Shown here: one piece after another, positions 1-64,000 of the stretch
Layout: every line of letters begins with the position of its first letter
How positions within the stretch are numbered: position 1 is the first letter of the stretch
Assembly: GCF_030866785.1 (NCBI RefSeq)
Contig: NZ_CP133018.1
Span: 3,658,001 to 3,722,000, forward strand
Source of the DNA: Agromyces protaetiae
GTDB lineage: Bacteria > Actinomycetota > Actinomycetes > Actinomycetales > Microbacteriaceae
Reading direction: 5' to 3'
Length of the DNA stretch: 64,000 nucleotides
Translations under genes and position numbers: made by a program
The notes under the pieces: model-generated
What the model was told of the DNA's origin: nothing
Database searches by the model: none
The model's input: the letters and a program-made list of their open reading frames with translations, nothing else

Positions 1-745
1 CCTCGTCGAAGCCCGCACGGTAGCCGTCGTCGTAGGCCTCGTCGGCGCCCTGCCGGAACAGGTCACGCTCGGCGGGACGCTGGATGCTCCGTGCACCCGG
101 CAGATCGAGCGATCCCACGAGCCGGCCGAGCCCGCGCACGACCGCGACCGGCACGCCGGCCGACTTGCCCTTGACCAGCTCGGCGGCGCCCGCGAGCTCG
201 TCAGCCACGCACGGCATGGTCACCGACAACGGCTTGCCCGAGGCATCCGCCGACCCGCGGAGATCGTCGAAGACCTGCACGCCCGCCGCGCCGATCGCGA
301 TGTCGGTCTGGCCCTCGCGCCAGGGGCGCCCGACGGTGTCGGAGAGGATCACGCCGACTGCGGCGCCCGTGAACGTGCGCACGCCCGCCGCGAGGTCACG
401 CGCGGACGCATCGGGGTCCACGGGCAGCAGCAGGATGACGCCGTCGGGCGCGTTCGAGGCGTCGACGCCCGCCGCGGCCGAGATGATGCCCTGGCGGTTC
501 TCGACGATGCGCGTCACGCCGCCCTCGTACTCGCGGGCAGCGACGAGCCGCACCGTCTCGGCCGTGATCGCGGCCTCGCGGTCCGCACCCGGCACCATGC
601 GCCCCTCGGCTTTGGAGACGATCTTCGACGTCACGACGAGGATGTCGCCGTCTTCGAGCTCGGTCGCGCCGGCGATGATCGCGGCGAGGTCGGCACCGGG
701 TTCGATCTCGCCGATGCCCTCGACGCCCTCGATGCTGAAGCGCAT
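1..745 (-). CDS. cofE: coenzyme F420:L-glutamate ligase (CofE), C-terminus cut by window edge
   Basis: CofE adds L-glutamate residues to F420-0 with GTP, the last step of coenzyme F420 biosynthesis in the cytosol. Family-typical segments are visible: an N-terminal [23 protein letters not shown] stretch, [34 protein letters not shown], and [21 protein letters not shown]. About 248 residues fit in the window without a stop, close to the length of a stand-alone CofE (roughly 250), so only the tail should be missing; an FbiB-like C-terminal fusion cannot be excluded. The ATG at 745 was chosen because GGGAGG sits six bases upstream; the ATG at 751 touches that box. A DDN-type F420 reductase-like gene at 53189-53623 supports F420 use in this genome. 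Confidence 0.9.
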
Positions 746-808
746 TCCCATCCTCCCGACCGGTTGTCCCGGCGACCATCATCCCAGCCGTCCCGCACTG
801 TTGCGAGC

Positions 809-844
809 AGGCTACTGCCGAGCGCTCGGCCTCGGCAGTAGCAT
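809..844. promoter_or_regulatory. divergent promoter dyad between cofE and the DUF6328 gene
   Basis: A perfect 12-bp inverted repeat, GCTACTGCCGAG (811-822) and CTCGGCAGTAGC (831-842) with an 8-bp spacer, lies between two divergent genes. Each arm overlaps a -10-like hexamer: TAGCAT (839-844) for the right-hand gene, whose ATG follows after six bases, and TAGCCT (814-809, minus strand) for cofE. The arrangement suggests one regulator acting on both promoters. The dyad is seen directly; the regulation is inferred. Confidence 0.5.
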
Positions 845-850
845 CCATGC

Positions 851-1393
851 ATGACCGCCCCCGCCCACCGTGCCGAACCCGGCGACGACTCCCCGTCCGG
901 CGCCGACGGCGACGCTCGCACGGCCGAGCTCGAAGACGGTCGCGATGAGACGCCACTCGAGCGAGCCGACCGCAACTGGGGCGAGATCCTGCAGGAGCTG
1001 CGCGCCGTGCAGACCGGCACGACGATCATCACGGGCTTCCTACTCGCGGTCGCGTTCCAGCCCAGGTTCGACGACCTCGAACCCTACGAACGCGGGCTCT
1101 ACCTCGTGCTCGTGGTCCTCGCCGGGTTCGCGACGGTGCTCGGCCTCGCGCCCGTCATCATGCACCGTCAGCTGTTCGGCCTCCGGCAGAAGGCGCGCCT
1201 CGTGCGCTCGGCCAATCAGCTGCTCATCGCGCTGCTCGTGGTCGTCTCGCTGCTCGCCGCGGGCGTGACGAGCCTCATCTTCGACGTCGTGGTGAACCGC
1301 GCCGCGGGCTTCATCGCGCTCGGCGTCGCCCTCGTCGTGCTGGTCGTGTTCTGGACGATCGTGCCGCGGATCGGACACCGGCCGGAGCGGTGA
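851..1393 (+). CDS. DUF6328 family membrane protein
   Basis: A 180-residue protein with a charged N-terminus of about 45 residues, then the DUF6328 hallmark RNWGEILQELRAVQTGTTI, followed by about four hydrophobic helices (residues about 58-70, 83-103, 125-145 and 150-172). Members are often labelled sodium:proton antiporter, but no biochemical role is established, so I call only the family. The ATG at 851 lies six bases after a TAGCAT -10 box, so the mRNA is probably leaderless. It is divergent from cofE and shares its promoter dyad. The C-terminus is short and basic. Confidence 0.8.
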   Translation: MTAPAHRAEPGDDSPSGADGDARTAELEDGRDETPLERADRNWGEILQELRAVQTGTTIITGFLLAVAFQPRFDDLEPYERGLYLVLVVLAGFATVLGLAPVIMHRQLFGLRQKARLVRSANQLLIALLVVVSLLAAGVTSLIFDVVVNRAAGFIALGVALVVLVVFWTIVPRIGHRPER

Positions 1394-1427
1394 GTCGACG
1401 CGGTGGGACTCCGTGGGCGGCGTCTTC

Positions 1428-1433
1428 TACGCT
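1428..1433 (+). promoter_or_regulatory. -10 box, leaderless xth mRNA
   Basis: TACGCT followed by six bases and the ATG of xth. This TAnnnT-N6-start pattern recurs at several genes here and matches known actinobacterial leaderless transcripts. No clear -35 is visible. Confidence 0.5.
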
Positions 1434-1439
1434 GATGGG

Positions 1440-2285
1440 ATGCGCATCGCCACGTGGAACGTCAACTCCATCCGCACCCGCTTCGGCCGCGTGGTCGACT
1501 GGATGGTGCGCGAAGACGTCGACGTGCTCGCGATGCAGGAGATCAAGTGCAAGCCCGAACAGTTCCCGTTCGCGCCGTTCGAGGAGGCCGGGTACGAGGT
1601 CGTCGCGCACGGCCTGAACCAGTGGAACGGGGTCGCGATCGCGTCGAGGCATCCGATCACCGAGGTCGAGACGCACTTCCCGGGCCAGCCGGGGTTCCTG
1701 AAGGGCCATGACGGGCCCGAGCTGCCGCTCGAGGCGCGCGCACTCGGCGCGACCGTCGAGGGCGCACGGCTCTGGAGCCTCTACGTGCCGAACGGGCGCG
1801 CGCTCGGCGACCCGCACTACACCTACAAGCTCGACTGGCTCGCGGCGCTCACCGAGTACACGCGCGCGGAGACGACCGGCAGGCCCGAGGTGCCGCTCGC
1901 GCTCATGGGCGACTTCAACATCGCGCCGCTCGACATCGACAACGGCGACCCCGCCGTCGTCGTGGGCGTGACCACGCACGTGTCGCCCGCCGAGCGCGAC
2001 GCCTACTTCACGCTCGAGAACGCGGGCGTGACCGACGTGGTGCGTGCACACGTGCCCGAGGGCCTCTACACGTACTGGGACTACAAGCAGCTGAAGTTCC
2101 CGCGCAACGAGGGCATGCGCATCGACTTCATCCTGGGGTCGGCCGCGTTCGCGCAGGCGGTGACGGATGCCTCGATCCACCGCAACGAGCGCAAGGGCGA
2201 CGCCCCGAGCGATCATGTGCCGGTGCTCGTCGACCTCGACCTCGGCCGCGACGACGAGGGCGATCTGCCCATGATCTTCGGGTAG
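1440..2285 (+). CDS. xth: exodeoxyribonuclease III
   Basis: An apurinic/apyrimidinic endonuclease and 3'-5' exonuclease of base excision repair, EEP superfamily, 281 residues (usual length 255-290). Motifs appear in order: MRIATWNVNSIRTR at the N-terminus, MQEIKC with the metal-binding Glu, YVPNGR, GDFNIAP.DIDNGDP with catalytic Asp/Asn, RIDFIL, and the C-terminal SDHVPVLVDL with the catalytic Asp-His. The ATG at 1440 is preferred to an upstream in-frame ATG at 1413 because it begins the conserved MRIATWN and lies six bases after TACGCT (1428-1433), a leaderless arrangement. It stands alone between a membrane protein and a kinase. Confidence 0.95.
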   Translation: MRIATWNVNSIRTRFGRVVDWMVREDVDVLAMQEIKCKPEQFPFAPFEEAGYEVVAHGLNQWNGVAIASRHPITEVETHFPGQPGFLKGHDGPELPLEARALGATVEGARLWSLYVPNGRALGDPHYTYKLDWLAALTEYTRAETTGRPEVPLALMGDFNIAPLDIDNGDPAVVVGVTTHVSPAERDAYFTLENAGVTDVVRAHVPEGLYTYWDYKQLKFPRNEGMRIDFILGSAAFAQAVTDASIHRNERKGDAPSDHVPVLVDLDLGRDDEGDLPMIFG

Positions 2286-2393
2286 CGCCGGCCACGGGGG
2301 CAGTGGATTTCCCGAGGCGCTGCGTTCGGTCGGCGCGCTCGGAGCACCGTCGTCCGGAAGCGCAACCCCAGGCGGACGCCCAAACACCGGGTC

Positions 2394-2399
2394 TACCCT
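2394..2399 (+). promoter_or_regulatory. -10 box, leaderless kinase mRNA
   Basis: TACCCT lies seven bases before the GTG at 2407. No Shine-Dalgarno site is separable from the start codon, so a leaderless transcript is the simplest reading and it decides the GTG start. Confidence 0.45.
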
Positions 2400-2406
2400 C
2401 GGGGGC

Positions 2407-3795
2407 GTGACTACGGCACCTCCTGGCTCGGCCGTCGACGATGCGCTCGTCGGCGCGCTCCTCAGCGAGCGCTATCTCGTGACCGGGCTCGTCGGCCGCG
2501 GCGGCGTCGCGACCGTCTATCGCGCGACCGACCAGGCGCTCGGGCGCGAGGTCGCGGTCAAGGTCTTCCGCGGCGCCGAAGGGCTCGACGACCCCGCACG
2601 GCGGAAGTCCGAGACGGCGTTGCTCGCGAGCCTCACCCACCCGGCCCTCGTCATGTTGCACGACTCGGTGCGCGAGCCGGCCAGCGGTCGCGAGTTCCTG
2701 GTGATGGAGCTCGTCGAGGGCCCGAACCTGCGCGAACGCCTCGATGCCGAGGGTCCGCTGGGCGCCGACGAGGCCGCCGCGATGACGGTCGAGCTCGCCG
2801 AGGCCCTGCACGTGATCCACACGCGCGGCATCGTGCACCGTGACGTGAAGCCGGCGAACGTGCTGCTCGCGCCATCGCCCGTGCCGACGCGGGCGTGGCG
2901 GGCGAAGCTCGCCGACTTCGGCATCGCCCGGCTCATCGACGACGCGCGCCTGACCGCGACCGGCGGCCTCATCGGCACGCCCGCGTATCTCGCGCCCGAG
3001 CAGGTGCGCGGGCTCGGTGCGGGGCCGGGCTCCGACATCTACGCGTTCGGACTGCTGCTGCTCGAGTCCCGCACCGGGCACGCCGCGTTCCCGGGGCCGG
3101 CGATCGAGGCCGCGGGCGCGAGGCTCACACGCGACCCCGAGCTGCCGGCGTCGCTCGGCACGGATTGGCGCGAGCTGCTCGCGGCCATGCTCGCGCGCGA
3201 GCCCGGGGACCGGCCGACGGCGCTCGAGGTCGCCGTGGCGGCGGCCGCGCTCGGGCCGGAGCTCGACGGCGAGCCGGGTTCGGCGCTTCGCGCCACTTCG
3301 GGCGCCTCCGCGCCACCTGTGGTGGCGCAGAGCGCGGCAGGTGGCGCGGAGGAGAGCGAGAGCGACGGGCGAGCGGATGCCCCGACCGCGGCGGTCTCGG
3401 CCGAGGCCCTCGACGAACGCGGCGAAGCGCCGACCGCGCTGCTGGGCGACCCGGCCGGAATGCTGCCCTCGCCATCCGGCGCGCGCGGGCGCCTCCGCGC
3501 CATTTCAGGCAGATCCGCGCCAGCACAGGTGGCGCAGACGCGAGGAAGTGGCGCGGAGGCGGAAGTGCGTGGCGCGACGGGCATCGCCGCGACGGCAACG
3601 GGCCGGCGGCGGCCGGGGTGGCTCATCCCGGTCGGCACGGTCGCAGCTCTGCTGGTCGCCGCGGCGATCGTGGTGCCGATGACCCTGTCGGGGGCCGGCG
3701 GCGGTGGCGCCGAGCCGACCCCTGCTCCCATCCCGAGCGTGCCGGGCCAGCTCGGCGTGCACCTCGAAGAGCTTGAGGAGGCCGTGACGCCATGA
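2407..3795 (+). CDS. transmembrane serine/threonine protein kinase
   Basis: A Hanks-type kinase of the PknB kind, 462 residues, GTG start. The catalytic domain spans about residues 20-280: glycine loop GRGGVATVY (30-38), ATP-binding Lys in VAVKVF (K52), catalytic loop HRDVKPANV (about 143), DFGIARL (about 171) and GTPAYLAPEQ. A long Ala/Pro/Ser linker of about 120 residues leads to one membrane helix (about 402-422, WLIPVGTVAALLVAAAI) and a short outer tail. There are no PASTA repeats. The linker contains two copies of an LRA(T/I)SGxSAPxxVAQ unit encoded by palindromic DNA (see repeats). The stop overlaps the next gene's ATG (ATGA), so a lipoprotein is co-translated and may act with the outer tail. 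Confidence 0.93.
   Translation: MTTAPPGSAVDDALVGALLSERYLVTGLVGRGGVATVYRATDQALGREVAVKVFRGAEGLDDPARRKSETALLASLTHPALVMLHDSVREPASGREFLVMELVEGPNLRERLDAEGPLGADEAAAMTVELAEALHVIHTRGIVHRDVKPANVLLAPSPVPTRAWRAKLADFGIARLIDDARLTATGGLIGTPAYLAPEQVRGLGAGPGSDIYAFGLLLLESRTGHAAFPGPAIEAAGARLTRDPELPASLGTDWRELLAAMLAREPGDRPTALEVAVAAAALGPELDGEPGSALRATSGASAPPVVAQSAAGGAEESESDGRADAPTAAVSAEALDERGEAPTALLGDPAGMLPSPSGARGRLRAISGRSAPAQVAQTRGSGAEAEVRGATGIAATATGRRRPGWLIPVGTVAALLVAAAIVVPMTLSGAGGGGAEPTPAPIPSVPGQLGVHLEELEEAVTP
3301..3351. repeat. palindromic repeat copy A inside the kinase linker
   Basis: Begins with GGCGCCTCCGCGCCA and contains a perfect 14-bp inverted repeat, CTCCGCGCCACCTG (3306-3319) with CAGGTGGCGCGGAG (3338-3351), plus a nested 8-bp hairpin (3310-3317/3321-3328, loop TGT). 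It is coding throughout and homologous to copy B at 3488-3560. Confidence 0.8.
3488..3560. repeat. palindromic repeat copy B inside the kinase linker
   Basis: Begins with the same 15 bases as copy A and has a 16-bp inverted repeat with one mismatch (3491-3506 and 3545-3560). It is about 22 bp longer in the middle than copy A. Both copies are in frame and give similar peptides. Confidence 0.8.
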
Positions 3796-4373
3796 TCCGA
3801 CGACGTCAGCACTCGCCGAACGCCGGGCCGGCACGGCGACGGGCGGGCCGCGGCCTCGCTGCAGTCACGCTCGTGGCCGGGCTCGTGCTCTCCGGGTGCG
3901 TCGCACAGGCCGACCTCGGCTCGGAGGACGCCGCCGCGTTCCGCGAGCGGGTCGCCGCGGTGGGCGAGCGTTCGCTCGCGGGCGACTACGCGGGGGCCAC
4001 CGCCGAGCTCGCGCTGCTCGAGACCGCGGTGGCCGAGGCATCCGATGCCGGGACGCTCGGCGACGCGCGCGAGGCCCGCATCACCGACGCCATCGCCGTG
4101 GTCCGCGCCGATCTGGACGCGCAGATCCAGGCGCAGCAGGCGGCCGAGCAGGCCGCGCGCGAAGCCGCTGAGGCGGCCGAGCAAGCCGCCGCCGCGGAGA
4201 CGGCCAGAGTCGCGGCCGAGCAGGCCGCCGCCGAAGAGGCCGCCCGCCGGGCCGACGAGCGCGGGAAGGACAAAGACAAAGACAACCGCGGCCCGGGCAA
4301 GAACAACGGGAACGGGAACAATGGCAACGGGAACGGCAACCGCGGCGGCGGCTCCGACGAGGACGACGAGTGA
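3792..4373 (+). CDS. alanine-rich coiled-coil lipoprotein, kinase partner
   Basis: A 193-residue protein of unknown function. The basic N-terminus and hydrophobic segment end in a lipobox (LVLSGC, Cys36), so it should be a membrane-anchored lipoprotein outside the cell. Residues about 40-95 form a small helical domain; about 100-150 are a highly charged Ala/Glu/Gln coiled-coil stretch; the last 40 residues are low-complexity Gly/Asn/Lys/Asp ending in acidic residues. The ATG overlaps the kinase stop by four bases (ATGA), so the two are translationally coupled. A role as ligand or accessory of the kinase is plausible from context only. Confidence 0.8.
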   Translation: MIRRRQHSPNAGPARRRAGRGLAAVTLVAGLVLSGCVAQADLGSEDAAAFRERVAAVGERSLAGDYAGATAELALLETAVAEASDAGTLGDAREARITDAIAVVRADLDAQIQAQQAAEQAAREAAEAAEQAAAAETARVAAEQAAAEEAARRADERGKDKDKDNRGPGKNNGNGNNGNGNGNRGGGSDEDDE

Positions 4374-4402
4374 GCGGTGCAGCATCGGTCGCCGCGGCCG
4401 CC

Positions 4403-4408
4403 TACGCT
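4403..4408 (+). promoter_or_regulatory. -10 box, leaderless hydrolase mRNA
   Basis: TACGCT followed by six bases and the ATG at 4415. It supports this start over longer upstream alternatives and gives the hydrolase its own promoter just after the lipoprotein gene. Confidence 0.5.
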
Positions 4409-4414
4409 CGGAAC

Positions 4415-5230
4415 ATGCCCCTGCTCGCGGTCCCCGGTGCCGAACTCGCCTATGACGCAGACGGACCCGTGTCGGCGCCCGCGCTCGTGCTGCTCCATTC
4501 AGGGGTGGCGACCATGCGCATGTGGGATCCGCAGATCGAAGCCCTCTCGGCGGCGCACCGGGTGGTGCGGCTGGATCTGCGTGGGTTCGGCGCGACGACG
4601 CATGAGGACGTGCCGTACTCGAATCGCGCCGATGTGCGCGCGGTCATGGACCATCTCGCGGTGCCGTCGGCGACCCTCGTGGGCGCCGGCCGGGGTGCGA
4701 CGATCGCGCTCGACCTCGCGCTCGAGTCACCCGACCGGGTCGACGGGGTCGTGCTCGTCGGCGGCGGGCCGAGCGGGTTCGTCACATCGGCGCTGACCGA
4801 GGAGGAGCACCGCCGGTTCGACGAGCTCGACGCCGCCGCCGAATCCGGCGACCGGCACGCGCTCATCCGACTCGAGACGGCGCTGTGGGCGGCCGGTTCG
4901 CTGCGCCTCGAGTCGGATCTCGACCGCGACTTCGTCGCGTTCGCGCACGAGCTCGCCGCGGCCAACGCTGCGCAGCCCGACGGCGTCGGCACGCCTGAGC
5001 CATTGCAGCCACCCGCCGTCGACCGGCTCGCCGACCTCGGCGTGCCCGCGCTCGTCATGGTCGGCGAGTACGACCTGAGCCCGGCCCGCGCCCAGTACGC
5101 CCGGCTGCTCGAGGCGCTGCCCGACGCGACGGGCTTCTGCTTCCAAGACGCCGCGCACCTGCCGAACCTCGAGCACCCGGGCGAGTTCACGCACGTGCTG
5201 CTCGACTGGCTCACCGAGCGCGCGCTGTAG
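4415..5230 (+). CDS. alpha/beta-hydrolase fold protein lacking the nucleophile Ser
   Basis: A 271-residue alpha/beta-hydrolase fold protein. The oxyanion region LLHSGVATMRMWDPQ, the strand-turn LVGAGRGATIALDLA, the acid-bearing VMVGEYDLSPA and a C-terminal AAHLPNLEHP with the catalytic His are in normal order. At the nucleophile elbow, where GxSxG is expected, the sequence reads GAGRG, so the Ser position is Gly. Acid and His positions are kept. The protein may be a non-hydrolytic member or use another mechanism; no substrate can be named. The start at 4415 follows a TACGCT -10 by six bases. It converges with the RHS gene, leaving six bases between the stop codons. Confidence 0.82.
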   Translation: MPLLAVPGAELAYDADGPVSAPALVLLHSGVATMRMWDPQIEALSAAHRVVRLDLRGFGATTHEDVPYSNRADVRAVMDHLAVPSATLVGAGRGATIALDLALESPDRVDGVVLVGGGPSGFVTSALTEEEHRRFDELDAAAESGDRHALIRLETALWAAGSLRLESDLDRDFVAFAHELAAANAAQPDGVGTPEPLQPPAVDRLADLGVPALVMVGEYDLSPARAQYARLLEALPDATGFCFQDAAHLPNLEHPGEFTHVLLDWLTERAL

Positions 5231-5236
5231 GCGGGC

Positions 5237-7825
5237 TCATGTGGCGGTGACCGATGTCGTCGTCAGGATCTCGACGATCTCCTGGAACGTCGTGCGCTCG
5301 GGAGACCCGGCGGGGCCGACGACCTCGAGGAACGGCCGGAACACCTTCTTGAATGCGGTCGCTGTCTTCTCGTCCGCGCCCCGCAGGACCCACTTCGACA
5401 CATGTTCTTCGACGATCTTCTCGATCTCCCGAACGTCCTGCTGGAGATCATCCAGTTCGACGTCGGTGGCGCCCCCCTTCAGCTTCGCGACTTTCGCACT
5501 CAGTGCCGCGCTTTTCTCTGCCCCGAGCGCCACTTTCGAAGGGACGTTCGAGCTGAATACGTTGATGAAGTCCTTGTAGGCCTTCGTCTGCGTAACGGCC
5601 GCGAATGCGTTCACCCGGTTCGCGGCGAAGAGCTCGTATTGGTCGAACATCGGAAGCGGAAGGTTGGCGTTCGAGGTGGATGACGCGGTGCCGTTCTTCG
5701 GCACGTGGATCCGGAGCGCGGGCGCGGCGAGCTTGGTGACGATCCTGGGCGCGGCGATGGCACCGATGGTGGCAAGGGCGCCGGCACCCATGAGGGCGTA
5801 TTCGGCGTAGTTGAGTCGTCGGCTCGTCTCCGGGTCGAGGAACCTGGTGTAGTGGTCGTCGACGATGCGGAGCGTCGCGATCGTGAACCCGGCGGTGCCG
5901 GCGGCCCAGCTGAACGCGCTGAACATGGCCGCAGCGGTCCACGCCGAGGCTGCGAGCGGCGTCGCGAGGCCGAAGGTGCTGACCGCGGTGACGACGGAGA
6001 ACACTGCGCTCAGCCCGATGACGAGGGTGTTGATCAGGTCCTGCTGCGAGAGATGGCCTGTGGGGTCGATGTTGGTGATGGGGTTGGTGTTGGCGTAGCC
6101 GTACCGGTTCTGTAGCGGCATGGTGTCGAGGGTGGTGAACGCGAACCGGTCGGGGGTGTAGGTGCGGACGGCGAGGTGTTGGGTGCCGGACGGGTTGGTG
6201 TACTCGCCGGCGTAGAGGAATGGGTATCTGGATGCCTCGTCGGGGGTGGGTTCGACGCTGGTGTGGGTCGTGGTGGTGTGGGTCGTGGTGGTGCCGTAGT
6301 CCGTATAGGCGTATCGGGCGGTGGGGGTGCCGGTGGGGTCGGTGAGTTCGGTGGTGTTGCCGTGCCGGTCGTGGATGGCGTAGACGGTGTCGTCGGTGAG
6401 GGTGCGGGATTCGCGGGTGAGGCCGGTGAGGTAGCTCGCGGTCTGCGTCGTGTCGGCGGTGGTGTGGGTGTCGTTCAGGAGGGTGCCGTCGTCCCAGTGG
6501 AACGTCGTCGTCTGGTCGGTGGTGGTGAGGGTGGCGCGGTCGCCGGTGGCCCAGTACCCGGTGCGGGTCGTGGCACCGGTCGGGGTGGTTTCCTGCACGG
6601 GCTGATTCAGCGCGTTGTAGCCGTATCGGGTGCCGTCCGCGGCGAGGGTCATCAGCCCCGACACGTCATAGGCCGACACCACCCGGTTCGTCCCGTCAGT
6701 CACCGCGGTCTCGAACCCCACACCCCCCACACCCGCCGCACCGGCCACACCGGCCGCGCCAGCCGCGCCGGCCGTGCCGGCCGACGGCATGCCCACGTCG
6801 GGCACTCCGGGCCAACCCGACGCCAACCCCGCGGCCGCGTCCCACCACCGCTCGAGGACCGGCTCACCGGTCACCGGGTCGGTCACCGTCACCCGCTCCA
6901 CCGCCGAGGTGCCATCCGGCAGCGCCCGCCAGGTCAGGTTCGTCACCGCCCCACTCGCGGTCCCCACCCGGGACACCAAGCCCGACGGGGCGTAGTCCAC
7001 GGTCGTGCGCGACCCCGCGGCATCCACCACCCCAACCACCTGACCACCATCCAACTCGACCACCCCGGCCGACCGGGGCGCACCCGCACCCGCCCGGGTC
7101 TGCACCTGCACCCGGGCCGGATCCGACCAGTCCAGCTCGGTCACCACACCCGTCTCGGTCACCACCCGGGTCAACCGGTGCCCCGGCTGCCAAGACCAAT
7201 CCACCCGGCCACCGTGCGCGTCGAGCTTCGCGACCGGGTCACCCGCGGCGTCGAAGTACGACACCAGCCCGCCCAGCTCCCGCAGCACGAACGCATACTC
7301 CCGCTCGCCCACGACTCCGTCGGCCCGCGCCGGCAACACCCCCGGCGTCTGGCTGAACCGCACCTCATCACCGACATACCCCGCCAGGCCCGACGGCACC
7401 GAGTCATCGACCTCGAACACGCCCTGCACACCCCGGGACGGCACCACCCGCACCCCACCCGCGACATCCACGAACCCGACCCCCGCGACCGCCCACCGCG
7501 ACCCCAACCCGAACCGGCCCCCACCAGACCCCCGCGAATCCCACGCCAGACTCACCCCACCCAACGGCACCTCGACCGAGAACGACCCCACCCGCTCATC
7601 AAGCGCACCCTGCACCCCCGCACCCAGAGGCAACACCCCCAGCACCGGCGCACCGCCCTCGGCCCCACCATCAGCAGCCGCCCACGACGGCGACACCCCA
7701 CCGACCAGCAGACCGGCGCACACCAACCCACCCAGCAGCACACCCCACCACGAACGACGCGACCCTCCGCACATCTTCGTCACGTCAGCCCCCGACGCAG
7801 ACCCAGCCACACCAGACATCGGCAC
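5237..7825 (-). CDS. secreted RHS-repeat protein with variable membrane-helix C-terminus
   Basis: An 862-residue protein. A signal peptide or membrane anchor (about residues 24-50) precedes an RHS/YD-repeat region with YGYNALNQPVQETTPTG, RYAYTDYGTTT and the core-ending signature LQNRYGYANTNPITNIDPTG at about residue 590. The last 270 residues follow this signature, as toxin domains do in RHS and polymorphic-toxin proteins. They hold hydrophobic helices (about 598-655 and 674-698) and a charged helical tail, matching no toxin family I recognise. This part is less GC-rich and less codon-biased than its surroundings. The protein is short for the family. No immunity-like gene follows; the next gene converges. 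Start is GTG 7825 or ATG 7819, both after AAGGAG. Confidence 0.85.
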   Translation of the reverse strand: MPMSGVAGSASGADVTKMCGGSRRSWWGVLLGGLVCAGLLVGGVSPSWAAADGGAEGGAPVLGVLPLGAGVQGALDERVGSFSVEVPLGGVSLAWDSRGSGGGRFGLGSRWAVAGVGFVDVAGGVRVVPSRGVQGVFEVDDSVPSGLAGYVGDEVRFSQTPGVLPARADGVVGEREYAFVLRELGGLVSYFDAAGDPVAKLDAHGGRVDWSWQPGHRLTRVVTETGVVTELDWSDPARVQVQTRAGAGAPRSAGVVELDGGQVVGVVDAAGSRTTVDYAPSGLVSRVGTASGAVTNLTWRALPDGTSAVERVTVTDPVTGEPVLERWWDAAAGLASGWPGVPDVGMPSAGTAGAAGAAGVAGAAGVGGVGFETAVTDGTNRVVSAYDVSGLMTLAADGTRYGYNALNQPVQETTPTGATTRTGYWATGDRATLTTTDQTTTFHWDDGTLLNDTHTTADTTQTASYLTGLTRESRTLTDDTVYAIHDRHGNTTELTDPTGTPTARYAYTDYGTTTTHTTTTHTSVEPTPDEASRYPFLYAGEYTNPSGTQHLAVRTYTPDRFAFTTLDTMPLQNRYGYANTNPITNIDPTGHLSQQDLINTLVIGLSAVFSVVTAVSTFGLATPLAASAWTAAAMFSAFSWAAGTAGFTIATLRIVDDHYTRFLDPETSRRLNYAEYALMGAGALATIGAIAAPRIVTKLAAPALRIHVPKNGTASSTSNANLPLPMFDQYELFAANRVNAFAAVTQTKAYKDFINVFSSNVPSKVALGAEKSAALSAKVAKLKGGATDVELDDLQQDVREIEKIVEEHVSKWVLRGADEKTATAFKKVFRPFLEVVGPAGSPERTTFQEIVEILTTTSVTAT

Positions 7826-8109
7826 CCAGACTCCTTCATCCGCTTCTTCGGCTTCATCGGCGCCGACGCGGCAGCGCCCCGCGACAGGCTAACACCTGTG
7901 GCATATCAGCATTCTGTTATCCACAGGGGGTCGCTCAGATCGGTCCGCGTCGCGCGATTCGCGTCGTCCTCAGCCGCCCGGCATGACGAACTGTGTCGCC
8001 CGACCCTCCGCTTGTGTTACGCCATGGGTCGTCGCGGGCTGACACTCGCACGCCCCGTCGGTACCGTCGGGCGAGTCCCCCGAGCACCGACTTGCCCCGG
8101 AGCGAACCC
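7826..8109. promoter_or_regulatory. divergent intergenic region with dyad and DnaA-box-like word
   Basis: 284 bases between the RHS gene and ssuB. It contains a 7-bp inverted repeat, CCTGTGG (7895-7901) and CCACAGG (7921-7927), flanking an AT-richer 19-bp core, the only such patch in this gap, and so the likely RHS control region. A perfect DnaA-box word TTATCCACA lies at 7917-7925. The ssuB promoter is at 8040-8068. I see no small gene. Confidence 0.4.
8040..8068 (+). promoter_or_regulatory. sigma-70-type promoter of the ssu operon
   Basis: CTGACA (8040-8045), a 17-base spacer, then TACCGT (8063-8068), about 40 bases before the ssuB ATG. GGAG at 8099-8102 is the ribosome binding site. Among the best -35/-10 matches in the window. 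Confidence 0.55.
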
Positions 8110-8994
8110 ATGTCAACGACCGCGACCACGCCGCGCCCCGCCGCCGGCGGCACTGCGCTGCCGGTCGAGTTCAGCGGCCTCGGCCGTGCGTTCGCGACCG
8201 CCGACGGCGCCCGCCCGGTGCTCCGGGACCTCGATCTCGTCGTCGAGGCCGGGGAGATCCTCGCGATCCTCGGGCCCAGCGGGTGCGGCAAGTCGACACT
8301 GCTCCGCATCGCGGGCGGACTCGACCACCAGACCTCCGGCACCGTCACGATCGACGGCGCCGAGGTCAAGGGGTTCGACACGCGCTGCGCCGTCGGCTTC
8401 CAGGAGCCGCGCCTGCTGCCCTGGCGGTCGGTCGCGCAGAACGTCTCGCTCGGCCTCCCGCGCGGCACCGCCCGCCAGGCCGGCCGTGAGCACGTCGACC
8501 GCCTGCTGGAGCTCGTCGGGCTCGCCGACTTCGCCGGGCACCGGCCGCGCGAGATCTCGGGCGGCATGGCGCAGCGCGCCTCGCTCGCCCGGGCACTCGC
8601 CAGGAACCCCTCGGTGCTCCTGCTCGACGAGCCTTTCGGCGCGCTCGATGCACTCACCCGGCTGAAGATGCAGGACCTGCTGCTGGACGTGCACGCCGCA
8701 GAGCCCACCACGGTGCTGCTCGTCACGCACGACGTCGACGAGGCGCTGCAACTCGCCGACCGCATCATCCTGCTCGGCGCCGAGGAGCCGGACGACGCAG
8801 CCGACGCGGCGCCCGCGCGGCCCGGCGCGATCATTCAGCAGACCGTCGTCGTACCGGGTACGCGACCCCGCGACCGCGGCTCGGCCGAGCTCGCCGAGCT
8901 GCGCGGCCGTCTGCTCGACGGGCTCGGCATCGACCGGCACGGCTCCGCCCGAGGCATCCCCTCGACGACGACCATCCCCGCCTTCCCCTACTGA
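8110..8994 (+). CDS. ssuB: aliphatic sulfonate-type ABC transporter, ATP-binding subunit
   Basis: The cytosolic ATPase of an SsuABC/TauABC-type importer, 294 residues. Walker A is GPSGCGKST; the Q-loop is FQEPRLLPWRSV, typical of SsuB/TauB (LLPW); the signature is ISGGMAQRASLARAL; Walker B is VLLLDEPFGALD with the following LVTHDVDEAL switch His. The last 60 residues extend beyond the fold and end in a disordered tail. It is first in the order ATPase, binding protein, permease. Sulfonate is the family's usual substrate; nitrate, taurine or thiamine-precursor transporters are close relatives, and no monooxygenase gene accompanies it here. Confidence 0.88.
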   Translation: MSTTATTPRPAAGGTALPVEFSGLGRAFATADGARPVLRDLDLVVEAGEILAILGPSGCGKSTLLRIAGGLDHQTSGTVTIDGAEVKGFDTRCAVGFQEPRLLPWRSVAQNVSLGLPRGTARQAGREHVDRLLELVGLADFAGHRPREISGGMAQRASLARALARNPSVLLLDEPFGALDALTRLKMQDLLLDVHAAEPTTVLLVTHDVDEALQLADRIILLGAEEPDDAADAAPARPGAIIQQTVVVPGTRPRDRGSAELAELRGRLLDGLGIDRHGSARGIPSTTTIPAFPY

Positions 8995-9012
8995 CCCGCA
9001 CGACCAGCACCC

Positions 9013-9060
9013 GCACCAGCACCACACAGCCAGCACCAGCACCACACAGCCAGCACCACC
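9013..9060 (+). repeat. 20-bp tandem repeat between ssuB and ssuA
   Basis: Two nearly identical 20-bp units (9021-9040 and 9041-9060, ACCACACAGCCAGCACCA core) with a partial unit before them fill the spacer between ssuB and ssuA. The strand is C/A-rich and G-poor. It probably arose by slippage. Confidence 0.75.
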
Positions 9061-9102
9061 TCACCGACCTGCGACCCACACCCCGCACCAGAGGAGCCAC
9101 GC

Positions 9103-10140
9103 ATGACCCGCACCACGACCTTCCGCACCGCACTGATCGGTGCGGCCGCCGCGAGCGCCCTGCTCCTGACCGGCTGCGTCGCCGGCGAGGGCAGCAACGC
9201 CGCAGCACCCGAAGCCGGCGCTGAGGGCGAGGCGGTCTCACTCGAGGGCCAGACGCTCGCGATCGACTTCGCGACGTACAACCCGCTGAGCCTCATCATC
9301 AAGGACCAGGGCTGGCTCGAGGACGCGGGCCTCGAGGTCACGTGGGTGCAGTCGGCCGGATCGAACAAGGCGAACGAGGCGCTGCGCGCCGGCGCCGTCG
9401 AGGTCGGTTCGACGGCGGGATCCGCGGCCCTCCTCGCACGCTCGAACGGCTCGCCGATCCAGGTGATCGACATCTACTCGCAGCCCGAGTGGGCGGCGCT
9501 CGTCGCCGCGCCGGGCTCCGACATCACCGAGGTCGCCGACCTCGCCGGCAAGCAGGTCGCGGCCACCAAGGGCACGGACCCGTACTTCTTCCTGCTGCAG
9601 TCGCTCGAGGCCGAGGGCCTCGCGCCCGAGGACATCGTCGTGCAGAACCTGCAGCACGCCGACGGGTGGGCCGCGCTGCAGAACGGCTCGGTCGACGCGT
9701 GGGCGGGTCTCGACCCGATCATGGCCGGCGCCGAGGAGGCCGGCGCGACGCTCTTCTACCGCGACGTCGACTTCAACAGCTATGGCTTCCTGAACGCCCG
9801 CGAGGACTTCCTCGAGGACAAGCCCGAGGTCGCGCAGGCGGTCGTCGACGCGTACGAGCAGGCCCGCGCCTGGGCGCAGGAGAACCCCGAAGAGACCGCG
9901 CAGATCCTCGCCGACGTCGCGGGCCTCGACCTCGCCGTCGCGACCAAGGTCATCGACGAGCGCTCCAACCTCGACGTCGACCCGGTCCCCGGCGATGCGC
10001 AGGTCACGGTGCTCGAGAAGATCGGCCCGATCTTCGTCGAGCTCGGCGACGTCGCGACGCAGCAGCAGGTCGACCAGGCGCTCGACACGCTCATCAACGA
10101 CGAGTTCGTCACGCGGGCGGACCCGAGCCGCTTCGAGTAA
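9103..10140 (+). CDS. ssuA: ABC transporter sulfonate-type substrate-binding lipoprotein
   Basis: A 345-residue binding protein for the SsuBC importer. The signal ends in a lipobox LLLTGC with Cys25, so it should be lipid-anchored outside the membrane. The body is an NMT1/SsuA-like two-lobe fold: LAIDFATYNPLSLIIKDQG, WVQSAGSNKANEALRAG, STAGSAALLARSNG, LAGKQVAATKGTDPYF and LDPIMAGAEEAG are recognisable. The start at 9103 is preceded by AGAGGAG. It lies between the ATPase and permease genes. Sulfonate is the likely ligand by family; the residues seen do not define it. Confidence 0.88.
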   Translation: MTRTTTFRTALIGAAAASALLLTGCVAGEGSNAAAPEAGAEGEAVSLEGQTLAIDFATYNPLSLIIKDQGWLEDAGLEVTWVQSAGSNKANEALRAGAVEVGSTAGSAALLARSNGSPIQVIDIYSQPEWAALVAAPGSDITEVADLAGKQVAATKGTDPYFFLLQSLEAEGLAPEDIVVQNLQHADGWAALQNGSVDAWAGLDPIMAGAEEAGATLFYRDVDFNSYGFLNAREDFLEDKPEVAQAVVDAYEQARAWAQENPEETAQILADVAGLDLAVATKVIDERSNLDVDPVPGDAQVTVLEKIGPIFVELGDVATQQQVDQALDTLINDEFVTRADPSRFE

Positions 10141-10165
10141 GCGGCTTCCAGGGAAGGACAGATCA

Positions 10166-11197
10166 GTGACGGATGCCTCGGGGCGGACGGATGGCTCGGG
10201 CGCGGGTCTCGAGACACGCGCTCCGGAGTCGCCCGCGACTCGACCAGCGGCGAGTGCGAGCTCAGCGGACGAGCAGTTCGCCTCGCCCGTGACGCAGAAC
10301 GGACTCGTGGTCGCCGCCGCCGGCTCGGAGCGCTCCGTCGGCATCGACCGCCGCCCGTACGGGCCGACGCCCGAGGCATCCGGATCGTCCGAGTCATCCG
10401 GCTCCCGCGAGGCATCCGTCCCCGCCAATCGCCGACGCCTCGTGAACCGGCGCTGGTTCCGAATCGTGGGCGGCGCGCTCATCCCGATCGCACTGCTCGC
10501 GGCGTGGCAGTACGTCTCGACGAGCGGCCTCGTGGCGCTGTCGATGCTGCCGAGCCCCGAGATGGTGTGGCTCGCGGCCGTCGACCTGGCCGAACGCGGC
10601 CTGCTCGGCCTGTACGTCGCGATCTCGACCCAGCGCGTGTTCCTCGGCTTCGCATTCGGCGCGGTGATCGGGCTCGCGGTCGGCGCGGTCGTCGGGCTGT
10701 CGAAGCTCGGTGACATCCTGCTCTCGCCGACGCTCGGCGGGATCCGAGCGGTGCCGTCGCTCGCCTGGGTGCCGCTGCTCATCCTGTGGTTCGGCATCGG
10801 CGAGGACTCGAAGGTCATCCTGATCGCGATCGGGGCGTTCTTCCCCGTCTACACGATCGTCGCGTCGTCGTTGCGGCACGTCGACCGGCACCTGCTCGAG
10901 GCCGGCCGGGCGTTCGGGTTGCGGGGGTTCCGGCTGTTCGGGGCGGTGCAGCTGCCCGCGGTCGTGCCATCGGTGGTGTCGGCGCTCCGGCTCGCGCTCG
11001 CCCAGGCGTGGCTCTTCCTCGTGGCGGCCGAGCTCATCGCGAGCTCGATGGGCCTCGGATTCCTGCTCAACGACTCCGGGCAGAACGGCCGGATCGACCG
11101 CATCTTCCTCGCGATCATCACGCTCGCCGTGCTCGGCAAGCTCTCCGACGCGCTCATCGGCCTGTTCGAACGCTGGGCGATCAAGCGCTGGGCGTAG
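10166..11197 (+). CDS. ssuC: sulfonate-type ABC transporter permease with long N-terminal extension
   Basis: A 343-residue inner-membrane permease. About six hydrophobic helices begin near residue 97 (IVGGALIPIALLAAWQYV), and the EAA loop EAGRAFGLRGFRLFGAVQLPA is present. The first 90 residues are low-complexity and polar, unlike typical SsuC (about 250-270 residues). Part of this extension is written in a GGGTCTCGAGAC...CTCGACCAGCGG sequence resembling a dispersed repeat (10204-10250). The GTG at 10166 has AAGGA eight bases upstream and is the best-supported start. Two hairpins after the stop end the operon. Confidence 0.87.
   Translation: MTDASGRTDGSGAGLETRAPESPATRPAASASSADEQFASPVTQNGLVVAAAGSERSVGIDRRPYGPTPEASGSSESSGSREASVPANRRRLVNRRWFRIVGGALIPIALLAAWQYVSTSGLVALSMLPSPEMVWLAAVDLAERGLLGLYVAISTQRVFLGFAFGAVIGLAVGAVVGLSKLGDILLSPTLGGIRAVPSLAWVPLLILWFGIGEDSKVILIAIGAFFPVYTIVASSLRHVDRHLLEAGRAFGLRGFRLFGAVQLPAVVPSVVSALRLALAQAWLFLVAAELIASSMGLGFLLNDSGQNGRIDRIFLAIITLAVLGKLSDALIGLFERWAIKRWA
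10204..10250 (+). repeat. dispersed repeat-like segment within ssuC
   Basis: Begins GGGTCTCGAGAC and ends CTCGACCAGCGG. It resembles the GGTCTCGATACG...CTCGACCAGC repeats I know from Microbacteriaceae intergenic DNA, and a degenerate relative lies at 30625-30671. Here it is translated as part of the unusual N-terminal extension of the permease. Confidence 0.45.
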
Positions 11198-11241
11198 CCG
11201 CGATCCGGCCGAGCGGGGATCGCGCGGAGCGCCAGCCGCAC

Positions 11242-11261
11242 CTCGACCCAGGAGGGTCGAG
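11242..11261 (+). terminator. hairpin after ssuC
   Basis: CTCGACCC, loop AGGA, GGGTCGAG: an 8-bp perfect stem 45 bases after the ssuC stop. There is no T-tract, as is common in high-GC actinobacteria. Confidence 0.55.
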
Positions 11262-11272
11262 TCCAGATCTTG

Positions 11273-11311
11273 TATGCCAGTTCCGCCTCAGCGTGAGGCG
11301 GAACCGGCATA
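11273..11311 (+). terminator. strong second hairpin after ssuC
   Basis: Arms 11273-11290 and 11294-11311 (TATGCCAGTTCCGCCTCA and its complement) pair over 18 positions with one mismatch and a GCG loop. It follows the shorter hairpin, forming a tandem terminator for the ssu operon. Confidence 0.65.
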
Positions 11312-11515
11312 TGGATTCGCGAATGCCGCCGCTCCGCTGACGTCGAGCGCGGCCGACTCGACCGGCATCCCCGAGCGCGCGGCGGCGCGGCCGACTCGCT
11401 CGTTACCGAGCGTGACGGGGGGCGCGGCGCGCGGGCGGCGCCTCGCGTAGCGTCGAGGTGACGGATGCTTCGCGCCGAGGGCGTCGCGAGCCAGGCGGCG
11501 AAGGGACCCGTGCAG

Positions 11516-13525
<2,010 letters not shown>

Positions 13526-13558
13526 GCTGACGGGTCGCGACCGCGATCAGTCGTCACT

Positions 13559-13596
13559 TGCGCCGGCGGGTCAGCCCGCGGGCATGTGCCGGCGCA
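13559..13596. terminator. hairpin between convergent acs and a membrane-protein gene
   Basis: TGCGCCGGC (13559-13567) and GCCGGCGCA (13588-13596) form a 9-bp stem with an inner CGGG/CCCG pairing. It lies between two convergent genes, so it can serve both directions. Confidence 0.5.
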
Positions 13597-13605
13597 CCGG
13601 CCCGG

Positions 13606-14193
13606 TCAGGCGCGGCGGTCGGCGTCGGGCGCAGGCTCGCCGGATGCCTCGTCGCCAGCGCCGGCCGGAGTCGACGCCTCGGTCGGGGTCGCGGGCACGT
13701 CGGGCGCCTCGTTCGCCGAGGTCTGGATGATGGGCTCGTCGACCGGGCGGGCCGGTGCCGCGGGTGCCGCCGTGACCGGCGCGGCGGCCGGTGCAGCGGC
13801 AGCGGGGGCCGCAGCGGTGGGCACGGCGCCGGCGGGCACGGCCTCGTCGGCGGCCTCGTATTCGCCGTACCCGGCGTCGTCGCCGAACTCATCGGCCAGC
13901 GTGTCGGCCGCGGAGCGGCTGAAAGCTCCGAGGGCGATCAGGATGCCCAGCGCGGCGAGCGAGACCACGAGTCCGACGATGCCCGCCGAGAGCAGACCCG
14001 ACGAGACCACGATGGCCGACTGGCTGCCGTAGACGTCGGCGGCGGTGCCGGTCTGGCTCGTGAGCGCGGTCGTGAGCGTGGAGTTGATCGATGCGGTCCA
14101 GAGCGCGCCGGCGACGATGGCGCCGAGCGACACGACGAGCGCGACCACGGGCAGGAGGAGCTTCACGGCGGTGGACGGGCGGGATGCGGACAT
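13606..14193 (-). CDS. two-helix membrane protein with Ala/Pro-rich tail, unknown function
   Basis: A 195-residue protein I do not recognise beyond similarity to short Microbacteriaceae membrane proteins. Residues about 10-32 (VKLLLPVVALVVSLGAIVAGA) and 62-92 (VVSSGLLSAGIVGLVVSLAALGILIALG) are membrane helices flanking a short Ser/Thr-rich outer loop. The rest is a disordered, acidic, Ala/Pro-rich cytoplasmic tail of about 95 residues. The ATG at 14193 is followed directly by a basic MSASRPSTAVK. It converges with acs and diverges from the DUF6421 gene. No function can be assigned. Confidence 0.7.
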   Translation of the reverse strand: MSASRPSTAVKLLLPVVALVVSLGAIVAGALWTASINSTLTTALTSQTGTAADVYGSQSAIVVSSGLLSAGIVGLVVSLAALGILIALGAFSRSAADTLADEFGDDAGYGEYEAADEAVPAGAVPTAAAPAAAAPAAAPVTAAPAAPARPVDEPIIQTSANEAPDVPATPTEASTPAGAGDEASGEPAPDADRRA

Positions 14194-14381
14194 GGAACGG
14201 CCTCGTTTCGTTGGTGGTGTGCTGCGACCGTACGGACGCGGCCTATGAGCACGCTATGCCTTCGCTCTGCATCTGCTCCAGCCCCAGTTGCGTATCGCGC
14301 CGGGAATCGCTGCGGATTCTTGCGTCTGCGCAAAAATCCCGCGCGCAACCACAACCAATCGCCGGACGTTCGCTCATAGCC

Positions 14382-14411
14382 TTGAGCGGACGGCGAATTC
14401 CGCCGTATATC
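14382..14411 (+). promoter_or_regulatory. promoter of the DUF6421-SDR operon
   Basis: TTGAGC (14382-14387), an 18-base spacer, TATATC (14406-14411), in the least GC-rich part of a 242-base gap. Transcription would start about 18 bases before the ATG, leaving room for GGAGG at 14426-14430. Confidence 0.45.
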
Positions 14412-14435
14412 AGATGCACGGGGACGGAGGTTCCG

Positions 14436-15881
14436 ATGTCACAGACCAGCACGGCGACGATCGTGGGCGAACCCGAGGTCCTCGAGGACGAGGCGATCAT
14501 CGCCCTCGCCGACGGCGTCGAACACGACCCGGCATGGCTCGCGCTCAAAGCGGCGGCGACCCGCCTGCAGGCACTGCAGGTGAAGGACGGCTCGGTGCCC
14601 GAAGACGGCGACCGGCCCGAGGCATCCGTGCTGGTCGACACCATCGTGACCTCCATCGAGGCGCTCGCGCCGCGCTTCCCGCACGAGGCCGAGTACCTCG
14701 CCGCGTCGGTGCGCGACTTCCGCCGCTGGCAGGCCGAAGGGCTCGGGGTGCCTGACTTCCTCGACTCGCTCGTGGCGTTCCAGCCGCAGCAGCACCGCGT
14801 CGACGGCATCCGTCATCTCGTGGTGTTCCCGATGTACACGCAGAACGGCTCGCCCGACCGGCACGTCGAGGCGCTCGTCGTCGAGACGATCTGGCCCGAG
14901 TTCATCGCGGCGCTCGAGGCCGGCGACTACGGCAACCGGCTCTTCGTGAGCCTGCGGCTCGTCGACTTCACGCCCGGGTACGACACCAACTCGGCGGTGC
15001 TGTTCCCCGAGACGGTCGCGATGCGCGAGATCCCGCCCTTCACCTGGGGCGCGATCTTCCAGGACCGCGAGGCGGCGCGTTACCGGCGCGTCGTGCGAAC
15101 GGCCTCGGAGATCACGAAGCTCGAACTCCCCGAGGACGCCGCGCAGCTGCTCGACGATCAGGACCTCGCCGAGCGCACGTTCGTGATGTGGGACCTCATC
15201 CACGACCGCACCCACATGCGCGGCGACCTGCCGTTCGACCCGTTCATGATCAAGCAGCGCATGCCGTTCTTCCTGTATTCGCTCGAAGAGCTCCGCTGCG
15301 ACCTCACCGCCTTCCGCGAATCCGTGAAGATCGAGCGCGCGCTGCGCGCGCAGGCCGACGCGGGCGAGGAGCTCTCGGTCATCGACGCGCAGCTCGCCGA
15401 GCACGCGAAGCTCGTGCAGTACGCCGTGATCTTCGACCGCATCTTCCGGTTCGCGATCACGGGCTCACGTGTGCGGAACTACGACGGGCTCGGCGGGCAG
15501 TTGCTGTTCGCGTGGCTGCACCAGCGGCATGTGCTCGAGTGGACCGATGTCTCGTTGAGCTTCGACTGGGCCGCCGTGCCCGATGCGGTCGTCGCCCTCG
15601 GGGATGCGATCGACGAGCTCTACTGGAAGTCGATCGACCGGCCGAAGACCGCGCACTGGCTCGCCGCATACGAGCTCGTGCGCGGGGTGCTCACGCCGAA
15701 CCCGGCGTCGGTGTGGGCTGAAGGGCTGCCTCGCGAGGTGCTCGCGGGCCCGCCCAAGGGGTACACGGACCTCGTGCTCGACGACGAGTTCCCGCTGTCG
15801 ATGTTCTACGAGGCGCTCGACAAGAAGATGAGACCGGTCATCGAGTCCACGGTCGGCATCACCGCGAAGACGGATGGCTGA
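14436..15881 (+). CDS. DUF6421 family protein
   Basis: A 481-residue cytosolic protein of unknown function, DUF6421 family, conserved in actinobacteria. Recognisable stretches are LVVFPMYTQNGSPDRHVEA, FTPGYDTNSAVLFPE, MWDLIHDRTHMRGDLPFDPF and FFLYSLEELRCDLTAF; the HDRTH and DLPFDPFM segments look metalloenzyme-like, but no reaction is known. The ATG at 14436 has GGAGG six bases upstream; longer upstream readings have neither a site nor conserved sequence. The gene overlaps the following SDR by eight bases (ATGGCTGA), so the two are one operon and probably one pathway. Confidence 0.85.
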   Translation: MSQTSTATIVGEPEVLEDEAIIALADGVEHDPAWLALKAAATRLQALQVKDGSVPEDGDRPEASVLVDTIVTSIEALAPRFPHEAEYLAASVRDFRRWQAEGLGVPDFLDSLVAFQPQQHRVDGIRHLVVFPMYTQNGSPDRHVEALVVETIWPEFIAALEAGDYGNRLFVSLRLVDFTPGYDTNSAVLFPETVAMREIPPFTWGAIFQDREAARYRRVVRTASEITKLELPEDAAQLLDDQDLAERTFVMWDLIHDRTHMRGDLPFDPFMIKQRMPFFLYSLEELRCDLTAFRESVKIERALRAQADAGEELSVIDAQLAEHAKLVQYAVIFDRIFRFAITGSRVRNYDGLGGQLLFAWLHQRHVLEWTDVSLSFDWAAVPDAVVALGDAIDELYWKSIDRPKTAHWLAAYELVRGVLTPNPASVWAEGLPREVLAGPPKGYTDLVLDDEFPLSMFYEALDKKMRPVIESTVGITAKTDG

Positions 15882-16593
15882 GGCGTCCGCCGGGCCCGGC
15901 GAGGCGGCCGGCACGGCGGCCGACGCGGCGTCCGGCCGGACGGTGCTCGTCGCGGGGGCGACCAGCCCGTCCGGCCTGGCGGTCGCGCGCGCATTGGCGA
16001 CCGCCGGCGCGCGGGTCGTGGTCGTCGGTCGCGACGAGCTCCGGGTGCACGCGCTCACGGCGGAGGTGCCGGGTGTCGTCGGCGAGGTCGCCGACCTGGC
16101 CGACGAAGACGAGGTCCTCGAGCTCGCGATGCGCGTCCGCGCGCGCCTCGGCCAGGTCGACGGCGTCGTGCACCTCGTCGGCGGCTGGCGCGGTGGCGGC
16201 GGCATCCCCGACCAGTCGGACGCCGACTACCGCGTGCTCGAACGCTCGTTCACCGCGCTGCGCCATGTCAGCCGCGCGTTCTGGGACGACCTCGTGGCCT
16301 CACCCGCGGGCCGCATCGCGGCCGTGTCGTCGACCACCGTCGCGCGGCCCAGCGCCGGCGGCGCCAACTACACGGCCGTCAAGGCCGCGACCGAGTCGTG
16401 GATGCGCTCGCTCGCACACGGCTTCGCCACGGCGGATGCCTCGGCCGCGGCCGTGACCTACCGGGTCGGCTCGCTCGCGGGCCTCGAAGAGCGGCTCGCG
16501 GCATCCGTCGTCGCGCTCTGGGACCCCGGGGCCGACGCGACGGCGCTGAACACGGCGACGCGCGACGGCGCGACGGTCCCGCTGGCCGAGTAA
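15874..16593 (+). CDS. SDR family oxidoreductase coupled to DUF6421
   Basis: A 239-residue short-chain dehydrogenase fold. The cofactor loop is VAGATSPSGLAVARAL, slightly off the usual TGxxxGxG; the NNAG position reads HLVGG; catalytic Ser is in AAVSSTTVAR and the Tyr-Lys pair is in NYTAVKAAT. The first 20 residues are a low-complexity extension. The divergent cofactor loop resembles actinobacterial SDRs that accompany DUF6421. Substrate unknown. It overlaps the previous gene by eight bases. A long perfect hairpin follows the stop. Confidence 0.85.
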   Translation: MAEASAGPGEAAGTAADAASGRTVLVAGATSPSGLAVARALATAGARVVVVGRDELRVHALTAEVPGVVGEVADLADEDEVLELAMRVRARLGQVDGVVHLVGGWRGGGGIPDQSDADYRVLERSFTALRHVSRAFWDDLVASPAGRIAAVSSTTVARPSAGGANYTAVKAATESWMRSLAHGFATADASAAAVTYRVGSLAGLEERLAASVVALWDPGADATALNTATRDGATVPLAE

Positions 16594-16614
16594 CGAGCGC
16601 ACACCCTCACCAAC

Positions 16615-16684
16615 CGTTGGAGGTCGTTTCTCGTCACCGAGGTCGAACCGTTTCGTCCTCGGTGACGAGAAACGTCCTCCAACG
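16615..16684. terminator. 28-bp hairpin between convergent genes
   Basis: Arms 16615-16642 and 16657-16684 pair over 28 positions with a single mismatch and a 14-base loop; the arm begins CGTTGGAGG and ends TCACCGAGG. It separates the SDR gene from a convergent secreted-protein gene. The stem is far longer than a normal terminator needs. Confidence 0.7.
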
Positions 16685-16711
16685 CGATCGCGTGGGGGCC
16701 GGAGACGGGCG

Positions 16712-17755
16712 CTACTGGAACTCGCGGTAGTCGACGGCTTGGGCGCCGGTCGTCCAGCAGCCGCCGCCGTCGAGCGGGTGCTCGGCACCCGAGGCGTCGG
16801 GCGAGCCGAACGCGGCGGTGTTCCAGGCCGCACGTTGCTCGGCGTTCAGGCCGGCCGGCATGGCGGGCGAGCCATCGGCCGCCTGGTCGGCCGGGTTCCA
16901 GTACTCCCAGTACTCGTAGACGAAGCCCTGGCCGGCCATGCACGAGCGAACCGCGTCTTGGAAGGCGAGCCAGCGCTCGCGTTCGGTGGGCGCTGCGGGA
17001 TCGCGCGCCGGCAGCGGCGCCGTCACCGGATCGCCCGACTGCGCACCCTCGTCGGCGGCGTGCTGCGCGGCACCCTCGCAGCCGCGGCCCTGCCAGCCCG
17101 CGGCCGGGTCGACCGGCTCAGGGCCGCGGAGCGCAGCCATCCACGCCGCCTCGGTCGCCGCATCGAAGCCGGCCGGCATGGGCGAGCCGCCCTCCCACCA
17201 CTGCCAGTCGAGGTACTCGTGTCCGGCCTCGCGCATGCACTGCCGGATCAGGTCCTGCTGGCCGAGCCACGCGGCGCGCTCGGCCTCCGGAATGAACGCC
17301 GGGTCGTCGGGATTCAGGTGCGGGTTGTAATCGGGCGACAGCGGATCGGACGGGTCGCGCGGGGGCGCCGGGGTGCTCGGCGTGGGCTGCGGCGCCGCGC
17401 TCGGCGGGGTCGTCGGCGATGGCGCGCTGCCGGGCGGCGCGGTGGCCGGCGGCGCACCGTTCGACGGCGGATCGGTCACGGGCGCGCCGTCGACCTCGCC
17501 CGCGTCGTAGCGACCGTCGGCGACGACGTCACCGCCGGACCGATCCGGTGCCTTGATGCCGATCTGCGAGCCGAGGGCGGCAGGGCCGGCGCCGTCGCCG
17601 ATCGCCGCATACGCGCCGAACCCGACGCCCGCCGCGCACAGCGCGGCGACCCCGACGGCGAGAGCGACGGCGGCCGGGCGCTTCCGCATCGACCTGCGAC
17701 GCTCACGAAACCGCGACGGACGAGTCCGCCGGCCGGGTCGCATGGTCTCGGGCAT
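16712..17755 (-). CDS. membrane-anchored secreted protein with duplicated Trp/Cys domain
   Basis: A 347-residue protein without a recognised name. An Arg-rich N-terminus and one membrane helix (about residues 27-50) are followed by a Pro/Ala/Ser linker (about 95-135) and two repeats of about 75 residues. Each repeat reads RxxWLxxQDxxRxCM, then GxxYxxWxxW, then MPAGxxxxxxAAW and a second Cys near its end (CEGAAQ, CWTTGA), so each may form one disulfide. The ATG at 17755 follows TAGGGT by eight bases. It belongs to a widespread but uncharacterised actinobacterial secreted type; a role at the cell surface is inferred from topology. Confidence 0.75.
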   Translation of the reverse strand: MPETMRPGRRTRPSRFRERRRSMRKRPAAVALAVGVAALCAAGVGFGAYAAIGDGAGPAALGSQIGIKAPDRSGGDVVADGRYDAGEVDGAPVTDPPSNGAPPATAPPGSAPSPTTPPSAAPQPTPSTPAPPRDPSDPLSPDYNPHLNPDDPAFIPEAERAAWLGQQDLIRQCMREAGHEYLDWQWWEGGSPMPAGFDAATEAAWMAALRGPEPVDPAAGWQGRGCEGAAQHAADEGAQSGDPVTAPLPARDPAAPTERERWLAFQDAVRSCMAGQGFVYEYWEYWNPADQAADGSPAMPAGLNAEQRAAWNTAAFGSPDASGAEHPLDGGGCWTTGAQAVDYREFQ

Positions 17756-17838
17756 CGCGTGCCACCCTAAACGGACTGTCGTGTCCCCTGCAAGGGGGGT
17801 GACGAAGAGTTCACCCGACACCCAGGTTCACGGCGGGT

Positions 17839-19110
17839 TCACTCGACATCCGCTGGATCGGCCTGCCGTCGGCTGAGCCACATGAACGGCACCGCGAGCA
17901 CCTGGATCGCGCCACTCAGCGCGAGCGACCCCGCATACCCCCAGACGTCGGCCGAGCGCCCGAGCACGGGCTGCACCACCGCACCGCCCGCGCTGCCGAG
18001 CAGCGAGTCGAACGACAGCACCGTCGCCCGCTGTTGCGACGGGATCATGCCGTTCAGGTACGCCTGCTGCACGGGCCCCGCCGCGGCGTCGACGAGTCCC
18101 CACACCACGAGCAGCACCAGCGCGACCCAGAAGTTCTGGAAGACGCCGAGGGCGACGAGCACGAGGCTGCCGACGACCAGGCTGAGCAGGATCGTCGTCG
18201 TGCGGCGCCGGAAGCGGCGGCGCACCCACGGCGCCATCCACCCGCCGATCACCTGCGACCCCGACAGGATCGCGGCCGCGAGCCCGGCGATCGTGTAGGC
18301 GCCCTCGTCACCCCAGAGCTCCACGAGATACGGCTGCAGGGCGTAGAACACGTAGAAGCCGACGCCGGACGTGAAAAACGAGGCGAACATGACGTACCGC
18401 ACCGACGGCCTGCCGAGCCCGTACTTCAGCGAGGCGCGCACGACCTGTTTCGTCGCCTCGATCGGATGCGCGCGCCCGGCCGGTGTGAACCCGAGATCGC
18501 GCATGACCAGCGCCGCGACCACGAACATGACCACGAGGATGCCCGCGCGGATCAGGAACGGCACCCCGAGGTTCGTCGCCTGCGCGACGATGCCGCCGAG
18601 CAGCGAGCCGGCGAACATCGCCGCACCCGACAGGGCGAGACCGCGGCCGAAGACCCGCTCGAGGTCGCCCTGATACCCCGTCGCGGTGAGCGCGTCGACC
18701 AGCCAGGCCTCGACCGCGCCCGAGAAGAACGTGAACCCGAGACCGAGCAGCACCGACACGACCGCCCAGGCCCAGAAGTCCGCCTCGGTGAGCCAGAGCA
18801 GGTAATACAGCACGGTCGTGAGCGACAGGGTGATCGTCCCGAGCAGGTACGACACGCGGCGTCCCAGCGTGTCGGCGACGACACCGGTGGGCACCTCGAA
18901 GACGAGCATGCCGACCGAGAAGAAGGCGTTCGCGGCGAACGCCTCGAGGTTCGACAACCCCGCATCGAGGAGGAAGAGCGTGTTCACCCCCCAGATGAAC
19001 GACGCCGCGAGGGTGTTGCCGATGAGCAGCGTGAAGTACACGCCCTGCACCCGGCGCGCGGTGTCGCGCACCGCGCCGGGCGTCCCGCCCGCGGAACTCA
19101 CGCGAACCAC
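17839..19110 (-). CDS. MFS transporter
   Basis: A 423-residue major facilitator with about 12 hydrophobic helices. The inter-helix 2/3 signature FEVPTGVVADTLGRRVS is clear, and a basic cytoplasmic loop (WVRRRFRRRTT) follows helix 7. The protein begins at GTG 19110, before VYFTLLIGNTLAASFIWGVNTLFLLDAG. The substrate is unknown; drug and sugar exporters share this architecture. It stands alone upstream of the secreted-protein gene on the same strand, 83 bases apart, and is divergent from a small membrane-protein gene. Confidence 0.88.
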   Translation of the reverse strand: MVRVSSAGGTPGAVRDTARRVQGVYFTLLIGNTLAASFIWGVNTLFLLDAGLSNLEAFAANAFFSVGMLVFEVPTGVVADTLGRRVSYLLGTITLSLTTVLYYLLWLTEADFWAWAVVSVLLGLGFTFFSGAVEAWLVDALTATGYQGDLERVFGRGLALSGAAMFAGSLLGGIVAQATNLGVPFLIRAGILVVMFVVAALVMRDLGFTPAGRAHPIEATKQVVRASLKYGLGRPSVRYVMFASFFTSGVGFYVFYALQPYLVELWGDEGAYTIAGLAAAILSGSQVIGGWMAPWVRRRFRRRTTTILLSLVVGSLVLVALGVFQNFWVALVLLVVWGLVDAAAGPVQQAYLNGMIPSQQRATVLSFDSLLGSAGGAVVQPVLGRSADVWGYAGSLALSGAIQVLAVPFMWLSRRQADPADVE

Positions 19111-19191
19111 CCTCGTCCGCTCACGCGATCATCATGCTCCGGTCGGCAGGCCTCGGCAACGGATGCCTCGCCGGGGAGTACGCTCCGGATC

Positions 19192-19590
19192 ATGGTGCGT
19201 CAGCTCATCCGGGTCGGGATCTTCCTCGCGGGCGCCGCGATCGCGCTGCTGCTCGCGGCGCTGCTCGTTCACGCATTTCACCTGCAGTGGACCGGATTCG
19301 TGGTCGCGATCCTCGTGTTCGCGATCGTGCAGGCGGCCATCGAGTGGCTCGTGCGCAGGATCTTCGTCCGGAGCGCGCCCGCCGTGGCGGGCGTCGCGGG
19401 TCTGCTGTCGACCTTCCTCGCACTCTGGATCGCGTCGCTGTTCCCCGGAGGGGTGAGCTTCGACGGGGTCGGCGGGTGGATCCTCGCGGCGGTCGTCGTG
19501 TGGGTCGTGACGGCGGTGATCGGCTGGCTCGGCACGCGATTCCTGCTGCGCCCGCACGAGCATGGGCAGCATGCGAAGGATCGGCGCTGA
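19192..19590 (+). CDS. small four-helix membrane protein
   Basis: A 132-residue hydrophobic protein with about four helices (residues about 5-28, 33-52, 64-84 and 92-115) and a short His/basic tail (RPHEHGQHAKDRR). It resembles the small membrane proteins often labelled phage-holin-like, but I cannot name a family with confidence. The ATG at 19192 lies after a TACGCT -10 with seven intervening bases, so the mRNA is probably leaderless. It is divergent from the MFS gene and precedes the histidine kinase, which has its own leaderless promoter. Confidence 0.7.
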   Translation: MVRQLIRVGIFLAGAAIALLLAALLVHAFHLQWTGFVVAILVFAIVQAAIEWLVRRIFVRSAPAVAGVAGLLSTFLALWIASLFPGGVSFDGVGGWILAAVVVWVVTAVIGWLGTRFLLRPHEHGQHAKDRR

Positions 19591-19639
19591 CGGGTCACGG
19601 CTCCATCGCACGGCGGATGTCTCGGGCGGGACGCCCGGC

Positions 19640-19645
19640 TAGCGT
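19640..19645 (+). promoter_or_regulatory. -10 box deciding the histidine-kinase start
   Basis: TAGCGT followed by seven bases and GTG at 19653. This leaderless spacing favours GTG 19653 over the in-frame GTG at 19644, which overlaps the -10 box, and over the ATG at 19701. Confidence 0.5.
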
Positions 19646-19652
19646 GAACCAC

Positions 19653-21092
19653 GTGACCGTTCCATCTGATCCGACCCGAGTGGAGGCTGATCCGACCCGC
19701 ATGGACGCCACAGCTTCGCCGGGTGCCGCCGCGCTGGGTGCGGCTGCGCCGGGTGCAGCCGCACCGGGTGCGGCCGCGCCGGCGGCGCCGGCCGTGATCG
19801 ATGGTGTGGAGTGGGTCCGGCCCGGTCCGACGGCTCGGCAGCGACGCGGCGACCTCTGGCTGGCACTGGTGCTGTTCGGCGGGATGCTGATCAGCTGCCT
19901 GCTCTATCGCACGACCGGCGTGGGTGCCGATGCGCCGTTCTGGCAGCAGGTGGTCTGGGCCGCGACGATGTCGCTGCCGCTCGCGTTCCGTCGCATCGCT
20001 CCCGAGGTCGTGGTCATCGTCTGCAGCGTCGGGCTCGTCGTCGGCGGCACGACCGGCATCGCCGAGCTGCTCGTCTACAACATCTGCCTGTTCATCGCGG
20101 TCTACACCGTGGGGGCCTGGGGCCGCAGCCGTCGGATCGCGCTGGTCGTGCGCGGTCTCGTCGTGCTCGGCATGTTCGCGTGGCTGTTCTGGGGCCTCAT
20201 CATCTCCTCGAACGCGCCCGACGCCCCCTTCTCGGACGAGGTGACGAGCGGTCCGATCTCGCCCTACGTGGGCTATGCACTCATCAACGTGCTCACCAAC
20301 GTCCTGTTCTTCGGCGGTGCCTGGTACTTCGGCGACACCGCGTACCGGTCGGCCCGCAGCCGTGCGGCGCTCGAGCAGCGCACCGAGGAGCTCGCCATCG
20401 AACGCGAGCGTTCGCGCGACCGGGCCGTGGCGCTCGAACGCCTGCGCATCGCGCGCGAACTGCACGACGTGGTCGCGCACCACGTATCGGTCATCGGCGT
20501 GCAGGCCGGCGCGGCGCGGCGCGTGCTGGAGCGCGACCCGGCCCGCGCCGCCGCGTCGCTGTCCGCGATCGAAGAGAGCGCCCGCGAGGCCGTGTCCGAG
20601 CTGCACGGGCTGCTCGGCACCCTCAGGCACGGGACGAACGGCGGCGACGAGGCGCATCCGTCGACCGGGCCGGTCGCGGCGGCACCCCACGGGCTCGACG
20701 AGCTCGAGGCGCTCGCGGCGGACTCGAGCGCGAACGGTGTGCCCACGACCGTCGCGGTGGTGGGCGAGGCCCGCGAGGCGAGCACAGTGGTCGGGCTCAC
20801 GGCATACCGGCTCGTGCAGGAGGCGCTGACGAACGTGCGCAAGCACGCCGGCGCCGGAGCGTCCGCCGAGGTGCGTCTGCGCTGGACCGACGATGCGCTC
20901 GAGGTCGAGGTGAGCGACACGGGCAGGGGGCGGGCTGACGCGCGGTCGTCCGTCGAACCGTCGGGGCTCGGTCAGGTCGGCATGCATGAGCGCGTGGCCG
21001 CGGTCGGCGGCAGGCTCGAGCTCGGCGCCCGCCGCCACGGCGGCTATCTCGTCCGGGCGACCCTGCCCGCACGGCGGAAGGAGATCGCGTGA
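19653..21092 (+). CDS. sensor histidine kinase (HisKA_3 / NarL-type)
   Basis: The membrane sensor of a two-component system, 479 residues. A low-complexity N-terminus with GAAAPGAAAP repeats precedes about six hydrophobic helices (about residues 60-235). The phosphoacceptor segment is ERLRIARELHDVVAHHVSVI, with His in ARELHDVVAHH; the HATPase part carries EALTNVRKHAG (N-box), VSDTGRG and GLGQVGMHERV. This is the DesK/LiaS-like class pairing with LuxR-type regulators. The stop overlaps the regulator's start (GTGA), so the two are co-translated. The signal is unknown; the next operon, with ArsR, has its own promoter. Confidence 0.9.
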   Translation: MTVPSDPTRVEADPTRMDATASPGAAALGAAAPGAAAPGAAAPAAPAVIDGVEWVRPGPTARQRRGDLWLALVLFGGMLISCLLYRTTGVGADAPFWQQVVWAATMSLPLAFRRIAPEVVVIVCSVGLVVGGTTGIAELLVYNICLFIAVYTVGAWGRSRRIALVVRGLVVLGMFAWLFWGLIISSNAPDAPFSDEVTSGPISPYVGYALINVLTNVLFFGGAWYFGDTAYRSARSRAALEQRTEELAIERERSRDRAVALERLRIARELHDVVAHHVSVIGVQAGAARRVLERDPARAAASLSAIEESAREAVSELHGLLGTLRHGTNGGDEAHPSTGPVAAAPHGLDELEALAADSSANGVPTTVAVVGEAREASTVVGLTAYRLVQEALTNVRKHAGAGASAEVRLRWTDDALEVEVSDTGRGRADARSSVEPSGLGQVGMHERVAAVGGRLELGARRHGGYLVRATLPARRKEIA

Positions 21093-21811
21093 CCGTCCGT
21101 ATCCTCGTCGTCGACGACCAGGCGCTCGTGCGCGGCGGGTTCCGCACGATCCTCGACTCCGAGCCCGGGCTCGAGGTCGTCGGCGAGGCCGCCGACGGGC
21201 ATGCGGCGATCGCAGCGGTGGCCGAGTTCGACCCCGACGTCGTGTGCATGGACGTACAGATGCCCGGCATGGACGGGCTCGAGGCTACTCGTCGCATCGT
21301 CGCCGGAGGCGGCGATCGGCCCGCCGTGCTCGTGCTCACGACCTTCAACCGCGAGGACTATCTCTTCCAGGCGCTCGAGGCCGGCGCAAGCGGGTTCCTG
21401 CTCAAGAACTCGAGCCCCGAGCAGCTCATCGACGCGGTGCAGGTCGTGGCGCGCGGCGACGCACTGCTCTCCCCCGACGTCACGCGCCGCGTCATCCAGG
21501 CGGTCTCACGATCGGATGCCTCGGCCCCACGCGCCGGCGAAGCCCCCGAGGGTGCGATCCCTTCTGCCGATCCGGCAGGTTCGCAGCAGAGCGAGCCGGC
21601 CGAGCTCGGGACGCTCACCGAGCGCGAGCGCGAGGTGCTCGAGCTGCTCGCGGAGGGCATCTCGAACGGGCAGATCGCCGAGCGCCTGTTCGTCGGCGAG
21701 GCGACCGTGAAGACGCACGTGTCCAAGGTGCTCATGAAGCTCGGGCTCCGCGACCGTGTGCACGCCGTGGTCTACGCCTACGAGCACGGCGTCGTCCGCC
21801 CGCACGCCTGA
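21089..21811 (+). CDS. LuxR/NarL-family response regulator
   Basis: A 240-residue partner of the preceding kinase. The receiver domain (about 1-120) has the acidic pair in LVVDDQALVRGG, the phosphoacceptor Asp in VVCMDVQMPGMDG, and Thr/Lys switch residues in LVLTTFNREDY and FLLKNSS. An Ala/Pro-rich linker (about 145-170) is followed by a LuxR HTH: LTEREREVLELLAEGISNGQIAERLFVGEATVKTHVSKVLMKLGLRDR. The linker is longer than usual. The GTG start overlaps the kinase TGA by four bases. It should bind DNA upon phosphorylation; targets are unknown. Confidence 0.92.
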   Translation: MTVRILVVDDQALVRGGFRTILDSEPGLEVVGEAADGHAAIAAVAEFDPDVVCMDVQMPGMDGLEATRRIVAGGGDRPAVLVLTTFNREDYLFQALEAGASGFLLKNSSPEQLIDAVQVVARGDALLSPDVTRRVIQAVSRSDASAPRAGEAPEGAIPSADPAGSQQSEPAELGTLTEREREVLELLAEGISNGQIAERLFVGEATVKTHVSKVLMKLGLRDRVHAVVYAYEHGVVRPHA

Positions 21812-21853
21812 CCCGGGGCATCCGCCCCGCTTCGCTCCCACGCACCGAGAGGG

Positions 21854-21912
21854 TTGACGGGGGCAGCATTGCAGGTTAGCGTAAGCGAATCGTTAATTAA
21901 GGAGTTACTTAC
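21854..21912 (+). promoter_or_regulatory. promoter and ArsR-type operator
   Basis: TTGACG (21854-21859), 17 bases, TAGCGT (21877-21882). Immediately downstream, 21881-21912 is a 32-bp imperfect dyad beginning GTAAG and ending CTTAC, centred on TTAATTAA, 12 of 16 positions symmetric. It contains AAGGAG and ends at the GTG of the ArsR gene. This AT-rich palindrome is the natural autorepression site. Confidence 0.65.
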
Positions 21913-22251
21913 GTGGCGGCGACTGATGAGCTGAGCGCGGTCTTCCACGCACTCGCGGACCCGACGCGGCGCGCGATCGTCTCGCGGCTTCGCGAGGGGG
22001 CCGTGACGGTGAGCGAGCTCGCTGAGCCCTTCGCGATGAGCCGGCCCGCGATCTCGCAGCATCTGAAGGTCCTCGAACGGGCCGGACTCATCGAACGCAC
22101 CGCCGACGCGCAGTGGCGACGGTGCACGCTCCGGACGGCTCCGCTCGACGAGGCATCCGCCTGGGTCGACCGGCACCGCGACGAGTGGAACGAACGCTTC
22201 GACCTGCTCGACGAGCGACTCCGCGAACGGAAAGGACCGACCGATGTCTGA
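21913..22251 (+). CDS. ArsR-family transcriptional repressor
   Basis: A 112-residue winged-helix regulator: FHALADPTRRAIVSRL opens the fold, and the recognition helix lies in ELAEPFAMSRPAISQHLKVLERAGLIERT. No CxC metal-binding motif is present, so it belongs to the ArsR branch that is encoded with an AHSA1/SRPBCC protein rather than the metal sensors. The GTG at 21913 follows a strong AAGGAG. A palindromic operator lies between promoter and start, implying autoregulation. It overlaps the next gene by eight bases, forming a three-gene operon with an SRPBCC and a DHFR-like protein. Confidence 0.92.
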   Translation: MAATDELSAVFHALADPTRRAIVSRLREGAVTVSELAEPFAMSRPAISQHLKVLERAGLIERTADAQWRRCTLRTAPLDEASAWVDRHRDEWNERFDLLDERLRERKGPTDV

Positions 22252-22756
22252 GCAGACCGAACACCTCGCCAACGCGGCGCAGCCCGACCAGGGCGAGAAG
22301 CAGTTCACCATCACCCGCGTCTTCGATGCGCCGCGCGAACTCGTGTGGCGCGCGTGGACGGACCCCGACGAGGCGCCGTACTGGATGCATCCGCACGGAC
22401 TCACGACTCCACGGGAGCAGGTCGACTTCGACGTGCGCCCCGGCGGACGCTACCGGTACACCATGGTCACCGCCGACGGTGCGACCTACCCGACCGGTGG
22501 CACGTATCGCGAGGTCGTCGAGCCAGCCCGCCTGGTCTTCACCTGGGGGTCGCCCGATGACGCCGACGAGATCATGCCCGTCATCACGATCGACCTCGCC
22601 GAACACGGTGAAGACGGACGTCAGACCCGCATGACGTTCCACCTCGACGGCATCGCGGGCGTTCCCGGCGACGACGACGTCTACGACGGGTGGTCGGAGG
22701 CACTCGACGAGCTCGACGTGCACGCACGCGACCGCTCGGGTGGGAGCGCCGCCTGA
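22244..22756 (+). CDS. SRPBCC/AHSA1 domain protein
   Basis: A 170-residue START-like (Activator of Hsp90 ATPase 1-like) protein. Typical elements are ITRVFDAPRELVWRAWTDP, WMHPHGLTTP, RPGGRYRYTMV, GTYREVVEPARLVFTWG and a C-terminal GWSEALDELDVH helix. Such proteins bind hydrophobic ligands in a deep cavity and are commonly encoded with an ArsR partner; the ligand is unknown. The start overlaps the ArsR stop (ATGTCTGA) and its stop overlaps the next ATG (TGATG), so expression of all three is coupled. Confidence 0.9.
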   Translation: MSEQTEHLANAAQPDQGEKQFTITRVFDAPRELVWRAWTDPDEAPYWMHPHGLTTPREQVDFDVRPGGRYRYTMVTADGATYPTGGTYREVVEPARLVFTWGSPDDADEIMPVITIDLAEHGEDGRQTRMTFHLDGIAGVPGDDDVYDGWSEALDELDVHARDRSGGSAA

Positions 22757-23319
22757 TGGGCCGGCTCACCGTCGAACAGATCGTAAGCGTCGACGGCTAC
22801 GCCGCGGAGCCCGACGGCGGCATGCACTTCGCCGAGGCGGCCGAGACGGGCAACCCGAACGACGCCGATCAACTCGCGTTCCTGCACGACATCGACGCGA
22901 TCCTGCTCGGTGCGACCACCTACCGTATGTTCGCGGACTACTGGCCGACGGCCGACCCCGCCGTCGAGGTGGTCGCGGAGCCGATCAACCGACTGCCGAA
23001 GTTCGTCGCCTCGAACACGCTGACGGATGCCCCGTGGGGCGACACCGGCTCGATCGAGATCCTGCGCGGGGACGCCGCAGACTCGATCGCTGCGCTCAAG
23101 AAGCGCTTCGGCCACGTCATCGTGTGGGGCAGCCTTACGCTCGCCGACGCCCTGTTCGAGGCGGACCTCGTGGACACCCTGCGGCTGCGCGTGGTGCCCG
23201 CGCTCATCGGCGCCGGCCGCTCGTTCACGCCCGCAACCCTCGGCGAACGCCGCCTCGAACTCGAGCGCGCCGTGCCGTTCGAGAGCGGCCACGTCGGCCT
23301 CACGTACCGTCTGACCTGA
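22756..23319 (+). CDS. dihydrofolate reductase-like (RibD C-terminal family) protein
   Basis: A 187-residue protein of the YyaP/RibD C-terminal-type reductase family. It begins TVEQIVSVDGYAAEPDGG, has LLGATTYRMFADYWP, KFVASNTL and VWGSLTLADALFEADLVD, all usual landmarks of this NAD(P)H-binding fold. It is not the folate-pathway FolA. The substrate is unknown; coupling to ArsR and SRPBCC suggests a stress or detoxification role. The ATG overlaps the SRPBCC TGA by one base. A second member of the family is encoded at 46374-46973. Confidence 0.87.
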   Translation: MGRLTVEQIVSVDGYAAEPDGGMHFAEAAETGNPNDADQLAFLHDIDAILLGATTYRMFADYWPTADPAVEVVAEPINRLPKFVASNTLTDAPWGDTGSIEILRGDAADSIAALKKRFGHVIVWGSLTLADALFEADLVDTLRLRVVPALIGAGRSFTPATLGERRLELERAVPFESGHVGLTYRLT

Positions 23320-23369
23320 AACCACCGCGCCCCGATCGATGGGTGACGCCGGGGGGCGTGCGCGACGAC

Positions 23370-24926
23370 TCAGCGCCGAGGGTCGCTCGCCGAGCGGTCG
23401 AGTTCATCGGCGGCCGCGGCAGCGCCCGGCGAGAGGCCGGGTGCACCGGCGCTCGCCGTTTCGGAAGCCGGGTCACCGCCGTCGGCGACCCCGTCACCCG
23501 TCTCGCTCTCGCCCTCAGCCGGCGCGCCCTGCTGATACTCGGCGGAGAGCAGGCGGTAGGCGCGGCTCGCGAAGGCGAGGATCGCGAGCACGACCATCAC
23601 CAGACCCGCGAACAGGAAGACGAGCGCGATGCCGCGCGCGTCACCTTCGCCGAGCAGCCAGCCCCAGGTCTGCGCGCCGCCCTCGGACTCCATGTACGGG
23701 ATGATCCAGAACTCCGCGATCGGCGCGATCAGGAACGCCGTCACGGGCGCAGCCGCCGACTCGACGGCCGCGGCGAACCCGAACACCCGCCCCTGGCGCC
23801 TGAAGGTCACAACCTTCTGGATGACGGTCTGCTCGGCCGCCTCGATGATCGGCACGATGGCCATGTACGCCCAGATGCCGAGGCCGTAGAGCACCCACCA
23901 TTCGCGGATCGTGAACAACGCCCCGAGCAACCCCATGCCGATCACCGCGAGCAACATCGTGCGGATCGGGTTCTTGCCGAGCCCGAACTTCGCGATCGCG
24001 AGCCCGCCGATGATGAAGCCCGTCGAGGTCACGCCGAGCACGACACCCCAGATCTCGACCGGGAACAGCGTGAGGCCGTACGGGTCCATGAGCGCCATGT
24101 AGACGCCGCCGATGAGGTTGTTGAACGTCGAGAACAGGATCAACGCGAAGAGCCCGGGCGCCGACCGGATCGCGGCGATGCTCCCTCGCAGGTCGATGGC
24201 CGGCGCGCGTTCGCCCTCGGGCTCGGGCTTCGGCTCGGGGACGCGCAGGAACAGCAGGTGCACGAGCGCGATGAGCGTGAGCCCGATCGCGATGACGAGG
24301 GTCCACCCCATGCCGAGGAGGCCGATCGCGAGCCCGCTGAACACGCTCGTCACCATGAACGCGACGCCCTGGACGGTGCCGACGAGACCGTTCGCGTTCG
24401 CGTGCCGGTCGACCGGCACGAGCAGCGTGACCGTCGTCGACAGTGCGATGTTGCGCATGTGCTCGATCACCGCGCCGAACAGGATGATGCCCGAGAACAG
24501 CCAGAACCACGGACCGCCGAGATCGAGGAGCGCGGCCTCGGGCTGCACGAGGTAGAGCACGCCGGCGATCACGAACGAGGCGAGCGTGACCACGGTCGAG
24601 AAGATCATGACCTGCAGCTTGCGGTGCCGGTCGACGATGGTGCCGAAGATCATGGCGAAGACCGCGATGAACAGCATGTACGCGCCGCCGATGATGCCGG
24701 TCGCGAGCACCGAGCGGGTCTCGAGGTACACCCAGAACGTGAGCGCGAACCACAGGAAGCTCGTCGTGACGTTCGCGATGAGGGTGTTGCCGAGGACCTG
24801 CAGGAACGTGCGCATGCCGTTCGGCGGCGGCACCACGCCGGTCGCCCCGGCAGCCTGCCCAGCAGCCTGCCCGGCAGCCTCCCCAGCAGCCTGCCCAGCC
24901 GACCCGATCGAGCTTTCCTCAGTCAC
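23370..24926 (-). CDS. MFS transporter with repeat-encoded N-terminus
   Basis: A 518-residue major facilitator with about 12 helices. Family landmarks are FGTIVDRHRKLQVM after helix 2 and LVPVDRHANANGLVG, as in the MFS_3/enterobactin-exporter-like group. The N-terminal 35 residues contain GQAAGEAAGQAAGQAAG, encoded by four 12-bp tandem repeats (24851-24898), and the C-terminal 60 are disordered and acidic. The GTG at 24926 is chosen because it follows directly after non-conserved sequence; an upstream start at 24992 would add 22 residues. Substrate unknown. It is divergent from the ABC exporter operon. Confidence 0.85.
   Translation of the reverse strand: MTEESSIGSAGQAAGEAAGQAAGQAAGATGVVPPPNGMRTFLQVLGNTLIANVTTSFLWFALTFWVYLETRSVLATGIIGGAYMLFIAVFAMIFGTIVDRHRKLQVMIFSTVVTLASFVIAGVLYLVQPEAALLDLGGPWFWLFSGIILFGAVIEHMRNIALSTTVTLLVPVDRHANANGLVGTVQGVAFMVTSVFSGLAIGLLGMGWTLVIAIGLTLIALVHLLFLRVPEPKPEPEGERAPAIDLRGSIAAIRSAPGLFALILFSTFNNLIGGVYMALMDPYGLTLFPVEIWGVVLGVTSTGFIIGGLAIAKFGLGKNPIRTMLLAVIGMGLLGALFTIREWWVLYGLGIWAYMAIVPIIEAAEQTVIQKVVTFRRQGRVFGFAAAVESAAAPVTAFLIAPIAEFWIIPYMESEGGAQTWGWLLGEGDARGIALVFLFAGLVMVVLAILAFASRAYRLLSAEYQQGAPAEGESETGDGVADGGDPASETASAGAPGLSPGAAAAADELDRSASDPRR
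24851..24898. repeat. four 12-bp tandem repeats in an MFS gene
   Basis: Four units of CAGCCTGCCCAG (one or two substitutions) encode GQAA-type tetrapeptides at the transporter N-terminus. The unit is a multiple of three, so copy-number change would keep the frame. Confidence 0.8.
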
Positions 24927-25059
24927 GCGTGCGACGCTACCCACCCCCTCCGACATCCGGAAGAGGCAACCCGCCGCTCCGGCCTCCCCCACGCGGCGGA
25001 GCCCGCCGATCGCCCCGAATTCCGTCGCGCGACGGATGCCGCCCGCACCGAGGCATCCG

Positions 25060-25065
25060 TAGCGT
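25060..25065 (+). promoter_or_regulatory. -10 box, leaderless ABC exporter mRNA
   Basis: TAGCGT followed by seven bases and the ATG at 25073. It favours 25073 over the in-frame GTG at 25064, which lies inside the box. Confidence 0.5.
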
Positions 25066-25072
25066 GAGCCCC

Positions 25073-25957
25073 ATGCTGGAACTCGACCATCTCACCAAGC
25101 GCTACGGCGACCGGCTCGCGCTCGACGACGTGAGCTTCACCGTCGGCGACGGCCGGCTCACGGGCTTCGTCGGCGGCAACGGCGCAGGCAAGACCACGAC
25201 CATGCGTATCGCGCTGGGCGTGCTCGCCTCCGACGGCGGCAGCGTCCGGCTCGACGGCGCGCCGATCACCGCGGCCGACCGCCGCCGCTTCGGCTACATG
25301 CCCGAGGAGCGCGGACTGTACCCGAAGATGAAGGTCCTCGAGCAGACCGTCTACCTCGCGCGCCTGCACGGCTGGAGCCCCGCGGCAGCCCGCCGCAACG
25401 CGACGGACCTGCTCGAGCGGCTCGGGCTCGGCGAGCGCCTGAACGACACCGTCGAGTCGCTCTCGCTGGGCAACCAGCAGCGCGCCCAGATCGCCGCGGC
25501 GCTCGTGCACCGGCCCGAGGTGCTGGTGCTCGACGAGCCGTTCTCGGGCCTCGACCCGATGGCCGTCGACACCGTGCAGTCGGTGCTCGCCGACGAGGCC
25601 GCGAAGGGCGCGCCCGTGCTGTTCTCGTCGCACCAGCTCGACGTCGTCGAGCGCCTGTGCGACGACCTCGTCATCATCGCCGGCGGCCGCATCCGCGCGG
25701 CCGGGTCGCGCGATGCGCTGCGCGAGCAGCACGGCTCCGATCGCTGGGAGCTGCTCACGGCCGGCGACGCCGGCTGGGTGCGCGAGATCCCGGGCGTCAC
25801 GGTGGTCAGCTTCGACGGCGGCTGGGCGCTCTTCGAGGCCGAGACGGATGCCTCGCGGCAGGCCGTGCTCGCCGAGGCGGTCCGCCGCGGCGACGTGGTG
25901 AGCTTCACGCGCGAGCAGACGACGCTCGCCCAGATCTTCCGGGAGGTCGTGCAATGA
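25073..25957 (+). CDS. ABC exporter ATP-binding subunit (NatA-like)
   Basis: A 294-residue ATPase of an ABC-2-type exporter. Walker A GGNGAGKTTT, Q-loop region GYMPEERGLYPKMKV, signature LSLGNQQRAQIAAAL and Walker B VLVLDEPFSGLDPMAV are intact. The PEERGLYPKM segment and NQQR signature are typical of the NatA/YhaQ group. The C-terminal 70 residues form the extra domain seen in that group. It overlaps the permease gene by four bases (ATGA), forming a two-gene exporter. NatA pumps sodium in Bacillus; here the substrate is unproven. Confidence 0.88.
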   Translation: MLELDHLTKRYGDRLALDDVSFTVGDGRLTGFVGGNGAGKTTTMRIALGVLASDGGSVRLDGAPITAADRRRFGYMPEERGLYPKMKVLEQTVYLARLHGWSPAAARRNATDLLERLGLGERLNDTVESLSLGNQQRAQIAAALVHRPEVLVLDEPFSGLDPMAVDTVQSVLADEAAKGAPVLFSSHQLDVVERLCDDLVIIAGGRIRAAGSRDALREQHGSDRWELLTAGDAGWVREIPGVTVVSFDGGWALFEAETDASRQAVLAEAVRRGDVVSFTREQTTLAQIFREVVQ

Positions 25958-27135
25958 GCAAGGTCGATCAGCGCGCGCAGCGCGCGTCGAACGAGTGGCG
26001 CACGCCGGGCTTCGGCCACGGCGCCGGGCTCGTCGCGGGCCGCGAGGTCTCGACGAAGCTGCGCAGCAAGGCGTTCCTGATCACGACGGGACTGCTCATG
26101 CTCGCGGTGCTCGCCTCCGTGATCCTGAGCTCGGTGCTGAGCGGCACCGCGTCGGGGCCGACGAAGGTCGCGGTCGTCGGGGCCGCGTCGAGCGTCGTGA
26201 CCGAGCCTTCCGGCCTCGAGGCTGTTCCCGCCGACGACCTCGCCGCGGCCGAGCAGTTGCTCCGCGACGAGGAGGTCGACGCGATCGTCGCGCCGACCGA
26301 CGCGGTCGAGGGCGCGGGGCTCACGGCGGCGTCGCCCGGCAGCCCGGATGCGTCGGCCGCGGGCCTCGACGTGACGGTCATCGGGTTCGATCAGGCGCCG
26401 GGCTCGGTTGCGAGCGCGCTGTCGATCCAGCCGGCGACGGCGATCCTCGAGCCCGCGGCGGCCGACCCGCTGCTGGCGTACTTCGTCGCCTTCGGGTTCG
26501 GCATCGTGTTCTTCTTCGCCGCGCTCACGTTCGGCGGCACCATCGCGGCATCCGTCGTGGAAGAGAAGCAGACCCGGATCGTCGAGATCCTGCTGTCGAC
26601 CGTGTCGGCACGGCAGCTGCTCACGGGCAAGGTGCTCGGCAACAGTGTGCTCGCGTTCGGGCAGATCATCGCGATCGCGGCACTCGCGATCCTCGGGCTC
26701 GCGGTGACCGGTCAGCGGATCCTGCTCGGCGGGCTCGGCCCGTCGGTGCTGTGGTTCGTGGCGTTCTTCATCGTCGGGTTCATCATGCTCGCTGCGCTGT
26801 TCGCGGCGACGGCGGCGACCGTCTCGCGGTCGGAGGACGTCGGCGGCGTGACCACGCCCGTGACGATGCTCGTGATGATCCCGTACTTCCTGATCATCTT
26901 CTTCAACGACAACCCGACGGTGCTCACGATCATGAGCTATGTGCCGTTCTCGGCGCCCGTGGGCATGCCCGTGCGCGTCTTCCTCGAGCAGGCCGAGTGG
27001 TGGGAGCCGATCCTGTCGCTCGTGATCCTCGCGGCGACCGCGGCGCTTGCGGTGCTCGTCGGCGAGCGCGTGTACCGCAACTCGCTGCTCCGCACCGGCG
27101 CGCGCGTGCCATTCCTGCAGGCGCTGCGCGGCTGA
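25954..27135 (+). CDS. ABC-2 type exporter permease (NatB/YhaP-like)
   Basis: A 393-residue membrane subunit. A cytoplasmic N-terminus (GLVAGREVSTKLRSKAFL) leads to a first helix (about 45-65), a large outer domain (about 66-165), then about five helices, with the conserved VVEEKQTRIVEILLSTVSARQLLTGKVLG loop between helices two and three. This order is that of NatB/YhaP. The product pairs with the ATPase just upstream, with which it overlaps by four bases. A GC-rich hairpin after the stop ends the operon. Confidence 0.87.
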   Translation: MSKVDQRAQRASNEWRTPGFGHGAGLVAGREVSTKLRSKAFLITTGLLMLAVLASVILSSVLSGTASGPTKVAVVGAASSVVTEPSGLEAVPADDLAAAEQLLRDEEVDAIVAPTDAVEGAGLTAASPGSPDASAAGLDVTVIGFDQAPGSVASALSIQPATAILEPAAADPLLAYFVAFGFGIVFFFAALTFGGTIAASVVEEKQTRIVEILLSTVSARQLLTGKVLGNSVLAFGQIIAIAALAILGLAVTGQRILLGGLGPSVLWFVAFFIVGFIMLAALFAATAATVSRSEDVGGVTTPVTMLVMIPYFLIIFFNDNPTVLTIMSYVPFSAPVGMPVRVFLEQAEWWEPILSLVILAATAALAVLVGERVYRNSLLRTGARVPFLQALRG

Positions 27136-27158
27136 GCCCCGCGCGAACCCAGGTCGTT

Positions 27159-27190
27159 CGTCGGCCCCGCCCGGTTGGGCGGGGCCGACG
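27159..27190 (+). terminator. hairpin after the NatAB-like operon
   Basis: CGTCGGCCCCGCCC (27159-27172), loop GGTT, and its exact complement (27177-27190): a 14-bp perfect GC stem 23 bases after the permease stop. No T-tract follows. Confidence 0.75.
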
Positions 27191-27226
27191 TTCGTCCCGC
27201 CCTAACCCTGTCGTGTCATACTCATA

Positions 27227-27248
27227 TACCAGCCGTGATATGCTGGTA
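27227..27248 (+). promoter_or_regulatory. dyad over the -10 of the Ig-repeat protein gene
   Basis: TACCAGC (27227-27233) and GCTGGTA (27242-27248) form a 7-bp dyad with an 8-base spacer; TATGCT (27239-27244) inside it is a candidate -10. This is an AT-rich island in GC-rich DNA about 40 bases before the start codon. A repressor site is a reasonable reading. Confidence 0.4.
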
Positions 27249-27288
27249 GACCACGACCCCCGTGGAGAGAGAAGCAGGGATATCAAGG

Positions 27289-29481
27289 ATGGGTTCGAAA
27301 CGAACTGGACGACTGTTGGCAGCGCTCGGCTGCGCCGCCATCGTGAGCCTCGTCGCACCGGTGGCGGCGTACGCCGCCGAAGCGGTGCCGACGGAGTCGG
27401 TGGCGACCGTTGAGCCGGCGGACACAGCGGCGTCGGACCAGCCCGCGGAGTCGGCCGAGGCATCGGCCACGGCGGAGGCAGCCGAGCCGCCGACCGCCGA
27501 AGCGGAGACGACGTCCGCGGCATTCAGCGAGGTGCCCGGCGCGACAGCCGGCGTCCCGTACCGTCACCAGCTCGTGTTCACCGGCTCGGCGACGACGTTC
27601 GTCGCCGAGCACCTGCCCGACTGGCTCAGCATGGACTCGAGCGGTCTCCTGACCGGCACGCCCACTGTGGCGAACGCGGACGGCTCGTTCAAGGTGGCGA
27701 CCGTCGACCGCAGCACGATGCGCCTCGTCGAGCAATGGATGCCAATCATCGTCGCCGAGCCCGTCCCCGTGTTCACCGGCGAACTGCCGCCGGTGCGCCA
27801 GAACGAGCCGTACTCCTATCAGGTTCAGGCTGCTGCTGCGGGCGACCCGTCGCTCACGTTCACGGCGAGCGGGCTTCCCGCCGGCTTCTCGATCACCCCC
27901 GGCGGTCTCATCACCAGCGTTCCTCTGGCGAAGCCGGGCAGCTACCCCGTCACGATCACGGCGACCACCAACCAGGTGTCGCCGGTGAGCAGCTCCGTCA
28001 CCTGGACGCTCATCGTGACCGAACCCGAGAAGCCCGTGATCACCAACTCGTTCCCGCCCGCACAGCAGAACCGGGAGTTCTCTCACCAGGTCGAGTTCAC
28101 CACTCCCCCGGACACCACGGTCACCATCGCAGCCACCGGCCTGCCGAAGGGGTTCTCGATCAAGCCGAGCGGTCTCATCACCGGGAAGCCGGACATGCGG
28201 CCCGGCACCTACCCCGTGACCGTCGAGGCCATGGCGCTGTCCAAGATTCCCGGGCGTGGGCCGGTATTCTCCTCAATCCTCTGGACGCTCATCGTGGCCG
28301 AACCCGAGAAGCCGGTGATCACCGGCACGCTGCCGGCCGCACGGCAGAACGTGGCGTTCTCCCACCAGGTGCAGGCGACCGCCCCAGCCGACACCTCGCT
28401 CACGTTCACGGCGAGCGGACTCCCCGAGGGGTACGCACTCACCCCAGAAGGCCTCATCACCGGCAAGCCGGACACGAAGCCCGGAAGCTACCCCATCACG
28501 ATCACCGCCACGACAGTGCCGAACCTGCCCGACCGAGTGCCGGTATCCGCCTCCGTCATCTGGACGCTCATCGTGGCCGAACCCGAGAAGCCGGTGATCA
28601 CCGGCACGCTGCCGGCCGCGAGTGCTGACGAGCAGTACTTCCACGAAGTGCAGGCGACGGCGCCCGCCGACACGTCGCTCACGTTCACGGCGAGCGGACT
28701 GCCGCACGGCTACTCGATCGCACCGAACGGCATCATCACGGGCCCGCACGACGCGAAGCCCGGAAGCTACCCGGTCACGATCACCGCTACGGCGCAGCCC
28801 CTCCTTCCCGGCAGGGTGCCGGTGTCGAGCTCGGTCACCTGGACGCTCGTCGTCACCGAGCCCGAGCGCCCGGTGCTCGCAGAACTCGTCCTGCCGGCCG
28901 CCGTGCATGACACGCCCTATTCGTATCAGGTCGCTGCGAAGGCGCCGGCCTCACGGCCCTATCTGACATTCACGGCATCAGGGTTGCCCCGAGGGTTCTC
29001 GATGACGCCGGACGGCCTCATCTCCGCGAACGCGAATGCCGCCAGGCCAGGGAAGTACCCGGTGACCATCGGGGTCACCGCGGATGTCTCGGGCCGGCCG
29101 TCAGTCGAGGGCAAGCCGGTCACGGTGATCCTCGAGGTCCGCGACTTCTGGTGGGACGAGCTCGGCCGCTACCACCGGATCGTCAACGACAGCGACTACA
29201 ACGACCTCAACGACGAGCGAGTCGTCTCCGGGGACTGCCCGGCTGCGATGTTCCTCGACGTCCGTTCGGGAACCGATGGACGGGCCGTGGGCCAGGGCTT
29301 CATCGTGAAGACCGACTCGTGGACCACCGCGTTCAGCCGAACCGGCGTCCTCCGGTACAAGGCGCATCCGGACGGCCGAGCGGCCAGCGGCATGGACCTT
29401 CGGGTCACTGCCACCGGTAACCCTGGCGTGTACGTCGAGATGGTGTGCACGGGCGACCCCGCCTACGCCTGGAAGGGCTGA
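27289..29481 (+). CDS. secreted protein with tandem putative-Ig (He_PIG-like) repeats
   Basis: A 730-residue extracellular protein. The signal peptide RTGRLLAALGCAAIVSLVAPVAAYAA is followed by an acidic Ala/Thr-rich linker, then about six 93-residue repeats, each of the form EPEKPVIT...LPxxxxxxxYxHQV...LTFTASGLPxGFSITPxGLITGxPxxxPGSYPVTITA. This is the putative Ig / cadherin-like fold of surface proteins. The C-terminal 110 residues (WWDELGRYHRIVNDSDYND) differ, with two Cys. No LPxTG motif or final membrane helix is present, so it may be released. The ATG at 27289 gives a clean signal peptide with AGGG about nine bases upstream. Adhesion or wall-binding is an inference. Confidence 0.85.
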   Translation: MGSKRTGRLLAALGCAAIVSLVAPVAAYAAEAVPTESVATVEPADTAASDQPAESAEASATAEAAEPPTAEAETTSAAFSEVPGATAGVPYRHQLVFTGSATTFVAEHLPDWLSMDSSGLLTGTPTVANADGSFKVATVDRSTMRLVEQWMPIIVAEPVPVFTGELPPVRQNEPYSYQVQAAAAGDPSLTFTASGLPAGFSITPGGLITSVPLAKPGSYPVTITATTNQVSPVSSSVTWTLIVTEPEKPVITNSFPPAQQNREFSHQVEFTTPPDTTVTIAATGLPKGFSIKPSGLITGKPDMRPGTYPVTVEAMALSKIPGRGPVFSSILWTLIVAEPEKPVITGTLPAARQNVAFSHQVQATAPADTSLTFTASGLPEGYALTPEGLITGKPDTKPGSYPITITATTVPNLPDRVPVSASVIWTLIVAEPEKPVITGTLPAASADEQYFHEVQATAPADTSLTFTASGLPHGYSIAPNGIITGPHDAKPGSYPVTITATAQPLLPGRVPVSSSVTWTLVVTEPERPVLAELVLPAAVHDTPYSYQVAAKAPASRPYLTFTASGLPRGFSMTPDGLISANANAARPGKYPVTIGVTADVSGRPSVEGKPVTVILEVRDFWWDELGRYHRIVNDSDYNDLNDERVVSGDCPAAMFLDVRSGTDGRAVGQGFIVKTDSWTTAFSRTGVLRYKAHPDGRAASGMDLRVTATGNPGVYVEMVCTGDPAYAWKG
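28280..28619 (+). repeat. 61-bp identical repeats within the Ig-repeat gene
   Basis: The 61 bases at 28280-28340 recur without change at 28559-28619, an offset of 279 bp (93 codons). A similar but diverged unit lies a further 279 bp upstream. The identity indicates a recent duplication or gene conversion of one repeat. Confidence 0.85.
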
Positions 29482-29490
29482 CCGCTCCAC

Positions 29491-29539
29491 TCCTGCCACC
29501 CACGCCCGACCCGCCGAACCGGCGCCGTGGGTGGCAGGA
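29491..29539 (+). terminator. hairpin after the Ig-repeat gene
   Basis: TCCTGCCACCCACG (29491-29504) and CGTGGGTGGCAGGA (29526-29539) form a 14-bp perfect stem with a 21-base loop. It ends nine bases before the GTG of the next gene, so it may also affect that gene's expression. Confidence 0.65.
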
Positions 29540-29546
29540 TGGTGCG

Positions 29547-30623
29547 GTGACCTCGCAGCTCCACGACCCCGGCTTCCGGGGCTTCGCCTCCGACAACTAC
29601 TCCGGCGTGCACCCCGAGGTGCTCGCGGCCGTCGCGGCCGCGAACGTCGGCCACCAGGTCGCGTACGGCGAGGACGTCTACACGGCCCGCCTGCAGGAGG
29701 TGTTCGCCGAGCACTTCGGCGCGGGCGTCGAGGCGTTCCCAGTGTTCAACGGCACGGGCGCGAACGTCACTGGCCTGCAGTCCATGCTGCCGCGCTGGGG
29801 CGCGGTCGTCGCGGCCGGCACGGCGCACATCAACACCGACGAGGGCGGGGCTCCCGAACGCGTGGCCGGCATCAAGCTGCTCACCGTGCCGACACCCGAC
29901 GGCAAGCTCACACCAGAACTCATTGACCGCGAGGCGTGGGGCTGGGGCGACGAACACCGCGCGCAGCCACTCGTGGTGTCGATCACGCAGACCACCGAGC
30001 TCGGCACCGCCTACTCGGCCGACGAGATCCGCGCGATCGCCGAGCACGCGCACGGCCTCGGCATGCGCGTGCACCTCGACGGCGCCCGCCTCGCGAACGC
30101 CGCAGCCTCGCTCGGCCTGCCGCTCAGCGCCTTCACGCGCGACGCGGGCGTCGACGTCGTGAGCTTCGGCGGCACCAAGAACGGTGCGCTCGGTGCCGAG
30201 GCGATCGTGGTGCTCAGCCCCGAGGCATCCGATGGCCTCACCTACCTGCGCAAGCTGAACATGCAGCTCGCGTCCAAGATGCGCTTCGTCTCCGCCCAGC
30301 TCATCGCGCTGCTCGAGGGCGACCTGTGGCTGCGGAGCGCATCGCACGCGAACGCCATGGCGCGGCGCCTGCGCGACGCGCTCGACGCGGGCATCGCCGC
30401 GGGCGAGCTGCCCGGCCTCGGGTTCACGCAGGCGACGCAGTCGAACGGCGTGTTCGCGACGCTGCCGGCCGGCGTCGCCGACCGGCTGCGCGAGCGCGGC
30501 TTCCGGTTCTACGACTGGGACGCCGCACGCGGCGAGGTGCGCTGGATGTGCTCGTTCGACACGACCGAGGCCGACATCGACGCGTTCGTGGCGGGCATCC
30601 GCGAGGAGCTCGCGGCGGCCTGA
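29547..30623 (+). CDS. ltaE: low-specificity threonine aldolase / beta-eliminating lyase family
   Basis: A PLP-dependent fold-type I enzyme, 358 residues, that in this family cleaves L-(allo-)threonine to glycine and acetaldehyde. The start FRGFASDNYSGVHPEVL, GEDVYTARLQEVFAEHFG, FNGTGANVTGLQSML, HINTDEGGAPE, HLDGARLANAA and the PLP lysine in SFGGTKNGALGAEA are as expected. The GTG at 29547 precedes the conserved region closely. Closely related enzymes cleave other beta-hydroxy amino acids. It has its own start just after a hairpin, and a repeat-like element follows the stop. Confidence 0.88.
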   Translation: MTSQLHDPGFRGFASDNYSGVHPEVLAAVAAANVGHQVAYGEDVYTARLQEVFAEHFGAGVEAFPVFNGTGANVTGLQSMLPRWGAVVAAGTAHINTDEGGAPERVAGIKLLTVPTPDGKLTPELIDREAWGWGDEHRAQPLVVSITQTTELGTAYSADEIRAIAEHAHGLGMRVHLDGARLANAAASLGLPLSAFTRDAGVDVVSFGGTKNGALGAEAIVVLSPEASDGLTYLRKLNMQLASKMRFVSAQLIALLEGDLWLRSASHANAMARRLRDALDAGIAAGELPGLGFTQATQSNGVFATLPAGVADRLRERGFRFYDWDAARGEVRWMCSFDTTEADIDAFVAGIREELAAA

Positions 30624-30624
30624 C

Positions 30625-30671
30625 GGGTCTCGATACGCCCGCCGGGCCAGCTCGACGCCTCGACCGACCGG
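30625..30671 (+). repeat. degenerate dispersed repeat-like element
   Basis: Begins GGGTCTCGATACGC two bases after the aldolase stop and runs into CTCGACGCCTCGACCG. It shares its opening with the element inside ssuC (10204-10250). It resembles an actinobacterial dispersed intergenic repeat, from memory. Confidence 0.35.
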
Positions 30672-30762
30672 ACGCGGAATGTTGTGAGCTTTCATGCGTT
30701 GTAATGGAGCGGGACGACGGCGCCCCGGCACCGATCCACCGCACTACGAAAGCTGACGTCAG

Positions 30763-31350
30763 ATGACCCTCGTCACCCAGAACCGCCACGCCGACACGAC
30801 CGCCCCGCTCCTCGACGCGCTCGTCGCCCGCTGGAGCCCGCGCGCCTACGACCCCACGGCCGACGTGCCGACCGAGACCCTCAAGACCGTGTTCGAGGCG
30901 GCCCGCTGGGCGCCGTCGGCCAACAACGTACAGCCCTGGCGCTTCGTCGTCGCCCGCCGCGGCACGGAAGGATTCGCGAAGGTCCACGACGCGCTGCTCG
31001 GCTTCAACAAGACGTGGGCAGACTCCGCGGCCGTCCTCGTCGTCAACCTCGCCGAAGTCGTCGACGCCGACGGCAACCCGCGCCCGTGGGCACGGTACGA
31101 CCTCGGCCAGGCCGTCGCGCACCTCACCGTGCAGGCGCAGCACGAAGGCTTGCACACCCACCAGATGGGCGGCTTCGATACGGCCCGCATCCGCGACGCT
31201 TTCGAGCTCGACGACCGGCTCGAGGTCGTGTCGGTGACGGCGATCGGCGTGCTCGGCGACGCCGCGACCCTGCCCGACGCCCTGCGGGAGCGCGAGCACG
31301 CCCCGCGCGTGCGCCTGCCCCTCGAGGAGCTCGTGACCGTCGCCGCCTGA
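30763..31350 (+). CDS. nitroreductase family protein
   Basis: A 195-residue FMN-dependent oxidoreductase of the nitroreductase superfamily. FMN-contact segments RWSPRAYDPTADVP near the N-terminus and FEAARWAPSANNVQPWRFVVARR are clear, and the C-terminal part keeps the substrate-gate helix ALREREHAPRVRLPLEEL. It should use NAD(P)H to reduce nitro- or quinone-type compounds. The ATG at 30763 is followed by MTLVTQNRHADTTAPLLDALV. A relatively AT-rich patch at 30679-30706 upstream is the likely promoter or operator. Confidence 0.9.
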   Translation: MTLVTQNRHADTTAPLLDALVARWSPRAYDPTADVPTETLKTVFEAARWAPSANNVQPWRFVVARRGTEGFAKVHDALLGFNKTWADSAAVLVVNLAEVVDADGNPRPWARYDLGQAVAHLTVQAQHEGLHTHQMGGFDTARIRDAFELDDRLEVVSVTAIGVLGDAATLPDALREREHAPRVRLPLEELVTVAA

Positions 31351-31390
31351 CACCGCGCGGACCGTCGGTCCAGCTCGAGCATACGACGTC

Positions 31391-31408
31391 AGTGGATACC
31401 ACTATCCT
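31391..31408 (+). promoter_or_regulatory. palindromic operator and -10 of a short antitoxin-like ORF
   Basis: AGTGGATACCACT (31391-31403) is a perfect 13-bp palindrome (AGTGG-ATA-CCACT). It abuts TATCCT (31403-31408), which lies six bases before the ATG at 31415, a leaderless arrangement. An operator on the -10 box is typical of autoregulated toxin-antitoxin promoters. Confidence 0.55.
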
Positions 31409-31414
31409 GATCAC

Positions 31415-31537
31415 ATGACTGCGTCTGAGCTCGCCGACTTCTACGCTGCAGCGCTCGAGGAATGGGAGAATTCCGGCGAGGCCGACCTCTGGGCCGGCGC
31501 CGACAGACCCGTCACTGCGGCCGAGCGGGCCGGGTGA
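31415..31537 (+). pseudogene. short ORF, possible truncated antitoxin
   Basis: A 40-codon reading frame, MTASELADFYAAALEEWE..., ending in an Ala/Arg-rich tail. The first 25 residues look like the acidic N-terminus of actinobacterial ribbon-helix-helix-type antitoxins, but no DNA-binding part follows and no toxin gene is near. The last 26 bases overlap the convergent D-lactate dehydrogenase gene, suggesting loss of the 3' part by deletion. Promoter and palindrome are intact, so a short peptide may still be made. The antitoxin reading rests on resemblance only; a genuine small protein is possible. Confidence 0.4.
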
Positions 31538-34361
31538 CCGCTTCGAGGAGCTCGAGCACGTGCCGGTACGAGCGGCCGGTCGCGGTGGTCATGCCGATTT
31601 CGCACGTGCGGTTCGCCGACACGTGGTCGTCGAACTCGCGCGCCGTGATCTCCGCGGCTTCGGCCGCGGTCGCGCTCGCGGTGAGCTCGGGATGCAGCAG
31701 CCCGCGATCGCCCGCGTACGCGCAGCAGCCCCAGTCGACCGGCTCGTAGACCTCGGCGGCGGCCGCCGCCGCGATCGCCAGCAGGTCGCCGTTCGCGCCC
31801 AGCGCGGTCGTCGAGCAGGTCCGGTGCACCGCGACCGATCCGACCCGCTGCACGACCGTGAGCCGGTCGAGCACGCGTTCCCTGACGAACGTCGTCGCAT
31901 CCACGAAGCGGAGTCGTGGCTCGTCGGCGCTCGCGGCCGCCGCGATCGCCTGCATGGTCTCCAGCCCCTCGGTGCAGGATGCCGCATCGCACACGATCGG
32001 CAGCCGGCCGCCGTCGCTCGCCGCGAGCAGCGCGGGGAGCACGCGCTCGGTCATGCTGCGGTACCCGTCGAGGAAGCCCTTCGACTTCCACGGGGTTCCG
32101 CAGCACAGCGAGCCCGAGTGCTCGGGGACGACGAGGGCGACCCCCGCGCGTTCGGCGAGCCGGAGGAACGCCGTGGTGGCGCCGACCGGTCGGCCGTCGG
32201 CGCCGGCCTCCGGGCCGAACATGGTCCCGATGCATGCGGCGAAGAAGACCGCGTCGGCGGTCGCCGGGTCGCCGCCCGGCTTCGGCCGGGCCGTGCCGCC
32301 GCCGGGCAGCGACCCGTCGTAGTGCGGCACGGTGTCGGCGCCGAGCACGGCCCGGCCCACGGTCGTCGCCGCGCGCACGAGCGGGGTCGGCAGTGCCTTC
32401 GCGGCATCCAGCGCGACGCCGCCCGCGCGGGTCACCGGACCCCACGTCTTCGCGGCCACCGACCAGCCGGCGGCGAGCAGCGGGTTGCGCTGCTCGGCGC
32501 GGAGCCGGCGGACCAGGTCGCCCGTGTTGATATCGACCGGGCAGGCGACCGCGCACATCCCGTCGACCGCGCACGTCTGCACGCCGTCGTAGTCGTAGTC
32601 GGCGGCGATCTCCGCGACGAGGTCGTGGTCGCCGGCCGCCTCGGCCGCCTGCAGGTCCCGGCGCAGCGCGATGCGCTGGCGGGGTGTGAGGGTGAGGTCT
32701 TTGCTCGGGCAGGTCGGCTCGCAGTACCCGCACTCGACGCAGCGGTCGACCTCGGCCTCGACGGTGGGCACGAGCTTGAGATCGCGCAGGTACGAGCCCG
32801 GATCGTCCGAGAGCACGACGCCGGGATTCAGCAGCCCCTCGGGGTCGAAGAGCTGCTTGACCTCGAGCATCATGCCGTACAGCACGTCGCCGTACTGGCG
32901 GCGCACGAACGGCGCCATGATGCGCCCCGTCCCGTGCTCGGCCTTCAGCGAACCGCCCTGCGCGAGCACGAGCTCCACGAGGTCGTTCGTGAACCGCTCG
33001 TAGCGCGCGAGCAGCACCGGATCCTCGAACCGTTCGTTCAGCAGGAAGTGGATGTTGCCGTCTTTGGCGTGGCCGAAGATGACCGAGTCCTCGTACCCGT
33101 GCTCGTCGAACAGCTCGATCAGTCGTTCGCAGGTCGCGAGCAGCCGCTCGACGGGCACGACGATGTCCTCGAGCAGCGCGGTCGTCCCCGACGGGCGCGC
33201 GCCGGCCACCGCCGTGTAGAGGCCTTTGCGCACGTGCCAGAGCGCTGCGCGCTCGTCGGCATCGGTCGTGAGCGCCGGTTCGACCGCGAGCGGCAGCGCC
33301 GCGAACACCGGCGCCACCGCGCTGCGCGCCACGGCCAGCGCATCGGCATCGCCCGCGTGCACCTCGACGAGCAGTGCCGCGTGCTCGACGACGTCGAGCC
33401 CGGCGATCGCGGCCGGCGCGTCGGCCGCGCGCTGCGCGACCCGAAGGGATGCGGCATCCATCAACTCGATCGTCGCGAGGCCCGCCGCGACCAGCGCGGG
33501 CAGCGCGGCCGTCGCGTCGTGCAGATCCTCGAAGACGAGCAGGCCGGTCGCGACCGCCGGAAGCACGGGCACGGTCGCGAACTCGGCCTCGGCGACGAAC
33601 GCGAGCGTGCCCTCGCTGCCGATCACGAGGTGCTCGAGAATGCGGGCCGGGTCGTCGAAGTCGAGGAGGGCGTTCAGCCCGTACCCCATGGTGTTCTTCA
33701 TCGAGAACAGCCGGCGGACGGTCGCCGCGGACTCCTCGTCGGCGAGGAGCCGGCGGCGCAGGTCGAGCAGGCCGTCGTGCAGGCCGGGTTCGAGCTCCCT
33801 GAGGCGCGCGGCGGCATCGGGGGCGGATGTCTCGAGGACGGTGCCGCTCGGCAGCACGATGCGCAGCCCGGTGACCGTGCGATAGCTGTTCTCGGTGATC
33901 CCGCAGGCCATGCCGCTGGAGTTGTTGGCGATCACGCCGCCGATCGTGCACGCGATCTCGCTCGCCGGGTCGGGCCCGAGTCTGCGGCCGTGCCTGGCCA
34001 AGCGCACGTTCGTCTGCCGCACCGTCGCGCCCGGCTGCACGCGGACCGAGCGGCCGTGCTCACCGACGACGATGCGCCGGAACGCCGACCGGGTGTCGAC
34101 GAGGACATCGCCCGTGACGCCCTGGCCCGACAGGCTGGTCCCGCCCGAGCGGAACGTCACGGAGCGGCCGGCCGCGCGCGCTGCGGCGAACACGCGGGCC
34201 ACCGCGCCATCGTCGGCGGGCGTGACGACCACGTCGGGCACCAGCAGGTAGTGGGATGCATCGTGCGCCATCGCGAAACGATCGATCGAGCGCTGCCGGA
34301 CCGGCGCCGACGCGCCGAGCAGGTCGGGTTCGAGCACGGGCGCGAGCACAGGGGACGTCAT
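31512..34361 (-). CDS. FAD and Fe-S D-lactate dehydrogenase (GlcD-GlcF fusion type)
   Basis: A 949-residue membrane-associated respiratory dehydrogenase oxidising D-lactate (or D-2-hydroxyglutarate or glycolate) and passing electrons to quinone. Domains in order: FAD_binding_4 (about 30-260, VTFRSGGTSLSGQGV, IGGVIANNSSGMACG), FAD-oxidase C-terminal (about 270-540, FGHAKDGNIHFLLNE, KAEHGTGRIMAPF), two 4Fe-4S clusters (CVECGYCEPTCPS and CAVDGMCAVACPVD) and two CCG units (CCGTPWKSKG, CCAYAGDRG). The ATG at 34361 follows GGAGGAG. It is divergent from a GntR/FCD regulator, and one palindrome covers its TACAGT -10, implying repression relieved by the substrate. Confidence 0.92.
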   Translation of the reverse strand: MTSPVLAPVLEPDLLGASAPVRQRSIDRFAMAHDASHYLLVPDVVVTPADDGAVARVFAAARAAGRSVTFRSGGTSLSGQGVTGDVLVDTRSAFRRIVVGEHGRSVRVQPGATVRQTNVRLARHGRRLGPDPASEIACTIGGVIANNSSGMACGITENSYRTVTGLRIVLPSGTVLETSAPDAAARLRELEPGLHDGLLDLRRRLLADEESAATVRRLFSMKNTMGYGLNALLDFDDPARILEHLVIGSEGTLAFVAEAEFATVPVLPAVATGLLVFEDLHDATAALPALVAAGLATIELMDAASLRVAQRAADAPAAIAGLDVVEHAALLVEVHAGDADALAVARSAVAPVFAALPLAVEPALTTDADERAALWHVRKGLYTAVAGARPSGTTALLEDIVVPVERLLATCERLIELFDEHGYEDSVIFGHAKDGNIHFLLNERFEDPVLLARYERFTNDLVELVLAQGGSLKAEHGTGRIMAPFVRRQYGDVLYGMMLEVKQLFDPEGLLNPGVVLSDDPGSYLRDLKLVPTVEAEVDRCVECGYCEPTCPSKDLTLTPRQRIALRRDLQAAEAAGDHDLVAEIAADYDYDGVQTCAVDGMCAVACPVDINTGDLVRRLRAEQRNPLLAAGWSVAAKTWGPVTRAGGVALDAAKALPTPLVRAATTVGRAVLGADTVPHYDGSLPGGGTARPKPGGDPATADAVFFAACIGTMFGPEAGADGRPVGATTAFLRLAERAGVALVVPEHSGSLCCGTPWKSKGFLDGYRSMTERVLPALLAASDGGRLPIVCDAASCTEGLETMQAIAAAASADEPRLRFVDATTFVRERVLDRLTVVQRVGSVAVHRTCSTTALGANGDLLAIAAAAAAEVYEPVDWGCCAYAGDRGLLHPELTASATAAEAAEITAREFDDHVSANRTCEIGMTTATGRSYRHVLELLEAVTRPARPQ

Positions 34362-34378
34362 CGGCCACTCCTCCAGAA

Positions 34379-34428
34379 TTGTCTGACAAGTACACTGTAC
34401 TGGCAGCTTGGAGCCGGCGGGGTACGCT
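34379..34428. promoter_or_regulatory. divergent promoters and twin palindromes (GntR/FCD operator)
   Basis: TTGTCTGACAA (34379-34389) and AGTACACTGTACT (34389-34401) are perfect palindromes sharing one base. The second contains the minus-strand -10 TACAGT of the dehydrogenase. For the regulator, TACGCT (34423-34428) is the -10 and CTGGCA (34400-34405) a weak -35. A protein bound here would control both directions. Confidence 0.7.
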
Positions 34429-34451
34429 CGGACCGACGAAGGGGGAGGCCG

Positions 34452-35096
34452 GTGGCGGGGGTTCAGGTGGTGGGCGTGGTCGACGCGGTCGCCGCAGCGC
34501 TCCGGAGCGCGGTGCTCGACGGCGAGCTGTCGTCCGGAGCATCCGTCACCGAGGCATCCGTCGCGACCCGTTTCGAGGTCGCGAGGCCGAGTGCGAAGGC
34601 CGCGATCGAGAAGCTGGTCGCCGACGGCCTGCTGGTCCGCAGCGCACACCGCTCGGCGCGGGTCCGGAGTCTCGACGCCGACGCCGTCCTCGACGTGTAC
34701 GCGACCCGCCGGCGCATCGAGGAGGCGGCCCTCCGCGAGCTCGCGGCCTCGCGCGCCGTGCCCGAGGCCGCGGCCGACGCACAACGCGAGATCGGCGAGC
34801 ACCTCGGCGGGTCGAGCGTGGACATCGTCGACCCCGACATGCGATTCCACTCCGCGCTCGTCGACGCCATCGGCAGCGAGCGCACGAGCCGCGCCTATGC
34901 CGCGCTCGTCGACGAGGTGCGGCTCTGCATGGTGCAGGTGCAGGGGCGCCGGCTCGTGTCGGTCGACGCGATCCTCGCGGAGCATGCGCGCATCCTCGAC
35001 CACCTGGCGGCCGGTGACGCCGACGCGGCGGCGACCGAGCTCGCCGGGCACCTCGGCCGTGCTGGCCGCCGCCTCGCCGACGCGATGCGAGCCTGA
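34452..35096 (+). CDS. GntR family regulator, FCD type
   Basis: A 214-residue repressor. The N-terminal winged helix holds AVLDGELSSGASVTEASVATRFEVARPSAKAAIEKLVADGLLVRS; the C-terminal all-helical FCD ligand domain has DVYATRRRIEEAALREL, FHSALVDAIGS and EHARILDHLAAGDADAA with the metal-binding Asp/His positions (FHSAL, EHARIL). The GTG at 34452 follows GGGGGAGG. Its place opposite the D-lactate dehydrogenase and the palindromes between them make it the probable lactate-responsive (LldR-like) regulator; the ligand is inferred. Confidence 0.88.
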   Translation: MAGVQVVGVVDAVAAALRSAVLDGELSSGASVTEASVATRFEVARPSAKAAIEKLVADGLLVRSAHRSARVRSLDADAVLDVYATRRRIEEAALRELAASRAVPEAAADAQREIGEHLGGSSVDIVDPDMRFHSALVDAIGSERTSRAYAALVDEVRLCMVQVQGRRLVSVDAILAEHARILDHLAAGDADAAATELAGHLGRAGRRLADAMRA

Positions 35097-35182
35097 GCCC
35101 AGACGGCTCCCCGACGCGCACACGGGGGCCGCGGATGCATCCGCGGCCCCCGTGTCACCGGCCCGGAGCCGGCTGCGATCGC

Positions 35183-36088
35183 TCAGCCCTTGGTCGCACC
35201 CGCCGTGAGGCCCGACACGATGTACTTCTGCGTGAACAGCGCGATGACCATGATCGGCAGCGTCACGATCACCGCCGCGGCCATCAGCCCGCCCCAGTCG
35301 ATGCTCGCGTAGCCGACGAAGTCGAAGATCGCGACCGGCAGCGTCTTCGTGCTCGCACCGGAGAGCACCAGCGCGAACATGAAATTGTTCCAGGCGAAGA
35401 TGAACGACAGGATGCCCGCCGTCGCGACGCCGGGCATCGACAGCGGCAGCGTGATCCGCAGGAACGCACCGATGGGCGTCAGGCCGTCGACCTGTGCCGC
35501 CTCCTCGAGCTCCTCGGGCATCGACTGGAAGTACGACATCATGATGTAGAGGATCAGCGGCAACGACACGAACATCATCGACAGGATGAGCACGGCGAAG
35601 CTGCCGACGAGCCGCATCTGCGAGAACACGATGTACCACGGCACCAGCAGGCTCACGCCGGGGATGATGCGCGCGAGGAGCACCGCCATCGCCGACTTGC
35701 CCATCACGAACCGGCTCATGCTGTACGCGGCCGGCACGGCGAGCACCAGCGAGAGCACCGTCGCGACGAAGGCGACGAAGAACGAGTTCCAGATGAATGC
35801 GCCGTAATTGGCCTGCCCGAAGACCGTGCCGTAGTTGGCGAGCGTCGGCACGAAGCTGAACATCTTCGAGGGGTCGTAGATGTCGACGTTGGTCTTGAAG
35901 CTCGCCAGCACCATCCAGAGGATCGGTGCGACGAACGTCACGATCACGGCCACGAGTCCGACCGTGCGGCCGACCGACGGCCAGGGGAACCGCTTGCGTC
36001 GCGCCTCCCGGGGCACGGTCACGCTGCGCGTGCTGTCTGTCTCGGCCGAGCCGCCCGCCGGCGGCAGGGTCAGGTTGCGGGTGCTCAA
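35183..36088 (-). CDS. carbohydrate ABC transporter permease (MalG/AraQ-like)
   Basis: A 301-residue inner-membrane subunit of a CUT1-type sugar importer. About six helices follow a polar N-terminus, with the EAA loop EELEEAAQVDGLTPIGAFLRITLPLSMPG; the end LFTQKYIVSGLTAGATKG is the typical C-terminus. The start is TTG at 36088: it overlaps the previous stop (TTGA) and AAGGCGG lies seven bases upstream. It is third in the operon after the binding protein and the other permease. No ATPase gene is present here; CUT1 systems often share an MsiK-type ATPase encoded elsewhere. Confidence 0.92.
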   Translation of the reverse strand: MSTRNLTLPPAGGSAETDSTRSVTVPREARRKRFPWPSVGRTVGLVAVIVTFVAPILWMVLASFKTNVDIYDPSKMFSFVPTLANYGTVFGQANYGAFIWNSFFVAFVATVLSLVLAVPAAYSMSRFVMGKSAMAVLLARIIPGVSLLVPWYIVFSQMRLVGSFAVLILSMMFVSLPLILYIMMSYFQSMPEELEEAAQVDGLTPIGAFLRITLPLSMPGVATAGILSFIFAWNNFMFALVLSGASTKTLPVAIFDFVGYASIDWGGLMAAAVIVTLPIMVIALFTQKYIVSGLTAGATKG

Positions 36089-37008
36089 TTGTTCACCGCC
36101 TTCTTGCGCAGGGACATGACCCAGATCAAGCCGATGATCATCAGGAAGAAGATGATCAGCACCGCCGAGGACTGCCCGTACCGGTTGTAGTCGAAGCTGA
36201 GCCCGTACGCGTAGATGTTGAGCGTCTCGACCTCGTGGAACGAGCCGCCGCCCTTGCCCTTGGTCGCGTACAGGATGTCGAACGTCTTCAGCGCGTCGAT
36301 CCCGCGCAGGATGACCGCGGCCGCGATGGTCGGCGCGAGCAGGGGGAGCGTCACGAACCACAGCCGCTGCCACCAGTTGGCGCCGTCGACGCGTGCGGCC
36401 TCGTCGGGCTCCTCGGGCAGCGCCGTGAGGCCCGCGAGGATGATGAGCGTGACCATCGGCGTCCACTGCCACACGTCGACGAAGATCAGGGTGCTGAGTG
36501 CCGTGTCGGGGCTGCTCAACCAGGGCTGCGCGGGAATCCCGAACCAGCCCAGGAACTCGTTGGCGAACCCGATGCTCGGCTCGAAGATGAGCCGCCACAT
36601 CATGCCGATCGCGACGGGCGTCGCGACCAGCGGGAGCAGGATGGCGACCCGCACCCATTTCTCGCCCTTGAAGGGCTTCCAGAGCAGGAGGGCGATCGCG
36701 ATGCCGAGCACGACCTCGAAGATGAGCGCCCCGCCCGTGAAGTACACGGTGCGCCCGACTGCCGGCCAGAACCGTTCGGTATCGGTGAGGATGTTCAGGT
36801 AGTTCTCGAACCCGATGAAGTCGAACGGCGCCCGCACGGACCCCCTCGAGTTCGTGAGACTGAGGACCAGCGTCCAGGCGAGGGGGAAGATCAGCAGCAG
36901 CGCGATGAAGATCATCGCCGGTGCCGCGAACACCCACTTCCGGCGCTTGTTCACCCAGCGCGAGTACTTCTCCCACGCGCCGACGTCGTGCTGTGTAGCC
37001 GTGCTCAC
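36085..37008 (-). CDS. sugar ABC transporter permease (MalF/UgpA-like)
   Basis: A 307-residue membrane subunit partnering the downstream permease. After a short cytoplasmic part (WVNKRRKWVFAAPAMIFIALLLIFPL) about six helices are visible, with the EAA loop EEPDEAARVDGANWWQRLWFVTLPLLAPT. The GTG at 37008 stands five bases after a perfect AAGGAGGTGA ribosome binding site, the strongest in the window. It overlaps the next gene by four bases. The whole operon is transcribed away from the divergent SDR gene and its putative operator. Confidence 0.92.
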   Translation of the reverse strand: MSTATQHDVGAWEKYSRWVNKRRKWVFAAPAMIFIALLLIFPLAWTLVLSLTNSRGSVRAPFDFIGFENYLNILTDTERFWPAVGRTVYFTGGALIFEVVLGIAIALLLWKPFKGEKWVRVAILLPLVATPVAIGMMWRLIFEPSIGFANEFLGWFGIPAQPWLSSPDTALSTLIFVDVWQWTPMVTLIILAGLTALPEEPDEAARVDGANWWQRLWFVTLPLLAPTIAAAVILRGIDALKTFDILYATKGKGGGSFHEVETLNIYAYGLSFDYNRYGQSSAVLIIFFLMIIGLIWVMSLRKKAVNN

Positions 37009-37080
37009 GGGTCACCTCCTTCGGTGAGGGCGAGCCGGTGGGTCGCGGGGTGCCGGCCCACCGGCTCGGATGCGATGTCG

Positions 37081-38367
37081 TTACTGGTTCTCGTCGTCGA
37101 GGAAGGCCTGGAACTTCTCCTCGGCGCTCTCGGCCGCACCGGCCACGTCGCCGCCGGTGATGCCCACGACGATCGGGTCGCCGACGATCTCACGCGCCTC
37201 AGCGACGTTGACGACCTGCGGCCGGTCGTAGCCGACGCCGTTCTCGGCGTTGGCGTTGATCGCCTCGGCGAGCGCGGGCGGGAAGCTGGCCGTGCCGGCC
37301 GGGTCGGCCCAGACCGAGGAACGGGCGCCGGGCACGCCCTCCGACTGGGTCGCGAGCACCGTGTCGAAGCTCGTGGCCCATTCGATGAACTGCCACGCGT
37401 TGTCCTGGTTCGGCGAGTCGGCGTTGATGCCGAGCGCCCAGGCGGGGATCGAGTAGGGCTTCGAACCAGCCGGGCCCTCGGGGAACGGTGCGTAGCCGAG
37501 CTTGTCGGAGACCGTCGAGTTCTCGGGCAGCGCCATGTTCTGGTACAGGCTGCTCGCGTCGGTGTAGAACGCCGCCTGACCCTGGGCGAAGATGGCGGAT
37601 GCCTCGGCCCAGTTCATGTCGGTGCTGACGTTCTCGGGTCCGTAGTTGTTGATGAGGCCGCCGTAGTACTCGTAGGCCTCGACCGCCTCGGGCGAGTTGA
37701 CCGTGGCGGTGTCGCCGTCGGCGAAGTCGCCGCCGAAGCTGAACAGGTAGCTCGAGAACTGCGTGACCGCAGCGGACTTGCCCGTTCGCGCGATGAAGCC
37801 CGCGGTGCCCGGGTTCGCCTCGGAGATGACCTTGGCGGCGTTCTCGAGCTCGTCGAGGGTGGTCGGCACCTCGAGGCCGGCCTGCTCGAGCAGGTCGGTG
37901 CGGTAGTAGAGCACCTCAGACTCGGTGATGAGCGGCACCCCGACGACGGTGTCCTCGTAGCTGGTGGCCTCGGCGGGGCCGGCCTGGAAGTCGCTCCAGT
38001 CCCACTCCTCGGCGCCCTCGGCGCGGTCGGTGAGATCCGCGAGGTAGCCGTTCTGCGCGAAGAGCTTGCCCTCCTGCAGCGGCCGGTACATCATGACGTC
38101 GATCTCGTCGGTACCCGCATTGAGCTTCACGTTGTACTGGTCGGAGAGCTGGTCCTCGCCGAGCTGCGTCAGCTCGACGGTGAGCCCCGTCTCTTCCTCG
38201 AACTCGGGGATCTTGTCCTTGATGATGTCGGTCCACACGTGGTTCGCCAGGGTCACACGAAGGACGTCGGAGCTCTCACCCCCTCCACCGGCGCAGCCGG
38301 CGAGCGCGCCGACCGTCAGTACACCCACTGCCAGTGCGGCAGCCTTCAGTCCCACTCGATGCGTCAT
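37081..38367 (-). CDS. extracellular sugar-binding lipoprotein
   Basis: A 428-residue CUT1-family solute-binding protein. The signal ends at lipobox ALAGC (Cys25), followed by GGGG. The two-lobe fold shows ANHVWTDIIKDKIPEFEEETGLTVEL, DEIDVMMYRPLQEGKLFAQNGYLADL and GVPLITESEVLYYRTDLLEQAG. It delivers a sugar or sugar acid to the two permeases downstream. The ligand cannot be read from sequence, but the neighbouring dehydrogenases and decarboxylase suggest an oxidised or rare sugar. The gene leads the operon; 72 bases separate it from the permease. Confidence 0.9.
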   Translation of the reverse strand: MTHRVGLKAAALAVGVLTVGALAGCAGGGGESSDVLRVTLANHVWTDIIKDKIPEFEEETGLTVELTQLGEDQLSDQYNVKLNAGTDEIDVMMYRPLQEGKLFAQNGYLADLTDRAEGAEEWDWSDFQAGPAEATSYEDTVVGVPLITESEVLYYRTDLLEQAGLEVPTTLDELENAAKVISEANPGTAGFIARTGKSAAVTQFSSYLFSFGGDFADGDTATVNSPEAVEAYEYYGGLINNYGPENVSTDMNWAEASAIFAQGQAAFYTDASSLYQNMALPENSTVSDKLGYAPFPEGPAGSKPYSIPAWALGINADSPNQDNAWQFIEWATSFDTVLATQSEGVPGARSSVWADPAGTASFPPALAEAINANAENGVGYDRPQVVNVAEAREIVGDPIVVGITGGDVAGAAESAEEKFQAFLDDENQ

Positions 38368-38416
38368 CGCATCTCCTCTCGGTGATCGCGCTACTTCGCG
38401 CGGCCTTGGTGCGGCC

Positions 38417-38441
38417 GTATGATTACTCTAATAATTCATAC
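38417..38441. promoter_or_regulatory. AT-rich operator between the ABC operon and SDR gene
   Basis: GTATGA-N13-TCATAC, a 25-bp dyad centred at 38429, is the only AT-rich stretch between the divergent binding-protein and SDR genes. Both promoters should lie in it. TCATAC half-sites recur at 42219, in front of another gene pair of the same locus, so the FadR-type regulator at 39300-40073 is the likely reader. Confidence 0.5.
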
Positions 38442-38481
38442 TAGTCGTGCAAGCGCGACACAAGACGGACGAAGGAGTTCC

Positions 38482-39303
38482 ATGGAGATCGATCTGCGCG
38501 GGAAGGTCGCCATCGTCACGGGAGTCGGCCGGGGTATCGGCCGTGAGATCGTGAGCACGCTGGCTCGCGAGGGCGTGACCACGGTCTCGGTGGACGTGAG
38601 CGTGGCCGACCTCGAGGCGACCGGCGAACTGCTCGACGGCCTCGGCGCGACGCACCGCGAACTCGTCTGCGACATCCGGGACAGCGCACGCGTCGCCGAG
38701 GTGGTCGCCGAGGTCGAACGCGATTTCGGACGCATCGACATCCTCGTGAACAATGCCGGCGTCGTCGGCAACGGTCCGATCGACACACTCGACGAGGCGA
38801 CCTGGGACTTCGTGCACGACGTGAACCTCAAGGGCACCTTCCTCATGTGCCGCGCGGTGCTGCCGGTCATGAAGCGGCAACGATCGGGCCGGATCCTGAA
38901 CGCGGCATCCTTCGCCGCAATCTCGCCGATCTACGCGAGCGGCGCCTACGCATCGTCCAAGATCGCCGTGGCGCACTTCACCAGGGCGCTCGCCGGTGAG
39001 GTCGGCCCGTGGAACATCACGGCGAACGCCTACGCACCCGGCATGGTCCCGACCGCGATGAACCACTTCGACGAGCTCCCGCAGGCCGAGCAGGACCGGC
39101 TGCTCGACACCCTCACCCTGCGCCGGTGGGGCGCGAAAACGGACATCGCCAGCCTGATTTGCTTCCTGTCCTCCGAGCTTGCGGGGTACATCACCGGTAC
39201 GCTCATCGATATCAGCGGAGGCAAGCTCGCCACGCAAGTCCCCCGACTCGCCTACGAGGCCGCCGCAGCCGCCGGCGAATACGAGTTCGCGGCACTCGAA
39301 TGA
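38482..39303 (+). CDS. SDR family oxidoreductase of the sugar locus
   Basis: A classical short-chain dehydrogenase, 273 residues: cofactor loop TGVGRGIGRE, NNAG (ILVNNAGVVG), catalytic Ser in LNAASFAAIS, and Tyr-Lys in GAYASSKIAVAHF. Such enzymes in catabolic loci usually oxidise a polyol or aldose, or reduce a keto-sugar, with NAD(P). The ATG at 38482 follows GAAGGAG. It is divergent from the ABC importer and overlaps the regulator gene (ATGA), so enzyme and regulator are co-expressed. The 25-residue tail after the usual SDR end is extra. Confidence 0.9.
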   Translation: MEIDLRGKVAIVTGVGRGIGREIVSTLAREGVTTVSVDVSVADLEATGELLDGLGATHRELVCDIRDSARVAEVVAEVERDFGRIDILVNNAGVVGNGPIDTLDEATWDFVHDVNLKGTFLMCRAVLPVMKRQRSGRILNAASFAAISPIYASGAYASSKIAVAHFTRALAGEVGPWNITANAYAPGMVPTAMNHFDELPQAEQDRLLDTLTLRRWGAKTDIASLICFLSSELAGYITGTLIDISGGKLATQVPRLAYEAAAAAGEYEFAALE

Positions 39304-40073
39304 CGGGAGGCTGGACGGTGGCGGACCTCAGGGGCGGCAACACCGCGCGATACCGGTCGAGAATCGGCACCGGTCTCTACGCCCATGTCGTCGACGTGCT
39401 CGGCCAGGAGATCATCGACGGGGACATCCCCGTCGGCACCATCCTCTACGCCGACCAGCTGTGCGAGCGACTGTCGGTCTCGCGGTCGGTCGTGCGCGAG
39501 GGCATCCGCACCCTCAGCTCGATGGGCCTCGTCGAGGCGCGCCCGCAGGTGGGCACGCGCGTGCTCCCGGCGAGCAGCTGGGATCTGCTCAACCCGTACG
39601 TCGTCAAATGGCGCGGCCAGGGCCCCGGCTACATCGACCAGATGAAGCAGCTGCTCGAGCTGCGCCTCGGGCTCGAGCACGCCGCCGCCGGCCTGTCGGC
39701 GAAACGGTTGCCGCCCGAGCTCGCCGAGGAGATGCTCACGCGCGCGATCGAGATGCGCGAGGCCTACCGCAGTGGTGACATCCGCACCTTCTTCGAAGCC
39801 GACGAGACCTTCCACCGGATCATGCTCGAGGGCACGCAGAACGCCGTGATCGCCCAGCTCGCCGACACGATCGGCGTCACGCTGCACCTGCGCGGCCAGG
39901 ACACCCGCCCGGGGATGGTCGACATGACGGCCGAAGCGGTCGAGTCACACGTGCGCCTCGCCGAGGCACTGGTCGCGCGGGATGCCGAGCGCGCCCAGGC
40001 GTCGGCGCTCGAGCTCGTCCAGCTGACGCTCGCCGAGTTCGAGCAGACCCATACGCGGATCCGCGTGCAGTAG
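39300..40073 (+). CDS. FadR/GntR family regulator of the sugar locus
   Basis: A 257-residue FCD-type GntR regulator. The HTH reads IDGDIPVGTILYADQLCERLSVSRSVVREGIRTLSSMGLVEARPQVGTRV; the ligand domain has QLLELRLGLEHAAAGL, DETFHRIMLEGTQNAV and ESHVRLAEALVARDAERA, with Asp/His residues placed as in metal-binding FCD domains. It is related to DgoR/ExuR-like sugar-acid regulators. The ATG at 39300 overlaps the SDR stop; GTG at 39318, after GGGAGG, is an alternative start. It probably binds the AT-rich sites at 38417 and 42219. Confidence 0.88.
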   Translation: MTGGWTVADLRGGNTARYRSRIGTGLYAHVVDVLGQEIIDGDIPVGTILYADQLCERLSVSRSVVREGIRTLSSMGLVEARPQVGTRVLPASSWDLLNPYVVKWRGQGPGYIDQMKQLLELRLGLEHAAAGLSAKRLPPELAEEMLTRAIEMREAYRSGDIRTFFEADETFHRIMLEGTQNAVIAQLADTIGVTLHLRGQDTRPGMVDMTAEAVESHVRLAEALVARDAERAQASALELVQLTLAEFEQTHTRIRVQ

Positions 40074-40091
40074 ACGGGGGCCGAAGACACG

Positions 40092-40127
40092 GACGAGGGT
40101 GCGCGCCCAGCGGCTCGCACCCTCGTC
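40092..40127. terminator. hairpin between convergent regulator and alcohol dehydrogenase genes
   Basis: GACGAGGGTGCG (40092-40103) and CGCACCCTCGTC (40116-40127): a 12-bp perfect stem with a 12-base loop between two convergent genes. Confidence 0.7.
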
Positions 40128-40148
40128 TCGGTCGTCACACCGTCGTGC

Positions 40149-41189
40149 TCAGCCCGGCATCACCATCACGGACTTGATGTTGCGGCCGGACTCCATGTGC
40201 TCGAACGCCTGCTCCCACTCGGCCAGCTCGTAGACGCCGCCGAGCACCGTGCTGGTGTCCAGCGCCCCCGACGCGAACAGCGCGAGCACACGCTCCCACG
40301 TGGTCCACGTGTGCGAGAACGACCCGTAGAGCGTGACCGCCTTCGCGACGAGGGGGTCCAGGCTGAAGTTCAGCGGTTGCGGACCCCAGCCGACCTTGGC
40401 GATGGACCCGAACGGACGGACGAGCTCGAGCGCCTGCTTCAGCGCGACGCTCACACCCGTCGCATCGACCACGAGGTCGGCGCCGTTGCCGTCACCGAGG
40501 GACCGGATGAGCGCAACCGGGTCCTCCTTGGTGATGTCGACCGTGTAGTCGGCGCCGAGCGCGCGGAGCGTGGCGAGTCGGTGCTCGTCGACCGGCGTTC
40601 CCAGCACGACCGTGGTCCCGGCTCCGCGGAGCCGGGCGATGAGGAGCGAGAGCGCCCCGATCGCCCCGGCGCCCTGGATGACCACGAGATCCCCCGGCGT
40701 GACCGAGGCCCGCTCCACCAGCGCGTTGAAGGCGACCGCGAACGGCTCGGTCATCGCCGCCTGCTCGAACGAGACGTTCTCGGGGATGCGATGCAGCACA
40801 CGGGGCTCGGCGAGCAGCAGCTCGCCGAACGCGCCGTCGCGGACCGCACCGTACCCCTGCCGCTCAGGGCAGAGGTTGTACCGGCCGGTGCGGCACAGGG
40901 CGCAGACGCCGCAGATCGAGGCCGCGGTCTCGCACACGACGCGATCGCCGACCTCCCAGCCGGTGACGTCGGCGGCGACCGCCGCGATCACGCCGGCGGT
41001 CTCGTGTCCGAGCGTGACCGGCAAAGTCACGTCCCAGCTCTGCCCGTTCCGCCACATGTGGATGTCGGAGCCGCACACGCCGACGGCGCGTGCACTCACG
41101 AGCACCGTGCCGGGCTGGAGCTGCGGCTCGGGGACGTCCCGGATCTCGACGTCGCCGTCGCCCAGCCCGTACTTCACGAGCGCCTTCAT
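40149..41189 (-). CDS. zinc-dependent alcohol/polyol dehydrogenase
   Basis: A 346-residue medium-chain dehydrogenase of the sorbitol/threonine dehydrogenase type. The catalytic zinc site has CGSDIHMW and GHETAG; the structural zinc has four Cys in CGVCALCRTGRYNLC; the Rossmann loop is IQGAGAIGALSLLIARLRGA. The reaction is NAD(P)-linked oxidation of a secondary alcohol such as a polyol or sugar acid. Its ATG overlaps the stop of the upstream TIM-barrel gene (ATGA), so the two are translated together. Substrate unknown. Confidence 0.9.
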   Translation of the reverse strand: MKALVKYGLGDGDVEIRDVPEPQLQPGTVLVSARAVGVCGSDIHMWRNGQSWDVTLPVTLGHETAGVIAAVAADVTGWEVGDRVVCETAASICGVCALCRTGRYNLCPERQGYGAVRDGAFGELLLAEPRVLHRIPENVSFEQAAMTEPFAVAFNALVERASVTPGDLVVIQGAGAIGALSLLIARLRGAGTTVVLGTPVDEHRLATLRALGADYTVDITKEDPVALIRSLGDGNGADLVVDATGVSVALKQALELVRPFGSIAKVGWGPQPLNFSLDPLVAKAVTLYGSFSHTWTTWERVLALFASGALDTSTVLGGVYELAEWEQAFEHMESGRNIKSVMVMPG

Positions 41190-42187
41190 CGGGCGGGCTC
41201 CCTCAGCTCGTGCTCGGTCAGCGCGGGCTTCGCGATGCTCGGGAGTCCCGCCGCGGCGAGGGCCTCCTCGTGCTTCTGGACACGGACCGCGGTCGATCCG
41301 CCGAAGTAGAGGTCTCTCGCCTCGCGCAGGTAGTCGACCGACTCGGCCATCTCGCCCATGCCGTTGACGCCGTCTTCGATGCTGATCCAGCCGTCGTAGC
41401 CGGCGTCCGCGAGCGTGCGGAAGATCCGTGGGTAGTCGTTCATGCCGCGCCCGATGACGCCGTGCTGCAGCAGCGGCGAGTAGCCGATCGTGCCATCGCT
41501 CTGACGGAGGTCGTCGAGGCTGCCCCCGGGCGCGAGCGACCGGTCTGAGGCCTGCATGGTCACGACGCGGTCGATGACCGTCTCGAGGAACTCGGCCGAG
41601 TCGTCGCCCGCGACGATCGCGTTCGAGGGGTCGTACTGCACACCGAAGGTCGCCCGGTCGTCGATCGCATCGACGATGGCGGTGAAGACCTCGGCCTTCT
41701 GCGCGAACTCCGGGTAGGTCCAGTGCCCGTCCTTGTAGTGGTTCTCCATCGCGAGGGTCGTCCCGAGCTCGCGTGCGATCGGGATGAGGCGCGAGTAGGC
41801 GTCGACGACCCACTCGACACCCTGCTCGATGGAGACCTCGGGATGACGCTGACCCGAGAGCACGCGCGTGCTCGCACCGCGCCCGCCGAGGCGGGCCGTG
41901 ATGCGGATCATCTCGACCTCCCGGTCGAACTCGGCCGCGCGGACCTCGGGGTCGGGGTGGGTGAAGTCCGGCGAGGCGCACAACATCGGCATCTCGAACC
42001 CGGCGTCCGACAGCGCCTCGCCGACCGAGTCGACGAACGCGTCGTCGGTCTGCCAGAACATGCCGCTGTACAGTTCGAGACCCTCGGCCGGCAGCGGCTT
42101 CGCCTTCTCGATCCACTCGAACACCGTCATCGTGCGCTGCACAGCCAGTGCATCCAGGTCCCCCTTGGGGAACACGCTGATCCTCAT
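41186..42187 (-). CDS. sugar phosphate isomerase/epimerase family TIM barrel
   Basis: A 333-residue AP-endonuclease-2-like TIM barrel. Metal ligands typical of the family are visible: Glu in TLAMENHYKDG, Asp in FGVQYDPSNAIV, and Glu in GWISIEDGVNGM; His residues lie in MENHY and LLQHGVIGRG. Members isomerise or epimerise ketoses or their phosphates; some are dehydratases or 2-keto-sugar epimerases. It leads a two-gene operon with the zinc dehydrogenase, divergent from the Ldh2 gene, with an AT-rich operator region between them. Confidence 0.85.
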   Translation of the reverse strand: MRISVFPKGDLDALAVQRTMTVFEWIEKAKPLPAEGLELYSGMFWQTDDAFVDSVGEALSDAGFEMPMLCASPDFTHPDPEVRAAEFDREVEMIRITARLGGRGASTRVLSGQRHPEVSIEQGVEWVVDAYSRLIPIARELGTTLAMENHYKDGHWTYPEFAQKAEVFTAIVDAIDDRATFGVQYDPSNAIVAGDDSAEFLETVIDRVVTMQASDRSLAPGGSLDDLRQSDGTIGYSPLLQHGVIGRGMNDYPRIFRTLADAGYDGWISIEDGVNGMGEMAESVDYLREARDLYFGGSTAVRVQKHEEALAAAGLPSIAKPALTEHELREPAR

Positions 42188-42218
42188 TCACACTCCCGTT
42201 CATCGTTGAAACTAAAAG

Positions 42219-42241
42219 TCATACGAATAAGACTATTATGA
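42219..42241. promoter_or_regulatory. AT-rich dyad between the isomerase and Ldh2 genes
   Basis: TCATA-N13-TATGA (42219-42241) in an AT-rich island between divergent genes. Spacing equals that of the 38417-38441 dyad but the arms are in reverse polarity; the shared element is the half-site TCATAC. It is a candidate site for the locus regulator. Confidence 0.4.
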
Positions 42242-42302
42242 GATTTACCGCCTGCGCCAACATCCCGTGCGCCGCAACGATGCGAAAGGAACCACGAGAG
42301 CG

Positions 42303-43358
42303 ATGATCATCGACGGAGGCCGCCTGCAAGGCTGGGCGGCCGAACTGCTCGAGACCTGGGGTTACGACCCCGACGACGCGGCCTACCTCGCCGAGACCCT
42401 CGTCGATGCGAACCTGCGCGGCGTGGACTCGCACGGGGTCATCCGGCTGCCCGCGTATCGCGCCCGCATCGACGCAGGCCTGGTCGTCCCGGGCGCACAC
42501 CCGGTCGTCGAGCGCTCCGGCGCCGTCGTGCGCATCGACGCGGCCGGCGCCCCCGGGCAGCTCGCAGCCCGGGTCGCCGTCGACGAGATTGACCGATTGA
42601 GCTCCGAGCACGGCATCGCGACCGCGGCCGTCCGCGGCAGCACGCACTTCGGCACCGCGGGGTTCTATGCGCGCGCTCTCGCCCGCCGCGGCAAGGTCGC
42701 ACTCGTCGTGTCGAACTCCGAACCGATCGTCGTGCCGTTCGGCGGACGTGAGGCGCTGCTCGGCACCAACCCGTTCGCGTTCGCGGCCCCGACCAGCGGC
42801 GATCCGGTCAGCCTCGACATGGCGACGAGCACCAGCGCGATGGGCAAGGTGCTGCTCGCCCAGGCCAAGGGCACGCCGATCCCCGGGGACTGGGGCGTCG
42901 ACGCGCAGGGCGTGCCGACCACCGACCCGGACGCGGTGACCGCCCTCCTCCCCGCAGGCGGACCGAAGGGGTACGGACTCGGCTTCCTCATCGAGGTGCT
43001 GGGCGGCGTCCTGACCGGCGCCGCAGTCGCCGGCGACATCGGGAACATGTACAGCGACTTCAGCAAGCCCCAGGACGTCGGGCACTGGATGATGGCCCTC
43101 GACGTGTCGCGGTTCATCCCGCTCGACGACTTCGTGACCCGCATGGACGGGCTCATCGACGCCGCGCACGCGACCGCCCCCGCACCGGGCTTCGATCAGG
43201 TCCTGATCCCCGGGGAACCCGAGGAGTCGACGCGGCGATCCCGCGTGGAATCCGGCATCGACCTTCCCGAGGCGACCGCCGAGGAACTCATCGCACTCGG
43301 AAAGGCGAGCGCGATCGCCTTCCCGGGCGACGGCTCCACGATCGGCGGCCGCGCATGA
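42303..43358 (+). CDS. Ldh2-family NAD(P)-dependent oxidoreductase (YiaK-like)
   Basis: A 351-residue member of the malate/L-lactate dehydrogenase family, which includes YiaK 2,3-diketo-L-gulonate reductase and ureidoglycolate dehydrogenase. Family marks: NLRGVDSHGVIRLPAY, AVRGSTHFGTAGFYA with the catalytic His, GTNPFAFAAPT, SLDMATSTSAMGKV, and GPKGYGLGFLIEVLGG. The fold is not Rossmann. Start ATG 42303; AAAGGA lies somewhat far upstream. The stop overlaps the next gene (ATGA). Next to a HUMPS decarboxylase it recalls the E. coli yia/sgb genes, so a keto-gulonate-like acid is a candidate substrate. Confidence 0.88.
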   Translation: MIIDGGRLQGWAAELLETWGYDPDDAAYLAETLVDANLRGVDSHGVIRLPAYRARIDAGLVVPGAHPVVERSGAVVRIDAAGAPGQLAARVAVDEIDRLSSEHGIATAAVRGSTHFGTAGFYARALARRGKVALVVSNSEPIVVPFGGREALLGTNPFAFAAPTSGDPVSLDMATSTSAMGKVLLAQAKGTPIPGDWGVDAQGVPTTDPDAVTALLPAGGPKGYGLGFLIEVLGGVLTGAAVAGDIGNMYSDFSKPQDVGHWMMALDVSRFIPLDDFVTRMDGLIDAAHATAPAPGFDQVLIPGEPEESTRRSRVESGIDLPEATAEELIALGKASAIAFPGDGSTIGGRA

Positions 43359-44305
43359 AGCTGCTCGTCCCCGACCACGTGGCCTTCGAGACCACGATCC
43401 CGGGTGTCGTCGTCGTCCCGTTCGACCCCACCGTCCCGATCCCCGACGAGCACACCGACGCACAGGGCCTCGTGGGGTGGGGCATGCCGAACGAGCTCTT
43501 CGCCGACGCGGCGTCGCGCCTCGGCCGGCTCGAATGGCTCCAGCTGCTCTCGGCGGGCAGCGATGCCGCCCTCGCGGCCGGCTTCCGGCCCGAGGTCGCC
43601 ATTATGAGCGGCCGGTCGTTGCACGACGCCCCGGTCGCCGAGCATGCGCTCGCGCTGACCCTTGCCGCGGCACGCCGCCTGCACTCACTCGTCCGGGCGC
43701 AGATCGGCCACCGCTGGGCCGGCGAGTTCGGCGGGATCCAGCCCGAGCCCAGCCCCGGGCTGTTCTCCACGCTCCGCAACGCCAACGTCGTCATCTGGGG
43801 ATACGGCAGCATCGGCTCGACGCTCTCACCGCACCTCATCGCGCTCGGCGCCGACGTCACGGGCGTGGCGACCCGTACGCGCACCGCGGGCGACGTCCAG
43901 GTGGTGACCCCGGCCCAGCTGCCGCAGATCCTGCCCTCGGCCGACGTGCTGATCATGATCCTGCCGTCGACCCCGCAGACCGACGGCGCGCTCGACGCCG
44001 ACCTGATCGCGGCGCTCCCGGCCCACGCGTGGGTCGTGAACGTGGGCCGCGGCAGCACCATCGACGAATCCGCGCTGATCGACGCGCTCCGCGACGGGCG
44101 GATCGGCGGCGCCGCGCTCGACGTGACCGTGCAGGAACCGCTTCCGCCGAGCTCCCCACTCTGGGACCTGACGAACGTCATCCTCACGCCGCACTCGGCG
44201 GGCGGTCGCCCGCTCGGCGCGGCCGAGCTCATCGAGGAGAACCTCACCGCCCACCTGCGCGGCACCCCGCTGCGCAACCTCGTCACCCCACGCAGAGAGG
44301 CCTGA
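43355..44305 (+). CDS. D-2-hydroxyacid dehydrogenase
   Basis: A 316-residue D-isomer-specific 2-hydroxyacid dehydrogenase. NAD-binding loop GYGSIGSTLSPHL, catalytic Arg in VNVGRGSTIDESAL, Glu in DVTVQEPLPPSSPLW and His in ILTPHSAGGRP are all in place. It interconverts a 2-keto acid and a D-2-hydroxy acid. It overlaps the Ldh2 gene by four bases and is separated from the decarboxylase gene by two bases, a tight three-gene operon. Two distinct 2-keto-acid reductases side by side suggest successive steps on one sugar acid. Confidence 0.9.
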   Translation: MKLLVPDHVAFETTIPGVVVVPFDPTVPIPDEHTDAQGLVGWGMPNELFADAASRLGRLEWLQLLSAGSDAALAAGFRPEVAIMSGRSLHDAPVAEHALALTLAAARRLHSLVRAQIGHRWAGEFGGIQPEPSPGLFSTLRNANVVIWGYGSIGSTLSPHLIALGADVTGVATRTRTAGDVQVVTPAQLPQILPSADVLIMILPSTPQTDGALDADLIAALPAHAWVVNVGRGSTIDESALIDALRDGRIGGAALDVTVQEPLPPSSPLWDLTNVILTPHSAGGRPLGAAELIEENLTAHLRGTPLRNLVTPRREA

Positions 44306-44307
44306 CC

Positions 44308-45042
44308 GTGTCGACGTCCATCCGCCAGCTCACCCGCGAGACCCTCACCAGGCCACTCGTGCAGATCTCGCTCGACCTGACCAACAATGCCGAGGCCCTC
44401 CGCACCGCGGCCATCGCCGTCGAGGCCGGGGCCGACTGGATCGAGGTCGGCACCCCGCTCGTGCTGGCCGAGGGCCTGCACGCCGTGCGCGCGCTGCGCA
44501 AGGAGTTCCCCGACCATCCGCTCATCGTGGACCTGAAGACCATGGACGGCGGCTACCTCGAGGCCGAGATGATGGGCGATGCCGGCGCGGACGCCGTGAT
44601 CGTCATGGGCCGCGCCCACGATGCGACCGTCGACGCCGTGGTCGCCGCGGGCGACCGGTTCGGCATGCTGGTCATGGGCGATGACCTCGGCGCACCCGAT
44701 CGGGTCGCGGAGTGCGCACGCCTGGAGTCGCTCGGGGTCGGCATGGTCATCCACCACATCGGCTACGACCACCGGAACGCCCACCCCGACTGGGGTCTCA
44801 CTCCGCTGACGGATCTCGAGGCGATCGTCGCCGCGACCACGGTCCCGGTGCAGGCCGTCGGCGGACTCACCATCGATCAGGCGGTGGGATGCCCCGAGAT
44901 CGGCGCGCCGGTCGTCGTGTTCGGCGCGCCGCTGGCGATCGACGGCAAGTCGTTCTCGGCCGCCGACGGCGATCTGCTCGGCGTGCTCACCGAGGCGTGC
45001 GACCGGGTGCACCGCGCGCCCATCCGCTACCCCGCGCGCTGA
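44308..45042 (+). CDS. HUMPS-family decarboxylase/aldolase (hexulose-6-phosphate synthase-like)
   Basis: A 244-residue TIM barrel of the OMP-decarboxylase suprafamily. The active-site DxKxxD is present as VDLKTMDGG, followed by GADAVIVMG and VIHHIGYDHR. EVGTPLVLAEGLHAVRALRKEFP matches the 3-hexulose-6-phosphate synthase / 3-keto-L-gulonate-6-phosphate decarboxylase group. The phosphate-binding end is unusual: GGL is followed by VVVFGAPLAIDGKSFSAADGD rather than a standard GxxI loop, and no kinase is encoded nearby. The substrate may therefore differ from known members. GTG start, two bases after the preceding stop. Confidence 0.83.
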   Translation: MSTSIRQLTRETLTRPLVQISLDLTNNAEALRTAAIAVEAGADWIEVGTPLVLAEGLHAVRALRKEFPDHPLIVDLKTMDGGYLEAEMMGDAGADAVIVMGRAHDATVDAVVAAGDRFGMLVMGDDLGAPDRVAECARLESLGVGMVIHHIGYDHRNAHPDWGLTPLTDLEAIVAATTVPVQAVGGLTIDQAVGCPEIGAPVVVFGAPLAIDGKSFSAADGDLLGVLTEACDRVHRAPIRYPAR

Positions 45043-45049
45043 TGCCGTG

Positions 45050-45080
45050 CCCGGCGGCCGGAGGGGTTCCGGCCGCCGGG
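45050..45080 (+). terminator. hairpin after the HUMPS decarboxylase operon
   Basis: CCCGGCGGCCGGA (45050-45062) and TCCGGCCGCCGGG (45068-45080), a 13-bp perfect stem with a 5-base loop, seven bases after the stop. Confidence 0.75.
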
Positions 45081-45089
45081 CCGACTCGC

Positions 45090-45150
45090 TAGGGTCAGGG
45101 CCGACGCGCTCGACGAGGAGGGCGACGGTGTGACCGGCGCGACGACCTGA
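45090..45150 (+). other. orphan expression signal with six-codon ORF
   Basis: TAGGGT (45090-45095) could be a -10; GAGGAGGGCGACG (45116-45128) is a strong ribosome binding site; GTG at 45130 opens a frame of six codons ending in TGA (45148-45150). No gene follows, as the next is convergent. It looks like the start of a deleted gene or a leader peptide. Speculative. Confidence 0.3.
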
Positions 45151-45186
45151 CCGGCGCACGTCGCACGACGCGCGCGCCGCGAGCCG

Positions 45187-45963
45187 CTATGCGCGGGTGG
45201 GAAGCGTCAGGATCTCACACCCGCGGTCCGTGATCGCGATGGTGTGCTCGGAGTGGGCTGCACGAGCGCCGGTCGCACTGCGCAGCGTCCAGCCGTCGGC
45301 GTCGGTGACGAACTCGTCAGTGTCGGCCATCACCCACGGCTCGAGCGCCAGGAGAAGACCGGGCCGGAGCCGGTAGCCCCGCCCGGGTCGCCCGACATTC
45401 GCAACATGAGGGTCCTGATGCATCGTCGAACCGATTCCGTGACCACCGAAGTCCGTGTTCACGGTGAACCCAGCCGAGAGCAGCACCTCGCCGATCGCCG
45501 AGGAGATGTCTCCGATTCGTGCGCCCGGGCGGGCTGCCGCGATGCCGGCGGCGAGCGCATGTTCGGTCGCCTCGATCAGTGCGAGGTCGGAGACGGTCGC
45601 CGACCCGCCGATCACGAAGCTGATGGCTGCGTCGGCCGCGATCCCGTCCTTGGACACCGCGAGGTCGAGCGTCAGAAGGTCCCCGTCGGCGAGCGCGTAG
45701 TCGTGCGGCATCCCGTGCAGCACGGCGTCGTTGACCGCCGTGCAGATGTAGTGGCCGAACCTGCCGGGCGCGAACGACGGAGCGTAATCGACGTAACACG
45801 ATCGCGCGCCGGCCTTCACGATCATCTCCTGCGTCCACCGGTCGATCTCTCGCAGGTTCGTTCCCACCCGACTGCGGGTCTTGAGGGTCTGCAGAATGTC
45901 CGCGACCAGTGCTCCGGCCACCCGCGCGCGGTCGACTTCGCGCGGGGAGAGTATTTGAATCAT
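45187..45963 (-). CDS. map: type I methionine aminopeptidase, probable accessory copy
   Basis: A 258-residue metallo-aminopeptidase removing initiator Met. The pita-bread fold is complete: VNDAVLHGMPHDYAL with the active His, LLTLDLAVSKDGIAADAAISF with two metal Asp, FGGHGIGSTMHQDPHV with metal His, LLALEPWV and HSEHTIAIT with metal Glu. It lacks the N-terminal zinc-finger or linker extension. The ATG at 45963 lies six bases after a TATGGT -10, so the mRNA is leaderless. It is divergent from an XRE regulator, with two TACCGGTA palindromes between. A housekeeping map usually sits near secY/infA, which is not here, hence an accessory copy by inference. Confidence 0.9.
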   Translation of the reverse strand: MIQILSPREVDRARVAGALVADILQTLKTRSRVGTNLREIDRWTQEMIVKAGARSCYVDYAPSFAPGRFGHYICTAVNDAVLHGMPHDYALADGDLLTLDLAVSKDGIAADAAISFVIGGSATVSDLALIEATEHALAAGIAAARPGARIGDISSAIGEVLLSAGFTVNTDFGGHGIGSTMHQDPHVANVGRPGRGYRLRPGLLLALEPWVMADTDEFVTDADGWTLRSATGARAAHSEHTIAITDRGCEILTLPTRA

Positions 45964-45969
45964 CCAATA

Positions 45970-46002
45970 ACCATACCGGTACAATCATACCGGTACTAGA
46001 AT
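45970..46002. promoter_or_regulatory. divergent leaderless promoters with twin TACCGGTA operators
   Basis: CATACCGGTAC occurs twice (45972-45982 and 45986-45996), 14 bp centre to centre; each contains the palindrome TACCGGTA. The first overlaps the map -10 (TATGGT, 45975-45970 minus); the second abuts the regulator -10 (TAGAAT, 45997-46002). A dimeric XRE protein bound to both would repress both genes. Confidence 0.75.
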
Positions 46003-46008
46003 CGTCGC

Positions 46009-46302
46009 ATGATGGTCAGGCTTCCACTCTCCCCTGACGAGGTCGAACGCGGTCAGCGGTTGGGCGCGCTCCTGCGCCGTGCCCGGGGTGAACGCTCGAT
46101 GCTCGCCATCGCGATTGACGCAGGCATCTCGCCTGAGACCCTGCGGAAGATCGAGACGGGGCGGATCGCAACGCCCGCGTTCCCGACCGTCGCTGCGATC
46201 GCCGGCGTACTGGGGCTCTCACTCGACGCCGTGTGGGCCGACCTCAACGGCCCGGTGGGCACCGCGCCTCCGCCGCCGGCGGCCGACCTCCGAGTTTCGT
46301 GA
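46009..46302 (+). CDS. XRE-family transcriptional regulator
   Basis: A 97-residue single-domain Cro/CI-type regulator. The HTH is LGALLRRARGERSMLAIAIDAGISPETLRKIETGRIATPAFPTVAAIAGVLGLS, with recognition helix SPETLRKIE. The C-terminal 15 residues are Pro/Ala-rich. There is no separate ligand domain. The ATG at 46009 follows TAGAAT by six bases (leaderless). It shares a control region with the divergent map gene and most probably represses it; the inducing signal is unknown. Confidence 0.88.
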   Translation: MMVRLPLSPDEVERGQRLGALLRRARGERSMLAIAIDAGISPETLRKIETGRIATPAFPTVAAIAGVLGLSLDAVWADLNGPVGTAPPPPAADLRVS

Positions 46303-46373
46303 CGCCCCGGGGTTGCGGCCGCCCGCAGCGCGCGTAGGGTCGGCCCCAACACGCGGATGGAAGGTTACGGGAG

Positions 46374-46973
46374 ATGAGCTCGATCGTGGTGCAGACGTTT
46401 CTGACCCTCGACGGCGTCGCGCAGGCGCCGGGCGGTTCCGAGGAGGACCGCGAAGACGGCTTCGAGCATGGCGGGTGGCAGTTCACCTACGACATGGCCG
46501 AGGTCGGCGAGTTGGTGGGCGAGTGGGAGTCGAAGACGGAGGCGCTCCTGCTCGGCCGCAAGACGTATGACATCTTCTCGAACTCCTGGGGTGTGTGGGA
46601 CGAGGACGCCGAGGGGCCGGAAGGCGACCTCACCAGGCTCTACAACCGGGTTCCGAAGTACGTCGCGTCGCGCACGTTGACCGAGCTCGGCTGGCAGAAC
46701 TCGCACCTGCTCGGAGACGACGTCCCCGCCGCGGTGGCCGGCCTGCGCGACGAACCGGGCGGCGAGATCCGCGTCTGGGGCAGCACCGTCCTGATCAAGA
46801 GCCTGGCCGAGCACGACCTGATCGACGAGTATCGGCTCGTCGTCTACCCGCTCGTGATCGGCACCGGCAAGCGGCTGTTCTCGGACGGGTTCCCCTTCAG
46901 CCGGCTCGCCCTGGCCGACAGCCGGACGCTCGACGGGGGCGTCGTCGTCAGCACGTACCGCCGCGCCACCTGA
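46374..46973 (+). CDS. dihydrofolate reductase-like (RibD C-terminal family) protein
   Basis: A 199-residue reductase-fold protein. It opens with IVVQTFLTLDGVAQAPGG, and has ALLLGRKTYDIFSNSWG, KYVASRTLTELGWQNSHLL, IRVWGSTVLIKSLAEHDLIDEYRL and VIGTGKRLFSDG, as in the YyaP-like group. Substrate unknown. The ATG at 46374 follows GGGAG; TAGGGT at 46335-46340 is a candidate -10. The last 14 bases, including the TGA, are the first unit of a tandem repeat that continues beyond the gene. A second family member lies at 22756-23319. Confidence 0.87.
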   Translation: MSSIVVQTFLTLDGVAQAPGGSEEDREDGFEHGGWQFTYDMAEVGELVGEWESKTEALLLGRKTYDIFSNSWGVWDEDAEGPEGDLTRLYNRVPKYVASRTLTELGWQNSHLLGDDVPAAVAGLRDEPGGEIRVWGSTVLIKSLAEHDLIDEYRLVVYPLVIGTGKRLFSDGFPFSRLALADSRTLDGGVVVSTYRRAT

Positions 46974-47001
46974 GCCGCACCACCTGAGCCGCGCCACCTG
47001 A
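46960..47001 (+). repeat. 14-bp tandem repeat spanning a stop codon
   Basis: GCCGCGCCACCTGA at 46960-46973, 46974-46987 (one change) and 46988-47001, then a partial fourth unit. The first unit carries the TGA of the preceding gene. The word CCGCGCCACCTG also occurs in the kinase-linker repeat at 3308-3319. Confidence 0.85.
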
Positions 47002-47038
47002 GCCGCGCCACGACTCAGCACGGCACGACAGTGCGCGC

Positions 47039-47093
47039 GAACGGTCGCGGATGGCGGGTCCGGTCGCTGGACACCCGCCATCCGCGACCGTTC
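47039..47093. terminator. 21-bp perfect hairpin between convergent genes
   Basis: Arms 47039-47059 (GAACGGTCGCGG...GGCGGGT) and 47073-47093 are exact complements over 21 bp with a 13-base loop. It separates the reductase-like gene from convergent terC and can act on both strands. Confidence 0.75.
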
Positions 47094-47099
47094 GGCGCG

Positions 47100-48161
47100 T
47101 CAGTCCCGCGCGGGCTCGCTCGCGCGGTCTCCCGTGGGCTCGCTCGGGTCGGCCGTCTGGATGGGCTCGCCGGCGAACTCCTCGCGATCCGCCTTTGCGG
47201 CGTCGCCGCGGGTCTTCACGAGGCTCGCGACGGTGGCGACCGCGATGGTCGCGCCGATGAAGGACAACGAGAACCAGATCGGGATCTCGGGCGCCCATTC
47301 GACGCCCTGGCCACCGTTGATGAACGGCAGCTCGTTCACGTGCAGGGCGTGCAGCACGAGCTTGACACCGATGAAGCCGAGGATGACCGCAAGACCCTGC
47401 GCGAGGTACACGAGGCGCTCGAGCAGGCCGCCGATGAGGAAGTAGAGCTGCCGGAGCCCCATCAGTGCGAACGCGTTCGCCGTGAAGACGAGGTACGCCT
47501 CCTCGGTGAGCCCGTAGATCGCGGGGATCGAGTCGAGCGCGAAGACGAGGTCGATGAAGCCGATCGCGATGATCGTGAGGAGCATCGGCGTGACGAAGCG
47601 CTTGCCACCCTGCTTGACGGTGAGCTTGTCCTCGTGGAACTCGTCGGTGACGGGGAGGATGCGGCGCACGAAGCGCATGAACCGGTTGTTCGCCGGGTTC
47701 GTCTCGTGGTCGCCGAACGCCTGCCGGTACGCCAGCACGAGCAGCAGCGCGCCGAACAGGTAGAAGGCCCATGAGAAGTTCTCGATCAGCGCCGCGCCCG
47801 CGGCGATGAACGCGCCGCGAAGGATCAGCGCGATCACGATGCCGATCATCAGCACCTTCTGCTGATACTTCTTCGGCACCGCGAAGCCCGTCATGACGAT
47901 GAGGAACACGAACAGGTTGTCGATCGACAGCGCCTTCTCGGTCAAGTACCCCGCGAAGTACTCACCACCGAAGCCCCAGCCCGAGACCATGCCGACGCCG
48001 ACGCCGAAGATCAGGGCGAGGCTGATGTAGAACACCGACCAGCGAGCGGACTCGCCGATCGTGGGCTCGTGCGGCTTGCGCACGTGCGCGAAGAACTCGT
48101 AGACGAAGAACGCGATCGTGATGGCGATCGTGATCGCCCAGACCAGGGGCGTGACCTGCAT
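47100..48161 (-). CDS. TerC family membrane protein (Alx/MeeF-like, manganese export)
   Basis: A 353-residue integral membrane protein with about seven to nine helices. TerC marks are KALSIDNLFVFLIVMTGFAVP, VFALDSIPAIYGLTEEAYLVFTANAFALMGLRQLYF and KLVLHALHVNELPF; acidic residues in the first two are those linked to metal transport. The C-terminal 40 residues are a charged tail. Related proteins (Alx, MeeF/MeeY) export Mn2+, and their genes are commonly controlled by yybP-ykoY riboswitches. A matching element lies 33 bases upstream of this ATG, which strengthens the manganese assignment over tellurite resistance. Confidence 0.9.
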   Translation of the reverse strand: MQVTPLVWAITIAITIAFFVYEFFAHVRKPHEPTIGESARWSVFYISLALIFGVGVGMVSGWGFGGEYFAGYLTEKALSIDNLFVFLIVMTGFAVPKKYQQKVLMIGIVIALILRGAFIAAGAALIENFSWAFYLFGALLLVLAYRQAFGDHETNPANNRFMRFVRRILPVTDEFHEDKLTVKQGGKRFVTPMLLTIIAIGFIDLVFALDSIPAIYGLTEEAYLVFTANAFALMGLRQLYFLIGGLLERLVYLAQGLAVILGFIGVKLVLHALHVNELPFINGGQGVEWAPEIPIWFSLSFIGATIAVATVASLVKTRGDAAKADREEFAGEPIQTADPSEPTGDRASEPARD

Positions 48162-48193
48162 GGGTACTCCAGACGTCGGCGGACTGATGTCGC

Positions 48194-48290
48194 CAAGGTC
48201 TTCTCCATCTCACGGTCGTGAGACCGACGGCCCGAAACGCATCGATGCGTTCGTATTGACGAGCTCGCCGCGGAGGAGTACTCCCCTTGT
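48194..48290 (-). ncRNA. yybP-ykoY-type manganese riboswitch upstream of terC
   Basis: On the minus strand, AAGGGGAGTA near 48289-48280 is followed about 80 bases later by GAAGACCTTG (48203-48194). CAAGG (48289-48285) pairs with CCTTG (48198-48194), closing the element as P1. The AAGGGGAGUA and AGACCUU segments are the conserved parts of the yybP-ykoY RNA, which senses Mn2+ and typically precedes TerC-type genes. Inner GC-rich stems (for example CGCATCGATGCG, 48249-48238) fit the hairpin arms. It ends 32 bases before the terC ATG. Not tested against a covariance model. Confidence 0.72.
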
Positions 48291-48320
48291 TCTCGTCTAC
48301 CCTACCTCGTCTCGCCGACC

Positions 48321-48362
48321 GTCGCGGTCGACCCCCGGTAGGTCGCGGTCGACCCCCAGTAG
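48321..48362 (+). repeat. 21-bp tandem duplication
   Basis: GTCGCGGTCGACCCCCGGTAG (read in two parts, 48321-48330 and 48331-48341) is followed by a copy with one change (48342-48362). It lies just upstream of the terC promoter region. Confidence 0.85.
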
Positions 48363-48461
48363 AGGGGTGTTGTCGTGCCCGAATTCAGGCTGTGAGAATT
48401 TGCGCATACCGTGCGGTGAATCGGGGACGCCTCATCCCCGGGGGGTCACCGAGCGGTCGTG

Positions 48462-48489
48462 CGGAGATCCGTCGGGGGACGGATCTCCG
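48462..48489 (-). terminator. hairpin after clpB
   Basis: CGGAGATCCGTC (48462-48473), loop GGGG, GACGGATCTCCG (48478-48489): a 12-bp perfect stem about 75 bases after the clpB stop on the minus strand. Confidence 0.7.
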
Positions 48490-48499
48490 CCCCACAGCC

Positions 48500-48563
48500 C
48501 GCGACGACCGGTCAGTCGCGACGACCGGGGCAGCCGCGACGACCAGTCAGCCGCGACGACCGG

Positions 48564-48568
<5 letters not shown>
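48500..48568 (+). repeat. four 17-18-bp tandem repeats at the clpB 3' end
   Basis: Units CGCGACGACCGGTCAGT-like start at 48500, 48517, 48535 and 48552, differing at a few positions. The last unit contains the clpB stop codon and the end of its coding sequence, so the array grew outward from the gene end. Confidence 0.85.
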
Positions 48569-50777
<2,209 letters not shown>

Positions 50778-50800
50778 GGTGAGTTCCCTTCCACTTCAAA

Positions 50801-50821
50801 CTTGAGTCTATTGAACTCAAC
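50801..50821. promoter_or_regulatory. HAIR box (HspR operator) upstream of clpB
   Basis: CTTGAGT-N7-ACTCAAC, matching the known HspR inverted repeat CTTGAGT-N7-ACTCAAG at 13 of 14 arm positions, 24 bases upstream of the clpB ATG. HspR represses dnaK/clpB in actinobacteria and is released on heat shock. Confidence 0.88.
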
Positions 50822-50935
50822 TTTGCCCGCGAGGTCAAGACCCCGTGGCCGGACCTTCGGGGAACGTTCGGGAACTTCATGGTTTTGCAAGGAAAACTGA
50901 AAGGCGTCACCGTCTCGCGAGCACCGGGGAGCCGC

Positions 50936-51640
50936 ATGCAGAAGCGCACCAAGATCATCGTCGCCTCGATCGTCGCGGGGGTGGTCGTGCTCGGCGCGAC
51001 CGCCGCCATCGCCGGCCCGATCATCTACCGCGACGTCATCGTCGGCGAGGCCGAGGCGGCGCCGAGCGTCACCGCGGCGCCGAGCGCGTCGGCCGAGACC
51101 GGCTCGACCGACACCGCGGACCTGTCGGGTGCCTGGGCGGTCGGGTCGGGATCGTACGCGGGCTACCGCGTCGACGAGGTCTTGAACGGCACGGATGTCA
51201 CGGTCGTCGGCCGCACCGAGCAGGTGACGGGCGCGCTGCAGGTCGAGGGGCTCTCGCTCACGGCCGCCGAACTCACGGTCGACGTCGCGTCGATCGAGAC
51301 GGACTCGGGCAACCGCGACGACTACTTCCGCGAGAACGCCGTGCGCGTCGACGAGCACCCGACCGCGACGTTCGTGCTGACCGAGGCGATCACGACCGAC
51401 GAGGCACCCGCCGTGGGCGAGGTGCAGACCATCCAGGCGACCGGCGACCTCACACTCGCCGGCGTCACCCGGTCGGTGACGGTCGAGCTGGAGGCCGTGC
51501 TGAACGGCGAAACCGGTCAGGTCGCCGGGAGCATCCCGATCACGTTCGCCGACTTCGGCGTCGAGGCGCCCAACCTCGGCTTCGTGTCGGTCGAGCCGAC
51601 CGGCTTCATCGAGTTCTCGCTCGAGCTCGAGCGCGCGTAG
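50936..51640 (+). CDS. YceI family lipocalin-like membrane-anchored protein
   Basis: A 234-residue protein with an N-terminal membrane anchor (residues about 7-30, IIVASIVAGVVVLGATAAIAG), a Ser/Ala/Thr linker, then a YceI domain of about 170 residues: GSYAGYRVDEVLNG, VEGLSLTAAELTVDVASIETDSGNRDDYF, ATFVLTEA, ATGDLTLAGVTRSVTVELEA and ITFADFGVEAPNLGFVSVEP. YceI proteins bind isoprenoid-like lipids in the envelope. The ATG at 50936 follows GGGGAG and gives a clean anchor; an ATG at 50879 would add 19 residues. It is divergent from clpB, so the HAIR region lies upstream of both. Confidence 0.9.
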   Translation: MQKRTKIIVASIVAGVVVLGATAAIAGPIIYRDVIVGEAEAAPSVTAAPSASAETGSTDTADLSGAWAVGSGSYAGYRVDEVLNGTDVTVVGRTEQVTGALQVEGLSLTAAELTVDVASIETDSGNRDDYFRENAVRVDEHPTATFVLTEAITTDEAPAVGEVQTIQATGDLTLAGVTRSVTVELEAVLNGETGQVAGSIPITFADFGVEAPNLGFVSVEPTGFIEFSLELERA

Positions 51641-51733
51641 CGCGGAGGCATCCGCCCGCGCGCTCGCTCGCTCGCCCACTGCACGCCCGGCCGCTGGGCG
51701 TCGGACAGCCGCGCCTCGATCAGCAGCGCCTCA

Positions 51734-51798
51734 GAAAGTGGGATGCACGTCACATCCTGGGACGGAGTGCGGATCGGCAGACGTTCCAACCCACTTTC
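51734..51798. repeat. long-spaced inverted repeat
   Basis: GAAAGTGGG (51734-51742) and CCCACTTTC (51790-51798) flank 47 bases, within the 218-base gap between the YceI and convergent GNAT genes. A short nested stem GGATG/CATCC lies inside. It could be a bidirectional terminator or a remnant; weak evidence. Confidence 0.4.
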
Positions 51799-51858
51799 CG
51801 ACTTCCAACGCGCGGCGGGAGGCGGTCCGGAGTGGCGCTCTGCGAGACCGAGACCGGG

Positions 51859-52470
51859 TCAGCGCCGAAGGGATCGCGCGAGACGGGCGTCGAGACCGAG
51901 CCTGACCGTCGGCCATTCGTCGTCGGTGATCGAGAAGACGACCGTGTCGCGCAGGGTGCCGTCCTCGAAGACCGTGTGCTTGCGCAGGACGCCGTCCTGC
52001 TTCGCGCCCAGGCGCGCGATCGCGGCGCGCGACTGGTGGTTGTGCCAGTGCGTCCGGAACTCGACCGCGATGCAGTGCAGATCGTCGAACGCCCGTGCGA
52101 GCAGCAGCCGCTTCGCCTCGGCGTTGATGCCGGTGCGCTGCGCCTCGACTCCGAGCCAGGTCGAGCCGATCTCCAGACGCCGGTTCCCGGGGTCGAGGTG
52201 GAGGTAGGTCGTCATGCCGATCGCCCGGCCGGTCCGAGCATCGACGACGGCCCACGGCGCCATCTTCCCATCGGCGTGCAGTCGCCGCCGGCGCTCGATC
52301 TCCGCGACCATGCCGTCGGGCGACGGGATGCGCGTGTACCACGTGCGCCAGAGCTCGTCGACGGCCACCGCCTCGGCGAGTGCGTCGGCGTGGTCGACCG
52401 AGAGGGGCTCGAGGCGCGTCAGCGATCCCGAGAGCGTCGGTGTCGAGGCGAAGTCCGTATCAGCATGCAC
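51859..52470 (-). CDS. GNAT family N-acetyltransferase (RimJ/RimL-like)
   Basis: A 203-residue acetyltransferase. The fold shows LTRLEPLSVDHADALAEAV, APWAVVDARTGRAIGMTTYLHL, RRLEIGSTWLGVEAQRTGINAEAKRLLLARAF with the acetyl-CoA loop (QRTGINAEAK), CIAVEFRTHWHNHQSRAAIARLGAKQDGVLRKH and a final VFSITDDEWP. This is the class that acetylates protein N-termini or small molecules. Substrate unknown. ATG 52470. It converges with the YceI gene. Confidence 0.9.
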   Translation of the reverse strand: MHADTDFASTPTLSGSLTRLEPLSVDHADALAEAVAVDELWRTWYTRIPSPDGMVAEIERRRRLHADGKMAPWAVVDARTGRAIGMTTYLHLDPGNRRLEIGSTWLGVEAQRTGINAEAKRLLLARAFDDLHCIAVEFRTHWHNHQSRAAIARLGAKQDGVLRKHTVFEDGTLRDTVVFSITDDEWPTVRLGLDARLARSLRR

Positions 52471-52533
52471 GAGGCCACGGTACCGTCGACCGCGGTGCGC
52501 TTCGCGCCGGTCACGTATGCGCCGTCGCCGGCC

Positions 52534-52788
52534 TCAGTCGGATTCGCCGGGCGCGAGCCCGACCTCCTCTTCGCCCCCGCCCTCGCCGTGCAGATGGCGG
52601 ATGTCTTCGGCGACCTCGCCGGCCGTCTCGTCGGCGCGGCTGCCGGGGTCGTGACCTCCGTCGTCGAGGGACCCCGCCTGCCCTCGCCGGCCCTGCGGTC
52701 CGCCGACGATGCCGGAACCGAACGCCGCCTGGATGCCGATGCTCATCACCTCGGGCTCTTCACCGTATGCCCCGTGCCGATCGCTCAT
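52534..52788 (-). CDS. small acidic hypothetical protein
   Basis: An 84-residue hydrophilic protein, MSDRHGAYGEEPEVMSIG..., rich in Gly, Glu and Asp and without a hydrophobic core; probably disordered. The ATG at 52788 is preceded by AGGAG at a suitable distance, and the frame is open to 52534. I know no family. It lies between GNAT (same strand) and a 400-base gap, so it may be a real small gene, but coding evidence is limited to start signals and length. Confidence 0.5.
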   Translation of the reverse strand: MSDRHGAYGEEPEVMSIGIQAAFGSGIVGGPQGRRGQAGSLDDGGHDPGSRADETAGEVAEDIRHLHGEGGGEEEVGLAPGESD

Positions 52789-53188
52789 GATCACGCTCCT
52801 CGCCGTCTCGGCCGATCGTACGCCGCCGCTCGGGCGGCCACACCCCTGGCTTGCCCGCGAGACGACGTCGCGCGAGCAGTCCCCGACGCGGGCCGCGCCA
52901 GCCACACCCCGGCAGCCCCGGCAGCTCGGATGCCCCGGGGCGGGCCCGGGGCATCCGAGGTCTCTGTGGGCGTGCGCGGCCAGGCCCGCGTCGCGCAGAC
53001 GCCGGAGTTCGAGCGCGCCCGGCGGCGCCCGAGACCGAGAGGCTCACGGTCGAAGATGGCCCGTCGGCAACGGATACGCGCCGTCGGGTTTCACGACGAT
53101 GAACAGTCGGCGCCCGCGCGGATGCAGGTGGAATGCGCTCGCCCTGGAACGCGTTAGCCTCGGAAAGGACGACTGAGGAGGACCGTAG
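52789..53188. other. 400-base divergent gap with an isolated strong hairpin
   Basis: No convincing gene in any frame. CTCGGATGCCCCGG (52925-52938) and CCGGGGCATCCGAG (52946-52959) form a 14-bp perfect stem with a 7-base loop, in a place where a terminator is not expected (between divergent starts). The right end holds TAGCCT (53155-53160), a possible -10 for the F420 reductase-like gene, followed by GAGGAGG. Confidence 0.5.
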
Positions 53189-53623
53189 ATGCCGTTGCAG
53201 GGTGAGTACGCGCCGAGCACCGCCGAGTGGGCGCGGACGCAGGCCGAGACGTTCGAGCAGACCGCGGGCGCGGAGGCGAACGAGATGCAGGGCCGGCCGA
53301 TCGTCGTGCTGACGACGCTCGGTGCGAAGTCCGGCAAGCTCCGCAAGACCGCGCTCATGCGCGTCGAGCACGACGGTGAGTACGCCGTCGTCGCCTCGAA
53401 GGGTGGCGCACCCGACCAGCCCGCCTGGTACTACAACCTCGTCGCGAACCCCGGCGTCGAGCTGCAGGACGGCGCCGCGAAGCACGACTACGTCGCGCGC
53501 GAGGTTCAGGGTGCCGAGCGCGACGCCTGGTGGGCCCGCGCGAACGAGACCTGGCCGCACTACGACGAGTACCAGACGAAGACCGACCGGCAGATCCCGG
53601 TCTTCGTGCTCACGCGCGTCTGA
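53189..53623 (+). CDS. deazaflavin (F420)-dependent nitroreductase family protein (DDN-like)
   Basis: A 144-residue split-beta-barrel protein of the DDN/FDR-A family, which reduces quinones or nitro-compounds with F420H2. Family marks are [57 protein letters not shown] and a C-terminal [11 protein letters not shown]. The KSGK and KGG segments contact F420 in relatives. GAGGAGG precedes the ATG at 53189. Occurrence with cofE at the left edge makes F420 use likely. It is monocistronic and converges with the PKS operon. Confidence 0.9.
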
Positions 53624-53733
53624 TCGGCCCGCGGCCCGTCACATCGATCACGGGGTCGAGGCGCGACGCGCGTCGAGGTCGGTCATGATCCCGACACGCG
53701 GCCTTCGACGCCTGGCGCCCATCGACGAACGGG

Positions 53734-54999
53734 TCAGAGCCGCCGCATCGTGAACGCCGACGCCAGCAGCCGGCGCATCGGCCAGACGGCGAGTACCCGG
53801 ACGAGCCGGTTCCGAGCCGCAAGTCGCACGCCGGCGGCGGGCGCGCCCATGGTCATGTTGAACGCCGCCTGCCGGGTGGCGCGGAGCGCCGCGGACCGCC
53901 GAGCCCGGTCGTAGTCCCCGAACGGGGTCGCGGGTGCACCCTCGGCGAGTGCGCGAGCGAGCTCGGCGTCGAGCCGCACGGCGTCGAGCCAGCCGAGGTT
54001 CATGCCCTGCCCGCCGATCGGGCTGACTTCGTGGGCCGCATCGCCCACGAGCGCGATGCGGCCGTGCGCGAACCGGTCGGCCAGGTGCTGACGTGCCGCG
54101 AACGCGCTCGGCTCGGTCGCGGTCGCGAGGTCGACGGATGCCTCGGTGCGCGCGGCGACGATCGTGGCCAGCGCCGCCGGGGTGAGCGGGGCGGGCGTGC
54201 GCCGCACCCAGGCCACCCATCGACGGCGCCCACCGGGCAACGGGAACGACTCGACCACGCCCGCCGGTTCGAACCGCAGCAGGGCGGTGGCCGGGGCATC
54301 CGTCGTGTCGTCGCTGTCGCCCATGATGTACTCGGCGCTGCCGCGCCGCGCCCGCCACCCGATACCGGCGAGCCCCCGCACCGTGCTGCGCACGCCGTCG
54401 GCCCCGACCACGTATCGCGCGCGCACCACCTCCATGCCGCTCGATGGGCGACTCCGCGTGCCCGTGTCGCCCGAAGGGACCTCTCCAGCTGAACGCGGAC
54501 GCGATTCCAGCGACACGGCGCGGCCATGTCCCGCGAGCGCACCCGCAGCGGCGGGCGAAGCAGCGATTCGGGCGACACCGCGAACGATCACCTCGACGCG
54601 GCCGTCGACCGTGCGCAGGCCGTCAACCGCGGTCCCCCGCCGCAGGGCGGCCGGGGCGAGCTCGGCCAGCCGGGCCTCCAGCAGCCGCTCGGTCTCGCGC
54701 TGCGGCAGCGACCAGACGTGCTCGTCGTCGAACGCGAGGCGGCCGAGCTCGCGGCCCTCGCAGGTCACGACGCCGTCGCGGATCGGCACGCCGAGGCGGC
54801 GCACGTCGGCGCCGACGCCCGCCGCGTCGAGAGCCCGCAGCCCGGGTGGATGGATGCCGATCGCGCGCGTGCGCTCGCCCGCGCCCGTACGCCGCTCCAG
54901 CACGACGACGTCGAGACCCCGCTGCGCGAGCAGGCACGCGAGCAGCAGGCCGACGGCGCCCGCGCCGACGATCGCGACGTCGTGCACCGCACCATCCAC
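53734..54999 (-). CDS. FAD-dependent oxidoreductase/hydroxylase of the type III PKS operon
   Basis: A PHBH-type (UbiH-like) flavoprotein, about 421 residues. The ADP-binding loop is VAIVGAGAVGLLLACLLAQRG; the second FAD motif is ALVGDAAHEVSPIGGQGMNLGWLDA; VVGADGVRSTVRGLAG lies between. It is last in an operon after the type III PKS and methyltransferase, the order of srsA-srsB-srsC in Streptomyces, where SrsC hydroxylates the methylated alkylresorcinol toward a quinone. The start is uncertain: GTG 54999 or 54987. The 200 bases before it hold a 19-bp direct repeat. Confidence 0.85.
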   Translation of the reverse strand: MDGAVHDVAIVGAGAVGLLLACLLAQRGLDVVVLERRTGAGERTRAIGIHPPGLRALDAAGVGADVRRLGVPIRDGVVTCEGRELGRLAFDDEHVWSLPQRETERLLEARLAELAPAALRRGTAVDGLRTVDGRVEVIVRGVARIAASPAAAGALAGHGRAVSLESRPRSAGEVPSGDTGTRSRPSSGMEVVRARYVVGADGVRSTVRGLAGIGWRARRGSAEYIMGDSDDTTDAPATALLRFEPAGVVESFPLPGGRRRWVAWVRRTPAPLTPAALATIVAARTEASVDLATATEPSAFAARQHLADRFAHGRIALVGDAAHEVSPIGGQGMNLGWLDAVRLDAELARALAEGAPATPFGDYDRARRSAALRATRQAAFNMTMGAPAAGVRLAARNRLVRVLAVWPMRRLLASAFTMRRL

Positions 55000-55125
55000 A
55001 GGCCCAGCGACCTCACGCACCGCACCATCCGCCGATCGAGGATGGAGCGCCAGCGACCGTATCGAGCCCCCGCGAGCTACGCGTTCCTCGGGACCACCGA
55101 GTCGCGAAACGCGTCCTCCTCCGTG

Positions 55126-55174
55126 GGGCGCAACCCCGCCGGCGTGCTCATCGCCGGGCGCAACCCCGCCGGCG
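55126..55174 (+). repeat. 19-bp direct repeat before the FAD oxidoreductase gene
   Basis: GGGCGCAACCCCGCCGGCG at 55126-55144 and again at 55156-55174, a 30-bp period, in the non-coding gap (55000-55199) between methyltransferase and oxidoreductase genes. No clear function. Confidence 0.75.
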
Positions 55175-55199
55175 GGCCGACCCGCGGAACCACGACCCG

Positions 55200-56000
55200 T
55201 CACAGGGGCGCCTCCCAGACGACCTCCAGCCGCGATGGGAAGCCGCGGCGGACGCGCCAGCCCGGTGGCAGCGCCGCGGCGAGCTCGGCCGCCGTGTGAC
55301 TGCGGCGGATCGAGGTCAGCCCGTCGGGCCTGATGAAGGACCCGCGCAGCAGGTTCGGCTCGAACGGCAGCGTGCCGAGCCAGAACGCCGCATACCCGTG
55401 CCGTGTGCGCTCGATGTCGCCGTGCACGGCCACGCCTCCCGGGGCGACGAGCCGTTCGGAGTCCGCGAGCAGCGCACCGAGCTCGCGACCGTCGAGATGG
55501 TGCAGCACATGGTTCGAGGTGACCACGTCGAACCAGTCGCCGGCGGTCACGAGCTCGCGGGTCGACACGCCCCGCAGCTCGAGGCCCGGCATCGGCGGGC
55601 GGCGCCGGGCGAAGTCGATCGCTCGCTCGTCCGGGTCGATCGCCACGATCTCCAGCGGCAGGCCGTCGGCGTGCGCCCAGCGCAGCAGCCGGCGCGGCAG
55701 ATCGGCGCCGCCGGTGCCCACGTCGAGCAGCCGGCCGATGTCGCCGACCGCAGCGCGGCGCCGCAGCCGCGGCCGGATCCAGCTGCGGTACACCGCGCGC
55801 TGGCCGGAGACCACGGCGTTCACGAGCCCGAACCGTTCGTAGGTGCGCTCGAGCATGGCGGGGTCGCACGCGGGGTCGTCCATGAGCTCACGCGCGGCGT
55901 CGTCGCGTGCGGCCAGCCCGCGGCGCGACGCTCCGCCCGAGGCATCCGCCCGCTCGTCGCGCCCACCGGCGCCGCGCGAGGCGCGTGCCCCGGTCGCCAC
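55200..56000 (-). CDS. SAM-dependent methyltransferase of the type III PKS operon
   Basis: A class I methyltransferase, 266 residues. SAM loop RLLDVGTGGADLPRRLL, acidic strand end EIVAIDPDERAI, and VVTSNHVLHHLDGRELGALLADSERLVAPGG are typical. The first 40 residues are low-complexity, and ATG 55883 is an alternative start. GTG 56000 begins one base after the PKS stop, so translation is coupled. By analogy with SrsB it would methylate an alkylresorcinol made by the PKS. Confidence 0.85.
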   Translation of the reverse strand: MATGARASRGAGGRDERADASGGASRRGLAARDDAARELMDDPACDPAMLERTYERFGLVNAVVSGQRAVYRSWIRPRLRRRAAVGDIGRLLDVGTGGADLPRRLLRWAHADGLPLEIVAIDPDERAIDFARRRPPMPGLELRGVSTRELVTAGDWFDVVTSNHVLHHLDGRELGALLADSERLVAPGGVAVHGDIERTRHGYAAFWLGTLPFEPNLLRGSFIRPDGLTSIRRSHTAAELAAALPPGWRVRRGFPSRLEVVWEAPL

Positions 56001-56001
56001 C

Positions 56002-57144
56002 TCAGCCCCGCACCGTGAGCAGCGCCGACTCCACGGTCAGCCCTGGGCCGAACGCCATCGCGGCGACCCGATCGCCGTCGGCGGCGTCGGCCTGGTCGAG
56101 GATCCGGCGGAGCACGAACAGCACCGTCGCGCTCGACATGTTGCCGTACTCGTGCAGGATCCCGCGGGCCGGCGCGAGCTGCGCCTCGGTCAGCACGAGC
56201 CGGGACTCCACCTTGTCGAGGATGCTGCGCCCGCCCGGATGGATCGCCCAGTGCTCGATCGCCTCGCTCGAGGCATCCGTCTCGAGCGCCGTGACGAGCG
56301 CCTCTTCCGCCTCGAACAGCGGCTCGAGCGCCCCGGTGACGTGCTCGTCGATGATCGAGGGGACCGCGTTGGAGAGCACCATCTCGAAGCCGTGGTCCCC
56401 GATCTTCCACGCCATATCACCCTCACCGACCGGCGTGATCCGGGTCGCGAACCGGTCGAGGTCGAGCGCGCGCTCCCCGGGTTCGAGCGGCCGCGCCGTG
56501 ACGATGCCCGCTCCCGCACCGTCGGCGAACAGCGACGAGGCGACGATCGTGTCCGGGTCGTTCGACGACCGCAGGTGCAGCGTGCACAACTCGACGCTGA
56601 CGACCAGCACCACGGCCGTGGCATCCGCCTCACACACCTGCTTCGCCAGCCGCAGCGCCGGAATCGACGCGTAGCAGCCCATGAACCCGAGGTGGTAGCG
56701 CTGCACGCCCGCCGGCAGGCCGAGATCGCGCGCGAGCACATAGTCGGGTCCGGGGGCGTAGAAGCCCGTGCAGGACACGGTGATCACATGGGTGACGTCG
56801 CCGGCCTCGATGCCGGGCGTCGCCTCGAGCGCGGCGCGACCGGCCTCGAGGTACAGGCGGCTCGCGTGCTCCGCGTAGAGCTCGTTGCGCGCCTTCGTCC
56901 CGGGCATCAGCAGGTCGCCGCTCTCGACATCGAAGAACACCGGCTCGTCGGGGTGCGCCTCGCGGTTCAGCTCCTCGATCACGGTGTAGCGGGTCGCGAT
57001 GCCCGACACATTGAACGACGTCGGGATGATCCGCTGCGCGAGCCGGTTCAGGCCCGGCTGCGCCGAGAACACGTCGCGCACTTCCTCCTGTACGAGCACG
57101 GTCGGGGGCACGACGGTGGACAGGCCTCGCAACGCAACGGTCAT
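56002..57144 (-). CDS. type III polyketide synthase
   Basis: A 380-residue chalcone-synthase-like homodimeric enzyme that extends acyl-CoA starters with malonyl-type units, without carrier proteins. The catalytic triad is visible: Cys in VSCTGFYAPGPD (about residue 125), His in AIHPGGRSILD and Asn in YGNMSSATVLF. GFMGCYASIPALRLA and FADGAGAGIV are further family marks. With the methyltransferase and FAD hydroxylase it forms an Srs-like operon, so alkylresorcinol or pyrone phenolic lipids are expected. The ATG at 57144 is preceded by TACCAT after five bases. Confidence 0.93.
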   Translation of the reverse strand: MTVALRGLSTVVPPTVLVQEEVRDVFSAQPGLNRLAQRIIPTSFNVSGIATRYTVIEELNREAHPDEPVFFDVESGDLLMPGTKARNELYAEHASRLYLEAGRAALEATPGIEAGDVTHVITVSCTGFYAPGPDYVLARDLGLPAGVQRYHLGFMGCYASIPALRLAKQVCEADATAVVLVVSVELCTLHLRSSNDPDTIVASSLFADGAGAGIVTARPLEPGERALDLDRFATRITPVGEGDMAWKIGDHGFEMVLSNAVPSIIDEHVTGALEPLFEAEEALVTALETDASSEAIEHWAIHPGGRSILDKVESRLVLTEAQLAPARGILHEYGNMSSATVLFVLRRILDQADAADGDRVAAMAFGPGLTVESALLTVRG

Positions 57145-57269
57145 GCCTGATGGTATGTGTGCCTGCACCACCGCGGGCAAGGGGTGGACACCCTCGCCGC
57201 CAGCCCCTAACAGGGTTGCACGCCCGGAGCCTCGGCGTCGTCGACGAGGCATCCGGGCGTCGTCTCGCG

Positions 57270-57593
57270 TCAGCCGATGAGCTTCGCCTTGGCGGCGGCG
57301 AACTCCGCGTCGGAGAGGATGCCCTGCTCCTTCAGCGAGGCGAGCTTCTGCAGCTCGGCGACCAGGTCGACGCCGCCCGGGGGCGGAGTCTGCTGGGTCG
57401 CGGCCTGCTGCGCGGCGGCCTGCTCGGCCTGCGCCTGCTGGGCGGCGTACTGCTCTTGATACTGTTCGTCGGCCTTGCGCTGCTGATGCCGGGCGACGCC
57501 GCCCGATACAGCGGTCGCGGTGCCCGCGACCACCGCGGTGCGCGCGGCCATGCCGATGAGCCCCGGCCTTCCGGCCCTTCTGATGAACGGCAT
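57270..57593 (-). CDS. SHOCT domain protein
   Basis: A 107-residue protein. A basic N-terminus and short hydrophobic segment (AARTAVVAGTATAVSGGVA) are followed by a Gln/Ala-rich coiled coil (about 38-68) and a C-terminal SHOCT motif, LVAELQKLASLKEQGILSDAEFAAAKAKLIG. SHOCT is a short oligomerisation or binding module. The ATG follows GAGGAGGG. It is 61 bases downstream of the DUF6325 gene on the same strand; the two are often adjacent in this group of bacteria. Confidence 0.9.
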   Translation of the reverse strand: MPFIRRAGRPGLIGMAARTAVVAGTATAVSGGVARHQQRKADEQYQEQYAAQQAQAEQAAAQQAATQQTPPPGGVDLVAELQKLASLKEQGILSDAEFAAAKAKLIG

Positions 57594-57654
57594 GTCGCCC
57601 TCCTCGGTGTGTACGGTCTCGACGCTGTTCGACGCACTCGCGCTACGCGGGCAC

Positions 57655-58080
57655 CTATTCGCTCGCCGCAGCGAGCACCGCGTTGACCACGGGCGCGGGG
57701 ATCCGCTCGGCGTGCAGCATCACCCCGCCTGATTCGGCGAACCTCGAGGCGAGTCGTTTCGCCCACACGAGTTCGACCGCGAGCACCGCCGCGGACGTGC
57801 CCGGCGGGATCACCTCGCCGAGATCGGCGTAGTCGTCTTCGCCGACGAGACCGCTTGCCACGAGCTCGATCTCGGTGATGTCGACCTCGTCGCCGAGGTC
57901 TTCGAACTCGATCGCGTCGAGGTTGCCGTCGGCGTCGCGCGAGATGATCACCGCGTCGAGCAGGCGGATGTCGCCGGCCTCGACGAGATCGGCGATGGCG
58001 TCGAAGGTGGGAGCGTCCGGGCGTTCGCCCTCGAATCCGACGACGAGGATCTCTACGGGTCCGTACTCGAAATCAGCCAT
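57655..58080 (-). CDS. DUF6325 family protein
   Basis: A 141-residue acidic cytosolic protein. FEYGPVEILVVGFEGERPD opens the family signature, and LVEAGDIRLLDAVIISRDADGNLDAIEFEDL follows; the C-terminal half (GTSAAVLAVELVWAKRLASRFAESGGVMLHAERIP) is helical with an AVL/W core. Function unknown; DUF6325 proteins accompany SHOCT proteins and may form a membrane-linked pair. GGGGGAG precedes the ATG. It is divergent from the DUF2252 gene. Confidence 0.85.
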   Translation of the reverse strand: MADFEYGPVEILVVGFEGERPDAPTFDAIADLVEAGDIRLLDAVIISRDADGNLDAIEFEDLGDEVDITEIELVASGLVGEDDYADLGEVIPPGTSAAVLAVELVWAKRLASRFAESGGVMLHAERIPAPVVNAVLAAASE

Positions 58081-58208
58081 GAGCTCCCCCTCGCCAGAAC
58101 GCCGGATGCAGGTGAAGAGTATCGCTCAAATTCGGTTCGCGGTAGAGGCAGCCGCGCTCGTATCATGCAGTCAGACGCCACCACCGCTCGTGGTCCGAGG
58201 GGGTAACC

Positions 58209-59636
58209 ATGGACACCGGTTTCGCCACGCTCAGCACCGATCCTGCGACGACCACGCGACACCGCAAGGCGCGTCGAGCGGCGGGCCGCGCGGCGCGGAC
58301 CGACGCGCCGATCGAGGCGCAGGCCGAACTGGGTTCGGGCGAGCGCGACGCCGTCGCGATCCTCGAATCCCAGGCCCTCACACGCGTGCCCGACCTGATC
58401 GCGATCCGATACGGCCGAATGGGCGCGTCGCCCTTCGCGTTCCTCCGAGGCTCCGCCGCGGTCATGGCCGGCGACCTGCGCGAGCGGCCGTCGAGTGGGA
58501 TCACGTCGCAGCTCTGCGGCGACGCGCACCTCGCCAATGTCGGCCTGTACGCGTCGCCCGAGCGGTCGCTCGTGCTCGATCTCAACGACTTCGACGAGAC
58601 CGCGACCGGTCCGTTCGAATGGGACGTCAAGCGCATGGCCGCGAGCTTCGAGGTCGCCGCCAGGGCCCGCGGGTTCGAAGACGACCTGCGTCGGCGCATC
58701 GTCGAACGGATGGTCCGGGCCTATGCCACCGCGATCGACGAGGCCGCCCGGACCCCGACGATGACGCTGTTCTCGTCGCACGTCGACGCGCGATCCGCGC
58801 TGTCGACGATGTCGGCACGATTGCCGGCACGCGCGGCGAAGCGAGGCGCGAAGCTGATCGAGAAGACCGTCGGCCGCGACAGCCGCAGCGCGGCGGCATC
58901 GCTCGCGGAAGAGGTCGACGGGGAGCTCCGATTCCGCCTCGATGCACCGCTGGTGCTGCCGTTGCGGCATCTCATCGAGCGGCAGGGGGCCGATCCGGAC
59001 GTCCTGCGCGAACGGCTCGCCGCGATCCTCGCCGGGTACGAGACGTCGCTGCCGCCGCACCGTCGCAGCATCCTCGCGCGGTATCGGCCGGTGGACCTCG
59101 CGTTGAAGGTGGTCGGGGTCGGCAGCGTCGGCACAAGGGCCTGGATCGTGCTGCTGCGCGGCAATGGCGCGAACGATCTGCTGGTACTGCAGGCGAAGGA
59201 GGCGCAACGCTCGGTGCTGGAGCCGGATGATGCACCGAGCGCCTACGCGCATCAGGGCCGTCGCGTGGTCGAGGGAGCGCATCTCATGCAGGCGCTGAGC
59301 GATGTGCTGCTCGGCTGGACGAGCGCCGAAGGGCTCGACGGTCGGCACCGCGACTTCTATGTGCGACAGTTCCGGGACTGGAAGGGCTCGTTCGCCCCGG
59401 AACGCATGGAGCCCGACACGATGCTGCTGTACGCCGAGTACTGCGCCCTCGTGCTCGCGCGGGCGCACGCGCGCGGCGGCGATGCGGCGGCGATCTCCGG
59501 CTACGTCGGCGGCGGGCGCGGTTTCGCGGCCGCCCTGGCGACGTTCGCCTCCGCGTACGCGGACCGCACCGAGGCCGACCACGCGGCGCTCCTCGCCGCG
59601 GTCGAGTCCGGCCGTCTCGAGTCGCAGATCGCATAG
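58209..59636 (+). CDS. DUF2252 domain protein
   Basis: A 475-residue cytosolic protein with a kinase-like fold. Signature segments: RMGASPFAFLRGSAAVMAGDL, SQLCGDAHLANVGLYASPE, VLDLNDFDETATGPFEWDVKRMAASFEVA, KVVGVGSVGTRAWIVLLRG, LQAKEAQRSVLEP and YAEYCALVLARAHARGGD. The GDAHLxN and NDFDET motifs resemble catalytic and metal loops of aminoglycoside-phosphotransferase-like enzymes, but no substrate is known. GAGGGGGT precedes the ATG. It is monocistronic and converges with the AI-2E transporter gene. Confidence 0.9.
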   Translation: MDTGFATLSTDPATTTRHRKARRAAGRAARTDAPIEAQAELGSGERDAVAILESQALTRVPDLIAIRYGRMGASPFAFLRGSAAVMAGDLRERPSSGITSQLCGDAHLANVGLYASPERSLVLDLNDFDETATGPFEWDVKRMAASFEVAARARGFEDDLRRRIVERMVRAYATAIDEAARTPTMTLFSSHVDARSALSTMSARLPARAAKRGAKLIEKTVGRDSRSAAASLAEEVDGELRFRLDAPLVLPLRHLIERQGADPDVLRERLAAILAGYETSLPPHRRSILARYRPVDLALKVVGVGSVGTRAWIVLLRGNGANDLLVLQAKEAQRSVLEPDDAPSAYAHQGRRVVEGAHLMQALSDVLLGWTSAEGLDGRHRDFYVRQFRDWKGSFAPERMEPDTMLLYAEYCALVLARAHARGGDAAAISGYVGGGRGFAAALATFASAYADRTEADHAALLAAVESGRLESQIA

Positions 59637-59683
59637 CCGTTCCGCCGGGCGGAGCGAGCCCAGCGGCATCGACCGACGTCACC

Positions 59684-59731
59684 GCGGCGACGCGGCGACG
59701 CGGCGACGCGGCGACGCGGCGACGCGGCGAC
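59684..59731 (+). repeat. six perfect 8-bp tandem repeats
   Basis: GCGGCGAC six times without change (59684-59731) in the 121-base gap between convergent genes. It is followed by two copies of CACGACCGCCGGC. Eight is not a multiple of three, but no coding frame is affected. Likely hypervariable by slippage. Confidence 0.92.
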
Positions 59732-59757
59732 ACGACCGCCGGCGCACGACCGCCGGC

Positions 59758-60957
59758 TTACGCCCCGGCTGCGTCCTCGGGGTGCCGCCGCCCACGCCGC
59801 TCGGCCTTGGCCGCGGCATCCTCGGCGTCCATGACGCGTCTCGCCTGGTTCAGGTCGCCGAGCGCGGGCCTGATCCACGCGTTCGCCGGATTCGAGTCGA
59901 CGAGCAGCATGCGCACCAGCAATGTCAACGGGATCGCGAGGATCGCCCCGATCGGGCCGAGCACCACGGCCCAGAACAGCACCGAGAAGAACGTCAGCGA
60001 CTGGCTCAGCGCGACCGCGTTGCCGACCACCCGCGGCTGGATGATCGACTGGATGATCCCGTTCACGAGGCCGTAGACCACGATCACGGCGATCACCAGC
60101 GGCCAGCCGCCGACGAGCGCGGCGAACACGATGGGGGGCACGATCGCGATGAAGTACCCGATGTTCGGGATGAAGCTGCAGATGAACGCGAGCAGCCCCC
60201 AGAGCGCGGCGCCCGGCACGCCCAGGATCACCAACGCGATCCAGTTCACGAGTCCCTGCGCGGCGCCGAGCACGGTGGTCACCACCATGTAGCGGCGCAC
60301 CCCGAACGTGTAGCCGACGGATGCCTCGGCGAGGAGTGGCTTCCGCGTCCTGAGGTCGCGCGTGAGCGTCTTCGCGTACGACGCGTCCATCGCCATCAGG
60401 ATCAGCATGGTGACGAGGATCACGACCCCGCTCAGCAGGCTCGCCGCGCTGCCCAGCACGCCACCGAGCACGCCCGCGATCGCGCCGGGATCGAGGCCCG
60501 ACACGATGCTCTGCACCTGCGCCTGCCCGAACCCGATGCTCGCGAGCCACTCGCCGAAGCCGTCGACCCAGGACTGCAGCTGATCCGTGTACTGCGGCAG
60601 CAGCGCCGCGAACTGCCCGAACGACACGACCAGCGCCCCCGCGAACGCGCCGAGCAGCAGCACGACCGCGAGGATCACCGCGACACTCGCGACCCCCCGC
60701 GGGACGCCGTGTCGTTCGAGCCACGACCGGATCGGATAGACGCAGATCGTGAGCACGAGCGCGAAGAACGACAGCGCGAAGATCGTGCCGATCGCCGCCA
60801 GCCCGAACGCGGCGACGGTCGCGCCCCCGAGCCCGAGCAGGATGAACGCCGTGCGGTGCGGCGGCGGCGGCGCCTCAGCAGCGGCGACCGGATCGCCGGG
60901 CGGCTGCGGCGCGCGCTGACTCTCGGGGGACGGGGGCTTCTTCCGGTTCCACCACAT
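59758..60957 (-). CDS. AI-2E family transporter
   Basis: A 399-residue membrane protein of the AI-2E/PerM family. A Pro-rich cytoplasmic N-terminus is followed by two to three helices, a central hydrophilic part (about 125-195), and further helices with the family marks GLVNWIALVILGVPGAALWGLLAFICSFIPNIGYFIAIVPP and LSQSLTFFSVLFWAVVLGPIGAILAIPLTLL. Members export small molecules or ions; autoinducer-2 export is shown only for TqsA. AGAGGAG precedes the ATG. A charged 35-residue tail follows. Confidence 0.92.
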   Translation of the reverse strand: MWWNRKKPPSPESQRAPQPPGDPVAAAEAPPPPHRTAFILLGLGGATVAAFGLAAIGTIFALSFFALVLTICVYPIRSWLERHGVPRGVASVAVILAVVLLLGAFAGALVVSFGQFAALLPQYTDQLQSWVDGFGEWLASIGFGQAQVQSIVSGLDPGAIAGVLGGVLGSAASLLSGVVILVTMLILMAMDASYAKTLTRDLRTRKPLLAEASVGYTFGVRRYMVVTTVLGAAQGLVNWIALVILGVPGAALWGLLAFICSFIPNIGYFIAIVPPIVFAALVGGWPLVIAVIVVYGLVNGIIQSIIQPRVVGNAVALSQSLTFFSVLFWAVVLGPIGAILAIPLTLLVRMLLVDSNPANAWIRPALGDLNQARRVMDAEDAAAKAERRGRRHPEDAAGA

Positions 60958-61063
60958 CTCGACTCCTCTCGAGAGTCACCGCAGCAGGCCGCAGTTCGGC
61001 TGATGCCGATGATGGCGCAACTCCGCGCCCGCCGCCATCACCGAACGCCCGGTGCAGCACGGC

Positions 61064-61735
61064 TCAGAAGCTCCCGATCCCCTTTCCGATGACGACGACG
61101 CCGATCACGAGCAGCAGCACGGCCATCACGGTGGCGTTGTTGTGCACGAGCCACGCCCGCAGCGCCTCGAGCGGCCCCGCCATGCGGGCCGAGGCGACCA
61201 GGTAGGCGATCACGGGCCCCGCGACCGAGATCGCGGCGACCACGGTGAACACGAGGATGGCGACGGCGGATGCTCCGGCGTCGAGCCCGGCCGTCCCGAT
61301 CACGACCCCGGCCGCGGCGGCCATGAGCAGGTTCTTCGGATTCACCGCCGAGAGGAGGAAGCCGAGGACGAGCCCGCGCACCGCCGTCATGCCGTCGATC
61401 GCCGCCATCCACTTCGGCAGCGCCGCCTCCTCGCCGGCCTTCGGCCGCGAGCGCCACTGGCGCGCCGCCAGGAGCAGGAGCAGCACCCCGAGCACCAGCT
61501 TGATCGTGCCGGCGATGGGCTTCGAGGCATCCGGATCCTGTTCGGGGATGATCGCGGACAGCAGTGTGAACACGACCACCGCGACCACGATGCCGAGCAC
61601 CCAGCCTGCGAGGAACCCGACGCTCGTGCCCTTCGCCTTCGGCGAGAGCAGCATGAGGATCGCAGCGATGATCGGGATCGGGCTGATCGCGATGCCGATG
61701 GCGAGGGGCAGGATGTCGCCGACGACCCCGTTCAC
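61064..61735 (-). CDS. GAP family (sulfolipid-1-addressing-like) membrane protein
   Basis: A 223-residue protein with six hydrophobic helices, LysE-like in layout. GAP-family marks: LPLAIGIAISPIPIIAAILMLLSPKAKGTSVGFLAGW and GFLLSAVNPKNLLMAAAAGVVIGTAG. The mycobacterial relatives act in envelope lipid export. The GTG at 61735 overlaps the upstream DUF1254 stop (GTGA); an ATG 36 bases upstream would overlap more and is less likely. It forms an operon with the DUF1254 gene. Confidence 0.87.
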   Translation of the reverse strand: MNGVVGDILPLAIGIAISPIPIIAAILMLLSPKAKGTSVGFLAGWVLGIVVAVVVFTLLSAIIPEQDPDASKPIAGTIKLVLGVLLLLLAARQWRSRPKAGEEAALPKWMAAIDGMTAVRGLVLGFLLSAVNPKNLLMAAAAGVVIGTAGLDAGASAVAILVFTVVAAISVAGPVIAYLVASARMAGPLEALRAWLVHNNATVMAVLLLVIGVVVIGKGIGSF

Positions 61736-63180
61736 GCGTGCCGCACGATCTCGGGCAGCCGCCATGACCCGTCGAACCACGGTTCGAGCGGGCCGTAGAG
61801 ACGCAGGATCGGGAACCAGGACTTCCCGGGCGCGGTCTCGATCCAGTTCGTCTCGCGCCCTGCGGGCGCCGAGGGCCCGAACCAGAGCACGTGGCTGCCG
61901 TCCGGCTCGGGCACGAGCGAGCCGCTGAGGCTCGACAGTGCGGGGTACGGTGTCGACGGCACCTGCAGCAGCGACCTGGTCTGGGTGTCGTACAGGTCGA
62001 TCGCCCAGAAGTTCTTCGCAGGCGGGTCGGCCGGGATCGTGAGCGAATAGGTCTCGCCGCCGTCGAGCACGTGCCCATCGGCATCCTCGGCCGTGTAGGC
62101 GTACGCGGACCCTGCGCCGACCTGCGCGTGCGCCATCGCGGGCGTGATCACGGTCGCGAAGTAGTGGAACTGGGTGCGCGCGTCGAGCAGCCTCGCCCCC
62201 TCGTGCACGAACTCGTAGCTGCCGCCGACGAAGGCGTTCTTCCAGGAATTGCCCGGCCAGTAATAGGCGAGCGGGTCGCGCGGCGTGTAGACGAGTGCGC
62301 GCGAGATCGCGGCGCCGAGCTTCGCGGCGTCGTCCAGGATGCTCCGGCGGCGCTCGTCCGGCGCGAACCGTCGCCCGTGCGCGATGCCGAGCGCGGCGAG
62401 CTGGCCGGCCAGCTCGACGTCGAGCGAGCCCACCGGTTCCTCCTGGATCAGCTCGTCGATCTCGAGGAAGAAGTCGAAATCGTTCGAGTGCACGGTGTTC
62501 TGCGGCACGTCGGCGATGTTCAGGTACGTGTTCTCGCGTGGGGCATCCGCCTCGTGCAGCGGGTAGATGCGCGTCTGCTTCATCGCCGGCACGCCGCCGA
62601 GTGTGCGCAGCACGACCCAGTTCGTGAAGGTCGGCGTGCGGTACGTGAAATACCCGTCGGGCACGTCGCCGTCGTATCCCGGCGGCAGGAACAGGTACTT
62701 CCCGCCGGCCCCGCGATCGGGGCCGGGGATGCCCATGTCGGCGACGTACCGGAACCAGAAGTCGTCGACGACGCACAGCGACTGCGGCGGCGCCTCGATG
62801 ACGGTCGGCCCCCACGCCTTCAGGTCGAGGAAGGTCGTGCCGTACGTCGTCTCGGTGTTCGGGGTGAGGTACAGGCTGGCCGAGTTCGCACGCGGGTCGG
62901 TGTATCCGATGATCTCGGGCGAGACGACGCCCGCGCTGCGCAGACCCCGCCGCATCGCGACGAGCGATGCGCCCGGCATGGCGTTCAGGAACGCCTGGGC
63001 GCCGCGCATCAGGTCGAGTGCGTCGTACATGGTCTCGACGGAGGCGGCGCGCGGCACGCCGTCGAAGAGCTCGAGCTCGCCGAACGGCGTCATCAGGCGG
63101 TCGGGCGTGCTCACCCTCGCGATCGCCTGCTCCATCGCTTCTGCGCTGATTCCGGCGCCGGGCGTTCCTTCGTTGACCAA
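61732..63180 (-). CDS. DUF1254/DUF1214 domain protein
   Basis: A 482-residue protein with the two linked domains DUF1254 (about 55-190, GYTDPRANSASLYLTPNTETTYGTTFLDL) and DUF1214 (about 340-460, YSLTIPADPPAKNFWAIDLYDTQTRSLL, WIETAPGKSWFPILRLYGPLEPWFDGSWRLPEI). Function unknown; no signal peptide is seen. The start is TTG at 63180, chosen because AAGGAG stands seven bases upstream; ATG 63135 lacks a site. Coupled to the GAP gene; together they may act on envelope components. Confidence 0.88.
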   Translation of the reverse strand: MVNEGTPGAGISAEAMEQAIARVSTPDRLMTPFGELELFDGVPRAASVETMYDALDLMRGAQAFLNAMPGASLVAMRRGLRSAGVVSPEIIGYTDPRANSASLYLTPNTETTYGTTFLDLKAWGPTVIEAPPQSLCVVDDFWFRYVADMGIPGPDRGAGGKYLFLPPGYDGDVPDGYFTYRTPTFTNWVVLRTLGGVPAMKQTRIYPLHEADAPRENTYLNIADVPQNTVHSNDFDFFLEIDELIQEEPVGSLDVELAGQLAALGIAHGRRFAPDERRRSILDDAAKLGAAISRALVYTPRDPLAYYWPGNSWKNAFVGGSYEFVHEGARLLDARTQFHYFATVITPAMAHAQVGAGSAYAYTAEDADGHVLDGGETYSLTIPADPPAKNFWAIDLYDTQTRSLLQVPSTPYPALSSLSGSLVPEPDGSHVLWFGPSAPAGRETNWIETAPGKSWFPILRLYGPLEPWFDGSWRLPEIVRHA

Positions 63181-63244
63181 TTGCTGGCTCCTTCGGTGGG
63201 GGCTGGGGTGGTGGGCTGGGGGCTGGGGCTGGGCCGGGCGCGGC

Positions 63245-64000
63245 TCAGTCCGCCGATGGTCGCGCCGCCGGGGGCGCCGAGGCAGCCGGCGGGATGATCC
63301 GGAACTCCGGCGCGCGAGACACCAGCAGCCAGGCGGGCAGCACGATGACGCAGAACCACGGCAGCAGCGCGAGGTCGCCGGTCACCGCTGCGGCGAGGAA
63401 GAGCGCCATCCAGCCGTCGCGCGTGACGACCAGCAGGATGCCGATGAGCCCGCACCCGATCGCGAGCGCGAGCGGGAAGCCCGGGATGAGCGCGTGCGCG
63501 AGCATGCCGAGCGCCACTCCGATGAACGCCGACGGGAATACCCGGCCGCCGCGGAACATGGCGCTCGCGGCCACGAGCAGCGCGACGATCTTGATCGCCG
63601 CGATGAGTGCGAGGTCGCCCGCCGACTCCTGGCCGACGTTCTGGATGAGCTCGCCCATCTGGCTGAGCCCCTTGAACATCGTGATCGGCCCACCGAGCAT
63701 GCCGAGCACGCCGAGCACCAGGCCGCCGAGGGTCGGCACCACGATCGGGTTCCGCAGCGCGTGGAACGCGCGGTAGACCCGCGGGAACAGCCAGTTCGCA
63801 CCGAGACCGATCGCGGCACACACGCACGCGACCACGATGCCGATGAGGAAGTCGACCGGTTCGACCGTGTCCTGCGGCACCGTGAACGCCAGCGGCGGCG
63901 TGCCCAGCAGATGCATGGTCACCGATCCCGCTGCCGCCGCCGCGAGCGGCAGGAACAGCTTGTCCCAGAGCGCCCCGCCCCCGCGGATCGCCGCGAGCGT
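63245..64000 (-). CDS. ClC-family ion channel protein (YfeO-like), N-terminus beyond window
   Basis: The last 251 residues of a chloride-channel-family membrane protein; the frame is open to the window edge. LWDKLFLPLAAAAAGSVT, GGLVLGVLGMLGGPITMFKGLSQM, LIAAIKIVALLVAASAMFRGGRVFPSAFIGVALGMLAHALIP, CGLIGILLVVTRDGWMALFLAA and LPWFCVIVLPAWLLVSR align well from memory with E. coli YfeO. The FRGGRVFP loop is the ClC anion-pathway element. The C-terminus is Pro/Ala-rich. It is upstream of the DUF1254 gene on the same strand, 64 bases apart. Confidence 0.88.
   Translation of the reverse strand, partial: TLAAIRGGGALWDKLFLPLAAAAAGSVTMHLLGTPPLAFTVPQDTVEPVDFLIGIVVACVCAAIGLGANWLFPRVYRAFHALRNPIVVPTLGGLVLGVLGMLGGPITMFKGLSQMGELIQNVGQESAGDLALIAAIKIVALLVAASAMFRGGRVFPSAFIGVALGMLAHALIPGFPLALAIGCGLIGILLVVTRDGWMALFLAAAVTGDLALLPWFCVIVLPAWLLVSRAPEFRIIPPAASAPPAARPSAD

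Follow-up and report, generated by a model that had tools for sequence, protein, structure and literature searches.

The window analysed here, a 64,000-nt stretch of the 4.18-Mb Agromyces protaetiae chromosome, includes Rhs/YD-repeat, acetate-CoA ligase, DUF6421 and type III polyketide synthase (PKS) genes and contains 28 exact copies of the 9-mer GAGGCATCC, both strands combined. Positions below are numbered from the start of the window. The full motif is a non-palindromic word of ∼11 bases, CGnGGCATCCG, in which the CG and CATCCG ends are strictly kept and the interior is partly degenerate; conserved flanks are absent past ∼11-13 bases. There are 36 copies of this motif in the window, 28 within called genes and 8 intergenic. 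Individual sites, including those where the 9-mer occurs alone, are as follows.

239..249 (+): CGAGGCATCCG, antisense within called gene 2-745
1645..1655 (+): CGAGGCATCCG, copy overlooked in the first-pass annotation
2164..2174 (-): CGAGGCATCCG, 11-mer
3374..3384 (-): CGGGGCATCCG, G form
4034..4044 (+): CGAGGCATCCG, 11-mer
6230..6238 (-): GAGGCATCC, 9-mer alone, within Rhs/YD-repeat gene
8951..8959 (+): GAGGCATCC, 9-mer alone
10170..10180 (-): CGAGGCATCCG, intergenic
10372..10382 (+): CGAGGCATCCG, 11-mer
10408..10418 (+): CGAGGCATCCG, 36 bp past the copy at 10372..10382
13218..13228 (-): CGTGGCATCCG, T form
13297..13307 (+): CGAGGCATCCG, within acetate-CoA ligase gene
13641..13651 (-): CGAGGCATCCG, 11-mer
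14618..14628 (+): CGAGGCATCCG, within DUF6421 gene; 11 of 20 Agromyces orthologs carry the exact 9-mer
16433..16443 (-): CGAGGCATCCG, 11-mer
16497..16507 (+): CGCGGCATCCG, C form
19160..19170 (-): CGAGGCATCCG, intergenic
21513..21523 (-): CGAGGCATCCG, 11-mer
21814..21824 (+): CGGGGCATCCG, directly past a called gene end
22149..22159 (+): CGAGGCATCCG, intergenic by our ORF caller
23024..23034 (-): CGGGGCATCCG, 11-mer
25049..25059 (+): CGAGGCATCCG, intergenic, inverted CGGATGCC upstream
25845..25855 (-): CGAGGCATCCG, 11-mer
26544..26554 (+): CGCGGCATCCG, 11-mer
30221..30231 (+): CGAGGCATCCG, 11-mer
34550..34560 (+): CGAGGCATCCG, 11-mer
37596..37606 (-): CGAGGCATCCG, 11-mer
50100..50110 (+): CGCGGCATCCG, 11-mer
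51645..51653 (+): GAGGCATCC, 9-mer alone, intergenic, flanked by convergent genes
52927..52957 (no strand): inverted head-to-head pair CGGATGCCCCG-n9-CGGGGCATCCG, two 11-mers, intergenic
54135..54145 (-): CGAGGCATCCG, 11-mer
54292..54302 (+): CGGGGCATCCG, 11-mer
55938..55948 (+): CGAGGCATCCG, 11-mer
56269..56279 (+): CGAGGCATCCG, chalcone/stilbene-synthase-type (type III PKS) gene
56617..56627 (+): CGTGGCATCCG, 11-mer
57245..57255 (+): CGAGGCATCCG, intergenic
60318..60328 (-): CGAGGCATCCG, 11-mer
61523..61533 (+): CGAGGCATCCG, 11-mer

All 27 positions given for the 9-mer in the first-pass annotation were correct, with one copy (1646) missed, and the strong over-representation claimed there proved larger than stated. 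Dinucleotide-shuffled versions of the window contained a mean of 1.04 copies (maximum 4), and the chromosome as a whole carries 1344 (679 forward and 665 reverse; 1 per 3.1 kb), as opposed to a single copy (0 + 1) of the reversed-word control. The word was present on both strands, and in each of the 39 sampled stretches. Within a 464-kb sample, CGAGGCATCCG was seen 124 times against an expectation of 2.0-2.5 from Markov models of order 2 to order 4. Expectation rose to 9, 29, 77 and 123 copies at orders 5, 6, 7 and 8, since high-order models increasingly include the word itself; the order-7 test suggested previously (77 expected, 124 seen) is therefore uninformative.

The distribution of the word with respect to genes was examined also. 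Coding copies account for 195 of 272 sampled, and 172 of these encode Glu-Ala-Ser or Asp-Ala-Ser in two main frames (88 sense and 84 antisense). Similarly, the 28 genic copies of CGnGGCATCCG in the window comprise 13 in the sense Glu-Ala-Ser frame, 14 in the antisense Asp-Ala-Ser frame and 1 other, in keeping with the earlier description of most copies as genic and encoding these tripeptides on either strand. Within genes, the word is thus confined mainly to two tolerable reading frames. Its orientation in genes is 136 sense versus 105 antisense (p = 0.05), and no bias towards gene ends was found (quintile chi-square p = 0.08-0.88). Non-coding DNA, which makes up 12.1% of the sample, holds 74 of the 272 copies, a density nearly three times that in genes. 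The four copies originally reported as intergenic (19161, 25050, 51645 and 57246) were all confirmed as such, and our ORF caller also places two more 9-mers, those at 10171 and 22150, between genes.

The preponderance of Glu-Ala-Ser and Asp-Ala-Ser copies had suggested that Ala-Ser codon-pair bias, or low-complexity coding, generates the word. However, Glu-Ala-Ser is spelled GAG GCA TCC in 83 of 143 cases, where codon usage predicts 1.6, the mirror peptide Ser-Ala-Glu is spelled TCC GCA GAG in 0 of 113, and 20 synonymous shuffles yielded a mean of 16.9 copies (maximum 26) as opposed to 241 observed; these tests, together with the higher density between genes, refute codon-pair bias, which has next to no chance of being correct, and the intergenic excess contradicts a complete explanation by Ala-Ser codon pairs. 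Since the synonymous shuffles fall far below the observed count and the word is in excess between genes, it is a DNA-level signal rather than codon bias. The EAS and DAS peptides are themselves over-abundant, indicating that protein sequence is being pulled along by the word.

All six head-to-head word pairs are intergenic and form strong predicted hairpins, and several tandem word arrays also lie between genes. In 25 of 35 spacers between tandem genes, the word sits closer to the stop of the upstream gene (p = 0.017). The gyrB-gyrA hairpin was considered as an orthologous site and rejected: the A. protaetiae genome has it, and none of seven named Agromyces loci has it in the spacer. Gain and loss of the word between species is seen mainly at aligned codons of orthologs, with the dnaA-dnaN spacer counted as a further case. 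The hairpin pairs and arrays are reminiscent of REP/BIME-type dispersed insertions or terminators, which are longer conserved palindromic intergenic units. Most copies of the word, however, are coding, its flanks are free, alignable orthologs are mostly gap-free at the word, and a REP-like repeat of the same genome differs in being intergenic in 23 of 24 cases; such an origin is thus very improbable.

Replication strand was assessed with the terminus placed by assumption at 2.09 Mb. The leading strand carries 173 of 341 copies (p = 0.83), or 97 of 218 when the A form alone is counted (p = 0.12), and no origin, terminus or strand pattern was seen in the sampled stretches. A skew relative to replication was thus not observed, leaving the idea of a segregation or architecture word unsupported.

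The word is enriched across Agromyces, with counts (A, C and G forms) of 396 to 2869, and patchily across the Microbacteriaceae, with 30-1504 copies in 12 named Microbacterium genomes. Base 3 switches between species, being A versus C/G. Some low-count lineages, namely G192 and G268 and, more weakly, G215, G298 and G005, carry other words, derived from samples of 40-140 kb. At 60 kb, none of the words in G298 or G005, each of which has several T2SSF matches, rose clearly over noise. Phylogenetic signal was not evident in the A/C dialect at n = 17, base-3 dialect and protein distance giving a Mantel r of 0.13 (750 of 5000 permutations as large). Prophage stretches, which are often lower in GC, contained 15 copies in 7 x 20 kb versus 87 in 12 x 20 kb of controls (2.1 versus 7.3 per 20 kb; rank test p = 0.002, paired p = 0.06), and though poorer are still above background.

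These observations bear on three further explanations. In the first, a methyltransferase or biased repair accumulates the word without uptake, a process likened to that behind the cyanobacterial HIP1 word. The very large number of copies and their uneven occurrence in related genera would suit this idea, but it is rendered improbable by a word that is 11 bases long, non-palindromic and partly degenerate, by the poorer prophage stretches and by the excess of EAS and DAS peptides. Ranking next, and still unlikely, is a binding site for a nucleoid, chromosome-organising or other DNA-binding protein needing dense, orientation-free sites; the strictly kept ends and the occurrence on both strands of every sampled stretch are consistent with this, whereas the lack of an origin, terminus or strand pattern, the different words of related lineages and the scarcity in prophage stretches are not. 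The least unlikely of the alternatives, albeit with a low probability, is the Chi-like site suggested at first pass, in which an AdnAB or RecBCD-type helicase-nuclease reads the word, marking self DNA for repair and not for uptake. Like Chi, which also varies between species (PMC3630211), the word is short, frequent and species-specific; its density resembles that of Chi, reported in E. coli as one per 5 kb (PMC8022716), and it is sparser in prophage stretches. This suggestion stands in part, but the leading-strand polarity described for Chi (PMC8022716) is lacking, enrichment is ∼50-fold, the range of copy numbers within one genus plus a switching base is atypical of Chi, and intergenic hairpin pairs are not expected.

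With regard to transformation machinery, comEA adjoins comEC in the Agromyces genome, which also has two tad pilus loci; its four T2SSF matches all lie in Tad-type loci. ComEC was found in 80 of 80 panel genomes, whatever the word count, as was the DUF4244 Flp pilin (with partial matches in G146 and G268), so that both failed as discriminators of word-rich from word-poor genomes. Scarcity of T2SSF associates weakly with low word counts (2 of 41 versus 9 of 39, p = 0.024); counted by genus, the contrast is 1 of 22 versus 4 of 15 (p = 0.14). Two genomes with a single weak T2SSF match have no word clearly above noise, and those of genus g74 (G149 and G220), with a single weak match each, have 360-397 word copies. 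Micrococcus luteus, which is transformed via Flp/Tad pili, carries comEA, comEC and two tad loci, of which comEC plus both tad loci are required for transformation (PMC4322843), and the Agromyces genome has an equivalent set; a difference is that the main text of that paper mentions no sequence preference and does not use the term 'uptake sequence'. Additionally, Microbacterium in mixed culture was reportedly transformed by free plasmid (PMC10257627), the single claim of transformation within the Microbacteriaceae that a literature search returned; since the plasmid was foreign, this report does not imply that transformation depends strictly on the word.

The overall pattern resembles the self-recognition tags on the DNA of some unrelated competent bacteria. 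An uptake sequence, unlisted in the first-pass annotation (of whose suggestions codon-pair bias is rejected and a segregation/architecture word is unsupported, the over-representation and an intergenic excess being real), fits best among the readings, and by analogy we lean slightly towards CGnGGCATCCG being a putative genome-wide, DUS-like mark of self DNA in a monoderm soil actinobacterium. In favour are its length, in the 9-12 base range, and its hundreds to thousands of copies, the excess in permissive intergenic DNA with inverted, hairpin-forming pairs, the two tolerated frames, the near-equal use of both strands with no replication polarity, the dialects among related species, the gain and loss of copies between species and, although non-discriminating, the com/tad gene set. 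Against it are the ubiquity of ComEC and DUF4244, the weak T2SSF association and the g74 exception, the lack of gene-end bias, the above-background prophage counts, a base-3 dialect that does not follow protein distance at n = 17, the small samples behind the alternative words and the wide range of counts within a genus.

The Neisseriaceae DUS is likewise a short non-palindromic word, of ∼900-3200 copies, with species dialects, permissive intergenic sites and inverted pairs capable of forming stem-loops (PMC3630211). In contrast, the Agromyces word is unrelated in sequence, its host is high-GC and monoderm, and the T2SSF matches belong to Tad-type loci. The Pasteurellaceae USS, described as having hundreds to thousands of copies, many genic, with no general chromosomal orientation bias (PMC2346458), is similar in each of these respects. 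It differs in its gene-end bias, a feature not significant in Neisseria, and in having more reverse-complement copies within genes (PMC2346458), whereas the Agromyces word has no gene-end bias and, if anything, more sense copies.

Were the word an uptake sequence, a surface DNA-binding component (candidates being a Flp/TadE-type pilin or ComEA) would favour word-bearing DNA, and imported self DNA would recombine into the chromosome. Under such an uptake-driven bias, copies born by mutation would consequently spread and be retained, above all at sites in proteins or spacers that tolerate the word, and a shift in receptor preference would yield dialects. It is close to an even call, falling just short, whether the Microbacteriaceae, as monoderms that would transform via Tad/Flp pili, possess a sequence-specific uptake system in which lineage dialects (CGaGGCATCCG, CGcGGCATCCG, CGCAGGATCCG-like and others) form a barrier to interspecies transfer.

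To our knowledge, uptake sequences are established in two Gram-negative families only. The literature search returned no paper linking Agromyces with uptake sequences or pairing DNA uptake sequence with Microbacteriaceae, and six literal forms of the word, as whole words, were not found. If the uptake-sequence reading is true, this would be an independent case in a monoderm actinobacterium, showing that the evolution of self-marking is not tied to one kind of pilus. Natural competence would then be predicted across Agromyces and Microbacterium, and many dialect-bearing species would be available for tests of receptor-word co-evolution.

Within the window, the 9-mer GAGGCATCC occurs 28 times, against a mean of 1.04 and a maximum of 4 after shuffling, and the whole chromosome (4,181,720 bp) carries 1344 copies (679 forward, 665 reverse) compared with one (0 + 1) of the same word read backwards, which bears out the strong over-representation claimed in the first-pass annotation. 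The flanking context of 25 of the 28 window copies gives an extended form, CGAGGCATCCG, an 11-mer that was observed 124 times in a 464-kb sample versus 2.0–2.5 expected under order-2 to order-4 Markov models. The expectation rises to 77 (order 7) and 123 (order 8) because models of such order contain the word, which makes the order-7 check proposed in the annotation uninformative. Single-base variants of the 11-mer in this sample were frequent only at positions 3 (G 36, C 18, T 18), 4 (A 12) and 5 (A 17), with 0–6 elsewhere. The anchor GGCATCC, present at 121 intergenic sites versus 7 for the reversed 7-mer, is preceded by C (79%), G (92%) and A (64%) and followed by G (83%), and the sequence is unconstrained past about 13 bases.

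The chromosome record starts at dnaA, and the origin was therefore placed near position 1; dnaA, gyrB and gyrA, beside putative recF, were confirmed by NCBIfam. If the terminus is assumed to lie at 2.09 Mb, no replication-strand bias was evident for CGnGGCATCCG (173 of 341 copies leading, p = 0.83), the 9-mer (125/272, p = 0.20) or CGAGGCATCCG (97/218, p = 0.12). This absence of polarity argues against two of the roles proposed in the annotation, namely a segregation word and a Chi-like recombination site, Chi being polar on the leading strand according to the available part of PMC8022716. Copies number 1 to 19 per 20-kb stretch (mean 7.8), with none of 39 stretches empty. Successive samples between 3.78 and 4.01 Mb (stretches L019, L039 and L020) hold 1, 1 and 2 words per 20 kb, and this word-poor region is possibly acquired DNA. 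All six head-to-head pairs no more than 25 bp apart lie between genes (for example, window 52927–52957), and one tail-to-tail pair was found under a slightly stricter pattern; three head-to-head pairs and a further pair in stretch L018 fold as hairpins with z of -2.8 to -8.3. In tandem spacers the word is closer to the upstream stop in 25 of 35 cases (p = 0.017). Copies within genes showed no gene-end bias when this was looked for, and comprise 136 sense and 105 antisense (p = 0.05). Intergenic tandem arrays of the word, which we guess arose by slippage after word gain, were also observed:

L016, 3416–3516: 25-bp unit, five copies
L035, 12913–12954: 13–14-bp unit, four copies
L025, 17685–17711: 13-bp unit, three copies
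L037, 3280–3416: 68-bp unit, three copies

Codon use was considered in 844 kb of evenly spread sequence, made up of the window and 39 further 20-kb stretches, with genes called by our own codon-model ORF caller as opposed to a published program. The 272 copies comprise 74 intergenic, 195 coding and 3 straddling; intergenic copies, noted in the annotation, are thus present and in excess, since non-coding DNA makes up 12.1% of the sample. Most coding copies do fall in Glu-Ala-Ser or Asp-Ala-Ser on either strand, as had been claimed, with 88 as sense GAG GCA TCC, 84 as antisense G GAT GCC TC and 23 across the remaining four frames. These tripeptides are themselves in excess (143 versus 103.5 and 175 versus 106.8 expected, respectively). 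Glu-Ala-Ser is encoded by GAG GCA TCC in 83 of 143 instances versus 1.6 expected from codon use, and Asp-Ala-Ser by GAT GCC TCG in 78 of 175 versus 5.3, whereas the mirror tripeptide Ser-Ala-Glu is never encoded by TCC GCA GAG (0/113). Since 20 synonymous-codon shuffles of 675 genes gave a mean of 16.9 and a maximum of 26 copies of CGnGGCATCCG against 241 observed, the Ala-Ser codon-pair bias suggested in the annotation is rejected; the word is a DNA signal, and the codons follow it.

Turnover was surveyed at ten coding sites in the window, nine of which have orthologs. Gaps in the word columns were rare or absent at most of these nine, and gain and loss are therefore explained by base substitution; a pair of sites that fall in one variable N-terminus is gapped. 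In the DUF6421 gene, for example, the exact 9-mer is kept in 11 of 20 orthologs and the alanine codon at the word is GCA in 14 of 20, GCA representing 6.5% of alanine codons. A Rhs/YD-repeat protein gene (window 5237–7471) bears one 9-mer, and its ortholog was not found in 20 relative stretches. The dnaA-dnaN spacer contains the core CGGATGCC in 8/8 Agromyces (reversed core 0/8) and the full 11-mer in 3/8; core position varies among most species, although positions look shared between A. bauzanensis and sp. H66. A gyrB-gyrA hairpin present in the genome under study is absent from seven named relatives. The protein encoded between dnaN and gyrB, which we take to be RecF, shares 77–81% identity with six named Agromyces loci, including A. 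bauzanensis, A. agglutinans and A. mediolanus, and 68% with an uncultured Agromyces, which places the host in Agromyces (Microbacteriaceae, Actinobacteria).

Around Agromyces prophage portal genes, 15 words were found in seven 20-kb stretches, compared with 87 in twelve host stretches drawn from six of those genomes (p = 0.002 by rank test; p = 0.06 when paired across the six genomes). The prophage stretches are word-poorer as opposed to word-free; some are lower in GC, and host DNA is possibly included. A second repeat with core TTCCTGAGCAAGGA was seen at L003 10974–11280, L004 16317–16548, L008 17304–17524 and elsewhere. Its 12-base part has 24 copies in the 844-kb sample, 23 of them intergenic, frequently arranged as inverted or tandem groups that have flanks in common; the repeat is REP-like and forms a family separate from the word.

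Across the genus, CGAGGCATCCG occurs 58 to 1255 times in 60 of 60 genomes, including the one studied here (controls no more than 4), and the C/G form 243 to 2417 times in 46. Base 3 is mainly A in some species (1104 A versus 394 C/G here) and mainly C/G in others (327 versus 2417 in relative G009); among 17 genomes, no correspondence was found between this A/C preference and protein distance. Over 199 genomes of the family CGnGGCATCCG ranges from 0 to 2671 copies, and in other families of the order the C/G form has 7 to 59.

Copies in examples from 42 named genomes
Agromyces: A. agglutinans 2422, A. bauzanensis 2120, A. mediolanus 1140
Microbacterium: M. hibisci 1504, M. ulmi 1122, M. oxydans 337, M. 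sorbitolivorans 30
Leifsonia: Leifsonia sp. Root4 722, L. aquatica 55
Other genera: Curtobacterium flaccumfaciens 43, Leucobacter komagatae 24

In samples of 100–140 kb, low-count relatives G192 (L163–L167) and G268 (L153–L157) have different words, CGCAGGATC/CGCAGGAGC and CGCGGATCC, respectively. Less firm are GAGGAGGCG in G215 (L178–L182), where other words score equally high, AGCATCCG in G298 and, in G005, forms of GTCATCC, the last two genomes being near noise in the word-discovery test.

With regard to transformation machinery, ComEA (SLBB and HHH_3) adjoins ComEC in the genome under study, which also has two tad loci:

~1.39 Mb: T2SSE ATPase, two T2SSF genes, TadE- and TadG-type pilins
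~2.80 Mb: T2SSE ATPase, one T2SSF gene, a DUF4244 protein that we read, from its sequence, as putatively Flp-like

Transformation of M. luteus requires comEC and both tad loci, according to the accessible part of PMC4322843. In a panel of 80 genomes picked by eye from the count extremes (38 carrying 337 copies or more, 39 carrying no more than 148, and three of the poorest Agromyces, still above 390), ComEC and DUF4244 were each present in 80/80 and did not separate rich from poor. A single weak T2SSF match, which we read as loss of tad-1, was found in 2/41 rich and 9/39 poor genomes (p = 0.024; by genus p = 0.14), both word-rich exceptions belonging to one genus (g74; 360–397 copies). In two genomes with such a match (60 kb at 56.5% GC, and 40 kb), no word clearly exceeded shuffle noise (the highest z was 4.7 in each, with null maxima reaching 4.7 and 4.2, respectively), whereas the genome under study gave z of 6.9–14 at matched sample sizes. 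In G005, G201 and G282, all low-count for their groups, the ComEC match begins at profile position 15–28 instead of 1–3, and comEC may be damaged.

The word resembles DUS and USS, as these are characterised in the portions available of PMC3630211 and PMC2346458, in its copy number and sharp 11-base core, in lying on both strands and in excess between genes, in being restricted in reading frame, and in its hairpin pairs and dialects. Since this signature is near that of DUS/USS, transformation genes are present and polarity is absent, an uptake mark is favoured: on balance, the word is somewhat probably a DUS-like mark, which biased uptake and then recombination would spread, and we infer a receptor and an uptake preference for it. 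Literature searches, which covered openly accessible papers, found neither any of six literal forms of the word, sought as whole words, nor a link of uptake sequences to Agromyces or Microbacteriaceae; an earlier report may exist. In the part available of PMC10257627, a Microbacterium in mixed culture is reported to have been transformed by a free synthetic plasmid, on the basis of Hi-C links, which supports competence in the family, albeit with foreign DNA under strong selection. The alternative words of G192, G215 and G268 merit genome-wide study of their own.
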